A DNA stretch of 64,000 nucleotides from Pseudomonadota bacterium (lineage in GTDB: Bacteria > Verrucomicrobiota > Verrucomicrobiia > Limisphaerales > SXTU01): positions 1 to 64,000 of the forward strand of contig RFSE01000012.1 in the NCBI GenBank assembly GCA_009924135.1, in the 5' to 3' direction. The notes beneath the pieces were generated by a model. The model was not told where the DNA came from. It saw only the letters and a list, made by a program, of their open reading frames with translations, and made no database searches. Position numbers and translations under genes: made by a program. Of the stretch, positions 1-64,000 are shown piece by piece (position 1 is the stretch's first letter; every line of letters begins with the position of its first letter).

Positions 1-178
1 TGGCTCGAATTTCGCCCCCCTGCCGGAGTTAGGCCCGGTGCGGGACGCTGACTGGGCCAAGCTGCCACCCAAGCTCGCGCAAGACCTGCGGGAAGCTCAG
101 CAGAACGGTGTTTCCGGGGATTACCGGGTGTTGGTGGACGCCTACTTCAAAGCGGTGGCAGAAAAGGCGAGGAAGTGA
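1..178 (+). CDS. C-terminal fragment of an unidentified protein (5' end outside window)
   Basis: The frame starting at base 2 is open to TGA at 176-178 and encodes about 58 residues ending in WAKLPPKLAQDLREAQQ...YRVLVDAYFKAVAEKARK. It is absent from the ORF track because the start lies upstream. The pattern 'W.KLPPK...DL.E......S.DYR..V..YF' resembles the C-terminus of large proteins found in Verrucomicrobia and Planctomycetes beside MoxR/DUF58/BatA-type genes; that is recollection of a family pattern, not a search result. The stop overlaps the start region of the next gene, so the two are probably co-transcribed. Function cannot be assigned from this fragment. Confidence 0.75.
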   Translation, partial: GSNFAPLPELGPVRDADWAKLPPKLAQDLREAQQNGVSGDYRVLVDAYFKAVAEKARK

Positions 179-1317
179 GCGTGGTCCGTTTCTTCATGGG
201 TGGGTCACAGTTACCCGGTGGGTTCCGGTGCCTTTGGAGTCTGACCTTCGCGTTGCTTACCGTATGGGGTGGCGGTCTGACGTGCGCTCTCGCAGAAGTC
301 CCGCTCTTTACCCGCCCTGATCGGGTGGATGCTATGGTCCAGGCGGGAACGGCGTTCTTGATCCGGTCCCAACTCCCGGACGGGATGATCCATGAGGTGG
401 ACAAGCGTGAAACTCACGGGGCAGCCATGACGGGTCTGGCGTTAATGGCCTTGGCAGCCGTGGGCCACCAGCCGGCGGATCGGTCAGCGGAGGGCGAGGT
501 GATGCGCAAAGCGGTCGCCTACCTGCTGCGACCGGATGGGCAGACACCGGGCGGCTATTTCGGTCACCGGGACGGCTCGCGGATGTACGGGCATGGCATC
601 ATGACCCTGGTTTTGACCGAGTTGCTTGGGATGGGGGCGGACAAGACCCAGGATGCAATGTTGCGGGAGAAGGCGCAACGCGGGGTAAATCTCATCCTCG
701 CCTCACAACGGGTTAAAAAGTACGATCCACGCTTTTTTGGGGGTTGGCGCTATACTCCTGACGCTGGAGACGCAGACTTATCGATAACGGTGTGGCAGTT
801 GATGGCTTTGCGGTCGGCCAAGAATGCCGGACTAACCGTCCCCAAGGAGTCGATTGATGCCGCCGTTGGGTACCTGCGGAGGAGTTATTTTTCCGGGCGG
901 GATGCCCAAGGCCGGGTGGTGAATCCCAAGAGCGGTTTTGGCTACGTGCCGGGTACCCCACCCCAATTTGCCATGGTCGCCGCCGGCATGTTGGCCATGC
1001 AGGTCTGCGGCCTCCACGATGCTCCTGAGGTGCTGGGGGCGGCCGAATGGCTCCGGACCGCGCCGCCGGTCTGGGAATCCTCCTGGTTTTTCTACGGGAC
1101 GTACTACTTCGCCCAGGCAGCCCACAAGCGCGGTGGCGAGTTGGCCCGGGTGACCCAGGAGCGGGTGGGTGAATTGCTGGCCGAGCACCAGATGGCGGAC
1201 GGGGCCTGGCAAGGGGTGGATGGCTCCGAGAATGGCCAGGGCCGGGTCTATTGCACGGCGATGGCCTTGCTCAGCCTTTCGGTCCGGTACCATTACTTGC
1301 CGATCTACCAGGAGTAG
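175..1317 (+). CDS. Secreted prenyltransferase/squalene-oxidase-repeat protein
   Basis: 380 aa from the GTG at 175. A hydrophobic segment (CLWSLTFALLTVWGGGLTCALA) followed by EVPLF suggests a signal peptide cut near residue 41, so the mature protein is probably exported. The body carries alpha/alpha-barrel repeats of the prenyltransferase and squalene oxidase type, for example GGWRYTPDAGDADLSITVWQ near residues 197-216 and a later DGAWQG...YCTAMALLSLS repeat. It is much shorter than squalene-hopene cyclases and I see no DXDDTA catalytic motif, so it is more likely a non-catalytic repeat protein. The start is uncertain: GTG 175 overlaps the upstream stop, GTG 181 lies about 7 nt after GAGGA (169-173), and ATG 196 is a third option. 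Overlap with the upstream gene implies translational coupling. Confidence 0.85.
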   Translation: MSVVRFFMGGSQLPGGFRCLWSLTFALLTVWGGGLTCALAEVPLFTRPDRVDAMVQAGTAFLIRSQLPDGMIHEVDKRETHGAAMTGLALMALAAVGHQPADRSAEGEVMRKAVAYLLRPDGQTPGGYFGHRDGSRMYGHGIMTLVLTELLGMGADKTQDAMLREKAQRGVNLILASQRVKKYDPRFFGGWRYTPDAGDADLSITVWQLMALRSAKNAGLTVPKESIDAAVGYLRRSYFSGRDAQGRVVNPKSGFGYVPGTPPQFAMVAAGMLAMQVCGLHDAPEVLGAAEWLRTAPPVWESSWFFYGTYYFAQAAHKRGGELARVTQERVGELLAEHQMADGAWQGVDGSENGQGRVYCTAMALLSLSVRYHYLPIYQE

Positions 1318-1339
1318 CCCCTTCCGGTGGGGCTCCCGC

Positions 1340-1354
1340 AGCTTTACGAAAGCT
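1340..1354 (+). terminator. Small hairpin after the prenyltransferase-repeat gene, possible weak terminator
   Basis: AGCTTT-ACG-AAAGCT forms a perfect 6-bp stem with a 3-nt loop, 23 nt after the stop at 1317. It is followed by TAAAATT rather than a clear T-run, so intrinsic termination would be weak. It ends six bases before the shared upstream motif. Confidence 0.3.
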
Positions 1355-1359
1355 TAAAA

Positions 1360-1378
1360 TTAGGGGGAATACCGTAGC
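1360..1378 (+). promoter_or_regulatory. Shared 19-bp upstream motif, copy 1 (before giant gene 1)
   Basis: TTAGGGGGAATACCGTAGC matches TTAAGGGTAATTCCGTAGC at 47450-47468 at 16 of 19 positions. The copies lie 164 and 158 bp upstream of the preferred start codons of giant genes 1 and 2. The core has a GG-N6-CC dyad. Position upstream of a -35-like box fits an activator site; the regulator is unknown. Confidence 0.55.
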
Positions 1379-1398
1379 TCAGCGGGGGGAAAATGAGC

Positions 1399-1428
1399 TT
1401 GCCGGGAACCGCTTTTTCAGCCTACGAT
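1399..1428 (+). promoter_or_regulatory. Candidate sigma-70-like promoter of giant gene 1
   Basis: TTGCCG (1399-1404), an 18-nt spacer, then TACGAT (1423-1428). The boxes are imperfect alone. They gain support because the equivalent boxes before giant gene 2 have the same 18-nt spacer and the same distance to the shared motif within one base. A start near 1435 would give a leader of about 107 nt. Confidence 0.45.
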
Positions 1429-1468
1429 GACCCGTCACGCAGTATTATGACTTGTTGTTGAATCATGA

Positions 1469-1502
1469 CGTTTTGCAACGCGAAAACCTTTGCGAGGTTT
1501 TC
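1469..1502 (+). promoter_or_regulatory. Two adjacent stem-loops in the presumed 5' leader of giant gene 1
   Basis: CGTT-TTGC-AACG (1469-1480) is followed after one base by GAAAACCT-TTGCG-AGGTTTTC (1482-1502), a perfect 8-bp stem. The second stem ends 39 nt before the ATG. It could be an RNA structure controlling translation or a dyad operator; the sequence does not distinguish these. Confidence 0.4.
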
Positions 1503-1541
1503 ACAACTCATTAACTGCTGCCGGTTTTACTCAGGTCCACA

Positions 1542-1850
1542 ATGAAAATTAGCCGTCTCCACCTCCGCGCGATCCTCGTGATTGTGGCGGTGCTGGTCGC
1601 CTTCCTCTGGATGCGACCGCCATGGAAATCTGGTTCTGGCGCCCCGCCGCCGGCGCGTGAAGCCGCCGTGAAGAATCCGGTCAAACCGGCCTTGGTGGGA
1701 CCGGTGTCGCCCGCGTCGGCGATCCCAGCACCGATACTTCGGCCCGGCAAGGATGCGGCCCCCTCCGGCACGGGGGCTGTGCGGGCGAATGTCGGCGGGC
1801 CCGCCGCCACCCTGGACCGGTTCCACAAGTGGTCCGAGCGGTACGCAGCG
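1542..1850 (+). other. Giant gene 1: N-terminal membrane segment and Pro/Ala-rich linker
   Basis: Residues 8-24 (LRAILVIVAVLVAFLWM) form one hydrophobic helix after two basic residues. The next residues, RPPWKSGSGAPPPA, show no convincing signal-peptidase site, so the segment may be an uncleaved anchor rather than a signal peptide. Residues about 30-95 are rich in Pro, Ala and Gly and look disordered. Confidence 0.6.
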
Positions 1851-4800
1851 GCCACTCCCGAAGCCCGGGCCGCAATGCAGTACGAAGGCGGTTCACTCGC
1901 GCTGGAGCGTCGGCACGTGATGAAGGAACTCATCGAGAATGATCCCCGCGCGGCCATCGCGAACGCGGTTCCCTACCGGATTCGCCAGACGCTGCCGCCG
2001 GAAATCCTGGCCTTGCTCGAAGTGCCGGTGAACGGTCGGGGCGACTTGCAGGTGTTGGGAGCGGTCCCGCTGCCCGGAGCCACCCTCTCCCGCTCCATTA
2101 TCCGGCGGCTTGAGTCCAACGGACGGACGTTTGACGCTTACGTGTATGGCGACCGGTTGTTTGAGCGGACGACCCGGGGCTTGGCGTTTTACGGGGTGGC
2201 GGTGGACGGTTCGTTGGCCGTGGCCGAAAATCCCATCCGACCGCTGGATGCGGCTGAGGCGAAAGACCTGATCGCGCAGGGCAAGGCGCCGAAGGACGCG
2301 ATCTGCTCGGTGTCCGGCTTGAAAACCGTCGTGACGGGTGTCGGTGCGGCGGAAGCGGCCTCCCCGGCCAAGGCGGTTCGTTCGGTGGTGGCCACGCCGG
2401 GCAGCACGGACGTGCAAATCGCCAGCGTACCCCAGGCGGTGCAGACCACCTACGGTGATTACGGCGGCAACATCATGGCCTTCTGCCGCCCGACCCATGT
2501 CTCCCGTTATGGTCAGACGCTGACCAGCAAGACGCTGGCGAACCGGAAGTCCGGGAGCTTGAACTATGTGCTGGCCGATGGTCCCGCTTCCGGAACCAGC
2601 AGCGGTTTCCTCACGCCGGGTTACTCTTATACCCAGGGGGTCAAGACGATCCTATATATGCGGCTGGTCTTCCCGGATGACACCACCATCCCCATCACGG
2701 AGCAGCAGGCCTACCAGGACTTGAGTGACTTGAACAATTACTTTGTGCGGGCCTCCTATGGAACTTTTTCCGTGTCCGGCGTGGTCACGCCGCTGCTGAT
2801 GATGCCGCAGACGAAGGTGTGGTATTCAATCCCGGCCCCGACCGGTGGTGGCACCGCCGCGACGCCGCCCAAGGTTGCCAGCGAGCTTTACACCCATGCC
2901 CGGGATGCCGCCGCCCAGGCGGGATATTATTTCAGCGATTACGACTGGGATTGCATTCGTTTCACCACGGTTCCCGGCGCCGGGTGGGGCGGTCTCGGCA
3001 GTGTGGGTGCCCGCAATGTCTGGTTGCAGCAGAGCGGCTATACCACGATGGCGCACGAGTTCGGCCACAACCTGGGCCTGCTGCATGCCAACTTCTGGAA
3101 CACCAAGCCGGGCGCGGCCCCGGGGTCGCCGACGGAAACCTCGAGCGTGGTCGGCCACAACGTTACCTTTGGGGCCGGGGCCAGCATTGACTACGGTGAC
3201 CCGTTCTGCGCCATGGGCAACACGGCCGCCGGCCAGTATAATACTTATCAGAAGTGGAACCTGGGCTGGCTGGCCGACTCGGCCGTGGCGACTTATACCG
3301 CCACGACCAACGTCACCTCGACCGTCCGCCTTTACGCGCTGGATGCCCCGTTGGTGTATCAGAACACCGTGCATGCCATCCGCGTGCGTCGCACGGCCGA
3401 TCGCGAGTACTGGTTCCAGTTCCGTACGGAGTTCGCCGCCAACCAGTACCTCCAGAACGGTCTGCAAATCACCGCCTCGGGCAACACCGAGACGGCTGGC
3501 CAGAATGGTGAGACCGACCTGCTGGATGCCACCCCCAACAGCAACCTGGACAAGACCGACTCGCCCCTGCCGATCGGCCAGACTTATAACGATCCCCGGA
3601 TCAACCTCTTCGTTACTCCCATCGGACGCGCCGGCACCGGTTCGAATGCCTACATGGATGTGGTGGTGAACATCGGCAATTTCCCCACCAACATCGCCCC
3701 GGTGTTCGGCACCCTGACCACCAGTTCCAACAATATCGCCCCCGGTGGCACGGTCACGCTGACGGCTGCCGTCACTGACGCCAACAGCGATACCCTCGCC
3801 TACTTCTGGGACTTCGGCGACGGCTCGGTGAGCACGAATACCCCGGTCGTTTCTCACACCTTTGCCAGCGCCGGTGAATACGCGGTGCGCTGCGTGGCCA
3901 CGGACATGAAGGGCGGCACCGCCAGCAAAAGCCTGGTCATCACCGTGGGCACCCCGGGAACCTTCCGCATCAGCGGCATCGTGCGGTTTGCCAACTCCGT
4001 GCCCGTCGCGGATGCCCGCGTGGACGATGGTATCGGCGGCTCTGCCTACACGGATTCGCAGGGGCGCTTTGCCCTCGTGAACCTGCCCAACGCCACCTAC
4101 AATTTGGGTGTCTGGCGTGACGGTTACCACTTCGAACCGTTCAACCTGGGCAGCACCGCCGTCGCCATCAACAATAGCGATGACAGCAACGTGGTCTGGG
4201 TCGCCACCCAGTTGCCCATGGTCTCGCTCACCACCATCACCAGCGGCCTCGAAGGCGGCAGCTCGAGCGTGGTGCTCACCCGCACCGGGCCGACCAACGA
4301 TGCCCTCAAGGTGGTGCTAACCGCCTACGGTGACACGTTCCAGTTGAATAATGCGGTAGCCGGACCCTCCGCCGTGCCGGCGAACGTGGCCACTGTTGGC
4401 CGGACCAACAACTTCGCCTGGATTTCCACTTCCACTCCCCATGGCTTGGTGGGTGGTGATACCGTCACCGTGTCGGGTGTGACCCCCGCAAATTACAACG
4501 GCACGTGGACGGTGGTGGCGGCCAATGCGACAATTTTTATCTTTACCCAAATCGGGCTCGACTTGGCCACCGTGGCTTCCAGTGGCACCACCCTCGAAGT
4601 TCCTGCCGCCGGCGTTGACTACACCCCGACCAGCGGCGTTTCAATCGTGCAAACCAACTTGAACTCGACTAACATCGCGTTGATCGAAGTGACCATCCCG
4701 GCGGCTTCCAGCAATTTGACGCTGAACTTCGTCAATACGGCCGACGGGGTTTACGAGGGGCCGGAATACTTCTTCGTGGATCTCATGGATCCGTTCCAGA

Positions 4801-7800
4801 AGGAATTCCGCTACTCGTTCCTCAACGGCAGCTTCCAGGTCATCTTCGCCACGAACTATCCGTTGATCCCCGGCTGGATGCAGAACATTGACGTCAATCC
4901 CGGCTCGGGACGCGCCTATACGTATCTCTCCGCCGCCACTTACGTGCGTACCGACCCGCCCTATGTCATCGGCGCGCCCAATGCGCCCACGGCGGCCGTG
5001 CTCATTCAGGATCTGGATACGCCGACCTTGCCGACGTTGAATCTCGTCGCCACCGTCAACATGGCTTTGGAAAGCGGCTATGACCCCGGGGAATTTCTGA
5101 TCACCTCCACCAGCGTGCTGACAAATGACCTCACCGTTTTCTACAGCGTCACCGGCACGGCTTCCAACGGTCAGGATTACGTCTTCCTGCCCGGCTCATT
5201 TGTGATGCCCGCCAATACCCGCTCGTATCGGCTGTCCGTCTTCGCGACGAATGACTACTTCGTCGAGGGACCCGAAACGGTCATCTTGACGCTCCAGGCG
5301 AATCCCAACTACGCCTTGGGCGGTTCCATCACGGACTTCATCACCATCGTGGATGATGATCTGCCCAGCGTCTCGGTCAGTTCCTTGAGCCCGTTTGTAT
5401 CCGAAGGCGGCGGCACGGCCACTTTCACCTTTACCCGGACTGGTAACCTCGAACGTTCGCTCACGGTAAACTATGTCGTTTCCGGGACGGCTACCAGCGG
5501 CGTGGATTTCAACACCCTGCCTGGCTCTGTCACCATCCCCGCTGGCACGGAGCGCGCCAATGTCAATTTGGTGCCTATTCAGGATAACGTCGATGAAGGC
5601 GACGAGACGGTGATCCTGACCATCGTTCCCTCGGTCTTCTACAACACGGGCAGCCCGAACTCGGCACAGGCCATCATCCAGGACGACGAGCGTTCCACCA
5701 TCACCGTGGCCAAAGGCAGTGACGCGGCGGAAGGTGGAGCTGACGGATCCTTCGTCATCACCCGCACCGGCGGCGATTCGAGCACCAACCTCACCGTCTT
5801 CTTCAGCGTCGGCGGCTCGGCCGTCGGCGGCGTCGGCGCGGATTACAATGCGATTGGTACCAGCGTGGTCATCCCGGGCGGATCCACCACCGTGAACATC
5901 CCGATCCACGCGATCGACGACAATTTCTACGAAGGCACGGAAACGGTCATCCTGACGCTGACGACCAACGCCACCACCTACAACGTGGGGGCCACCTATC
6001 AGGCCCAGGTGAACATTACGGACAATGACCCCACCTCCAACCCGGGCATCGGCTTCATGGTCAGCAGCAGTTCCGGCACGGAAACCAACACCACGGTCAC
6101 GCTGACGGTTTACCTCACGGCGCTGCCGCCGGTCGGGGACCTGAGCACGAACGGGTCGCCCTCGCGCATCAAGGTGGACTACGGCGTCACGGGTGGTAGT
6201 GCCACCAACGGCGTGGACTACGTGCTGGCCAACGGCACGATTGAATGGCGTCACGGCACGAACTTCGGCGGTCAGAATCCGATCATCGCGGATGAACTCA
6301 CCAACTCCATCACCTTCACGGTGAACAACGATTTGATCGTCAACGGGGACCGCACCGTCATCGTGACCTTGTCCAACCACAACGAACTGGTAATATACAA
6401 CAGCACCAAGCACAGCTACGTCACGCGCATCACCCCGAACCCGACGCCGTTCCTGGACGACACCAACTTTGCGGCTGGATTTGGCCCGAACAACAATGTG
6501 CGGGGCCTGATTTTCCAGACCAACAACATCTTCCACACCAACGACGGGATTGTGGCGGTGGGCGACTTCACCTCCGTGAACAGCAGCAACAACACGGTGC
6601 GGGCCGTGCGGTTCCTCACCAACGGAAACATTGATCCCAATTTCGTGTTCGCGGGGGTGGATAACAGCATTCATGCGGTGGCCGCCCAGAGCAATGGCCG
6701 GCTCATCATGGCGGGGGCATTTACCAACACGCTGAGCCCGGCGGTCACGGTCAACCGGCTGATGGCCATCACCAACGGTGTGCGCGATACCTCGTTCGTG
6801 AGCACGGGGGTGAACGCCACCAACATCTACGCGCTGGCCGTGGACGCCGGTGACAAGATTTATGTCGGTGGTGATTTTGCCACGGTCAACGGCTCCGCCC
6901 GTCGGCGGTTGGCGAGGTTGAATAGTGATGGGTCGAGTGATGCCACGTTCAACGTCGGTGGCGGTTTTGTGGGCTTTGCCGAGGTTTATTCCATCTTCCC
7001 CCTGGCGTCTGGTGACGTGCTCGTGGGTGGTAATTTCACCAACTACAATGGCACTGATGTGACCAACCTGGTGATGTTGACCACGAACGGCGGCGTCGTG
7101 GGCGCCTTCACGTTCGGGGCTACGGTCAACGGCTCCGTCCGGGCGATGACGACCAACGCTGCGGGCACCGAAATCGTCATCGTGGGTGATTTCACCACGG
7201 TCAACACCAGTAACAACACCCGGATTGCCAGCCTCGTATTGGCCGATGGCTCGATCAACAACAACTTCGCTACGGATCCGGATTTCGGCGGCGCGAATGC
7301 CAGCGTCCGCACCATCCTGCGCGACACGGCCGGGCGATTCTATGTGGGTGGCGATTTCACCTTGATCGGTACCAACACGGTCTTCCATCGCTTCGCGCGA
7401 CTGACCACCTTGGGCACCTGGAACCAGCCGATGAACGCGACCAACGATCCCAATGCCACCGTGCGGGCGCTGGCGATCGATCAATTGGGACGGGTTTATC
7501 TGGGCGGCGATTTCACCTCCCAAATCTTCAACTACCCGAACAACTACTCTTTCGACATTTACCGGTCACACACTTACACGATCATTGATGATGATGCCGC
7601 CGTGGTGGCCGTGACGGCCCCGGGCGCGCCCAATGACGGTTCCTTCCAGATCACCCGCGTTGGCAGCACCACCGCGCCTTTGGCGGTGAACTTCAACGTC
7701 ACGGGTACGGCCACCCGCTCGGCCGATTACGTGCTGCGGACCAATGGCATTGTGCTGTCGGCGAACCAGATCATCATTCCCGCTGGTACCAACTCCGCGT

Positions 7801-10800
7801 TCGTATTGGTCGAGGCGATCAACGACCCGCAGGAAGAGTTCGAGGAAACCGTCACGCTCTCGCTGACCAGCGTGCCGGGCGGACGGACCGGGGCACCGCA
7901 GACGGCCACCGTTTACCTGCCGGACAGCAATGGCTCCATCCAGTTTGAGTTCGCCACGTTCAGCGCTTCGGAGAGTGCGGGGGCCGTGCCCATCACGATC
8001 CGGCGCACGGGCAACACCAGCGGCACCGTCTCGGTTGACTATGTGATCACCGATGGTACGGCGGTCAATGGCGTGGACTACTTCGGCACCAACGGCACGG
8101 TGACCTTCTTCCCCGGCCAGACGACCACCAACTTCTTCATCACGATCACGAACGACACCCTGGTGGAGGGCAATGAAACCGTGAACCTCGCCTTGGCCAA
8201 TGCCACTGGCGGCCTGCCGCTGGGGGGCCAGAATACGGCCACGTTGCTGATCATTGATGACGACACGGCCTTCCAATTTGCCGTGACGAACTTCCTGGTC
8301 GCGGAAACGGGCGGCGCAGGCAACGTGACGGTCTATCGGCTCGGCTTGAACAATGGAACGGACACCGTGGACTTCACGGCCACGAACGGGACCGCCACCG
8401 CCGGACTGGATTTCATCGGCGTGACTAACACGCTGACTTTCAACGTCGGCGTGACCAGCCAGGTGGTTAATATCACCATCCTTGATGACTCGCTGGTGGA
8501 GGGCAACGAAACCATCACCCTGCGGCTGGCCAACCCGAGCGGGACCACCTCCCTGGGCATCAGCAACACGGTCGCCACCCTCACGATCCTGGACGATGAC
8601 GCCCAGCTCTCCTTTACGGCCACCAATTACACCGTCAACGAGTATGCGGGGACGGCGGTCCTGACGGTCTTGCGCACCGGTGGCACCGTGAACACGGTTA
8701 CCGTCAACGCGAACACCACCAACGGCACGGCGGTCGCCGGGCTGGATTACTTCACCAACTTCGCCACGCTGACGTTTGCCGGGGATGTGATCCTGGCCTC
8801 GACCAATGATTCCGGGGTGATGATCACCACGCCGGGCGTGACCAGCAACACCTTCACGATCAACCTCATTGACGATGTCATCGGTGAATTCAACGAGACC
8901 ATCATCGTGGGTTTGAGTTCACCTGCCGGCGGACCGGCGGGGGCGACGACGCTGGGGACGATCTCCGTGGCCACCGTAACGATCACGGACAACGAGCAGC
9001 CGGGCGATACGGATTATGAGTACAGCGTCGGGACCGGGGCCAACGGCTCGGTGCTGGCGCTGGGCCGGCAGTCCGACGGCAAGGTGATCGTGGGTGGCGC
9101 GTTCACGCTGCTCAACGGCATCAGTTACAACCGCATTGGGCGGCTTGCAACCAACGGATTGGTGGACGGATCGTTCATTGTCGGCTCCGGGGCGAACACC
9201 AACATCCTGGCCATCAGCGTGGCCACCAATGACCGGGTGATGATCGCCGGCGTGTTCACCAACTTCAACGGCACCAACCGTGGCCGCGTGGCGCGGTTGA
9301 ATGCCGACGGTTCCCTCGACACCTCCTTCGTCACCGGCACGGGCGCGAACAGCAATGTGAATGCGGTGCTGGTGCTCACGAATAACCAGGTGTACATCGG
9401 CGGCGACTTCACCGATTACAACGGCACGAACATTGTCAACGGCACCAACGTCAGCCGGCTGGCCCTGCTGAATTCGGATGGCACGTTCAACACCAACTTC
9501 CTCTGCAGCGTCAACGGCCCCGTTTATACGATGGCCCAGCAGCCGGATGGCCGGCTGGTCATCGGCGGATCGTTCACCTCGGTGAACAGCTTCCTGATCA
9601 CCAACGTCGCCCGGATCAATACGGACGGTACGCTGGATCTTTCCTTCGTGGCCACGGGCGTGGACAACACTGTCCGCACGCTCGTCCTGCAAGGGGACAA
9701 CAAGATTGTCATCGGCGGTGACTTTAACTTCGTCGAGGGCGCGACTCGCAACTACCTCGCCCGCTTGCTGACCAACGGTGTGCTGGACACCACCTTTGCC
9801 CCGGGTTCCGGTCCTAGCGGCCCGATTCTGGGCTTGGCCATGGATTCCAATGCCAAGATCATCATCGGCGGCGCCTTCACCAATTATGCCGGTTTCGTGC
9901 GTTCGAATTTCGCCCGGATCAAGAGCAACGGGCAGCCGGATCCCTTCTTCCGCATTGGCCAGGGAGCGGACGCCACGGTACGCGTCGTGATGTCCCAGGC
10001 GGACACCTCGATGGTCATCGGCGGTGACTTTACCAGCGTGAACGGGATCGCCCGCAACCGCGTCTCCCGCGTGCATGGCGACGAGGTTTCCAATATTTCC
10101 ACCGTCGAGTTCTCGGCGTCCACCTACGTGGTGGATGAAAATGTCGGGGCGGCCACCATCGGACTGGTGCGTTACGGGGCGACCAATCAGACCACTGACG
10201 TGACCGTGGTGACCACCGATGGCACGGCGGTGAGCCCGACCCACTACACGGGGATCACCAACCTGGTCACCTTTGCCCTGGGCCAGCGGGCGCAGACCAC
10301 CACGGTGCCGATCGTGAACGGCACGGACCCGAACACGGCCCGGACCATCAACCTCTACCTGACCAATGCGGTCAACGGCTTCCTCGACACGGTGACCAAT
10401 GCGGTGCTGACCGTGAATGACAATGACGTGGTTTTTGCCTTCAGCACGAACACCTACTCGGTTTTTGAGAATGTCGGCACGGTGGACATCGGGATCCTGC
10501 GCTTCGGCTCGCTGCCGTATCCGGTCAGCGTGGTGTTCTCCACGGCGGACGGCACGGCCACTGCGCCCAGTGACTACGTTGCCCAGTCGGGCGTGCACGT
10601 GCCCTTCGGCATCGGCGTCACCTCCAACTTCGTCACCGTCACGTTGGTCAATGACATCCTGCCGGAGACCAATGAAGTCGCCAACCTGCTGTTGGCGGAC
10701 TCGCTGACGAACAATCCCCTGCTGCAAATCTTCATCACCAACTCCCCGGCTGCACTGGCGATCACGGATGATGACAACAACCCCGGCCAGTTCGCCTTCT

Positions 10801-13800
10801 CCGCGGCGACTTACTCGGTCACGGAGGCCAATACGAACTTCACCATCACCGTGGTGCGCACCAATGGGTTCGTTTCGACCAACGGCAATGCGACCGTGGA
10901 CATCACCGTTTGGGCCACCAATGGCACGGCCATTTCCCCGACCGATTTCATTGCCGCCACCAATGTCATCAACTTCACGAACTTCCAGACCACGGGAACG
11001 ATCACGGTGCGGGTGAACGATGACGCGATCACCAACGGCAATCGGACGGTCAACCTTTCACTCGTGGTGACGGACCCGACGAGCGGCGCGACGCTGGTGG
11101 GGCCGAGCACGGCGGTGCTGACCATCCTGGACGAAGACAATGGTCCCGGTTTCTTCAACTTTGCCTCGCCCACGTTCAGTGTCAGCGAGAGCGGGACTAA
11201 TGCCGTGATCACGGTCGCGCGTTCGTCCGGTTCACTGGGCGTGGTGGGGCTGCGGCTGGTAACCTCGGACGGAACGGCGCTGGCCGGCTTGGATTACGTG
11301 GCAACCACGAACAACTTCCTCATGGCGGACGGCCAGATCACCACGAACATCCTGGTGCCGATCATCATGGACAGCATCGTGGAGGGCGATGAGACCTTTA
11401 ATGTCAACCTCGCGGTGACCAGCGGCCTCGGCATTCTCGGGTCGCAGAGCAATGCGGTGGTCACAATCTTGGATGACGATGCCCTGCTCCGGTTTGTGAC
11501 GGGCGCCACCTTCGTGAGCGAGCTGGTGCCGTCGGTCACAGTCAATGTTGAACGCGTGGGCGCGACGAACGGGACGAGTACCGTGCAAGTCGTGGTCAAC
11601 ACGTTGAGTACGAACAACACGGCGGTGTCGGGTCAGGATTATGTCAACTTCGGAACCATCACCCTGACCTTCCCGCCCGGGGTGACGCAGACCAACTTCA
11701 CCGTGACCATGCTGGATGATTTCATCTTTGAAACCAACGTCGTGCTGGAACTGGGGCTGACGAATGCCTTCCCGGTGCTGAGTACGAATGCTTTCGGATC
11801 CACGGTGACGAACCTGGGCGGTTTCGCGCAGCGGAACATCTTCTCGATCAATGTCCTCGACAACGACTCGCCGACCGGGGCCTTTACGATCGGTCCGGCT
11901 CCCGGCTTTTCGCCTCCGATTGTGCAGGAGCGAGGCGGAGTTTATACCTTCCGTATCCGGCGTGTGGGCAGCACCCTCGGAGGGGTATCCGTTGACTGGA
12001 CTACGACCGAGCCAAATAATTTCCGACCCGCATTTACGCTGTTGAATGTCGGTTCGGACTATGCCGTGGCAGGCCTTGACTACACCGCGACCGGCGGGAC
12101 GCTGACGTGGGCGGATCAAGATGGTACCTTCCGCGATGTGAGCGTGACCCTGCTCAGTGACGACACCAATCCGGTGGCGGAGTTCAACAAGGACTTGTTT
12201 GTGCGTCTGTATAATCCGACCAGCACCGATACTCCTCCGAAAACCTTTCCGACGGTCGCGCCGACCACCAACGTAACCGCGTCAGGCATCGGCGGCGGGC
12301 AGTATCGTGTCACCATTGTGGATGAAGACCAACCCGGTGGCGCGGCAGACCGGACCTGGAATCTGGACAACAACTTCGGGACCACCCCCACGTTCAACGC
12401 GCTTCCTGGGGCGAATAATACGGTTCAGGCCGTGGTACTGGACACCAACGGGCTGTCGGTCATCGGCGGTGACTTCACGGCCTTCAATGCCCAGTCGGCG
12501 AACCGGATTGCGCGGGTGGACACCAATGGCCAGTTCGACGCCACCTTCAATCCCGGCTCGGGCTTTGACAGCTTCGTGACCACCCTGGCCATTTACCCAA
12601 CGGGCAGCACCAATGCGGGCAAGATCATCGCCGGCGGTGGTTTCACGTCCTACAACGGTACGAGCCGCAACCGGATTGTACGCATCAATTCAGACGGCAC
12701 ACTGGACACCACGTTCAAGCCCGGGGCCGGTTTCGACGGCCCGGTGCGCAGCGTCCTGATCACCAGCGACGGCAAGGTGATGGCGGCGGGCTCGTTCACC
12801 CGGTACAATGGTTCCACCCGGGTGAACGTCGCGCGGATGAATGACAACGGTTCGCTCGATGCCACGTTTGATCCTGTCCTGGGGCCGAATGATACGGTTT
12901 ATGCCTTGGGCATGGCTCCGGTGCCGGCCAGCTTCTCGTTCAGCGGGCAGGCGGCCGGCAGCGGGAGTGACACGAACGTACTGAACGTGGGGGCCAACGC
13001 GGGCACGCTTACGCTGGCTGTCAACGCCTATTCCATTGCCGACAACGTCCGGGTGTACTACGACGGTGTGAAGCTGTTTGATGCCACGTTCACTACCTCC
13101 TTCCTGCCCTCCAATATTGTCGTGAACTTCGGCCCGGGTACTAACACCACCGTAACCATCATCATCAACGAAGGTATCATCAATCCTTTCTCGGTGTGGG
13201 ACTACACGGGGTCGGTGGCCGCCTCAGCCTCGGCGGCGACGCCCATTTATGTCGGTGGTGACTTTACCACGTACAACGGAACCTCACGCAACCGCATCGC
13301 CCGTCTGAGTCCCAGCGGTCTGCTGGACACTTCGTTTGATCCGGGCACGGGCATCAACGGCGTGGTGAACGCCATCGCGGTACAGGCCAATGGTACGGTG
13401 CTGGTCGGCGGCAACTTCACCGTGGTCAATCAGGCCAGCCGCAGCCGCATCGTACGGTTTGCCACCACCGGGGCGATTGACACGACGTTCAACCCCGGCT
13501 CGGGGGCGGATAACTACATCAGTGCAATCACGCTGACCACCATCGGGACCAATCAACAGGCCTATGTGGCGGGGGCCTTCACCACCCTCAACGGGAGCCT
13601 GCGCAAGAACGTCGCCCGCCTCTACACGGATGGCACGGTGGACACCACGTTCATGGACCAGTCGTTGAACACTTACGCTGGCCCGACCAATGCGGACAGC
13701 TTCATCACCGCACTGGCGGTCCAGACGGACGGGAATGTCATGATCGGCGGCAGTTTCACCGGCGTGGGCGCGGCCTTCTCACTGGTCAACAATACGTCTC

Positions 13801-16800
13801 CCTCGCAGTCGGAATCCGCCTCGGTACCGGCCAACACCAACGCCACCGAACTGGCGAAACTGCGGTGGAACCAGACCAAGCCGCGGCAGAACCTGTGCCG
13901 GCTCGTGGGCCGCATCAGCCCGGGGCCGGGTAACGTTCACTTTGAAAACCCGTCCTACACGATCAATGAAAGTTCGGGTTTGGCGGCCATCCGGCTCACG
14001 CGCTTCAACGGCACTGTCGGCCCCTCCTTCGTGGACTTCACCACGGGAGATCTGACGGCCCTCGCCGGTTTTGACTACATCGCCCAGACCGGTACGGTGG
14101 GCTGGCTCTCCACCTACACCAACTCGGCAGGCCAGACCGAATTGCGGCTCGGCCAAACGGGGCCACTGTCGACGGTCAATAACTCGACGATCTTCCTGAC
14201 GATTATCAACGACAGCATCGTGGAGGCCAACGAGACGATTGACCTGATTTTGGGTGCCGTGCGTGGGTCCTTCGAGTTGGGCAGCAATGTGCTGGTGACA
14301 CCTTCGCCGGCCCTGGGCTTCCAAAGCCGGGTGACGCTGACGATCGCCGATGATGAGTTTCAGCCGGGCGTGCTCGGCTTCAGCTCGACTTCTTACAGCG
14401 CGGTGGAAAACAGCGGGGCCGCCGTCATCACGGTCACCCGTACCAACGGGTCGATGGGCTCGGTCACGGTGGGCTACTTCACCTCGACGAATGGCTCCAC
14501 GGCCACGGCGGGGTTGGATTACACCCCCACCAACGGCACCCTGAGTTTCGCCGCCGGTGAGACCAGCAAGACCTTCTCCGTGCCGCTGATCAACGATGTG
14601 CTGGTGGAGAACGACGAGACCGTGACGCTCATGCTGACGAATGTGACCGGCGGGGCCACCCTGGGCTTGAGCAACGCCACCTTGGTGATAACGGACGACG
14701 ACTTCTCGGCGGGCCGGCTGGGCCTCTCCGCAAACAACTACACGGTCACCGAGGGAACGGCCACCGTGACGGTGACGGTGGTGCGCAACGGCGGCAGCGT
14801 GGGAGCGGCCAGCGCACTCTTCTACACGTCCGATGGCACGGCGGTGAATGGCGTGGACTACACGGGAAGCACCAATGCACTGACCTGGGCGAACGGGGAT
14901 GCCTCGTCCCGGACCATCACTCTGGCCATTGCAAACAACTTCCTGGTGGATGGCACCCGCACGATCAACCTGACCCTGACCAACATCACGGCGGCACTGC
15001 CGGGGTCGATCACCAATGCGACGGTGACCATTCTCGACGATGATGCGTTTGGCACGGTTTCCTTCAGCACATCCAATTACGCAGTGGCCGAGAACGGTGG
15101 GCAGATCACCATCACGGCCATTCGCACCGGGGGCAACGGCGGGACCGTGACCGTGGACGTTTACACGGACTTGGGTTTCAGCACCGCCGTATCGGGGGTG
15201 GATTACCTGCCGGCCAGCGGGACCTTGAGCATGGCCCCGGGCGTGGCCAGTGCCAGCATCCCGGTGACCATTCTGGACAACAATACCGCCAGCCAGCCGA
15301 ACAAGATCATAGTGCTACGGTTGCAGAATGTGTCGGCGGGCGCGACGCTGGGTGCGCCGAGCTCGGCGACCCTCACGATCATTGATGACGAGTCGTTCAA
15401 CATTCCTGCCGGCTCGGTGGACACCACCTTCAGCACGCTTGCCGGGGCGAACGGCTTCGTGCAGACGATGGCCCTGCAACCCGACGGCCGGCTGTTGATT
15501 GGCGGCGACTTCACCCTGTTCAACAATGTGGCCCGTGGGCGGCTGGCCCGGATCAATTCGGATGGGAGCCTGGACAGCACGTTCCTCCTGAGCGGCAGCG
15601 GGGCCAACTCGAGCGTGCGGACCATCACCTTGCAATCCGACGGTCGGATGATCGTGGGCGGCAGCTTTACGAACCTGAACTCGACCAACCGCGCCAGCGT
15701 GGCCCGGTTGAACAACGACGGCACCGTGGATTCGTCGTTTAACCCGGGGGCCGGAGCGGATAACCCGGTGTATGCCTCCGCGATCTACACGTCTGGCGCC
15801 AATAGCGGAAGGATTCTTATCGGCGGGTCCTTTGCGACTTACAATGGCACCCCGCGCAACGCGGTGGCCCGCTTGAACTCGGATGGGTCGTTGGATTCCA
15901 ACTTCACCATCGGCACCGGGGCCAACGGCACCGTGTATGCCATCACCATCCTCGCGGATGGCAAGGCGCTCGTGGGCGGCGATTTCACCTCGTTCAATGG
16001 CGTGACCAACACGGCCGGATTGGTTCGGCTCAACGCCGACGGCTCGGTGGACACGCTGTTCAATCCGACGGGGCCGGGGGCTAACGGTTCCGTGCGCGTC
16101 ATTCGTGTCCAGTCCGATGGCAAGCTCGTGATCGGCGGACTTTTCACCTCGTTCAATGGCTCGGCGAACAACTTCTATGCCCGCCTGGACCGCAATGGCA
16201 ACGTGGACGCGGCGTTTACCACGGCCGGGGCCGGCGGGGCGGATAACGCGGTGTACGACATTGCGTTGCAGGACGACGGCAAGATCGTGCTGGGTGGCGA
16301 CTTCACCCGGTTGCACAGCGCCAACGGCACGGGCGGCGTCTCGCGCAGCCGGGTCACTCGGTTGAATTCGGACGGCACTGTGGACCCGACGATCAACTTC
16401 GGCACGGCGGCGAACGGGTTTGTTGGCGCGGTGGTGCTGCAACGGATTTCGAGCAATGTGGAGCAAATCGTTCTGGGAGGTGGGTTCACCACCTTCAATG
16501 GCACGACGGTGAACTACCTCACCCGCCTGAACGGCGGCTCGCTGGCGGGCGGCGGACAGTTGGAGTTCTCGGCTGGCACCTACTCGGTGGCGGAGTCCGG
16601 CGGGTTTGTGGCCATTGACGTTTTGCGTCGCGGCGGCACCACGGGGGCGGCATCAGTGAACTTGTTGTCGGTTGGCGGCACGGCCATCAACGGAACGCAT
16701 TACAGTCTGATTACGACCAATCTTTCGTTCCCGCCGGGCGAGGTCATCCAGACGGTGAACATCTCCGTGACGAATGATGCGCTGGTAAATGTTGACCGTA

Positions 16801-19800
16801 CGGTGGCCCTGGTGTTGTCGAACTTTGTCACCTCGGTGGCCGGCAACCAGACCAACGCCATCCTCACGATCGTCAACGATGACGCGATCATCGGGTTCTC
16901 CTCGACTACCTACAGCGTCAACGAAAATGTGGTGGGCGGCTTCGCCGTCATCACCGTGGCGCGCACCGGCAGCACGGTGGGCAGCTCGACGGTCAACTAC
17001 TCCACGGCCGCAGGGACGGCCACGGCGGGGGCGGATTACACCGATGTCAGCGGCGCGCTGACCTTTGCCCCCAGTGATTCCGTCAAAACCTTCAATGTGC
17101 CCATCATCAACGACCTGCTGGTCGAAGGCAACGAGACCATCCTGTTGCGTCTCGCGGGCATTTCCGGCGCGTCGGCGGGGCTGACGAATGCCACGCTGAT
17201 CATCGTGGACGATGACTTCGCCGCTGGTGACCTCAGCTTCTCGTCCGGCAGTTACACGGTGAACGAAGCGGCCGGCACGGCGACCATCACCGTGGTCCGC
17301 TCCAATGGTGTCACGGGCGTGGTCTCCGTCAATTACGCCACGGTGGCGGGTGGCTCGGCCACGGCCGGGGTTGACTATACGACGACGAGCGGAAACCTGG
17401 CCTTCGCCGACGGACAGACCAGCCGCACCTTTACCGTGCCCATCCTGCTCAATACGCTGTCGACGAACAATTCGACCGTGAACCTTCAGATCAGCGGGCC
17501 CGTATCGGCGACGCTGGGTTCATTGAGCAGCGCGCAGTTGACGATCTTGAACAACGACATCGTGTTCGGAAACTTCAACTTCACCAATACGACTTACTCG
17601 GTGAGCGAGACCGCAGGGACGGTAAGCCTGCCGGTCGCCCGCACCGGCGGCGTCTTGAACCCCGTTGGAGTGACGGTGCTGGTGGTCAACGGTTCGGCGA
17701 CGAATGGCGGGGTGCATTTCACGGCTCCGGCCAGCACCAACCTGGCCTGGCTCAACGGGGATAGCGCCAACAAGAACGTCGTGGTCACCTTGGTCAGTGA
17801 CGGGCAGGTGCTCGGGGATCGGACCTTTACCATGGTGCTGACCAATGCCACCGGCGGGGCCAGCATCGGCACCAACGGCGTGGTCACGGTGCAGATCGTG
17901 GATGGGCAGCAGTCCCCAGGCAGTTTCCGGTTCTCGGCAGCCAGCTACTCGGTGCTGGAGAACGCGACCAATGCGGTCATCACCATCGTTCGCGCCAATG
18001 GCTTTACGGCGACCAACGGGCCCGTGAAGTTGGACTTCTTCACCACGGACGGTTCAGCCCTGAACGGGTCGGACTACATCGGCGTCACCAATGCCGGACC
18101 CACGGCACTGGTTTGGGCGGATGGGCAGACCAGCACGAACCTCACGATCAGCGTCCTGAACAACAACATCGTGGCGGGTAACAAGGTGGTCAACCTGAAC
18201 CTGGCCAATGCCACGGGCAGCGCCACCATCGGGCAGGCCAGTGCCACCCTGATCATCGTGGATGATGATCCCACCGCCGGCTCGGGAGACAGCGCATTCA
18301 ATCCCGGCACCGGTCCCGGGGCTCCCGTGCACGCGCTGGGCGTCACGTCGGTGGGACAACTCGTGGTGGGTGGCGATTTCGACATCTTCAATGGCACCGG
18401 TTCCACCAACGTGGCCCGTTTGCAGCTCAGCGGTGCGCTCGACTCCACGTTCGCCGTGCCGGCCGTGCTGAACAGCTCCAACCTGCCGTCCGTCCGCACC
18501 CTGAGCGTGCAGAGTGACGACAAGGTGGTGATCGGCGGGCAGTTCACCAGCATCGGTGGAACGGTGCGCAACAACGTCGCCCGGCTGAACACGACCGGCT
18601 TGCTGGACACTACGTTCGATCCGGGCGTGGGGGCGGACAACACGGTGCATAGTGTGGTGGCGCTGGCCAACGGTCGCGTCTTGGTTGGCGGTGCGTTTAC
18701 CTCGATCGCCGGTGGCAGCCGCAACTTCATCGCGCGCCTCAATACCAACGGCACGCTGGATGCCACTTTCAACCCCGGCACGGGGGCCAATGCCACGGTG
18801 CGGGCCATCGCCGCCGACGGCAGCGGCAATGTGATCATGGGCGGCGACTTCACGGCGGTGAACGGTTCGACGCGTTACTACCTGGCGCGTTTGAACGCCA
18901 GTGGTTCGGTGGACAACTCATTCTTGGTGGGTACCAACCTGAATGGTTCGGTGCGCGCGATCCGCATCCAGCCCAACGGGAAGATCCTCATCGGTGGCAC
19001 GTTCACTGCCTACGGGGTCACGACCCGGAACTTCCTGGCCCGGTTGAACACCGATGGCACGCTGGACTCGACCTTCTATGCGGCGGGCAATCTGGACAAC
19101 TTCGTCAACTCGATTGATTTGCAGTCCGACGGCAATGTGTTGGTCGGCGGCGGTTTCACCCATTATGGCTCCGTCCCGTGCAACCGGATCGTACGGTTGC
19201 GTTCGGACGGAACCCTCGACCCGACCATCAACGTGGGCACCGGCGCGGACAGCTTCGTGGATTCGTTGCTGGTCCAGGGCGATGGCAAGATTGTGCTGGG
19301 CGGCTCCTTCACCAATTTCAACGGTCAAACTGCGAATTATCTGGCCCGGATCAACGGCGGCATCAATTTTGGCGAAGGTATCATCGGCTTCAGCCTGGCG
19401 GCCGCGACGATTTCTGAAGACGGGGGCAACCTCACAGTCAACGTGCAGCGCACGGCCGGCACCTCGAACACGGTCACGGTTGCCTACAACACGTTTGATG
19501 GCACCGCCACCAACGGCATCCATTATGGAACCAACTTCGGCACGCTCAGTTTTGCCGAGAATGAAACGCTGAAAACCTTCACGGTGGCCATCCTCGACGA
19601 CGGCTTTGCGACGAATGCCGACCGCACGTTTGGAATCCGGTTGTCCAACCTGAGTTCACCCAACGGCACGGCCACGCTGGGTATCAGCACCAACCTCGTT
19701 ACGATTCTCGACAACGATGCGATTCTGAACTTCAGCTCGCCCACCTACGTGGTTGCGGAGACGGGGGGCAGTGCTTTGATCACGGTGAACCGTCTCGGCG

Positions 19801-22800
19801 GGAGCGCGAACGCCTACTCGGTCGGGTTTGCCACCTCGAACAACACGGCGGTGGCCGGGCCCGGAGGAAACTATGTGGCCACGAACGGGACGCTGAACTG
19901 GGCGGACGGCGACGTGTTGGCGAAGACCTTCACCGTGCCCGTGACTCACAGCTTTGCCACCAATGGCAGCCTGCTGGTCACCCTGTCACTGTTTAATGCC
20001 ACCAACACCACGCTGGGTATCGGCACTTCCTTGAGCGGACAGACCAATGCGCTCCTGACCATCGTGGACGTGGAGTCCGGCCCCGGCCAGATCGGATTCC
20101 TCACGGCTAACTTCACCGTGGTGGAAAACAGCAACGCGGCGACGATCACGGTGATCCGCACCAACGGAGCCACCGGCGCGATGAGGGTGAGCTATGCCAC
20201 CGTGGCGGGCGGCACGGCGGTGGCGGGCACGCACTACACCACCTCAAGCGGCAGCTTTGCATGGTCGGATGGTGACAACTCCTCCCGGACGTTCACTGTG
20301 CCGGTGACGGATGACGGCGTCACCAATGTGAACCGGACGGTGAACCTGCAGTTGAGTTCACTTCAGGGTGGGGCGGCGGCGGGGATCATGAGCGCGACCC
20401 TGACCATCATTGATAATGACAGCCTGGTGGGCTTCAGTGCCAACGCCTATAGCGTGACGGAAAACGCCGGTTCCGCGACGATCACAATCCAGCGCAGCGG
20501 CGCGACCTTCCTCCCTGTGACGGTGACTTTCGCCACGACCAACGGCACGGCAGTAGCCCCGACCGACTACGCGGGGGTGACGAATAGCGTGACGTTTGCG
20601 GTGGGGCAGGTGAGCACGAACTTGTCGATCGGCATCGTTGACAACGGGGTGATCAATTCGAACAAAACGGTGCTGCTGGGGCTGTCGGCGATCGTGACGT
20701 CGGGCAACGCAGTGGTGCTTAACAATTCCCTCCAGCCGACCAGCGCCGTGCTCACCATTGTGGACAACGACATGGTCGTGTCCTTCACCAACAGCAGCTA
20801 CACGGTCACGGAGAACGGTGGCAGCGCAGTGATCACCGTGCAGCGGACCGGGGTCACCACGGCGGCCGCGAGCGTGAACTTTGCGACCTCGGATGGCACC
20901 GCCCTGAGTTACCTGGATTACACTCCGACCAATGGGACGTTGAATTTCGGCGTCGGCGTGACCCTGCAATCTTACACGGTCCCAATTCTTGACAACACGG
21001 TGACAAACGTCAGCAAGACCCTCACCAACACGTTGTCGAATCCGGTCACGGCGGGCCCGAACAGCATTACGCTGGGAACCTCCGTGGCGACGCTGACCAT
21101 CACTGACAATGACGTGGGGCTCAGTGCCGGCACGAACGATGTCGCTTTTGCGCCGTTGCTTAACGGGACGGTTTATGCGGTGAAACAGTACGCCGCCGGT
21201 GGCTCCGTCAGTTCCGGCAGCACCGCTTCCGCCGTGTTGACGAACACCATCTGGTCGGCGCAGGGGCCGGCACCGGACAATCTGGCTGGTAACGTGGACG
21301 GCATCCCGGGCAGCCCGGCCTCCGGCGCGGTCAATCGCATCCTGCCGCACCCCACGAACCCGAACATTGTTTACATGGGCACGGTCAACGGTGGTGTGTG
21401 GAAGACGGTCAACGCCACGGCGGCCAGCCCGACCTGGACGCCCCTGACCGACCAGTTGCAGTCCCTCTCGGTTGGCGCCCTGGCCTTTGATTCCCAGGAT
21501 GCGACCTTTAACACCATCATCGCGGGCGTGGCGGACCTGAGCAGCGAGGCCTTGGAAGGCGGCCCGCGCAGCGGCCTGCAGCTCACCACGGACGGCGGTA
21601 CGACGTGGAGCGAAATTGGCGGCACGATCGCCGGCAAGAACATCGTGGCCGTGGCCAAGCGCGGCAACACCATAGTGGTCGCGGCGGATACGGCTGACAC
21701 GGTCACCGCGAGCAACATTGGCATCTTCCGCAGCGTGAACAACGGTGCCAACTTCGTGCAAATTTCCTCAGGTGCCGGACCGGGCGGAACCATTCCCCTG
21801 GGCCGGGCAGCTGACTTGGTCGTGGATCCGGCCAGTGCGACCACGTTGTACGCGGCGATCTGGGATGCCCCCGCAGCGGGCGGTGGCGTGAGCGGCGTGT
21901 TCAAGTCCACGGATTTCGGTGCGACTTGGAGCCGCGTGAGCGATGCCGCAGTGGAGGCGGCCATCACGGTAAATACGGACAACATGAAGCTGGCGGCCGG
22001 TCCTAGTGGGTCGGTCTATGTCGGCATCGTGACGAACGGCTCTCTGGCAGCGGTGTTCAACTCGCAGAATTCGGGCACCACCTGGACGCTGCTGGATTTG
22101 CCGACGACGACCGAGAATCTGCCCGGCGGAGGTACGGCGGTGTTTGGCATCCATCCGGGTGGCCAGGGTTCCATCCACTTCGCCTTGTGCGCGGACAAGG
22201 TCAGTCCGACCACGGTCTACATCGCCGGTGATCGTCAGCCCGGTCCCGGTGAAGTCCAGTTGCCCACCTCCATCGGGTCATCCTCTTACAGCGGTCGTTT
22301 GTTCCGTGGCGATACGACGCAGCCCACGGGCAGCCAGTGGACGCCGCTGACCCATTCCGGCACCACGAATAACAGCGCCCCGCATCCGGACAACCGGGGG
22401 GTTGCCTTCGATGCCGCCGGGAATCTGCTCAACGGCAACGACGGCGGCATCTACAAGCGCACTTCACCCGGCAACGCCAACGGTGGCTGGGTCTCCCTGA
22501 ACGGCAACGCTCAAATCGCGGAGTTGCACGCCTTGGTTTACGACTCCGTCAGCGGGGTCATCGTGGCCGGCTCCCAGGACAACGGCACGCCCCGTCAGTC
22601 CGCTCCCGGCAGCACGGCCTGGACGGACATCACCGGCGGTGACGGCGGGAGTCTGGCGATCGATACCTTGGTGACACCGGGTTCCTCGGTGATCTACGCG
22701 AGCAGTCAGAATCTCGGCGGCTTGCGTCGTCGGACTTTCAATGCGTCGGGCACGCAGACCGCATCCAGCGCCCCCACACTGACAGTCACCGGCGGGGGGT

Positions 22801-25800
22801 CGGCACTGGTGCCGAGTTTTGAAACGCCGATTAAGGCCAATGCGATCACAGGTGGACGGCTCGTCATCGCGGCTGGCAACTCGGTGTATGAGTCCTTCGA
22901 TCAGGGAGACAACCTGACTGAAATCGGCCCCAATGTCGGCAACGGAGCTGGGATCGCCTATGGTGGTTACCAGGGCGGCGTGGCCAACGCGAACGTGCTC
23001 TACGTGGGCTCCGGCAACAACGTGTACGTCCGGACGAACTCCGGGCCGGGCGGGACAATTAGTGTCACGCCGGCGAACTTCCCCGGTGGTGCGGTGCGTG
23101 AGTTGGCGATGGACCCGTCGGATTGGCGGACGGTGTATGTCGTTTCAGCGAGCGCGGTGTATATGACCACGAACGCCGGGGCCGGCTGGGTCGATATCAC
23201 CGGTGATTTGCCGGCCGGCAGTGAGTTCTTCAGCGTGCAGGTGATCACCAGCCCCACCCTTACCGTGGGCGGCGTGGTGGTTGGCTCGTTGAGCGGTGTT
23301 TATCTCTCCTCGGCGACTACGCTGGGCACTTGGAACCATCTCGGGGCCAACATGCCCAACGCGCAGGTGACCTCGCTGGTCTACGATTCCGGCAGTGACA
23401 CGCTGGTGGCCGGCACCTTGGGCCGTGGGGCTTTCACCTTCTCCAGCGCCTATTCGCAGTTGTTTGTCACCCCGCCCAGCGGCTCGACGCTCATTGGCAA
23501 GCTGGTCATCGGCGGCGACTTCACCCAGCTCGGTGGCGTTACGCGCAACCGGCTGGCGCGGTTGAACGTGGACGGCACACGGGACACGGCCTTCACGCCT
23601 TCCGTAAACAACACCGTCAAGGCCATCGCCTTGCAGTCCGACGGCAAGGTGATCATTGGCGGCTTGTTCACCAATGTGAACGGCTCTGCGGTGAACCGTA
23701 TCACCCGTCTTACCACCTCCGGTGGTCTGGATCCGTTCTTCTCCAATACCACGGGGGCGAACAACAACGTTGAGGCCGTAGCGTTGCAGCCCGATGGCAA
23801 GATTGTCATTGGCGGATCGTTTTCGGCCGTCGCGGGCAGCACGCGCAACTTCGTCGCCCGGCTGAATTCTGACGGCACGCTGGACACCAACTTTGTTACC
23901 AGCGTGAACGGCACCGTCTCCACGCTGGCGCTGGACGGCTCCGGGGACATCCTGTTGGGCGGCTCCTTCACGCAGGTTGGCGGTGTGGCGTCGCCCGGTC
24001 TGGCACGGATCACCACGAACGGAACGGTGAATGCGACCTTTGCCGCCAACTGGGCGGCGGCAGGGCTGGCCGGGGCCGTGGCGGACGTGGAGATTCAGCA
24101 GGTGGGGCCGACCACTTACTTGATCGTGGGTGGTCAGTTTACGACCACGGCAGGTGGGGCCAACCTGGTCCGGGCGACCTTGACAGGCGTGCTGGACAAT
24201 ACGTTCACGGCGAATCCTGACAACTACGTCAACTCCGTCGCCGTGCAATCGGACGGTTATCTGGTGGTGGGCGGCGGGTTCCAGAACATGAACGGGGCCG
24301 TGCGCAACCGGGCCGCCCGGCTTACCCCCAGTGGGGCCCTCGACCCGAGCATCAATTTCGGCTCCGGGGCGGATCAGGACATTGAGGCCGCGTTGGTGCA
24401 GTTCCAGGACGGCCGGATCGTCTTTGGCGGCTCATTCACCAATTTCGACGGGCTGAATCAGCCGTACTTGGTCCGTGTGAACGGTGGCACCAATTCGGGC
24501 GGTGGCACGCTGGCCTACGCGGCGGCGAACTACGCCGTGTCTGAAAGTGGCGGCAGCGTAACCATCACCATCAACCGTGTGGGCGGCCTGGCGGGAGCGC
24601 TGATGGTGACCAACAAGACGGCGAATGGAACGGCCACCAGCCCGGTTGATTACGTCGGCGTCACCAACGTGTTCACCTTCGCCGCCGGACAGACCACCAC
24701 GAATTTCACCGTGCCGATCCTGGACACTGCGGGAACAAACGTGAACCGCACGTTCACCCTGAACCTGACGGCGACGAACAACGCGATCCTCGCTGCCCCG
24801 TCCACCGCCACGGTAACGATCCTCGATAACGATTCGATCCTGAACTTCAGCTCCCCCACCTACAGTGTGGTGGAAAATGGCGGCTCGGTGAGCATCACGG
24901 TAAACCGCCTCGGTGGCAGCGCCGATGCCTACTCCGTAGGGTATGCCACGTCCAACGGCACCGCGCAGGCCGGCGTCAATTACACTGCAACCAGCGGCAC
25001 GCTCAACTGGCTCAACGGCGACGGGACGTCCAAGACCTTCAGTGTGCCAGTGCTCTACAGTTCGCTGACCAACGGCAACCTTACGGTGAACCTCTCGCTC
25101 TTCAATGCCACCAATCTCACGGTGGGCAGCGGGGTGGTGCTCTCCGGCCAGACCAACGCGGTCCTGACCATCATCGATCTGGAAACCTCGGCCGGCCAGT
25201 TGGGCTTCGTGAGCCCCACCTTTACCGTGCAGGAGAACAGCAACTCGGTGACCATCACGGTGGTCCGCACCAACGGTTCCTTCGGCGGCGTGTCGGCCAC
25301 CTACGCCACGGTGAATGGCACGGCCCTCGCCGGCACGGACTACACGAACGCCAGCGGGACGTTCACCTGGCCCAATGGTGACAACTCGTCCCGCACGTTC
25401 ACGGTGGGCATCACGGACAACCAGGCCACCAATGTGAACAAGACGGTGAACCTCCAGGTGCGCAGCCTCACCGGCGGGGCGACCGGCGGCTTCACCAATG
25501 CGGTGCTGACGATCGTGGACGACGACAGCTTGGTGGGCTTCAGCAGCAACGCGTACAGCGTGCTGGAGAACGGCACCAATGCGGTGATCACCCTGGTGCG
25601 CGGCGGCGCGACGAACCAGTCGGTGACGGTGACCTTCACCACGACGGATGGCACCGCTCACGCAGTGACCGATTACACCAACGCCACGACGGGTGTCACC
25701 TTCGCGGTGGGCCAGACGAGCACGAACCTGCTGGTGGGCATCCGGGACAATGTGCTGGCCGACGGGGACCGGACCGTGGCCTTGAGCCTGTCCGGCACCT

Positions 25801-28800
25801 ATGACCGCCTGACCAATTCGCTGGTGCTCAACAATGCCCAGCAGCCCGCCACCGCGACGCTGACCATCATTGACAACGACGTGTACGTGCAGTTCTCGAC
25901 GAATGCGTTCGGTGTAATGGAGAATGGTGGCAGCGCGCTGATCACGGCGATCCGCTTCGGTGTGACCAACACCGCGGTGAGCGTGAACTACGCGACGGCC
26001 AACGGCACCAATGCTTCTCCCGCTTTGGATGGCATCCACTACACCGGCCAGAGCGGCGTGTTGACCTTTGCGCCGGGCGTGACGACCCAGACCTTCCTCG
26101 TGCCGATCATTGACGACGTGGTGACGAACGTAAACCGGACGGTGAATCTTTCGCTCACGCCGGCGACGCAGTTCTACTTCAATGACTTTGAAAGCAGCTT
26201 CGGTTCCGAGTGGACGCTGCAGCCCACCGTTGGACCGGGAAATCCGGTCAACAGCCTGGTCACCAGCGTGACGCCCAGGGGTACCCGGCAATTCCTCGGT
26301 GAGTTGGCCAATAACGCCGCGATTCTCACCCTGACCAATCTGCCGACCCATACCAACCTCACGGTGACGTTCGACTTCTACATGATTCGTTCCTGGGATG
26401 GAAACCTGAGTGGCAACCTTGGTCCCGATGTCTTCGACCTGAGTGTGCTGGGCGTAACCAATCTGTTGCATACTTCATTCTGTTACGTCGGCAACCCGAG
26501 TTCGACCAACCAAAGCTATCCCGGCACCTATCCGAGTGGCAGTTACGCTCCGGGAACCGGGGCGTCTGAAGTCGCTACCCTCGGTTTCCTGTACACCAAT
26601 GGTTCTACAGTGGATCTGGCCGATGCGGTGTATCACCTGACTTACACCTTCCCGCATGTGGCCAGCTCGGTGGTGATCCGGTTTGCGGCCACGAACTTGC
26701 AGGACGGGGTCAATGAGGCTTGGGGCTTGGACAACGTTTCCGTGCTCGGCGGCGGGACGCAGTTGAGCGCGCCGGTGCCGAATAATTTGTATTTGGGCAC
26801 CAACAGCTTCGCCGTACTGACGATCACGAATGACGACCTGGTGGACATCATTGCCGGCACGGTAGATCAGACGCTTCAGCTCCCGCTCGGGGCCAATGGT
26901 CCGGTCTTGGCGTCCTTGGTGGATCCCAGTGGTCGTTTGGTGGTGGGTGGTGATTTCACCACGCTCAACGGGGCCAGCGCGGTGCGGGTGGCCCGGTTGA
27001 ATGCGGATGGTACGGTGGATAACACCTTCACTCCGGGCCTAGGGGCCAACGGGGCGGTGTATGCCATGGCCCAACAGCCATTTTATACCAACGCCGTGGT
27101 AATCGGTGGTGCGTTCACCACAGTGAACGGGGTCAGCCAGAGCTACCTCGCCCGCCTCTTCTCGACCGGCCAAATGGATCCGACCTTCCGCGGCGGGGTG
27201 GGCCCGAATGGGATTGTGCGCGCACTGGCAGTGGACGCCACCGGCAATACCTTGGTAGCCGGTGATTTCACCACGATGGAGGGCTTGAGCTACAACCATA
27301 TCGCCCGGGTGGACACGAACGGCAACCTCGACGCGACGTTCAACATCGGCACCGGCGCGAACGGCGCCATCCGTGCGGTCGCGGTGCAGCCGAACGGGCA
27401 GATCCTGATTGGCGGCGATTTCACCACCTTCAACGGCTTGAGCCTCGCCCGGATTGCACGGCTGAATGCCGACGGCTCGGTGGATTCACTCTTCACACCC
27501 GGCTTGGGTGCGGACGCCTCGGTCAATGCACTGGCCTTGCAGACCAACGGCGCGATTGTGGTTGGCGGTTCATTCCTGACTTTCAACGGGCTGACCCGCA
27601 ATGGCATCGCGCAATTGACCACGAATGGCGTGCTGGATGCCACGTTCAACGCCGGCACGGGAGCTGGTGGCGGCCCGGTGCAGGCCTTGTCCGTGTCCAC
27701 CACCGGCCAGATCCTGGTGGGAGGATCGTTCACCAACCTGAATGGTTACGCGATGAGCCGTGCCGCGCGCTTGAACGTGGACGGATCTGTGGATACGACT
27801 TTTAACGCGGTGGTGGGTGTGACGAATGTTTATACGGTGAAAGTGATTCAGCCGGTCATCTCAGTCCCGGCGGCGGGCAAGGGTAACGGTGGCGAAGACC
27901 GCCGCTCGGTGGACACCGGGGTTAACCAGGGCACGATCCATGTGGACTATAGCTTCGGCCAAAATCCGAATGACCTGCGCATTTACTATGATGGCGTGTT
28001 GATCTTCGACACGGGCAATGTTTCGACTGGCACCGGCGGTGGCGCGAAGCCCTACGGGCCGTTCAACACAATCGACATTCCCTATGGACCCGGGTTGGGG
28101 ACTACGGTGGAGTTTGTGATTGATGAGGGGAAGGCGAATGGTTCGTTGTGGTATTACTTTGCCACCATTACGCCCGCCACCTTGCCCAAGGTGGCCATCG
28201 GTGGTGATTTTACATCCGTCAGCGGCGCGGTGCGTGACCGTTTGGCCCGGCTTAACACGGACGGTTCGCTGGACACGACCTTTGGTGTCAACACGACCGC
28301 CAAGGACGTCCAGGCGCTGGCCATCTATACCAACACGGCCCTGCCCACCATGCTTGGCAAGTTGATGGTGGGGGGCGACTTCACCGTACTCGAGGGGGTG
28401 GCCGTCAACTATCTGACCCGCCTGAATGTGGACGGCACGGTGGATCTCGGTTTCAGCACCGGCTTTGGCCTGAATGCCCGGGTCAACGGACTGGCGGTGC
28501 AGCCGGATGGCAAAGTGCTCGCGGTCGGTGACTTCAATACCGTGAACGATTCCAGCCGGAACGGGCTGGCCCGCTTCAACGTGGATGGCTCGTTGGACAC
28601 ATCCTTCGATCCCGGCACAGGGGCGGACAACTCCGTGCTGGCGGTGGCCTTGCAGCCCAATGGCCTGAGCATTGTCGGTGGTCAGTTCACGGTGTTGAAC
28701 TCGACGCCGCGCAACTCGATTGCCCGCTTGAATGTCGATGGTACCGTGGACGGCTCGTTCAATCCCGGCACCGGGGCCAATGGTGCGGTACGTGCGGTGG

Positions 28801-31800
28801 CCATTCAGAGCGACGGCAAGGTGCTGATTGGCGGTGACTTCACGGTGGTCGCCGGTGTGGCGCGGAATCATATCGCCCGGCTGCTGACCAACGGCGCCGT
28901 GGATTTGACCTTCACCTCCGGGACCGGGCCGGACAACACGGTGAATGCGATTGCGATTACGGCCAGCGGCAAGGTGCTTGTCGGCGGTGCTTTCGTGAAC
29001 GTCAACGGGACCAACCGGAACCGGATTGCGCAGTTGAATACCGATGGTTCGCTTGATCTGGGATTCAATCCGCAGGCGGGGATGGATGACTATGTCGGGA
29101 CCATTGCCCTGCAGGCGGACGGCCAGATCGTGGTCGGCGGCGGCTTCACGACGGTCAATGGCGTGGGCCGGGCCCGGGTGGCCCGTTTGAATGCCAATGG
29201 CACCTTGGACCCGAACATCAACTTCGGCACCGGCGCGGACAGCCCGGTGAGCGCGGCTCTCATCCAGACCTTTGATGACCGGCTCGTGCTGGGCGGTTCG
29301 TTTACCAACTTCAACGGGGTGGCGTCCGATCATCTGGTGCGCCTGATCGGCCGTACCAACAGCGGGTCCGGCACGCTGGCGTTTAGTTCCAGCAGCTACA
29401 CGGTGGCGGAGAGCGGGCCGACGGTGACCGTGACGGTGAACCGTTTGAACGGGTTGAGTGGGACTTTGGATTACGTGCTGACCAATGCCAATGCCGCCCT
29501 CGGCTCGGCGGTGCAGGGGACGATTATCGGTGGGGTTACCAACGGCAATTACCTTTTGCCCTTGACGAACCTCACGTTCGTGGCCGGCCAGAGCACGATG
29601 GACCTGATCATCGGAATCGTGGATGACAACGCCAATAATACCAATCGCGTGGCGAGCTTGCTGTTGAAAGACAAGAACAGCACGAATACGGCCACCGCTA
29701 CCCTGACCATTGTGGACAATGATGCGGTTCCGAACTTTAGCTTGGCCGGCTACTCGGTTACCGAGACCGGCGGCGGGGCGACGATCACCGTGAACCGCTT
29801 GGGCGGCACGGCCAACGCCTATTCCGTGCAGTTTGCCACGTCCAACAACACGGCGGCGGCGGGCATCAACTACACCGCGACCAACGGGACGTTGAGCTGG
29901 GCGGACGGTGACGTGACCGCCAAGACCTTCCTGGTGCCGGTGACGCACAGCCTGCTCACCAACGGCAACCTCTTCGTGAACCTCTCGCTCTTCGGCGCGA
30001 CGAATACGACCTTGGGTACCGCCGTGACCAACTGGCCCGGCCTGACTAATGCGCTGCTGACCATCATCGACGCGGAATCGGCGCCGGGCCGCATCGGCTT
30101 CACCAGTGCGGCTTACTCCGTGCAGGAGAGCGTCAGCTCGGTGACCATCACGGTCAACCGCACCAACGGCAGCAGCGGGGCGGTGTCCGTGGGTTACTCC
30201 ACGGCTGCGGGCGGCTCGGCGGTGGCGGGCTCCAATTATGTGAACGCCGCCGGCACCTTGACCTGGCCCAACGGCGACAATTCGCCGCGCACGTTTACGG
30301 TGCCCATCCTTGACAACCGGATCAGTGACGGGAACAAGACCGTCCTACTCCAGTTGAGCGGCTTCACCGGCGGTGCGACCCCGGGCATTGCCACGGCGAC
30401 CCTCACGATTGTGGATGACGAGAGCGTCGTGGGCTTCAGCGCCAGCAGCTACAGCGTGGCGGAAAACGCGGGCACGGCCACCATCACCCTCCTCCGCAGC
30501 GGGGCGACGAATCTGCCGGTGACGGTGACCTTTGCCACGGCCAACGGAACCGCTGTCGCCGGGACGGATTACACAGGCCAGAACAATACCGTGACCTTCG
30601 CTCCCGGCCAGGTCACCCAGAATTTGTTGGTGAGCATCACCGACAACTTGCCGTCGAACGTGGACCGTACGGTGCTGTTGAACCTGACCGGGGCGAATTC
30701 ACCGGCCAATCCCGTGGTGCTGGATGGCACGCTGCGGGCGACGAACGCGACGCTGACGATCGTGGACAACGACGTGTATGTGCAGTTCACGACGAACGCG
30801 TACACGGTGGCGGAGAATGCCGGGAGCAAGACCATCACGGTGGTGCGCTCGGGCGTGACCAACACGACCGTGAGCGTGAACTATGCGACCACCAACGGGA
30901 CGGCGCTGGATGGGTTGAACTACACCGGCCAGAGCGGCGTGCTGACCTTCGCGCCGGGCGTGACGTCGCAGACGTTCACGGTGCCGATCATTGACGACCT
31001 GATCGTCAACGCCGACCGGACGGTGAACCTCTCGCTCACACCGGCGACGCAGTTCTACTTCAATGACTTTGAGAGTGGGGCAGTGGGTTCGGAGTGGAGC
31101 AGGAGCAAACTCGATGTGACGCCGCGTGGTGCAAGGCACTTCCTTGGGCAGTTCTTTACAAACGACAGCGTGAGTTTGTCGCTTACCAATCTTCCTAATC
31201 ACACGAATCTGACAGTTTCGTTTGATCTTTATGTCATTGGCTCCTGGGATGGTAACATTAGTTCGTTGACTGGTCCGGACATCTTTGACCTGACCGTGGT
31301 GGGTATAACCAATTTGTTGCACACCACGTTTGGAAACTTTGCGGTCCAAGCATATCCTGGTACCTATCCTTCGTCGAGTAACCCTTGGGGAACGGGTGCA
31401 AGCGAAGTCAGCGATCTCGGATATTTTGCATCGACTGGTCCCGGTGGTCAATCCATAGACTCCGTATATCGCCTGACCTTTACTTTCCCGCATAGTGGGC
31501 AGGGGGTTACGTTGCAGTTCTCGAGCGCCTTGCTTGATCTTCAGCCGGATGCTGAAAGCTGGGGCCTGGACAACGTCTCTGTGGTCGGTGGCGGGACGCA
31601 GTTGGGTGCCCCGGTGCCGAACAACCTGTATCTGGGCAGCTTCAGCAACGCGGTGCTGACCATCACGGATAACGAGACCACCAACCTCGTGGCGGGTACG
31701 GCGGACCCGCTCTTCAGCCGGGGCTTCGGGGCCGATGGCCCGGTGTACGCGCTGGCCTTCACCTCCACCAACGCGGTGATGGTGGGCGGCAGCTTTACGA

Positions 31801-34800
31801 ACCTGAACTCGGCGCGGGTGCCGGGCCTGGCGCGGGTCTTTACCAATGGCTTGGTGGACTCAACTTTCAACCCCGGTACCGGCCCGAATGGCGCGGTGTA
31901 CGCGTTGGGAGGGCAGCCGCTCTATTCCAATGCCGTAGTGATCGGTGGTGCGTTCACTAGCTACAACGGCACGAGCCGCAGCTACTTCGCCCGGGTATTC
32001 CCGGATGGCACGCTGGATCCGACTTATGTGCCGGGCACCGGCCCGAACGCGCCGGTGCGCGCGCTGGCCGTGCAGGGTGACAACTCGGTGCTGGTCGGCG
32101 GAGATTTCACCACCGTCAACGGCCAGTCCTACAACCACCTCGTCCTGGTCGATACCAACGGCAACGTGGATTCGACGTTTAACATTGGCACCGGGGCGAA
32201 CGGCACCATCCGCGCAATCGCAGTGCAGACCGACGGCAGCATCCTCGTCGGCGGTGACTTCACCACGTTCAACGGCCTGAGCCTGCCCCGGATCGCCCGG
32301 TTGAATTCGGACGGCTCGATTGACAGCAACTTCCATCCCGGCCTGGGCGCGGATGCGAGCGTGACCTCGATCCAGGTGCAGACCAACGGGGCCATCCTGG
32401 TGGGTGGCAGCTTCACGACTTTCGGCGGGTTCACGTTCAACGGGATTACCCGGCTCAACCCTGATGGGTCGCTGGATGTCACGTTCAACGCGGGTTTGGG
32501 TGCGCTCGGCGGCGGGGTGACTGCCGTGGCGCTGCTCAATAATGCACAGGTGGTGTTGGCCGGTACCTTCACGAACGTGAACGGTTTTGCCCGCAGCGGC
32601 TACGCGCGGTTGAATGGCGACGGCTCCGTGGACACGGGGTTCAATCCGGGCGCCGGCGCTTCGAACGTATATGCCATGGTCTCGTCATTGCCGGCGGTCG
32701 TGGTGCCGCCGGTGCTGTCCAATGGCAGCACCAACGAGTCCGTCCAGACGATCGATTCACAGGCGACCAGCGGCACGCTGACGGTGAACTTCAGCACGGG
32801 CAAGGCACCTGACACCCTGAGCGTTTATTACAACGGCGTACGGTTGCTCTACACCGGCTATGTTCAGTCCACGACTACGAGCGGAGCGAAGGCTACCGGT
32901 CCGTTCCTCACCTACGTGGTCCCCTACGGCCCCGGACCTTCGACCTTGGTCACAGTCATCATCAATGAAGGTGGCAATACGAATAGCGGCAGTGGCGACA
33001 AATGGTATTACAACACGAGTCTCTCGCCGAATGTGAAGCCGACGACGGTCATTGGTGGTGATTTCGCCAGCACTGGCGGGCTGCCGCAGGCGCGTCTGGC
33101 GTTCATCCGGGATGACGGCTCGGCGGACCCGCTCTCGGGTGTCGGCACGCTGCCACGCTCGGTGTTGGCACTGGGTACTTACGTCAACAGCGCGGTGCCG
33201 TCCCAGTTGGGCAAGCTGGTGGTCGGTGGCAATTTCACCTCGCTGGGCGGCGTGGCGGTGGGGAATGTGGCCCGGTTGAACCTGGATGGGACCGTGGACC
33301 TGAGCTTCAGCCCCGGTGCCGGTGCCAGTGGCCCGATCAATGCGCTGGTAGTGCAGGCCGACGGCAAGGTCGTTCTGGGCGGCGCGTTCAACACCTACAA
33401 CGGCGTGGGCCGGACGAACCTGACGCGGGTGAACACGGACGGCACGTTGGATACGGGCTACAACTCGTTCGCCGGGGCCAACAGCCCGGTGCTGGCGTTG
33501 GCGTTGCAGCCGGACGGCAAAGTCGTGGCGGGCGGCGAATTCAACCTCGTGAACACAACGCTGCGCAACTTCGTGGCGCGGCTGAACACGGACGGTACGT
33601 TGGACAGCGGGTTCAACCCGGGCACCGGTGCGGATGCACGGGTGCGGGCGGTGGCGGTTGATGGAAACACCAATGTGCTGATCGGCGGCGACTTCACCGT
33701 CGTGAGCGGGACGACGCGCGGGCATTTGGCGCGGTTGAAACCCAACGGCACCTTGGACCTTTCTTTTGCGAACAACCTGAGCGGCGCTGACAACTCGGTG
33801 AATGCGATTGCCCTGACCTCCGCCGGCGAGGTGGTCATCGGCGGTGCCTTCACCTTCGTGAACGGCACATCCCGAAACAGGATTGCGCTGTTGGCGGGGG
33901 ACGGTTCCTTGGACAGCACCTTCAACCCCTTAACCGGCATGGACAGCTTCGTGTCCGCACTGGCGGTGCAGGCCGATGGGTTGATCGTGGCGGGCGGCGG
34001 CTTCACCAGCGTCAACAATCTGACCCGCGGCCATGTGGCGCGCCTCAATCCGGATGGGACCCTGGATGCCGGCATCAATTTGGGCACGGGTACGGAGGAT
34101 GCGGTGAACGCGGTCCTCGTGGAAACGTACGATGACCGGCTGGTGCTGGGTGGTCAGTTCACGAACTACAACGGGACGATCGTGGACCACGTGGTGCGGG
34201 TGAACGGACGAAACAATACGGGCTCCGGCACGCTGGCCTTTGCGGCCGGCAGCTACACCGTGAGCGAGAGCGGTCCGACGCTGACGGTGACGGTGAACCG
34301 GTTGGGCGGATTGAATGGGCAGTTGGATTACTTGCTCACCAATGCCAATGCCTCCGTCGGAGCGGCGGTGCAGGGGACGATTATCAATGGTGTCACCAAC
34401 GGCAATTACCTCCTGCCCCTGACGAACCTTACGTTCGTGGCCGGCCAGAACACGACCAATCTCGTCATCGGCATTGTGGATGATAACACCAACAACACCA
34501 ACCGCGTGGCCATCTTGCTGCTGAAAGACAAGAACAGCGCCAATACGGCCACGGCCACCTTGACCATCGTGGACAACGATTCGAACCCGAATTTCAGCCT
34601 GGCCAGTTACACGGTCTCGGAAGGGGGCGGCAGCGCCACCATCACGGTGAACCGCCTCGGCGGCAGTGCGGATGCCTACACGGTGCAATATGCGTCGACG
34701 AACATCACGGCGGCGGCGGGCGTGAACTACACGGCGGTGGGCGGGACGCTGGGCTGGGCGGATGGGGATGTGACGGCTAAGACCTTCCTCGTACCGGTCA

Positions 34801-37800
34801 CGCACAGCCTGCTGACCAACGGCAACCTCACGGTTTCCCTGTCCTTGTTCAACGCGACGAACACGACGCTGGGCAGCGGGGTTACGCTGACCGGCCAGAC
34901 GAATGCGACACTGACGATTGTGGACATTGAGTCCGCCCCCGGCCAGATCGGGTTCCTCAGCACGAACTTCAACGTGATGGAAAACAGCAACGCTGCGGTC
35001 ATCACGGTGATCCGCACCAATGGCAGCAGCGGCGCGATGTCGGTGAACTATTCCACGGCAGACCTGCTGGCGACCAACTTGGTGCACTACACGAATGCCA
35101 GCGGCACTTTCAACTGGAACAATGGGGACAACTCCGCCCGCACGTTCCTGGTGCCGGTGCGGGACGATTTTGGGACCAACCAGAACCGGACGGTGAGCCT
35201 GCGGTTGAGCGGCTTCGTGGGCGGCGCCACGCCGGGCATCACCAATGCGACGCTGACGATCGTGGACAACGACAGCCTGGTCGGTTTCAGCGCGACGAAC
35301 TACACGGTGCTGGAGAATGCCACCAATGCGACCGTCACCATCCTGCGCAGCGGCGCCACGACGCTCCCGGTGACCATCAACTTCACGGCGACCGCCGGCA
35401 CGGCGGCCAGTGGCGATTTCACAAACACCTACACGTCCATTACGTTCGCCCCCGGCGTGATCAGCACGAACCTGTCGATCGGCATCACTGACAACACGAA
35501 TGTGAACGCCGACCTGACGGTGCTCCTGGGCATGAGTGTCGTGGTCACGAATTCGCCGACCAACGCCGTGGTGTTCAATCCCGCCTCGCTGCCCACCGTC
35601 GCGGTGCTGACGATCGTGGATAATGACACGCATCTTGACTTCAGCTCGGCGACCTACTCCATCGCCGAGAACGCCACCAACCTGCTGGTCACGGTGGTGC
35701 GCTCGGGTGTCTCCAACACCTTGGTGACGGTGGACTTTGCCACGACGAACAACACGGCTGTCGCGGGCCTGCATTATCTCGGGACCAACGGGACGTTGAC
35801 CTTCACCAACGGGGTGACGAATCAGACCTTCCTGGTGCCCATCATCGACAACACGGTCCTGAACCTTTCGGCCCGGACGTTCAACCTCCTGTTGAGCAAT
35901 GTCGTGGGTCCGCAGGGCGGGACATCTGATACGCGCCTGGGCAGTGTGACCAACTCGTTGGTGACGATTGTTGATGACGAAAGCACGGGTGCTGTGGCGG
36001 GCAGTGTTGATGCCGGTTTGACCAGCGCATTTGGTGGCGGCCCGGTGTTTGCCCTGGGCATCGGAGCCAACCCGGCGTTCCCCAATGTCGTGGGCAAGCT
36101 CGTCGTGGGCGGTGACTTCACCAACTTCAACGGGGTGGCGCAGAACCGGCTGGCGCGGTTGAACCTGGATGGGACGCTGGATGCAACCTTCAACGTGGGG
36201 GTGGGTCTGCCGGGCACGGTCCGGGCCTTGGTGGTGGCCGCTGATGGCTCGGTCTATGTGGCGGGGAACTTGAACACTGTTTCTCAATTCATTGGGAACA
36301 TCACCCGCTTGGATTCGACCGGTGCCGTGGATCTCAGTTTCAATAGCGGACGGTTCCTCACCGACAACCCGGTGTTGGCGCTCGCCGTGCAGGCGGATGG
36401 GAAGCTGGTGGTGGGTGGCCAGTTTACCACGCTGATGAGCGTCCAGCAGGCTTTCATCGGACGCCTTAACGCTGATGGCTCGATGGACAACACGTTCAAC
36501 GTAGGCGCCGGTCCCGACGCGCCGGTGCGGGCCGTGCAGGTGCTGCCGGATGGCAGCGTGATCATCGGCGGCGACTTCACGACGGTGAACGGTGTGGTCA
36601 GCCCGCGGTTGGCGCGCCTGAGCACCAACGGAACGGTGGACGCCACGTTCGCTGCGAACCTTACCGGTGGCATGGACGGTCCGGTGTTTGGTCTGGCGCT
36701 GCAGAATGGCACCAACCTCGTGGTGGCCGGCCAGTTCACCCGGGCGGGCAACGGCACCCATCTGAATCTGGCCAGAGTGGCCCTGAACGGAAGGGTGGAT
36801 CCGAACTTTACGGCCTCTGTCAGCGATTATGTCAACAAGGTGACAGCCCAGGCTGATGGCAAGGTGATCCTTGGTGGCGGGTTTACGTCGGTGAACGGAC
36901 TGGCCCGCAGCCGCGTCGCCCGGCTTAATGTGGATGGCACGCTCGACGCCAACATTAACTTCGGTACCGGAGCGGACGCGGATGTGGAAGCCGTGCTGGT
37001 GCAGCCGGATGACGGTCGGATTGTTCTGGGCGGCCAGTTCCGGAATTTCAATGGCGTGCCGCATGCCGGCCTGGTGCGGCTCAATGGACGCGACAGCACG
37101 GACGGTGGCACGCTGGCCTTCAGCCAGGCAAATTATGCGGTGGCCGAAAGCGGACCGTCCGTCGCGATTACCATCACCCGTTCCGGAGGTTTGAACGGAA
37201 GCTTGACTGTGACGAATACCTCCGCCGACGGGACGGCGACGAACGCGTTACACTATGGCGCGGTGAGCAATGTCTTCATCTTCGCCAACGGTCAGGCGAG
37301 CACGACTTTCACCGTGCCGATCAACGACAGCGATGCCAGTCCCAATACCAACCGGACGTTCCAGCTCAATTTGGCGGCGGCCACCGGGGTGCTCGGGAGC
37401 CCGGCCAGCGCCACGGTCACGATTGTGGATAATGATGCCAATCCGAACTTCAGCGTCGCCAACTTCAATGCCACCGAGCTGTCTGGCAGTGCGGTCATCA
37501 CCGTGAACCGCCTGGGCGGCAGTGCCAACGCCTACACCGTCCAGTATGCGACTGCCGACAACACGGCCGTGGCAGGGGTCAACTACCTGACGACCAGCGG
37601 CACGCTCGCCTGGGCCGATGGCGATGTGGTACCGAAGACCTTCACGGTTCCGGTCATCCACAGCCTGCTCACCAATGGCAACCTGTTTGTCGCGCTGTCG
37701 CTGTTCAATGCAACCAATACTACGCTGGGTTCCAGTACGGTCATGAGCGGCCAGACCAACGCACAGTTGACCATCATTGATGCGGAGACGGGCCCGGGCC

Positions 37801-40800
37801 AGATTGGGTTCCTCAGCACGAACTTCAATGTGCTGGAAAGCGCTGGCATAGCCACCATCACAGTCATCCGCGCCGGCGGCAGCGCCGGTTCGGTGCAGGC
37901 CACCTTCGCGACGATTGCGGGCGGGTCCGCCACGACTGGTACGGATTACGCCATCACCAATGGCACGTTCACCTGGCCCAACGGGGACAACTCCGTCCGG
38001 ACATTCACGGTTTCCGTGAACGACAATTTTGTGACCAACGGAAACAAGACGGTGAACTTGGCGATCTCCTCCATCGTAGGTCCGTCCGCTGCCGGCATCA
38101 CCAACGCGATGCTGACCATCGTGGATGATGACAGCCTGGTCGGCTTCAGCACGAACGCATATTCGATCAACGAGACCAACGGGCCGGCCATCATCACCCT
38201 CGTGCGTTCCGGCGCGACGAACCAGTCGGTGACGGTGAACTTCACCACGATCGATGGCACCGCCCTCAACCTCCGGGATTACACCAATGCCACCACGGCC
38301 GTCACCTTTACCAACGGACAGACCGTTGCGACGGTGCCGGTAAACATCATTGACACCACGGTGGTGGATGGGTTCCGGACGGTGCAGCTCAACTTGACGG
38401 CGAATGTCGCGTTGAATAACGCGGTGGTGTTGAACAACGCCCTGCTGGCGACCAATGCCATCCTGACCATCGTGGACAATGAGATCGAGCTTGCCTTTAC
38501 TGCGGCCAATTACTCAGTGGGTGAAAACGCCAGCACGGTAACCATCCCGGTCGTCCGCACCGGGGTTACCAACGTGGCGGTTACGGTGGACTTCAGCACG
38601 GGGCTGGGCACCGCGATCGACGGGCTGGACTACTTGTCTACGAATGGGACGCTTTCCTTTGCGGCCGGCGTCCTGACCCAGAGCTTCGCCATCACCATTT
38701 TTGACAACTCGGTGAGCAATGTGAGCCGTACGATTCCGGTGGTGCTGACCAACGCCACCGGGCCGTTCGGGGTCCAGCTCGGGGCTTTAAGCAATGCCAC
38801 CCTGGCCATTACGAACAACGACCCGGCGTCAGTATCGGGCACGGTGGATACGAGCTTTGCCGCCTCGATTAATGGCACGGTGTACGCCCTCGACATCAAT
38901 ACCAACACGGCCTTCCCGGCGCTGATTGGCAAGCTGGTCGTCGCCGGTGATTTCACCCAGGTCAACGGGCTGATCCGTACGCGCATCGCCCGGTTGAACC
39001 GCGACGGTTCGACCGACACGTCCTTTGCACCGGGTTCGGGCGCGAACGACTCGGTGCGGGCTTTGGCCGTCCAAAATGATGGCAAGGTGATCATCGGCGG
39101 CTTTTTCACCACGGTGGCCAGCAGTCCGATCAGCTACATCGCCCGTCTGAACAGCGACGGCACCCTGGATAACACCTTCAATACGGGTACGGGTCCCAAT
39201 GGCCAGGTCAATGCCCTCGTGCTGCAGCCGGATGGCAAGGTGCTCATCGGCGGTCAGTTCACGGCGGTGAACGGGGTGAACCGGGGCTTTATTGCGCGTC
39301 TGAATGCGGACGGTTCGCTGGATCTGACCTTCGACCCGGCTAATGGTGCCAGCGCCCCCATTCGTGCGCTCGCGCTGCTGGGCAACGGTTCCGTTGTGGC
39401 GGGTGGTGATTTCCAGTTCTTCAATGGGGTCGCCAGCCGCGGTCTGGTGCACCTCAGCCCCACGGGCGGGGTGGACAACTTCTTCGCGGCCAACCTGAAC
39501 CCCGTTTCCGGCATCAACGGTTCAGTGCTGGCTGTCAGCGTGCAGCAGGGGACCAACCTCGTCGTGGGCGGCACGTTTACCGACGTGAATGGCACCGCCC
39601 GGCTGAACGTGGCGCGCTTTGGTACGAACGGCGCACTGGACACGACGTTTACCGCGTCCGCCGATGCCACGGTCAATACCGTCACGACCCAGCGGGATGG
39701 CAAGCTGCTCCTGGGCGGCGGCTTCAGCACGGTGAATGGCGTTTCGCGCAGCCGGGCGGCCCGGTTGGCCGCCGATGGCACCATGGATACGGCCATCAAC
39801 TTCGGCCCCGGGGCGGACAACGACATTACCGTCTCACTGGTGCAGTTCTACGATGACCAGATTGTCTTCGGCGGGGCTTTCACCAGTTTTGGCGGCGTGG
39901 CGGCGAACCGGCTGGTACGCCTGAACGGCCTGGACAACACCGGCGCCGGGGTGCTGGAGTTCAGTCAGACCAACTACGTCTATGACGAGGCCACGCTGGC
40001 GGTCATCACGGTGACCCGCAGTGGCGGGCTGACCAATACGGTCACGGCCAATGCCTTCACCACGGATGGTACGGCAACCCTGGCCGGCAGCCGGTACCTG
40101 ACCAACTTCACCACGCTGACCTTCGCGCCCGGCGTGAATCAGTTGACGTTCAATGTCACGAACATCAATGACAGCATTGTGCAGGGCAACCAGACGGTGA
40201 ATCTCTATCTGACCAATGTCGCCGGCGGGGCGGTTTTCGGACCGCGCTCGAATGCCATCCTGACCATCGCCGACAACGACTCGCGTCTGGCCTTCAGCCT
40301 GCCGGTTTACAACGTCTCGGAAGCCGGCACCAATGCGCTCATCACCGTGGTACGCAGCGGCGGTACGGACGGCACGGTGACGGTGGATTTTGCAACCCTG
40401 TCCGGTGGCACAGCGGGGCCGGGCCGGTATGTGGGCACCAATGGCACGCTTACGTTCTCCAACGGCGTGACCACGGCCTCGTTTAATGTGGGCGTAGTCA
40501 ACGACGCGATCGTGAACGGTAATCAGACGGTCTTGGTGGGCCTGTCCAACCCGAACGGAACCGCGCCTTCCACGGCGGTCCTCGGCGCGCTGAGCACCGC
40601 GTCCCTGACGATCATTGATGATGACTTCTCCGGCGGCACGCTGTCCTTGAGCACGAATGCTTACAGCGTGGCCAAAAACGGAACGAACTTGGTCATCACG
40701 GTCACCCGCTCGTCCGGTTCGCTCGGATTGGTGTCCGTCAATTACGCGACGGCGGCCGGCACGGCCAAGCCCGGGGTGCACTACACGACGGTCAGCGGGA

Positions 40801-43800
40801 CGCTGAGCTGGCCGGATGGTGACAACACCGCCCGCACGGTCACGGTGCCCATCATCAACGATGGTCTGGTGGACGGCAACCTGGCCTTCAACTTTGCGTT
40901 GAGCAGTGTAGGCGGCGGCGCCGGCCTGGGCGTGAGCAATGCCGTGGTGACGGTGGTTGAAGTCAATGGCGTGGTGCAGTTCTCGAGCTCGAGCTACGTG
41001 GTGTCGGAGGGCGTCACCAATGCCGTGATCAGCGTGACGCGCTCCGGGGCGATTACCAACCAGCTGACCGTGGACTATGCCACCGTGGCGGGCGGTACCG
41101 CGACCCCGATTTTGCATTACACGCCGGTGAGCGGCACGCTGACCTTCACGAACGGCGTCACGAACCAGACCTTCCTCGTCCCGATCGTGGACGACCAGCT
41201 TGCGCAGGCTGACCGGACGGTCAACCTCAGCCTCACCAATCTGATCGGCCTGGGCTTCCTCGGCACCTTCACCACCGCCACGATCACCATCGTGGACAAC
41301 GATGTGGGACTGCAGTTTGCCACCAATAACTTCAGCGTGCTGGAGACGGGACCGAATGCGACGATCACGGTGACCCGCATGGGTGCCACCAACAATACCG
41401 TCACGGTGAATTTCGCCACCAGCGACGGTTCGGCGGTGGCGGGTCGTGACTATCTGTCGCAGATCGGCACGTTGACCTTCGGTCCCGGAGTCACCTCGCG
41501 GGCCTTCAGCATCACCGTGCTGAACAACAACGTAGTTGAACCTGACAAGACCGTGAATCTGGCTCTGAGCCTGCCCACCGGCGGGGCCTTCATCCAGTCA
41601 CCGGCCTCCGCCACGCTGTCCATTGTCAATGATGATACGGCGGTCCAGTTTACGGCGGCTACTTACACGTTTGCGGAGAATTCGACCAACGCGCTCATCA
41701 CCGTGCAACGCATCGGTGTGACGAACACCGCCTTCTCCGTGGACTTCGTCACGGCGGACGGGACGGCCGTGGCCGGGGTGAAATACCTGGCGACGAACGG
41801 CACCCTGAACTTCCCGGCGGGGGTGTCGAGCAACTCCTTCCTGGTCCCGTTGATTGATGACAATCTTCCGCTGGGCGACAAGACGGTCAACCTGTCGCTG
41901 GGCAACGTGGTCGGCGGCGCGGTGCTGGGACCACAGGGGACGGCCGTGCTGAACGTGCTGGACAACGAGGTGACGGTGCAATTTGGCGCGGCGACCTTCA
42001 GCATCCTCGAAGACCAGACCAACGCCCTGATCAATGTGACCCGGATTGGTTCCGGCGGCGGAGTGGTGACCGTGGACTATGCGGCCACCGCCGGCTCTGC
42101 GGTTGCCGGCACCGACTTCATCGCCGCCAGCGGCACGCTCACCTTCAATGCGGGGGTGACGAATCTGGCCTTCGCCATCTCGGTCATCGACAACATCGCC
42201 TTGGAGAGCAACCGGACGGTGAACCTGACGCTGTCGAACCCCACGGGTTCAGCGACCTTGGGGACGCCCAACATCGCGGTGCTGCGGATCGTGGACAACG
42301 ACCGGCTGGGCAGCCAGGACTCGCTCTTCTTTACGGCCACGGGGGCGGATGGAGACGTGAACGCGGTGGCGGTTTACACCAACGCGACCTCGACCAACTT
42401 TGGCAAGGTCATCATTGCCGGTGATTTCCGCACCGTGAACGGCGTCAATGCCTTGCGCGTGGCGCGGCTCAACCCCGATGGCACGGTTGACCCGGCCTTC
42501 AACGTGGGAGCCGGCCCGAACAATGTGGTGTATGCCGTGGCGATCGACAGTGCTGACCGCATCCTGATCGGTGGTGGGTTTACCGCAGTGTCCGGACTGC
42601 CCCAGAACAACTTCACCCGACTGAATCCCGATGGTACTCTGGACTTGACGTACAACCCCGTGGGGCTGGGCGCGGACGCCGCCGTCCTGGCGCTGAAACT
42701 CCAGCCGGACGGCAAGGCGGTAATCGGTGGTGCGTTCCTCAATGTCAACGGCTCGCCTCGTTCCCGCATCGCCCGGTTGAACGTGGACGGCTCCTTGGAC
42801 GCTGGCTACAACCCCGGTGGGGCTGACAACCTGGTCTACGCCCTCGCCGTGGATGCGAATACCAACGTCCTGGCGGCTGGTTTGTTCACCACCTTCTCCG
42901 GTTCCGCCCGCAGCCAGCTGGCCCGCGTGACCCCTGCCGGTGTGCTGGATACCGTGTTTGTGCCGGGCTTGAATGCCGGGGCGCAGGTGTACGCGCTCGC
43001 CGTCCAGCCGGATGGTAAGATCCTCGTGGGCGGCAGCTTTACCATCAGTGTGTTTGGCCGCACGAATCTCGTGCGCCTCAGCGGGTTCGATGGCTCGCTC
43101 GATCCGCTCTTCAGTGCCACGGCCCTGCCGAGCAGCGCGGTACGGGCGCTGGCCTTGGAAGTGAGCGGGAAAATCCTGCTGGGGGGTGACTTCACCCAGG
43201 TCAATGGCACCAGCCGCGGCGGGGTGGCCCGGCTCAACGTGAACGGTACGCTGGATGTGGCCTACGATCCAGGCATCGGAATCAAAGGCTCGGCCTTTGC
43301 CATTGCCCCGCAGCCTGATGGCAAGGCCGTTGTGGGCGGACGCTTCACGACGGCGGACGGCATCGCCCGCGGCAATGTGGATCGCATCAATGGTGATCAT
43401 GGCATTGTGCAGTTCGCCGCCGCGACAGCCAGCGTGCTGGAACGCGGAACCAACGTGGTTTTGTCCGTGGTACGCTCGGGCGGCGCGAGCGGCGCCCTCA
43501 CCGTGGATTATGGCACCACGAACGGAACGGCGCTGGCTGGCGTCCGGTATGGTGCGACCAATGGCACGTTGAACTTCGCGCCGGGTGTCACCAACCTGAA
43601 CATCGTCGTGGGCATCATCAACGACCAGCAGGTGCAGGGCAACGGGACCTTCACCGTGGGACTGCAGAACGTCGTCTCGGGTTCACTCGGTGTGCAAACC
43701 AACTCGACCGTGACGATTCTGGATGATGACAGCACCTTGCAGTTCACTGTGTCCGCGACGAACGTCTTCGAGAATGCCACCAACCTGGTGCTGACCGTGG

Positions 43801-46349: not shown

Positions 46350-47353
46350 ACAAGGTGACCGTGCAGCTCAACGGGTTCACGCATAGCTACCCGGCGGATG
46401 TGGACATGGTGCTCGTCAGCCCGAGCGGGCAGAAGGTCCTGTTGATGGCGAATGCCGGCAGCGGCTTTGGCGTGACCAACCTGAACATCACCCTGGACGA
46501 CAACGCGACGGCGAGTCTGCCCGACACCTCGCAGCTGGCCAGCCGGTCCTATCGCCCGACCGCTTACCCGCCCACCACCGTGTTCCCGGCACCGGCACCG
46601 GCGGGTCCATACGCTACCAATTTGACCGCCTTCACCGGCTTTAATCCGAATGGCAACTGGTCACTCTACATCGTGGACGACACGGATCTGAACCTGGGCA
46701 ACATCGTCAACGGCTGGACGCTGAACATCAGCACGGTAAACCCGGCAATCGACCTCGCCGCCGCCATGACCAGCTCGGTGGCGAATGTGACGGCCCCTGG
46801 CACCGTGACGTTTACCACCACGGTCACGAACCGCGGCCCCAACATCGCCACGAGCGTGCTCTACAGCAACGTATTGCCGGCCGGGCTGACCTTTGTCTCG
46901 GGCACGGCCTCTGCGGGCACCGTTTCAAACAATAACGGCACGATCACCGTGGGCCTGGGGGCGTTGGGCACCGGGTCCAACGCCGTGGTGTCGATCACGG
47001 CCAGCACCAGCGGGGCCGGGGTGGTGACCAATGTGGCCAAGGTTACCTCGGGCGAACTGGAACTGGCTCCGGCTGATAATACCACGCAGGCAACGGTCAC
47101 GATTGCCCCGGCCGTCGTGTTCTCGCTGTATGGTGCACGCCAGCTCAATGGCCAGTTCCTGATCACCATCTCGAACGCCGTCATCGGCAAGACGTACGTG
47201 GTGGAGGCGGCAACCAACCTCGCCCATACGATCACCAACACGGTCTGGACGCCCGTCGGCACCAATAACAACACCGCCACCAGCACGTTCCTGATTCTGG
47301 ACCCGGCGGCGGGTGCGTTCCGCAACCGCATCTATCGAGGCATCGAACGATGA
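46343..47353 (+). CDS. Detached C-terminal part of giant gene 1: P-domain, DUF11 domain, C-terminal module
   Basis: 336 codons from a GTG that overlaps the giant ORF by 7 nt in a different frame. It has no signal peptide and begins mid-domain: VNKVTVQLNGFTHSYPADVD aligns with the middle of the P-domains in gene 2 (VDQVSVTLSNLSHTFPADFD), so roughly the first 25-35 residues of the domain are missing. A DUF11 domain follows (LAAAMTSSVANVTAPGTVTF...VLPAGLTFVSGTAS). The final module contains YVVEAATNLAHTITNTVWTP and ends FRNRIYRGIER. By content it is the natural end of giant gene 1, detached by a frame-disrupting deletion or an assembly error. I do not consider it an independent gene, and whether it is translated at all is unclear. 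Confidence 0.7.
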   Translation: MVNKVTVQLNGFTHSYPADVDMVLVSPSGQKVLLMANAGSGFGVTNLNITLDDNATASLPDTSQLASRSYRPTAYPPTTVFPAPAPAGPYATNLTAFTGFNPNGNWSLYIVDDTDLNLGNIVNGWTLNISTVNPAIDLAAAMTSSVANVTAPGTVTFTTTVTNRGPNIATSVLYSNVLPAGLTFVSGTASAGTVSNNNGTITVGLGALGTGSNAVVSITASTSGAGVVTNVAKVTSGELELAPADNTTQATVTIAPAVVFSLYGARQLNGQFLITISNAVIGKTYVVEAATNLAHTITNTVWTPVGTNNNTATSTFLILDPAAGAFRNRIYRGIER

Positions 47354-47449
47354 GCCTGGGAGCAATACCGGGGCCGGGGGGTGGTTTGGGACCGCCCAGA
47401 CGCCCGGAAGGGCTGGCTGAACGATACGCCCGAAGGTACGGCGCTTGAA

Positions 47450-47468
47450 TTAAGGGTAATTCCGTAGC
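47450..47468 (+). promoter_or_regulatory. Shared 19-bp upstream motif, copy 2 (before giant gene 2)
   Basis: TTAAGGGTAATTCCGTAGC. It differs from copy 1 at only three positions. Similarity extends upstream as GCTT-(A)-RAATTA with one base gap. Confidence 0.55.
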
Positions 47469-47487
47469 GCCCCGGCGGGAATGGTAC

Positions 47488-47517
47488 TTGATTTGAAACT
47501 GGTTGAAAGACTACGGT
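47488..47517 (+). promoter_or_regulatory. Candidate sigma-70-like promoter of giant gene 2
   Basis: TTGATT (47488-47493), 18-nt spacer, TACGGT (47512-47517). From motif start to the -35-like box is 38 bp here and 39 bp before gene 1; to the -10-like box it is 62 and 63 bp. A start near 47524 would lie downstream of the TTG at 47503 and so argues against that codon as the translation start. Confidence 0.45.
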
Positions 47518-47567
47518 TTGCACAAACTTTTGAACTTGAAGGCACGAGATTTGGTTCAGGATTGGCC

Positions 47568-47605
47568 GGCGGCCCCGGGTGTGCGTGATGCATGCCGGGG
47601 CGGCC
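47568..47605 (+). promoter_or_regulatory. Strong stem-loop in the presumed 5' leader of giant gene 2
   Basis: GGCGGCCCCGG (47568-47578) pairs with CCGGGGCGGCC (47595-47605) at 10 of 11 positions across a 16-nt loop. It ends 20 nt before ATG 47626. No convincing Shine-Dalgarno site separates it from the start, so it may affect translation initiation. Confidence 0.4.
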
Positions 47606-47625
47606 TCAGGTTCGAACTGTCATTC

Positions 47626-50600
47626 ATGCATATGCGCGCCGTCCCGCCACGCCGGTTTTGCTGGGTGTCGATCGCCCTCACCCTTTTGTGGTTGCTTGTC
47701 GGCGGGCCGGAGCTGGCAGCACAGCCGGTGAATGACAATTACACCAATTCCTTAACCTTGGCTGGGATTGCCGGGTCAGCGACGAGGTTTTCGTATTTTG
47801 GGGTATCCGGTGGCAATTTGAACAACACCCGCGCCACCAAGGAACCGGGAGAGCCCAACCACGCAGGCAATCTCGGCGGTCAGTCGGTCTGGTTCAACTG
47901 GACCCCCCCCATCACCGGGCTGGCCGCTTTTTCTGCTCCGATGACGTCGTCATTCGGTCGGACCAACTTGATCGCTGTTTACACAGGATTTGGTCAGTTT
48001 GGTACCAACTTCTTCCTGAATTCAGTGGCGGATAACAGTGCCGGGTTTGGCACCACGGTCTCTTTTCCGGTGGTCGCCGGAACGACTTATTCGATCGCGG
48101 TGGATGGATACAATTCGACCGCCAATCCGAATAACGCGACGGCTTTTCAGTTTGGCGTGGCGTGGTCCATCCTTACCAATGACTTCTTCGCCAATTCCAC
48201 CGTGCTGGTGGGCAGTTCGGGCTACAACCTGACCAACAGCAACGTCGGGGCCACCTTCGAGGCGGCTTCCGGGGAGACGGATCATTCCGGTGACCCCAGC
48301 CTGGTGGGGGGGCAGTCCGTCTGGTTCAGCTGGACGGCGCCACTGAGCGGACCGGCCACCTTCAACGTGGGGTATTTCACCACCCTTTTCAGCACCCCGG
48401 TGATGGCCATCTACACCGGAACGAACCTGGGGGGGCTGACTATGGTGACCAACAACAACCTCGGCCTGAATAACGTGACGAACTTCGGTTTTTTTACCAA
48501 CAGCGTGACGTTTGATGCGGTAGCGGGCACCACGTACCGGATCGCGGTGGACGGGCTGTTCGGCGCGCAGGATACCTTCACGCTGAGCTACACCAGTACT
48601 GTTGACAAGAGTGCGGGCACCTTCCAGTTCAACACCAACTACATGGCGGTCACGGAGTTTGAGAGTTCGCTTTGGGGGCAGAACAACTCAAATAACGAAG
48701 AACGTGGGTTGCTTGGTGCGGTGGTGACTTTCACGCGCACCAACGGGGCGACCGGGCGGATGATGATCTATTACACCACGGCGGACGGGACGGCCCAATC
48801 GGGCTTCAATTATCAGGGTACGAACGGAGTCCTGATTCTGGACGACTGGCAGATGTACGGGCACATCTTGATTCCGATCTATCAGAACAGTTTTTTTGGC
48901 ATCAACAACTTCATCTCAACGAACGACAGCTACTTCCAGGTGCTGATCACCAATGTGGTGGTGGACACCAATGTGATTGCAGGCAGCGGCATATCCTACA
49001 CGGAAAGCACCAATCTGACGCCCACATTCGACGCCACCCCGCTGACGGTGCAAATCAACAATGTGGCCTTGGCGGGCAGCAAGGCCAACAGTTCAGGCAT
49101 CATCTCCTTTGCCAAATCACTCTTCCGTTGTTCCGAAGATGCCAACACTTACGACGTCACGCTCTATCGGGCCGGAGGCGATCTCAGCACGACCGCCACG
49201 GTGCGGTACAACATCAGTTCGTTCAATGGCAATGGCATTATCGGCGATCAGAATATTTTTCCGCTCACGGCCGGGTCTGACTATGCGCAGGCCACACAAC
49301 GTCCACGGGTGAATGAACCGGGGGATTTTACCGCCGTCCAGGGCGGCACGGTGACGTTTGCGGCCAGCGACCCTACCGCCACCATCAGGGTTACCATCAT
49401 TGATGACAATGAGGTGGAACTCAACGAAGACATATATTTATCCCTGATTTCCGATTTCCGTACGGGTTCCCTGTCGCCCAATCCCCAGCCAGGTACCACT
49501 CCAGGTTATTTGCTGGGTTCCCAGAACACCGCCATTCTTACGATTGTGATGGAGGACAACATCGCCCAGGAGCAGCCGGCGGGGGCGCAGGACAATACGT
49601 ATAACCGGGCCAACGATCCGCAAACAACCCCGCCCTTTAATCCGACCCCGGGCGCAAACAATGTCGTGCATGAGGTCGCGGTCCAACCTGATCAGAGTGC
49701 CGTAATCGTGGGTGAATTCACGGCGGTGAACACAACCCCGCGCAACGGCGTGGCCCGCGTGCTCCCGGACGGTTCGCTGGATCTGAGCTTTAACCCCGGG
49801 TCGGGTGCGGACGGATTTGTCAATGCCGTCGCTCTACAGCCGGATGGCAGCATCCTGATCGCGGGCGGGTTCAGTTCCTATGTCGGCGTCAGCCGGAACG
49901 GCGTGGCGAGGTTGTTGACGAATGGCGCGTTGGACACGACCTTTGACCCCGGAATCGGCATCAACCCCGGTGATACGGTGAACAATGCCATCCAGTCCAT
50001 TCTCCTCCAGCCGGATGGGCGGATCATCCTGGCGGGCAATTTTACGACCTTTAATTCGCAGCCCTTCAATCATGTGGTGCGGTTGAACGCGGATGGTTCG
50101 GTGGACAATACTTTCGCCGGGCTGGGGGCTGGGCCGAATGACGTTGTGTTTGCAACGGCGCTCTATACCACCAATAACACTTCCAATTCCAACTTGGTGG
50201 GTAAAATCCTGATCGCGGGATCGTTCGCCACGGTGAACAATGTGCCGAGCAGCCGGTTGTGCCGGTTAAATGCCGATGGTTCGGTGGATTCCACTTTCAC
50301 CGGTCTCGGGGCCGGGGCGGACGCGGATATTCATGCAATAACCATTCAGAAAGACGGCAAGATATTGATTGGCGGTGACTTCAGCCGGCTGGACATTTAT
50401 GACCGTCGCGGGCTGGCTCGCCTCAACATGGATGGCTCAGTAGATTCCAGTTTCAGTCCCGGCTCAGGTGTGGATGACGCGGTCTATGCCTTGGCCCTGC
50501 AACCGGACGGGCGCATTTTCATCGGCGGATTATTCACTTCCTACCACGGGACACGGCGCATGGGCATCGCGCGGGTACTGACCAACGGGTCGCTCGACAC

Positions 50601-53600
50601 GACCTTCATGGACACCGTTTACAATCAATTCGCGGGGTTGACCCAGCCATTGAGCACGATGCCCCGCAGCGCTTGCTTCAGCATCGGGTTGGAAACCAAC
50701 GGAAACGTGGTCATTGGTGGTGATTTTACCCGCGTCGGTGGTGGGTTCGGCCGATATCGGTCGGACCCGACGTACGGCAGTTTAACCAACGTTGGCACAT
50801 TCACGGTGCGCGATTACATCAGCACCCGCCTCAATTTCACCCGCCTCATCGGCGTTACCGACACCCCGGGACCTGGCAATCTTGAGTTCCTTACGGACAC
50901 GTATACCGCCGATGAGTTCATTGGCACTTACTATGTGCAGATGCTGCGTTCCGGTGGCTGGCTGGGGCAGTCTTCGGTAAATTTTCAGACGTCCGACGGT
51001 ACGGCGGTGGGGGCGCCGTTGGGAGCCCCAACGGCGGGGTATGACTTTTTGCACACCAATGCTGCGATTATTTATCGTTCGTCCTATAACGAGAATGGGG
51101 CTCCGGATGACCGGCGGATCTTTGACTCCTTCAGCGGCCTGTCCAGCCGGGCTACGAATGGCCCCGGCAGCTTGAATATCGGTGGAGGTGGAAGTGGCGT
51201 CGGGTTCACGAATGCCATGCAAAGCGCCAGCATCACCATCATTCAGGACACACTGGTGGAAGGCAACGAGGCGTTTACGGGGACGCTGACCATTCCACCC
51301 TTGAGCGCGACCAATGCGCCGATTGTCTATCTCGGAGGAGCGCCGATCGCGGTGGGTGTCGCGCTGGGCCGGGACAAGGCCACGTTCATCATTGCAGATG
51401 ACGATTTCGCCTACGGGGTGCTCACGTTCACCTCCACGAACTACGTGGTCTCGGAAAACGTTGGTGTGGCTACCATCACTGTGGCGCGCACCAACGGCAG
51501 CACGGGCAACATCTCGGTGCGCTATGCCGCCCTCTTCGATTCCACGTCCACCAACGCAGCCAAGCTGACCGAGTTTACCCCGGTGTCGGGCACCCTCTCG
51601 TTTGCGCCGGGCCAGACCAACCGCTCCTTCTCGGTTACGATCGTGGACGATACGATTGTCAATGTGCCCCCCAGCCGTACGATCCGGCTCACCCTGACCA
51701 ACGCCACCGGCGGGGCGACTATTGCTGTCGGAGGCGGCTTATCGACTTTGACAATTGTGGACAACGAGCCACCGGCTGGTACCCCGGCAGGTTCCGTCAA
51801 CACTGCGTTTGGAAATGCGGTGGGCGGTGGCAACGACAAGGTGGTAGCCGCAACCTACATCACCAATACCTTGTCTGGCCAGGGCTTGAATGGGCGCTGG
51901 GTGATTGCGGGTGACTTTACGACGGTGGACAGCCTCCCCCGCAACCGGATTGCCATGTTGAATGTCGATGGGTCGGCGAACACTACGATCTTCAATCGGC
52001 TGGGCACGGGACCTGATGCCACGGTCAGCGCCCTGGGAATCCACCCGGCCAACGCGTTCAGCACGAATTACAGCGGTCGGATCGTGGTGGGTGGCTACTT
52101 CACCCAGGTTAACGGCACCAACCGTTCCCGAATCGCGCGCTTGAACCCGGATGGCTCGTTGGATGCCTCCTTCAACCCTGGTTCTGGCGCGGATAACCCG
52201 GTGCTTTCGATTGCCATTCAGCCAGACCAGAAGATCATCATTGCGGGTGATTTCACCACCGTTAACGGCAATCCGCGCAACCGCATTGCGCGTTTGAACG
52301 CGGATGGCTCGGTAGATGCGACCTTCAATCCGGGGCAGGGGGCCAGCGGGACGATCCGCGCGGTGGTGCTCGATGCCACGGGCACGAACATCTACATAGC
52401 GGGCGACTTCACCGCCTATGATGGCGTGTCGCAGAACCATGTGGCGCGGCTGCGGAGCAACGGTTCGCTGGATTCGACGGGATTCGTCAATCCGAATGAT
52501 CCCAATTCGGGCGCGGACGCCCGGGTACGTGGCCTGGCCCTTGATCCGGCGGGGAACCTGCTGATCGTGGGTGATTTCTCGAAGGTAAACGGCAACGCCT
52601 CGCAGGTGCGGGTGGGGCGCATGTTCCCCGATGGCACGGCGGACCCCGCCTTCGCCGCTACTGCGGACAACACCGTGCTGACGGTGGCGGTGGATGTTCA
52701 GACCAATATCGTCATTGGCGGCGACTTTGCCACCGTCAACGGATTAAACCGGACCCGTATTGCGCGATTGCTTTCCACTGGCCAGCTGGATGCCACCATC
52801 AATTTTGGTACCGGACCGAATAATTTCGTTGCAGCGCTGGCACTCGAGCCGGTGACCAACGGGGTGATCACCATCGGCGGTGGTTTCACCCAGGTGGATG
52901 GCAGCCCGCGCAGTTATTTCGCCCAATTGGTCGGTGGCCAGAACATCGGCATCGGCACGGTTCAGTTCCTCTCCGCCAATTTCAATGTCCAGGAAAGTGC
53001 GGGCAATGCGCTGATTACGGTGCGCCGGGTGGGCGGGTTGACCAACGGCGTGAGCGTGGACTATACGACGCTGGATGGCACGGCGGTGAGCCCGACCCAT
53101 TATGCGAGCAACAGTGGCACGCTGTTCTTCCAGCAAGGTGAGGCCGTGCGGGTGTACACCGTGGCCATCGCTGATGGAGTGGGTACCAACGTGGACCGGC
53201 TGTTTACCAACATCCTGCTCAACCCGACCAACTACGACGTGATCACGGGCAATAACCCGGACCCGACCGTGATGGGCAGCATCACCAATGCCACGGTCAC
53301 AATTCAGGACAATGATTCCCAGCTTGGGTTTGCCTTTGATTTTTACAATGTGAACGAAAATGTCGTGGGCGGTAACGCGGTGATCAGCGTGGTGCGTTTG
53401 GGTGCCCCGGTGGGTAACGTGTCGGTGAACTACCTCGCTACCAATGGCACGGCGGTGGCGGGATTGAAGTACACCGCCGTCAGCGGCCAGTTGAACTTCA
53501 CCAACGGCCAGACCGCCACCACCTTCCTGGTTCCCATCATCAACGGGACCACGGTGGAAGGCACCAAAACTGTGATGCTCACCCTGGCCAATGCCAGCCC

Positions 53601-56600
53601 GGCGAACGTGGCCAGCCTCGGTCGCAGCTCCGCCACCTTGAACATCATTGATGACGATTTCAGCCCGGGCACGTTTGTCTTCAACCAGGTCAGCTACGAC
53701 GTGCAGGAAAACGGTGGCCCAGCCACCATCACGGTGATCCGCACCAACGGTTTCACCGGGCTGGTGACGGTGCAGTATGCCTCCGCCAACGGCTCGGCAA
53801 AGGGCTACAATGGGTTGGGTTCTCCGGTGGGCTTCGACTATACCAATGCGCCGGGGTCGTTGACCTTCGGCGACGGGGAAACCGTCAAGACGTTCAATGT
53901 CGGCATCATTGACAACGCCGTGGCGGACCTGATCCCCAACCGCACGGTCAACCTGTCCCTGCTGAACCCTACCGGGGGCGCGCAGTTGGGGGCGCAGAGC
54001 ACGGCAGTGCTGACCATCCACGATGACGAACTTTCCAGTTTCGGAGCCTTCACCTTCAGCCAGACCGCTTACTCGGTGGTGGAAACCAACACCGTTGCCG
54101 CCGTCGTCGTGAACCGGACCGGTGGGAGCATCAATACCGTGACGGTGGATTTCTCCACCGGCGGTGGCACGGCGTCCAATGGCACGAATTTCCTGTCGGT
54201 CACCCAGACGCTGACTTTTACCAATGGGCAGCTCGCCGCCAATGTCTTCGTGCCGATCATCTACAACCCGGCCATCACCGGGGACAAGACGGTCAACCTG
54301 ATTCTGAGCAACCCCACGGGCGGAGCGGCGCTGGGATCTCCGTCCAACGCGGTGCTGACCATTGCGGACGCGGAATTCAGCCCCGGGGTGCTCACTTTTG
54401 GAACCAATCTGTTTTCGGTCTCGGAAAACGCCACCAATGTGATCATCACGGTCATCCGTACGAATGGCTTCACCGGTCTGGTGAGTGTGGATTATGGCGT
54501 CAGCAACCTGACGGCCATGGCCGGGGTGGATTTTACAGCCAACGTTTCCGGCACGTTGGTGTTTACCAACAACGTGTCCACCCAGTCCTTCGCGGTGCCG
54601 ATCATTGACAACCTGACCCAGGAAGGTAACCGGCTGTTCGAGGTCCGGCTGTTCAATGGTGTGAATGCGGCACTGGGCCTGACCAACGCCACGGTACGCA
54701 TTGTGGACAACGAGTCTGCGGCGGGATCGCTGGATGCCACCTTCGTGACGGGAGCCGGGGCCAACGGAGATGTGTTTGACATCGGGCTGAACGCCAGCGG
54801 CTCCGTATTCGTAGTCGGTGATTTCACCGCCGTCAACGGGGTGGCCCGCACCAACGTGGCCCGATTGAGCGCGGGCGGGGTGCTGGATCCCACCTATACG
54901 CCGGATGCCATCGTCCGGGCAGGTACCAATGCCACCGTGCGGGCAGTGGGGGTGTATTTGACTGGCACCAATGCGGGCAAGATCGTCATCGGTGGGGCCT
55001 TCGACACGGTAGGCGGGCTGGCGCGGACCAACATCGCCCGGCTCAACCCCGACGGTACCGTGGACAGTTCGTTCAATGCGGGAACCGGACCGGATAACGC
55101 GGTGTACGCCATGAACATCCAGTCGGATGGAAAAATCCTCATCGGCGGGTTTTTCACCCTCGTCAACGGAGTCAACCGCAGTTTTATTGCCCGGTTGAAC
55201 GTGGATGGATCACTCGATAACGGGTTCACCCCGGGGGCGGGTGCCGATGGTCCGGTTCGTGGCATCGCCACCGATCCCAGCGGCCGGGTGTTCATTGTGG
55301 GCGATTTCGCCTCGGTTGACAGCGTGGCTCGTAACCGGATTGCCCGGCTCAATTCAGATGGTACGGTGGATAAGACCTTTGATCCGGGAATCGGGGCTGA
55401 TGGCAGCATCAGTGCCGTGGGCGTAAACGCCGCCAGCCAGCCAATCGTGGGCGGAGTTTTCACCAACGTGAATGGTCTCGCCAGCAGCCGGCTGGCCCGA
55501 TTTAACGTAAACGGAGTGGTTGATGCCACTTTCGCGGTGGGCACGGGGGCGGATGAGTTCGTCAGTTCACTGGCGATCCAGCCGGACGGCAAGGTGGTGA
55601 TTGGTGGCGGATTTACCAGCGTGAATGGGCTGCCCCGTAGCCGGATCACCCGACTGAACGGTGATGGATCGGTGGATGCGACTTTCAACGTTGGCAGCGG
55701 GGCCAACGATGTGGTCTCAGTCATTCGTTTCCAGCCCGCGGATGGCAGCCTGCTCGTCGGGGGTGCTTTCACGGTCATGAATGGCACGGCTCAAAGTCAT
55801 CTGGCCCGCTTGATCGGGGGCACGAATCTCGGGTTCGGCAGCTTCGACTTCCTCAGTCCTACCTTCGTGGTTGCGGAATACCAGACCAACGCGGTCATCA
55901 CCGTGGTCCGGTCCGGTGGCACCAGCAATACGGTGAGCGTGGACTTTGCCACGGCTGATGGCACAGCAACGGACGGTTTTGACTATGGTGGTACGAACGG
56001 GACCCTGGTGTTTGGGCAGGGGGTGGCGTTGCGGAGTTTCCTGGTTCCGGTGATCGACAACATCTTTGTGGATGGCAACCGCACCGTGAATTTGATGCTG
56101 AGCAACCCGCAGGGAGGCAGCACCCTCGGCAGCGGGGCCAGTGCGGTGATCACCATACTGGACGATGACTCGGTGCTGGGCTTTAACCCGCAAGCCTACA
56201 GTGTGAATGAAAACGGCGGGGCCGCGACGATCATTGTGTCTCGTGCCGGTGGCACCATCGGCACTGTGTCGGTAGGCTACTACACCGGTGATGCCACGGC
56301 GGTTGCGGGGGTGGACTATGTGGCGGTAACCAACGGCGTGCTTACTTTCACCAATGGCCAGACCACGGCAACTTTCCCGGTGAACATCATTGACAATTTG
56401 ATCGTGGACGGCAATCGGACGTTGAATCTCTTCCTCACCAATGTGGTGGGCAAGGCGGTCATTGGCGGTGGCATGGCGGTGCTGACCATTGTGGACAACG
56501 AGTTCGCGCCCGGCGTGCTGCAGTTCAATCCGGCGGCCTACACTGTGGCCGAATCCAGCACCAATGTGACTTTGACGGTCACCCGCACCACCGGCCGGTC

Positions 56601-59600
56601 CGGCGTCGTCTCCGTCTCCTACGCCATGGTGGATGGCACCGCGACCAACGGTTTGGATTTCATCGGGCAGCCCGGGGTGTTGAATTTCGGAGACGGCGAG
56701 ACCGTGAAGACGATCACCGTTCCGATGATCCAGGACAACGTGTTTGAAACCGACGAAACCTTCCAGGTGGTCTTGTCCAATCCGACGGGGGGAGCCCTGC
56801 TCGGCGCGGTCAGCAATGCCGTGGTGACCATTACTGATGTGGTGCTCGGGTTCCCAACCAACAACTTCATCGTGAACGAGGCGGCGGTGAACGGGATCAT
56901 AACGATCTTCCGCGCCAACCCGAACAACACGAACAATTCGGCGAGTGTGACCTTCGCAACAGTTCCGGGGGGCACGGCGATCCCAGTGGTGGATTACACG
57001 CCGACCACTCAGACGGTGACGTTTGCCAGCGGCGAACTCTCCAAGACGGTGCTGGTGCCGCTGGTGGATGACCTCATCGGCCGGGGCAGCCGTACCGTGT
57101 TCCTCCAACTGACCAACACGACTGGGGGAGCGTCCCTGGCCCGGTCCAGTGCCGTGATGACCATCGAGGACAATGATCCGACGTTGGTGGATTACGTCTG
57201 GTCTTCGGGCAATGCGATCATCCTGAACGATGGCACCATGGCCAGCCCGTATCCTTCACTGATTACCGTGGTGGGAGTGCCCGGGGCGGTAAGCAACCTG
57301 TCGGTCACGCTCAGCAACTTCACCCATTCGATGCCTTCCGGACTGGATTTGCTGCTCGTGGGTCCACAGGGCCAGGGCGTGGTGGTGATGTCAGCCGCCG
57401 GTGGCACGAATGCCGTCTCAGGGGTCACCTTTACGCTGGATGATCTGGCTCCGGTGCATATCCCGCAGGCCGGTCCGCTGGTGAATGCGACCTACAAGAC
57501 GACCAGTTACGCGACCACCAACTTCTTCCCTGCCCCCGCCCCGGCCGGACCCTATGGCGCGGACATGTCGGTGTTTTACGGGTCCAATCCCAATGGCGTC
57601 TGGCGGCTTTACGCGGTGGACGAGGTGACCGGGGCGGCGGGCCTGATCACCAACGGGTGGTCGCTGAAGTTCAGCATGCTCGTGCCAGCCTTGACCAACG
57701 ATCTGGTAGTGGCGGTTTCCGGTTCGGCGGACACGGTAAATGCGGGTTCCAACTACACCTATACTGCCGTGGTGTTCAACACCGGTTCCCGTCCGGCCAA
57801 TAATGTGACCCTGTTCAACGTGCTGTCGCCGGGACTGGTGGTGAACACCATCACCCCCTCCCAGGGCACCGTGATCACCACCAACGGGGTGCTGGTGCAC
57901 TCCGTGGGCGTGATTCCGGTGGGTGGCGCGGCGACGCTGCGGCTCAATGTGACACCCCTGTTCGTAGGTACGGCCAGCGATTCCGTCTCCGTGATTGGTG
58001 CCGAGTTTGACAACAACCTGGCCAACAACTCCGCCGTGCAGACGACCTCGGTGGTTCCCGCAGGAACGGTGATTACGGGTCCCAATGGCTTTGTCATCAC
58101 GCCCACGACGAATCTTCCCGCACTCACGGCGGCATTGATTCCTTCCGGGTCCGGTCTGACCGTTTCGAGCACTTCGGTCTCGGCCCAGACCCGGCCAGGC
58201 GGACAGTCGGGCATCGGCACGTTTACGGCCGGTTCAGGTTCGCCTTACACCCTGTCCGGGACGGGTATCATTCTCAGCAGCGGTGACGTCAGCGCTTACG
58301 GGGCCGGTCCTAACAGCAGTACTGTCACTTTCGCGTATGGCACGCCGGCAACCGCAGCGCAGGAGGCGCTGCTCCGACCGATCAGCGGCGTAAGCAACCA
58401 CTTTGATGTGGCCGAGTTTGACGTGGTGTTTGATGTGGGGAGCAACGTTTCCCGGGTCGCCTTTGAAGTGGTCTATGGCTCGGAAGAATATCCCGTATTT
58501 GTCGGCTCATCGTTCGTGGATCCGTTTGGGCTGTATTTGAACGGTGTGAACATTGCATTTACGCCGGATGGCAATCCGGTCAACATTCACAATCCCGGCA
58601 TGACCAATCTGGCCGGGACGGAGTTGAATGGCGTTCTGGTTGTTGGCGGCAGCGCCATCCAGACCTTCAGCGCTCCGGTCACGCCGGGATCGGTCAATAA
58701 CCGGCTGACGTTCATTGTTGGTGACGCCTTCGACTCGCAGCTTGACACGACGGTTTATATCTCGGGTTTGCGCGCCGTGGTGGCACCTCCGGTGGATGGA
58801 TCGCTACAGGTGACCACTTCCACCAACACCGTGGTGGTCGGGGATAGCCTTACTTACACCATCGCGGTGAACAACAACTCGTCCACCAATGCCCTTACGG
58901 GAGTGGTCCTGACCAATCCATTGCCAGTCGGAGCAGTCTTTCAGGGGGCGGCGACTTCTCAGGGTACCGCTGTGCAGTCTAATGGCTTGCTTACCGCAGT
59001 ACTGGGAAATATCGGACCCTCGCAAAGCGCGTTTGTGACATTGACCGTCGGGGCTGCATCCGTGGGGGCGCTGACCAATGTGACCGGCCTGACCTATCTT
59101 TCCTCTGGCTTGGCGACCAACAAAACCAGCCAGGTGATCACGCCGGTACTGGAACGACTGACGACCTTTTACGGTGGTTCGTTCCAGTTGACGGACGTGG
59201 GGCCGGCCTTCACTTATCCGGCGACGATCAATGTGCTCGGGTTGACCGGGGTGGTGGATCAAGTCTCGGTTACGTTGAGCAATCTAAGCCATACCTTCCC
59301 AGCGGATTTTGACATCCTGCTGGTCGGGCCGCAGGGCCAGTCCGTGCTGCTCATGTCTGATTGCGGGGCGAATTTCCTCATGACCAACGCCACGCTGACT
59401 TTCAGCGCGAACGTGACTAATTATCTGCCGGCCAGTAATTCCATTGTCACCGGCACCTATCTGCCCACCGATTATTCCATCGGTCCGCCGGATGTCTTCA
59501 TGGCTCCGGCCCCGGCGGGACCTTACAGTTCGAGCATGTCCGTATTCAGCAATACAGACCCCAACGGACTGTGGAAGCTTTTCATTGTGGACGATCAGGG

Positions 59601-59889
59601 GGGCGATGCCGGCTCGATCGCTGGAGGCTGGTCGCTTACCTTCACCAGCACGGTGGCCCCGAGTGCGCCGCCGGTAGCGCCGCCGATGGTGTTCCAGTAC
59701 AGCCCGGGGGTAATCTCGTTGAGCTGGCCCACCAACGCGGTTGGCTTTGCGCTGGAATCAAGCCAGCTGGGCAAACCGGTGCCGGTCTGGACAACGGTGC
59801 CCCTCCAGCCTGCGGTCGTGGGCAGCAATTTTAACGTAACTATCAACACCATCGGTGGCCCGCTTTACTTCCGGCTGCGTCACCCGTAA
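47626..59889 (+). CDS. Giant secreted Calx-beta/delta-60/P-domain/choice-of-anchor-L protein, 4,087 aa
   Basis: The ORF is open from TTG 47503, but ATG 47626 is preferred because it puts the basic stretch and hydrophobic core (MHMRAVPPRRFCWVSIALTL..WLLVGG) at the N-terminus, with likely cleavage near ELAA|QPVND. ATG 47632 is also possible. In order: two PPC-like domains, two divergent Calx-beta domains, delta-60 propeller, two Calx-beta, propeller, five Calx-beta, propeller, four Calx-beta, P-domain, DUF11, choice-of-anchor-L domain, DUF11, second P-domain, C-terminal module. I count 13 Calx-beta domains and three propellers of seven units. No protease motif is evident, unlike gene 1. It is probably exported and surface-associated or released. 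It shares the upstream regulatory layout of gene 1 and sits 24 bp before a third related gene. Confidence 0.9.
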   Translation: MHMRAVPPRRFCWVSIALTLLWLLVGGPELAAQPVNDNYTNSLTLAGIAGSATRFSYFGVSGGNLNNTRATKEPGEPNHAGNLGGQSVWFNWTPPITGLAAFSAPMTSSFGRTNLIAVYTGFGQFGTNFFLNSVADNSAGFGTTVSFPVVAGTTYSIAVDGYNSTANPNNATAFQFGVAWSILTNDFFANSTVLVGSSGYNLTNSNVGATFEAASGETDHSGDPSLVGGQSVWFSWTAPLSGPATFNVGYFTTLFSTPVMAIYTGTNLGGLTMVTNNNLGLNNVTNFGFFTNSVTFDAVAGTTYRIAVDGLFGAQDTFTLSYTSTVDKSAGTFQFNTNYMAVTEFESSLWGQNNSNNEERGLLGAVVTFTRTNGATGRMMIYYTTADGTAQSGFNYQGTNGVLILDDWQMYGHILIPIYQNSFFGINNFISTNDSYFQVLITNVVVDTNVIAGSGISYTESTNLTPTFDATPLTVQINNVALAGSKANSSGIISFAKSLFRCSEDANTYDVTLYRAGGDLSTTATVRYNISSFNGNGIIGDQNIFPLTAGSDYAQATQRPRVNEPGDFTAVQGGTVTFAASDPTATIRVTIIDDNEVELNEDIYLSLISDFRTGSLSPNPQPGTTPGYLLGSQNTAILTIVMEDNIAQEQPAGAQDNTYNRANDPQTTPPFNPTPGANNVVHEVAVQPDQSAVIVGEFTAVNTTPRNGVARVLPDGSLDLSFNPGSGADGFVNAVALQPDGSILIAGGFSSYVGVSRNGVARLLTNGALDTTFDPGIGINPGDTVNNAIQSILLQPDGRIILAGNFTTFNSQPFNHVVRLNADGSVDNTFAGLGAGPNDVVFATALYTTNNTSNSNLVGKILIAGSFATVNNVPSSRLCRLNADGSVDSTFTGLGAGADADIHAITIQKDGKILIGGDFSRLDIYDRRGLARLNMDGSVDSSFSPGSGVDDAVYALALQPDGRIFIGGLFTSYHGTRRMGIARVLTNGSLDTTFMDTVYNQFAGLTQPLSTMPRSACFSIGLETNGNVVIGGDFTRVGGGFGRYRSDPTYGSLTNVGTFTVRDYISTRLNFTRLIGVTDTPGPGNLEFLTDTYTADEFIGTYYVQMLRSGGWLGQSSVNFQTSDGTAVGAPLGAPTAGYDFLHTNAAIIYRSSYNENGAPDDRRIFDSFSGLSSRATNGPGSLNIGGGGSGVGFTNAMQSASITIIQDTLVEGNEAFTGTLTIPPLSATNAPIVYLGGAPIAVGVALGRDKATFIIADDDFAYGVLTFTSTNYVVSENVGVATITVARTNGSTGNISVRYAALFDSTSTNAAKLTEFTPVSGTLSFAPGQTNRSFSVTIVDDTIVNVPPSRTIRLTLTNATGGATIAVGGGLSTLTIVDNEPPAGTPAGSVNTAFGNAVGGGNDKVVAATYITNTLSGQGLNGRWVIAGDFTTVDSLPRNRIAMLNVDGSANTTIFNRLGTGPDATVSALGIHPANAFSTNYSGRIVVGGYFTQVNGTNRSRIARLNPDGSLDASFNPGSGADNPVLSIAIQPDQKIIIAGDFTTVNGNPRNRIARLNADGSVDATFNPGQGASGTIRAVVLDATGTNIYIAGDFTAYDGVSQNHVARLRSNGSLDSTGFVNPNDPNSGADARVRGLALDPAGNLLIVGDFSKVNGNASQVRVGRMFPDGTADPAFAATADNTVLTVAVDVQTNIVIGGDFATVNGLNRTRIARLLSTGQLDATINFGTGPNNFVAALALEPVTNGVITIGGGFTQVDGSPRSYFAQLVGGQNIGIGTVQFLSANFNVQESAGNALITVRRVGGLTNGVSVDYTTLDGTAVSPTHYASNSGTLFFQQGEAVRVYTVAIADGVGTNVDRLFTNILLNPTNYDVITGNNPDPTVMGSITNATVTIQDNDSQLGFAFDFYNVNENVVGGNAVISVVRLGAPVGNVSVNYLATNGTAVAGLKYTAVSGQLNFTNGQTATTFLVPIINGTTVEGTKTVMLTLANASPANVASLGRSSATLNIIDDDFSPGTFVFNQVSYDVQENGGPATITVIRTNGFTGLVTVQYASANGSAKGYNGLGSPVGFDYTNAPGSLTFGDGETVKTFNVGIIDNAVADLIPNRTVNLSLLNPTGGAQLGAQSTAVLTIHDDELSSFGAFTFSQTAYSVVETNTVAAVVVNRTGGSINTVTVDFSTGGGTASNGTNFLSVTQTLTFTNGQLAANVFVPIIYNPAITGDKTVNLILSNPTGGAALGSPSNAVLTIADAEFSPGVLTFGTNLFSVSENATNVIITVIRTNGFTGLVSVDYGVSNLTAMAGVDFTANVSGTLVFTNNVSTQSFAVPIIDNLTQEGNRLFEVRLFNGVNAALGLTNATVRIVDNESAAGSLDATFVTGAGANGDVFDIGLNASGSVFVVGDFTAVNGVARTNVARLSAGGVLDPTYTPDAIVRAGTNATVRAVGVYLTGTNAGKIVIGGAFDTVGGLARTNIARLNPDGTVDSSFNAGTGPDNAVYAMNIQSDGKILIGGFFTLVNGVNRSFIARLNVDGSLDNGFTPGAGADGPVRGIATDPSGRVFIVGDFASVDSVARNRIARLNSDGTVDKTFDPGIGADGSISAVGVNAASQPIVGGVFTNVNGLASSRLARFNVNGVVDATFAVGTGADEFVSSLAIQPDGKVVIGGGFTSVNGLPRSRITRLNGDGSVDATFNVGSGANDVVSVIRFQPADGSLLVGGAFTVMNGTAQSHLARLIGGTNLGFGSFDFLSPTFVVAEYQTNAVITVVRSGGTSNTVSVDFATADGTATDGFDYGGTNGTLVFGQGVALRSFLVPVIDNIFVDGNRTVNLMLSNPQGGSTLGSGASAVITILDDDSVLGFNPQAYSVNENGGAATIIVSRAGGTIGTVSVGYYTGDATAVAGVDYVAVTNGVLTFTNGQTTATFPVNIIDNLIVDGNRTLNLFLTNVVGKAVIGGGMAVLTIVDNEFAPGVLQFNPAAYTVAESSTNVTLTVTRTTGRSGVVSVSYAMVDGTATNGLDFIGQPGVLNFGDGETVKTITVPMIQDNVFETDETFQVVLSNPTGGALLGAVSNAVVTITDVVLGFPTNNFIVNEAAVNGIITIFRANPNNTNNSASVTFATVPGGTAIPVVDYTPTTQTVTFASGELSKTVLVPLVDDLIGRGSRTVFLQLTNTTGGASLARSSAVMTIEDNDPTLVDYVWSSGNAIILNDGTMASPYPSLITVVGVPGAVSNLSVTLSNFTHSMPSGLDLLLVGPQGQGVVVMSAAGGTNAVSGVTFTLDDLAPVHIPQAGPLVNATYKTTSYATTNFFPAPAPAGPYGADMSVFYGSNPNGVWRLYAVDEVTGAAGLITNGWSLKFSMLVPALTNDLVVAVSGSADTVNAGSNYTYTAVVFNTGSRPANNVTLFNVLSPGLVVNTITPSQGTVITTNGVLVHSVGVIPVGGAATLRLNVTPLFVGTASDSVSVIGAEFDNNLANNSAVQTTSVVPAGTVITGPNGFVITPTTNLPALTAALIPSGSGLTVSSTSVSAQTRPGGQSGIGTFTAGSGSPYTLSGTGIILSSGDVSAYGAGPNSSTVTFAYGTPATAAQEALLRPISGVSNHFDVAEFDVVFDVGSNVSRVAFEVVYGSEEYPVFVGSSFVDPFGLYLNGVNIAFTPDGNPVNIHNPGMTNLAGTELNGVLVVGGSAIQTFSAPVTPGSVNNRLTFIVGDAFDSQLDTTVYISGLRAVVAPPVDGSLQVTTSTNTVVVGDSLTYTIAVNNNSSTNALTGVVLTNPLPVGAVFQGAATSQGTAVQSNGLLTAVLGNIGPSQSAFVTLTVGAASVGALTNVTGLTYLSSGLATNKTSQVITPVLERLTTFYGGSFQLTDVGPAFTYPATINVLGLTGVVDQVSVTLSNLSHTFPADFDILLVGPQGQSVLLMSDCGANFLMTNATLTFSANVTNYLPASNSIVTGTYLPTDYSIGPPDVFMAPAPAGPYSSSMSVFSNTDPNGLWKLFIVDDQGGDAGSIAGGWSLTFTSTVAPSAPPVAPPMVFQYSPGVISLSWPTNAVGFALESSQLGKPVPVWTTVPLQPAVVGSNFNVTINTIGGPLYFRLRHP
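47722..48606 (+). repeat. Gene 2: two PPC-like beta-sandwich domains
   Basis: Copy 1 has NDNYTNSLTLAG, EPGEPNHAGNLGGQSVWFNW and VVAGTTYSIAVDGY. Copy 2 has NDFFANSTVLVG, ETDHSGDPSLVGGQSVWFSW and AVAGTTYRIAVDGL. This 'NDNF..A..L.G....EPGEP.HAG..GG.SVW..W' form of pre-peptidase C-terminal-like domain is common at the N-terminus of secreted verrucomicrobial proteins. Confidence 0.78.
48607..49572 (+). repeat. Gene 2: two divergent Calx-beta domains
   Basis: The first runs from AGTFQFNTNYMAVTEFESS with a long Asn-rich loop. The second runs from SSGIISFAKSLFRCSEDANT to NTAILTIVMEDN and has an added loop (LTAGSDYAQATQRPRVNEPG). The closing 'DDNEVELNEDIYLSL' strand identifies them as Calx-beta despite divergence. 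Confidence 0.7.
49573..50868 (+). repeat. Gene 2: delta-60 block a (7 units, predicted propeller)
   Basis: Seven units: VGEFTAVNT, AGGFSSYVG, AGNFTTFNS, AGSFATVNN, GGDFSRLDI, GGLFTSYHG, GGDFTRVGG. The seventh blade carries an extra loop (GFGRYRSDPTYGSLTNVGTF) before its closing strand NFTRLIGV. Confidence 0.87.
50869..51771 (+). repeat. Gene 2: Calx-beta run (2 domains)
   Basis: The first (GNLEFLTDTYTADEFIG) is unusually long, with a loop of about 45 residues around SSYNENGAPDDRRIFDSFSG. The second is canonical (YGVLTFTSTNYVVSENVG). Confidence 0.78.
51772..52947 (+). repeat. Gene 2: delta-60 block b (7 units, predicted propeller)
   Basis: Seven units: AGDFTTVDS, GGYFTQVNG, AGDFTTVNG, AGDFTAYDG, VGDFSKVNG, GGDFATVNG, GGGFTQVDG. 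It opens with AGSVNTAFGNAVGGGND. Confidence 0.88.
52948..54717 (+). repeat. Gene 2: Calx-beta run (5 domains)
   Basis: Openings are GIGTVQFLSANF, SQLGFAFDFY, SPGTFVFNQVSY, SSFGAFTFSQTAY and SPGVLTFGTNLF. Five domains before a propeller is also the commonest run length in giant gene 1. Confidence 0.87.
54718..55830 (+). repeat. Gene 2: delta-60 block c (7 units, predicted propeller)
   Basis: Seven units: VGDFTAVNG, GGAFDTVGG, GGFFTLVNG, VGDFASVDS, GGVFTNVNG, GGGFTSVNG, GGAFTVMNG. GGGF again occupies the sixth position. Confidence 0.88.
55831..57180 (+). repeat. Gene 2: Calx-beta run (4 domains)
   Basis: Openings are GFGSFDFLSPTF, SVLGFNPQAY, APGVLQFNPAAY and VVLGFPTNNF. The last, with NPNNTNNSASVTFATVPGG, ends in VMTIEDNDPT just before the first P-domain. 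Confidence 0.86.
57181..57690 (+). other. Gene 2: proprotein-convertase P-domain 1
   Basis: The domain is complete: ILNDGTMASPYPSLITVVGV, then VSVTLSNFTHSMPSGLDLLL, FPAPAPAGPYGADMSVF and NPNGVWRLYAVDEV..ITNGWSL. It gives the reference for what is missing from the N-terminal end of the P-domain at 46343. Confidence 0.82.
57691..58065 (+). other. Gene 2: DUF11-type domain 1
   Basis: DLVVAVSGSADTVNAGSNYT, ANNVTLFNVLSPGLV and FDNNLANNSA are the usual DUF11 landmarks (A..G....Y......G...A..V...D.LP.GL...D....N). Confidence 0.75.
58066..58791 (+). other. Gene 2: choice-of-anchor-L domain
   Basis: GTGIILSSGDVSAYGAGPNS, then FDVVFDVGSNVSRVAFEVVY, GSEEYPVFVGSSFVDPFGLY and ILDTT-like closing VYISGL. 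The 'F...SEEYPEFVGS.FND.FG..L.G' core is diagnostic of this domain, which in other bacteria sits before varied surface-anchoring signals. Confidence 0.8.
58792..59148 (+). other. Gene 2: DUF11-type domain 2
   Basis: QVTTSTNTVVVGDSLTYTIA, VVLTNPLPVGAVFQGA and SQSAFVTLTVGAAS. It joins the choice-of-anchor-L domain to the second P-domain. Confidence 0.75.
59149..59658 (+). other. Gene 2: proprotein-convertase P-domain 2
   Basis: GPAFTYPATINVLGLTGVVD, VSVTLSNLSHTFPADFDILL, APAPAGPYSSSMSVF, DPNGLWKLFIVDD and SIAGGWSLTF. The domain is complete and closest in form to the P-domain fragment at 46343. Confidence 0.83.
59659..59886 (+). other. Gene 2: C-terminal beta module
   Basis: Ends ISLSWPTNAVGFALESSQLG..VWTTV..VTINTIGGPLYFRLRHP. 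The layout (W....GF.LE.S..L....W..V, then F.R) parallels the C-terminus at 47353 (VVEAATNL..VWTPV..FRNRIYRGIER). A role in sorting or anchoring is possible but not shown. Confidence 0.55.
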
Positions 59890-59913
59890 TTTTTGCGACT
59901 GATCCTCGTTTAC

Positions 59914-62900
59914 ATGCAACGAACATTTGATCCGCGACCCAAGGGGTTGTCCGAAGCGTCCGGCCGCGTAGTTGGCTGGCTCCTGACGGTGGCCTGCTTC
60001 TGGCTGGCCACCACTGGTTTGCTTGCGCAGACGATCTCATTTTTGCCGGGCCAGCCCGTCAGCTTCAGCGAAGGAGCGACGAATGCGGTGATCACCATCA
60101 TCCGCAGCCCGGTCACCGGGACGGCCAGCGTCTCCTACTTCACGACGAACGGGACCGCCACCGCCGGCGCGGACTACGTGGCGGTATCGGGCACCTTGTT
60201 TTTTAACAACGGTGAAGGTTCCAAGACGGTGACCATTCCGATTTTGCAGGACACCATCGCCGAGCCGACGGAGACGTTTTTTCTGGTGCTGACCAACCAG
60301 TCGGGGGCCTCGTTGTCCGCCAATGTGCTGCAACTGTCGATTTTGGATGATGACACCTTCTTCCAGTTTTCCTCGCCGACTTATTCGGTGAGTGAAGGCG
60401 CGACGAATGCGGTGCTCACGGTTTTACGCACCGGGGGCGCACCGGGGGCGGCATCCGTAGATGTGGTCACCAGCGACATCACGGCGACCAACGGCTTGGA
60501 TTACACGAATGTGTCCCTGACCCTGTCTTTTGCCACCGGACAGACCCAGGCCAATGTCAGCATCTCCATCGTGGATGACTTTTTGATCGAAGGCTCGGAG
60601 ACGTTCCGGGTCTCCCTGACGAATGCCGTGGGGGCGGCCATCTCTGGCGGGTCGGCGATTGTCACGATTCTCGACAACGACGGGCCAGGGGGCACGTTGG
60701 GGTTTGCCGTATTCAACCAGCAGGTGGACGAGGGGACGAATGTGGTGATCACGGTCACGCGGACGGGTTCGACTGTCTTGCCGGTCAGCGTGGATGTCGT
60801 CGTTTTGAACCCCAACCTCAATCCCGTGCAGCCGGTTTCCACCAACGCCATTTACGGAATTGATTACAACCTGACCTCGGGACGAGGGGGGACCAATAGT
60901 GCGGTCGTCACGAACTTTACGGTCTCGCTGACCCTCGTTTTCCCGGCCGGTTCGGGTTTCCAGACCTTCACGCTGAATGCGTTGAACGACACGGCGGTGG
61001 AAGTGTTTGAAACCGTGCTCCTGAGTTTGCAAAACGCCACGAACGGTGCGGTCATTGACCCGCCGCGCAGCTTGATGCGGGTGGACATTAATTTTAACCA
61101 GCAGCCTCCCGGCGCGGCCGATCGCCAGTACAACTTCAGCTCCGTGATCAACCCCAATCCGGGGGCCAACAACGCGGTTTATGCCACCGCCGCATATACC
61201 AATCGCGCCAGTACCAATTTTGGAAAGGTCATCATTGTGGGTGATTTTACGGCCGTAAACTCGAACGTCCGGAATCGCGTGGCCCGTTTGAATCCGGACG
61301 GCTCATTGGATGGTACGTTCGATCCCGGCACGGGCGCGGATGACGCCGTCTTTGCCGTGGCCATCCAGCCGGATGAAAAGGTTCTGATCGCCGGGCGGGT
61401 TGCTTCTTATAACAGTGTGGGGCGCGCCGGGGTGGCCCGGATTAACAATGACGGTTCCTTGGATGGCACCTTCGATCCCGGAACGGGGGCCGATGCCCAA
61501 GTCACCGCCATGGCCTTGCAGACCGACGGCAATATCGTGCTGGCCGGCAATTTCACCCATTTCAACAGCATCGTCAGGAATGGTCTGGTAAGACTGACAA
61601 CTGCGGGGGCCGTGGATATCAGCTTCGATGCCGGTGCCGGACCCAATGGTACAGTTTACGCGCTGGGACTTTCGCCGAATCTTGCCGGTACCCAGACCAT
61701 TTACTTGGGCGGTGATTTCACCAGTGTGGCGGGCGTACCCCGGCCGCGCGTGGCCCGCCTGCTGCCGACGGGTGGGGTTGACGGGGCATTCGCTCCTGCC
61801 TCCGGTCCGGACAACACCGTGTTTGCGTTGCTGCCCGGCGCCAGCTCACTGATGATTGGTGGTGCCTTCACCTCCTACAACCAAGTGGCCCGGGGCGGGT
61901 TGGCCCGGCTTAATTTGGACGGTTCGCTGGACCTGACGTTTTATCCCGGTACCGGGGTGGTGGGGTCGGTGTACTCGATCTCATTGCAGACCAACGGCCA
62001 GCCGGTGATTGGTGGCGAGTTCATCAGTTACAACGGGACGCCGCGAACGAACCTTGCCCGGCTTTATGGTAATGGGGTGCTGGATACCAGCTTTTTGGAG
62101 CGGTTTTACAATGAAACCCAGCCCGGGCCCAACGGGTCGGTGCAGACGGTGAACGTGCTGCCCTCCGGAAATGTGATGATTGGCGGCGTTTTTACCCTGG
62201 TGGGGGGCGGATTTACGGGGCAGCAGGTGTTGCCCCGTTACAATGTTGCCCAGTTGATTGGCGGGGACATTCTGCCGGTCCGCAACATGGCGGGAAATAT
62301 TGGGTTCAGCACGAATTCCTTCACCATTGATGAGAACGTCGTCAGTGGCGCGGTGGCCATCCGGCTGCACCGGGCCAATGGCGAGCTGGGGCAGGTAATT
62401 GCGAGCTACCAGACCGTGGATGGCACCGCTGTCGCCGGCCGGGATTATGTGAGCGCGTCAGGTCTGGTGTCCTGGGCTGATTCGGACACCATCGTGGACC
62501 GGTTGATCTTCGTGCCGATCATTGATAATAAAATTGTGGACGGGAACCGGGCTTTCACCATCAAAATCACCTCGGTGACCTCGGGCGGCTGGGGGACTGA
62601 TCCGGCGCTGGATTTTCTGGACGCGACGACGGTGACCATTGTGGATGATGATTCCTTGCCCGGGGTGCTGGGGTTCAGTGCCCCGTTTTACCGGGTGGAC
62701 GAAAGCGTTGGCAATGCGACGGTCACCGTGAACCGGACCAACGGCTCGGTGGGAGCCGTCAGCGTCCAATATGCCACGAGCCCTGGGACGGCTACACCGG
62801 GAGCTGACTATTCGAGCCGCAGTGGGACCTTGACCTTCGCCTCGGGCCAGACCAGCCGGACGTTCACGGTGCCAATTCTAAACGACACGATTGTGGAGTT

Positions 62901-64000
62901 CGAGGAATCAATTCTGCTGAACCTCACTTCGCCTTCAGGCGGGGCCACGCTGGGGCTGACCAACTCGATGATCCTCATCGAAAGTGACGACGGGGGGCCG
63001 GGTTCCATCGGGTTTCTGACTAATCAGTTCGTCGTGGCTGAGGCATCAGGGCGGGCCGTGATAACCGTGATTCGGACCAGCGGCACCACGGGGACGGCAA
63101 CGGTTGATTTGCTCACATATGACCTGCCGCCGGCAAGTTCCGGAGTGGCCCGGGCTGGGCTCGATTACACCACTGTCAGCAACCGCCTCACGTTCGCCAC
63201 CGGGGTGGCCACTCAAACCGTGGTGGTGCCGATCACGGTGGACCGATTGGTGGAAGGTGATGAATCGTTCGGCGTCCGGTTGACCAATGTGACCGGCGGG
63301 GCGAATTTGGGGGTCTTGTCGAATGTGTTGGTGGTGGTTCAGGACGCCAACTCCTACGGCTCACTTTCGCTGACGAGCACCAATTACGTCGTGAACGAGC
63401 GTACGAACGCCGTTTACCTGACGGTGGTTCGCAGTGGTGGCGACACGGACGCGGTATCCGTACAGTACTACACAACCCCCGGAAGTGCGGTGGCCGGAGT
63501 GCGGTACGTAGCAACCAATGGTACGCTGGTCTTCCCGGATCTGGTGACCACCCAGTATATTGTGGTGCCGATCATCCAGGATGTCATCGCCAACCCGGCT
63601 GAGACGTTCTTGGTGACCTTGTCCAATTTTGTCAAGGCAGCGGCGGGTCCCAATACCAATGCCGTGATCACCGTGTATGACCAGCAGTCGCTGGCGGCGG
63701 CGGCGGGCACGGTAGATACCAGCTTTGACACTTCGGCCGCCTCTTCGGGTTCGGTGAACGCAATCGCCCTCCAGTCGGGAAACAAGCTCGTCATCGGCGG
63801 CAGTTTCACGAATTTCAACGGCATCCCACTGGGACGGATCGCGCGGGTGAATGACGATGGTACGGTGGATCAAACGTTCCTTTCCGGCAGCGGAGCCAAT
63901 GCCGTGATCAATTCCATCGTGGTGCAGACGGACCAGAAGATCCTCATCGGTGGTGTGTTTACCAATTACAGCGGGTCGGGCAGGACTTCGCTGGCGCGAC
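59914..64000 (+). CDS. Third Calx-beta/delta-60 secreted repeat protein, 3' end outside window
   Basis: Not in the ORF track because it has no stop in the window. The frame from ATG 59914 stays open to base 64000, 1,362 complete codons. A signal peptide is visible (VVGWLLTVACFWLATTGLLA|QT, cut near residue 38). Next come three Calx-beta domains, a delta-60 block of exactly seven units, four Calx-beta domains, and two units of a second delta-60 block at the window edge. The start is chosen because the signal peptide begins there and the previous stop is 24 bp upstream; I see no clear Shine-Dalgarno site. No copy of the shared upstream motif precedes it, so it is probably read through from gene 2. 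Confidence 0.9.
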   Translation, partial: MQRTFDPRPKGLSEASGRVVGWLLTVACFWLATTGLLAQTISFLPGQPVSFSEGATNAVITIIRSPVTGTASVSYFTTNGTATAGADYVAVSGTLFFNNGEGSKTVTIPILQDTIAEPTETFFLVLTNQSGASLSANVLQLSILDDDTFFQFSSPTYSVSEGATNAVLTVLRTGGAPGAASVDVVTSDITATNGLDYTNVSLTLSFATGQTQANVSISIVDDFLIEGSETFRVSLTNAVGAAISGGSAIVTILDNDGPGGTLGFAVFNQQVDEGTNVVITVTRTGSTVLPVSVDVVVLNPNLNPVQPVSTNAIYGIDYNLTSGRGGTNSAVVTNFTVSLTLVFPAGSGFQTFTLNALNDTAVEVFETVLLSLQNATNGAVIDPPRSLMRVDINFNQQPPGAADRQYNFSSVINPNPGANNAVYATAAYTNRASTNFGKVIIVGDFTAVNSNVRNRVARLNPDGSLDGTFDPGTGADDAVFAVAIQPDEKVLIAGRVASYNSVGRAGVARINNDGSLDGTFDPGTGADAQVTAMALQTDGNIVLAGNFTHFNSIVRNGLVRLTTAGAVDISFDAGAGPNGTVYALGLSPNLAGTQTIYLGGDFTSVAGVPRPRVARLLPTGGVDGAFAPASGPDNTVFALLPGASSLMIGGAFTSYNQVARGGLARLNLDGSLDLTFYPGTGVVGSVYSISLQTNGQPVIGGEFISYNGTPRTNLARLYGNGVLDTSFLERFYNETQPGPNGSVQTVNVLPSGNVMIGGVFTLVGGGFTGQQVLPRYNVAQLIGGDILPVRNMAGNIGFSTNSFTIDENVVSGAVAIRLHRANGELGQVIASYQTVDGTAVAGRDYVSASGLVSWADSDTIVDRLIFVPIIDNKIVDGNRAFTIKITSVTSGGWGTDPALDFLDATTVTIVDDDSLPGVLGFSAPFYRVDESVGNATVTVNRTNGSVGAVSVQYATSPGTATPGADYSSRSGTLTFASGQTSRTFTVPILNDTIVEFEESILLNLTSPSGGATLGLTNSMILIESDDGGPGSIGFLTNQFVVAEASGRAVITVIRTSGTTGTATVDLLTYDLPPASSGVARAGLDYTTVSNRLTFATGVATQTVVVPITVDRLVEGDESFGVRLTNVTGGANLGVLSNVLVVVQDANSYGSLSLTSTNYVVNERTNAVYLTVVRSGGDTDAVSVQYYTTPGSAVAGVRYVATNGTLVFPDLVTTQYIVVPIIQDVIANPAETFLVTLSNFVKAAAGPNTNAVITVYDQQSLAAAAGTVDTSFDTSAASSGSVNAIALQSGNKLVIGGSFTNFNGIPLGRIARVNDDGTVDQTFLSGSGANAVINSIVVQTDQKILIGGVFTNYSGSGRTSLAR
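60031..61104 (+). repeat. Gene 3: Calx-beta run (3 domains)
   Basis: The first starts directly after the signal peptide (ISFLPGQPVSFSEGATNAVI), so this protein lacks the protease or PPC head of its neighbours. The second opens FFQFSSPTYSVSEGATN. The third (GTLGFAVFNQQVDEGTN) has a long loop around NLNPVQPVSTNAIYGIDYNL. Confidence 0.82.
61105..62280 (+). repeat. Gene 3: delta-60 block a (7 units, predicted propeller)
   Basis: Seven units: VGDFTAVNS, AGRVASYNS, AGNFTHFNS, GGDFTSVAG, GGAFTSYNQ, GGEFISYNG, GGVFTLVGG. Blade 1 has the extended loop (AAYTNRASTNFGKVIIVGDF) seen in blade 1 of several gene 1 blocks. Confidence 0.88.
62281..63700 (+). repeat. Gene 3: Calx-beta run (4 domains)
   Basis: Openings are NIGFSTNSFTIDENVV, GVLGFSAPFYRVDESVG, SIGFLTNQFVVAEASG and SLSLTSTNYVVNERTN. 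The third has a short Pro-rich loop (YDLPPASSGVARAG). Confidence 0.85.
63701..64000 (+). repeat. Gene 3: start of delta-60 block b (truncated by window edge)
   Basis: It opens with AAGTVDTSFDTS and shows two units, GGSFTNFNG and GGVFTNYSG, before the window ends. If the seven-unit rule holds, five more should follow. Confidence 0.85.

Follow-up and report, generated by a model that had tools for sequence, protein, structure and literature searches.

Why does the delta-60 repeat (DUF5122) occur, across the very long genes of this locus, in contiguous blocks of exactly 7 or 14 units? The reading that we favour, at a probability of roughly 0.9, is that each unit would be one four-stranded blade, that seven consecutive units would form one closed seven-bladed beta-propeller, that a block of 14 would be two such propellers lying next to each other, and that gene 1 would encode 13 of them carried on Calx-beta rods. 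The groups of 7 or 14 would then arise because seven copies close into one ring. Closure would be of the Velcro type, with the last blade completed by the first strand of the block, and selection for a closable ring would eliminate arrays of other lengths.

The window (i.e. the whole stretch of 64,000 nucleotides analysed here) comes from a draft genome of 6.68 Mb in 490 contigs and holds three genes; these genes and all features described below lie on the plus strand. Gene 1 (1542–46349) is an open reading frame of 14,935 aa with 11 delta-60 blocks (13 predicted propellers) by Pfam and block count, and with about 60 Calx-beta stretches recognised by Pfam. The N-terminus of its product has a hydrophobic segment, followed by a zinc-metallopeptidase-like region and PKD; an HExxHxxGxxH zinc-peptidase motif lies near aa 505. 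Past a frame break, the next segment also encodes a P-domain and DUF11. Gene 2 (47503–59889; 4,128 aa) combines Calx-beta, three delta-60 blocks, DUF11, a P-domain, and choice-of-anchor L, and gene 3 (59893–64000; at least 1,369 aa) is incomplete because the contig stops at 64,051. Calx-beta and delta-60 units are mixed in all three genes.

Membership in the DUF5122 family is evident from profile scores. PF17164 gives 621–905 bits across three pieces of gene 1, 617.5 bits for gene 2, and 219.5 bits for gene 3 (cut-off 27), and TIGR02608 gives 259.5 bits for a 14-unit block and 158.4 bits for a 7-unit block (cut-off 76.5). TIGR02608 describes a repeat period of 57–61 aa, whereas the units of the window and its homologues are mostly spaced at 49–57 aa (peaks at 51 and 49), with plasmid members at 52–62 aa. 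Because the TIGR02608 profile scores far above its cut-off, we take the shorter period to mark a length variant within the family.

For an independent recount of the units, we used a unit profile of 55 positions together with a counter that takes the GGxF strand as its landmark; a permissive counter threshold yielded false 8s and 15s, and a tighter one was used for the counts. Thirteen of the 15 complete blocks have 7 units and two have 14, and a 16th is interrupted by the contig end. Gene 1 reads 7, 7, 7, 7, 7, 7, 14, 14, 7, 7, 7; gene 2 reads 7, 7, 7; and gene 3 reads 7, plus a partial block of two units. In gene 1, block 1 (6453–7577) is the most diverged, block 2 (9009–10097) is followed by a block 3 (12369–13811) with a domain of about 100 aa inserted between GGxF strands 3 and 4, and blocks 4 (15414–16556), 5 (18282–19367), and 6 (23409–24497) are again of seven units. 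Blocks 7 (26859–29363) and 8 (31689–34223), each a predicted double propeller, have 14 units, and blocks 9 (36003–37097), 10 (38841–39938), and 11 (42306–43403) return to seven. The three blocks of gene 2 lie at 49624–50832, 51820–52938, and 54718–55824, and those of gene 3 at 61129–62277 and at 63700–64000, the latter comprising its first two units only.

Some of these blocks at first seemed to have six units because one GGxF strand is degenerate (e.g. VAGNLN or IAGRV), and a double spacing exposes the hidden unit. In sequence, each block opens with a D-like strand and ends after a C strand, the pairing of these strands being itself a prediction. The initial annotation, made from the sequence by eye, had reported seven units in every complete block other than blocks 7 and 8 of gene 1, for which it gave 14; the recount returned the same numbers, and the block coordinates agree. 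Its total of 13 propellers for gene 1 holds for delta-60 but leaves out a separate Asp-box (sortilin/xyloglucanase-like) propeller region at 21267–23408, between blocks 5 and 6, which matches Pfam Sortilin-Vps10 (1.1e-8) and the PDB entries 3b7f and 6p2o and is GH74-like.

Particular blades also carry signatures. Of 15 regular propellers, 7 have GGGF at blade 6, vs 4 of 104 units at other positions (Fisher p = 3e-5), and an extended loop precedes GKLVV at blade 1 in 8 of 15 vs 2 of 104 elsewhere; the initial annotation had called both frequent, and as tendencies both are correct.

Would seven units close? For the single 7-unit block 5, AlphaFold2 (AF2) predicted a confident, compact, closed domain (pLDDT 94.8, pTM 0.93) from an alignment of 52 homologous blocks, all of them 7-unit, a choice that favours a seven-blade outcome. 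Searched with Foldseek against the PDB, this model aligns over about the whole block with WD40 proteins, G-beta, CylK, and the BT4663/BT4673 sensors; PRL1 (4yvd), for example, matches at TMq 0.67, TMt 0.81, and rmsd 3.5. The identifiable matches among the top 50 are seven-bladed propellers. The structure prediction proposed in the initial annotation thus gave, for a single block, a whole-length match to seven-bladed propellers and not to open solenoids. The model supports closure of a 7-unit block into a predicted seven-bladed ring, the ring count being read from the structure matches.

The 14-unit block 7 was predicted with pLDDT 88.5 and pTM 0.79, and the double propellers 3va6 and AIP1 stand among its top matches; BT4673 and AIP1, both matched, are double seven-bladed propellers. 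The best matches are therefore of the kind anticipated for a doublet, but TMq against double propellers is low (0.27–0.29) and lends no support to how the two rings are placed relative to each other. Moreover, a six-bladed NHL domain (TMt 0.62) matches about as well as seven-bladed G-beta (0.61), and Foldseek on this model is accordingly insufficient by itself for the blade number. The conclusion of seven blades is carried by the model of the single block together with the unit counts. Two sequence features agree with a doublet: blades 8–14 of both 14-unit blocks keep the register of the single propellers, and some homologues have a linker past unit 7.

Fourteen units could instead build a single ring or a continuous open superhelix, and several 14-unit arrays do lack a middle linker and keep a spacing of 49–51 throughout. 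Against this stand the double seven-bladed propellers among the top matches of the 14-unit model, the confident prediction of the lone 7-unit block, and a linker placed exactly past unit 7 in other homologues. WRAP (Npun_R6612, PDB 2YMU), a WD40 protein with 14 near-identical blades, was moreover solved as two seven-bladed propellers (PMC6805158). We consider such a ring or superhelix very improbable and retain two adjacent propellers as the predicted fold of a 14-unit block.

Taken at face value, 15 of 15 window blocks in multiples of seven have a binomial p of 2e-13 (at 1/7), a figure that ignores the kinship of neighbouring blocks and, because adjacent blocks are related by descent, is no fair probability. 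Indeed, the 7-unit window blocks are in mutual register, aligning best at shift 0 in 42 of 78 pairs (11 expected). Given this kinship, the real test is a census of homologues. Loci were sampled from the window's own genome, from genomes of the same order and the same phylum, and from named genomes (79 loci), the query for the last being a consensus of four units, which favours very regular arrays. A strict census was restricted to insert-free, untruncated blocks without edge problems, with redundancy cut at 70% (n = 185).

The strict census contains 124 blocks of 7 units, 41 of 14, 2 of 21, and 18 others; multiples of seven thus make up 167 of 185 vs about 14% expected (binomial p = 2e-118 at 1/7). 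With looser settings and a joining cut of 180 aa, multiples of seven amount to 77–79% (e.g. 213 of 272 untruncated blocks). Bacteroidota conform without exception (39 of 39: 12 blocks of 7, 26 of 14, and 1 of 21), as do the five blocks from Chloroflexota. Linkers or Calx-beta domains are placed after units 7, 14, and 21 in homologues, several of which have a linker exactly past unit 7 or 14, and in two longer proteins (L098 and L067) groups of seven are set apart by single Calx-beta domains.

Complete plasmids and phages formed a separate set outside the training of the counter, with units counted partly by eye. Clear 7-unit arrays occur there in Deinococcus, Azotobacter, Streptomyces, and one Leptospira phage; in the first three of these genera, members with a longer period also fit sevens. 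Two groups of seven joined by a linker are present on two Hymenobacter plasmids and in one Methylobacterium gene; a group of six, without the first blade of the neighbouring groups, occurs in a Methylobacterium gene. The delta-60 units of a Stenotrophomonas phage are too degenerate for a count.

These complete plasmids bear on a further explanation, namely that the counts are distorted by the collapse or expansion of repeats during assembly, or by the counter. Draft metagenome assemblies are the source of the window and of many homologues, and degenerate strands are missed by the counter. Such errors, however, would scatter over all integers rather than pile up at 7 and 14, the complete plasmids agree, and the two peaks are stable across counter thresholds; we regard distortion as the least probable of the explanations considered, with hardly any weight, and continue with closure at seven blades.

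The statement in the initial annotation that delta-60 units occur ‘only in sevens’ holds for about 90% of the strict-census blocks of the family (167/185), with real exceptions at 6, 8, and 13 units. Non-multiples of seven make up about 10% of clean arrays, and lengths of 8–13 units account for 7 of the 185 strict-census blocks. Fourteen exceptions flagged automatically were read: in several, the counter had overlooked a degenerate strand or scored one strand too many, or an insert was nested in the block, and others are frameshift splits or truncations (in L022 and L074, pairs of open reading frames split at frameshifts sum to 7 units). Those that look real have 13 units (L146, L159, and L073), 8 units (L079), and 6 units (L114).

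The inserts include a nested beta domain of about 95 aa, present in the window in the A–B hairpin of blade 4 of gene 1 block 3 (12948–13226), of blade 7 of block 7 (27876–28178), and of blade 7 of block 8 (32718–33032). Among the copies at the fetched loci, 15 of 17 are located in the A–B hairpin. This undescribed domain, which sits within a single blade hairpin, is new here. The idea that it is exclusive to delta-60 blades was rejected, as it is also found in genomes without a DUF5122 match (e.g. G055, G017, and G051).

How the arrays arise bears on whether seven has anything to do with folding. If 7- and 14-unit blocks were copied whole, their counts would be inherited through common descent and would be uninformative on folding, and two features of the window point that way: the mutual register of the 7-unit blocks described above and the likeness of blocks 7 and 8, which have a mean similarity of 0.61 in register vs 0.33–0.39 otherwise and, to judge by their sequences, are clearly in-register copies of each other. 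In both, blades 8–14 share the register of the single propellers, unlike the first half, so that the doublet would be a regular propeller with a different one before it. Both processes, whole-block copying and a doublet with unlike halves, are visible within the window.

Homologues argue against descent as the general explanation. In the 41 clean 14-unit arrays, identity does not peak at a lag of 7 units (the mean profile is flat at 0.45–0.49 over lags 1–11), and lag 7 is best in only 2 of 41. Between 14-unit arrays of different genomes, the best alignment falls at shift 0 in 171 of 819 pairs, and no positional preference of interior blades was found. The flat lag profile and the absence of interior preference suggest that single blades were amplified or homogenised and that propellers were not duplicated as wholes; many arrays have apparently been amplified or homogenised blade by blade while their count has stayed at 14. 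It is possible that blocks were inherited and later homogenised. Overall, we judge common descent to be an unlikely source of the number seven, albeit the one alternative with appreciable weight.

Under closure at seven blades, arrays may grow blade-wise and persist almost exclusively at lengths of 7, 14, or 21 units, with ring closure acting as a length filter stricter than the continuum of WD40-like arrays and with the 13-unit arrays as informative exceptions; this proposal is tentative, and we would put it at a little short of even odds. The scarcity of intermediate lengths across several phyla provides a natural data set on the selection of repeat arrays for closed folds. In practice, the blade number seven offers a unit for annotating very long DUF5122 proteins, helps to spot genes that are truncated or misassembled, and marks construct boundaries for experimenters. 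As for function, the gene 1 product would fit a secreted surface or matrix scaffold in which propellers serve as putative binding discs on Calx-beta rods.

Several known systems offer comparison. Pfam already labels DUF5122 (PF17164) ‘beta-propeller’; the propeller assignment in the initial annotation is therefore right but not new. In the form displayed by the search tools, the DUF5122 and TIGR02608 entries give no blade number; the present analysis contributes the rule of seven and the doublets. We found no statement of that rule for DUF5122 in the literature, in which the family is little written about, nothing specific on Calx-beta giant proteins, and, in the PDB, neither a convincing sequence match to DUF5122 nor a clear solved structure; DUF5122 has been homology-modelled on template 2ymu (PMC8078820). 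WD40 structures match the delta-60 fold, but by sequence delta-60 is not a WD40 member (PF00400: 23.8 and 13.5 bits, below the cut-off of 27). WRAP resembles the delta-60 doublets in its 14 blades and differs in being WD40 by sequence. WD40-like arrays peak at 7 and 14 with a continuum between (PMC9218822), whereas lengths of 8–13 are rare in delta-60. The profile of the Rax2 C-terminal propeller (PF12768) matches parts of blocks (E down to 4e-21), although these matches are partial, and Rax2 belongs to a different organism and has another gene architecture.

Giant secreted proteins of the PVC group, of up to 85,800 aa (cited in PMC12057145), share with gene 1 the trait of a very long multi-domain open reading frame in Verrucomicrobiota; they are associated with a predatory-weapon model, whereas gene 1 is built from Calx-beta and predicted delta-60 propellers. 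The folding of 14 blades into two rings of seven is an arrangement already seen in WD40 (2YMU). The finding is well founded, though in large part expected; its novelty, as far as we found, lies in the strict rule of seven in DUF5122 across several phyla and in the existence of 14-unit arrays without a seven-unit internal period.

The three copies of a beta-rich domain of about 95 residues in gene 1 (12948-13226, 27876-28178 and 32718-33032) each lie inside the A-B hairpin of a delta-60 (DUF5122) blade, the same hairpin that accommodates 15 of the 17 copies of this domain in the fetched loci, where blade 7 of 14-unit blocks is the commonest host. The domain follows the pattern PDxLRVYYxGxLLFDTG ... 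YGPG ... NEG, has no match in Pfam, and is present too in relatives without DUF5122. A second small insert (TxxxHGLxxGxxVTVSGVxxxxYNGTxTVxxVxxxTxFxY) is also recurrent, being found in gene 1 (at about residues 940-1010), in L155 (ORF 2-11470, residues 3590-3727), and in L188 (from residue 1643); in two homologues, it lies within or adjoins a delta-60 blade.

Between delta-60 blocks 5 and 6, gene 1 encodes a separate propeller of a different type (Asp-box, sortilin/xyloglucanase-like; 21267-23408), and its total number of propellers therefore exceeds the 13 formed by delta-60 units. Near the N-terminus is the zinc-metallopeptidase motif HEFGHNLGLLH (3054-3086), in a region with only weak Pfam matches (Reprolysin_3 and Peptidase_M66). 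At the other end (46343-47353), the gene 1 stop is followed immediately, in a different frame, by a P-domain/DUF11 segment. Because the two parts form a single ORF in three relatives (L084, L075, and L117), with about 60 extra residues between them, the window copy has either been misassembled or suffered a deletion that changed the frame; undamaged versions are known from these relatives.

Arrays of exactly 13 delta-60 units, found in three homologous loci (L146, L159, and L073), are the main real exceptions to the rule that blocks contain 7, 14, or 21 units. In a Leptospira phage (KF114876; L209), a single 7-unit delta-60-like propeller takes up nearly the whole of a 388-residue ORF.
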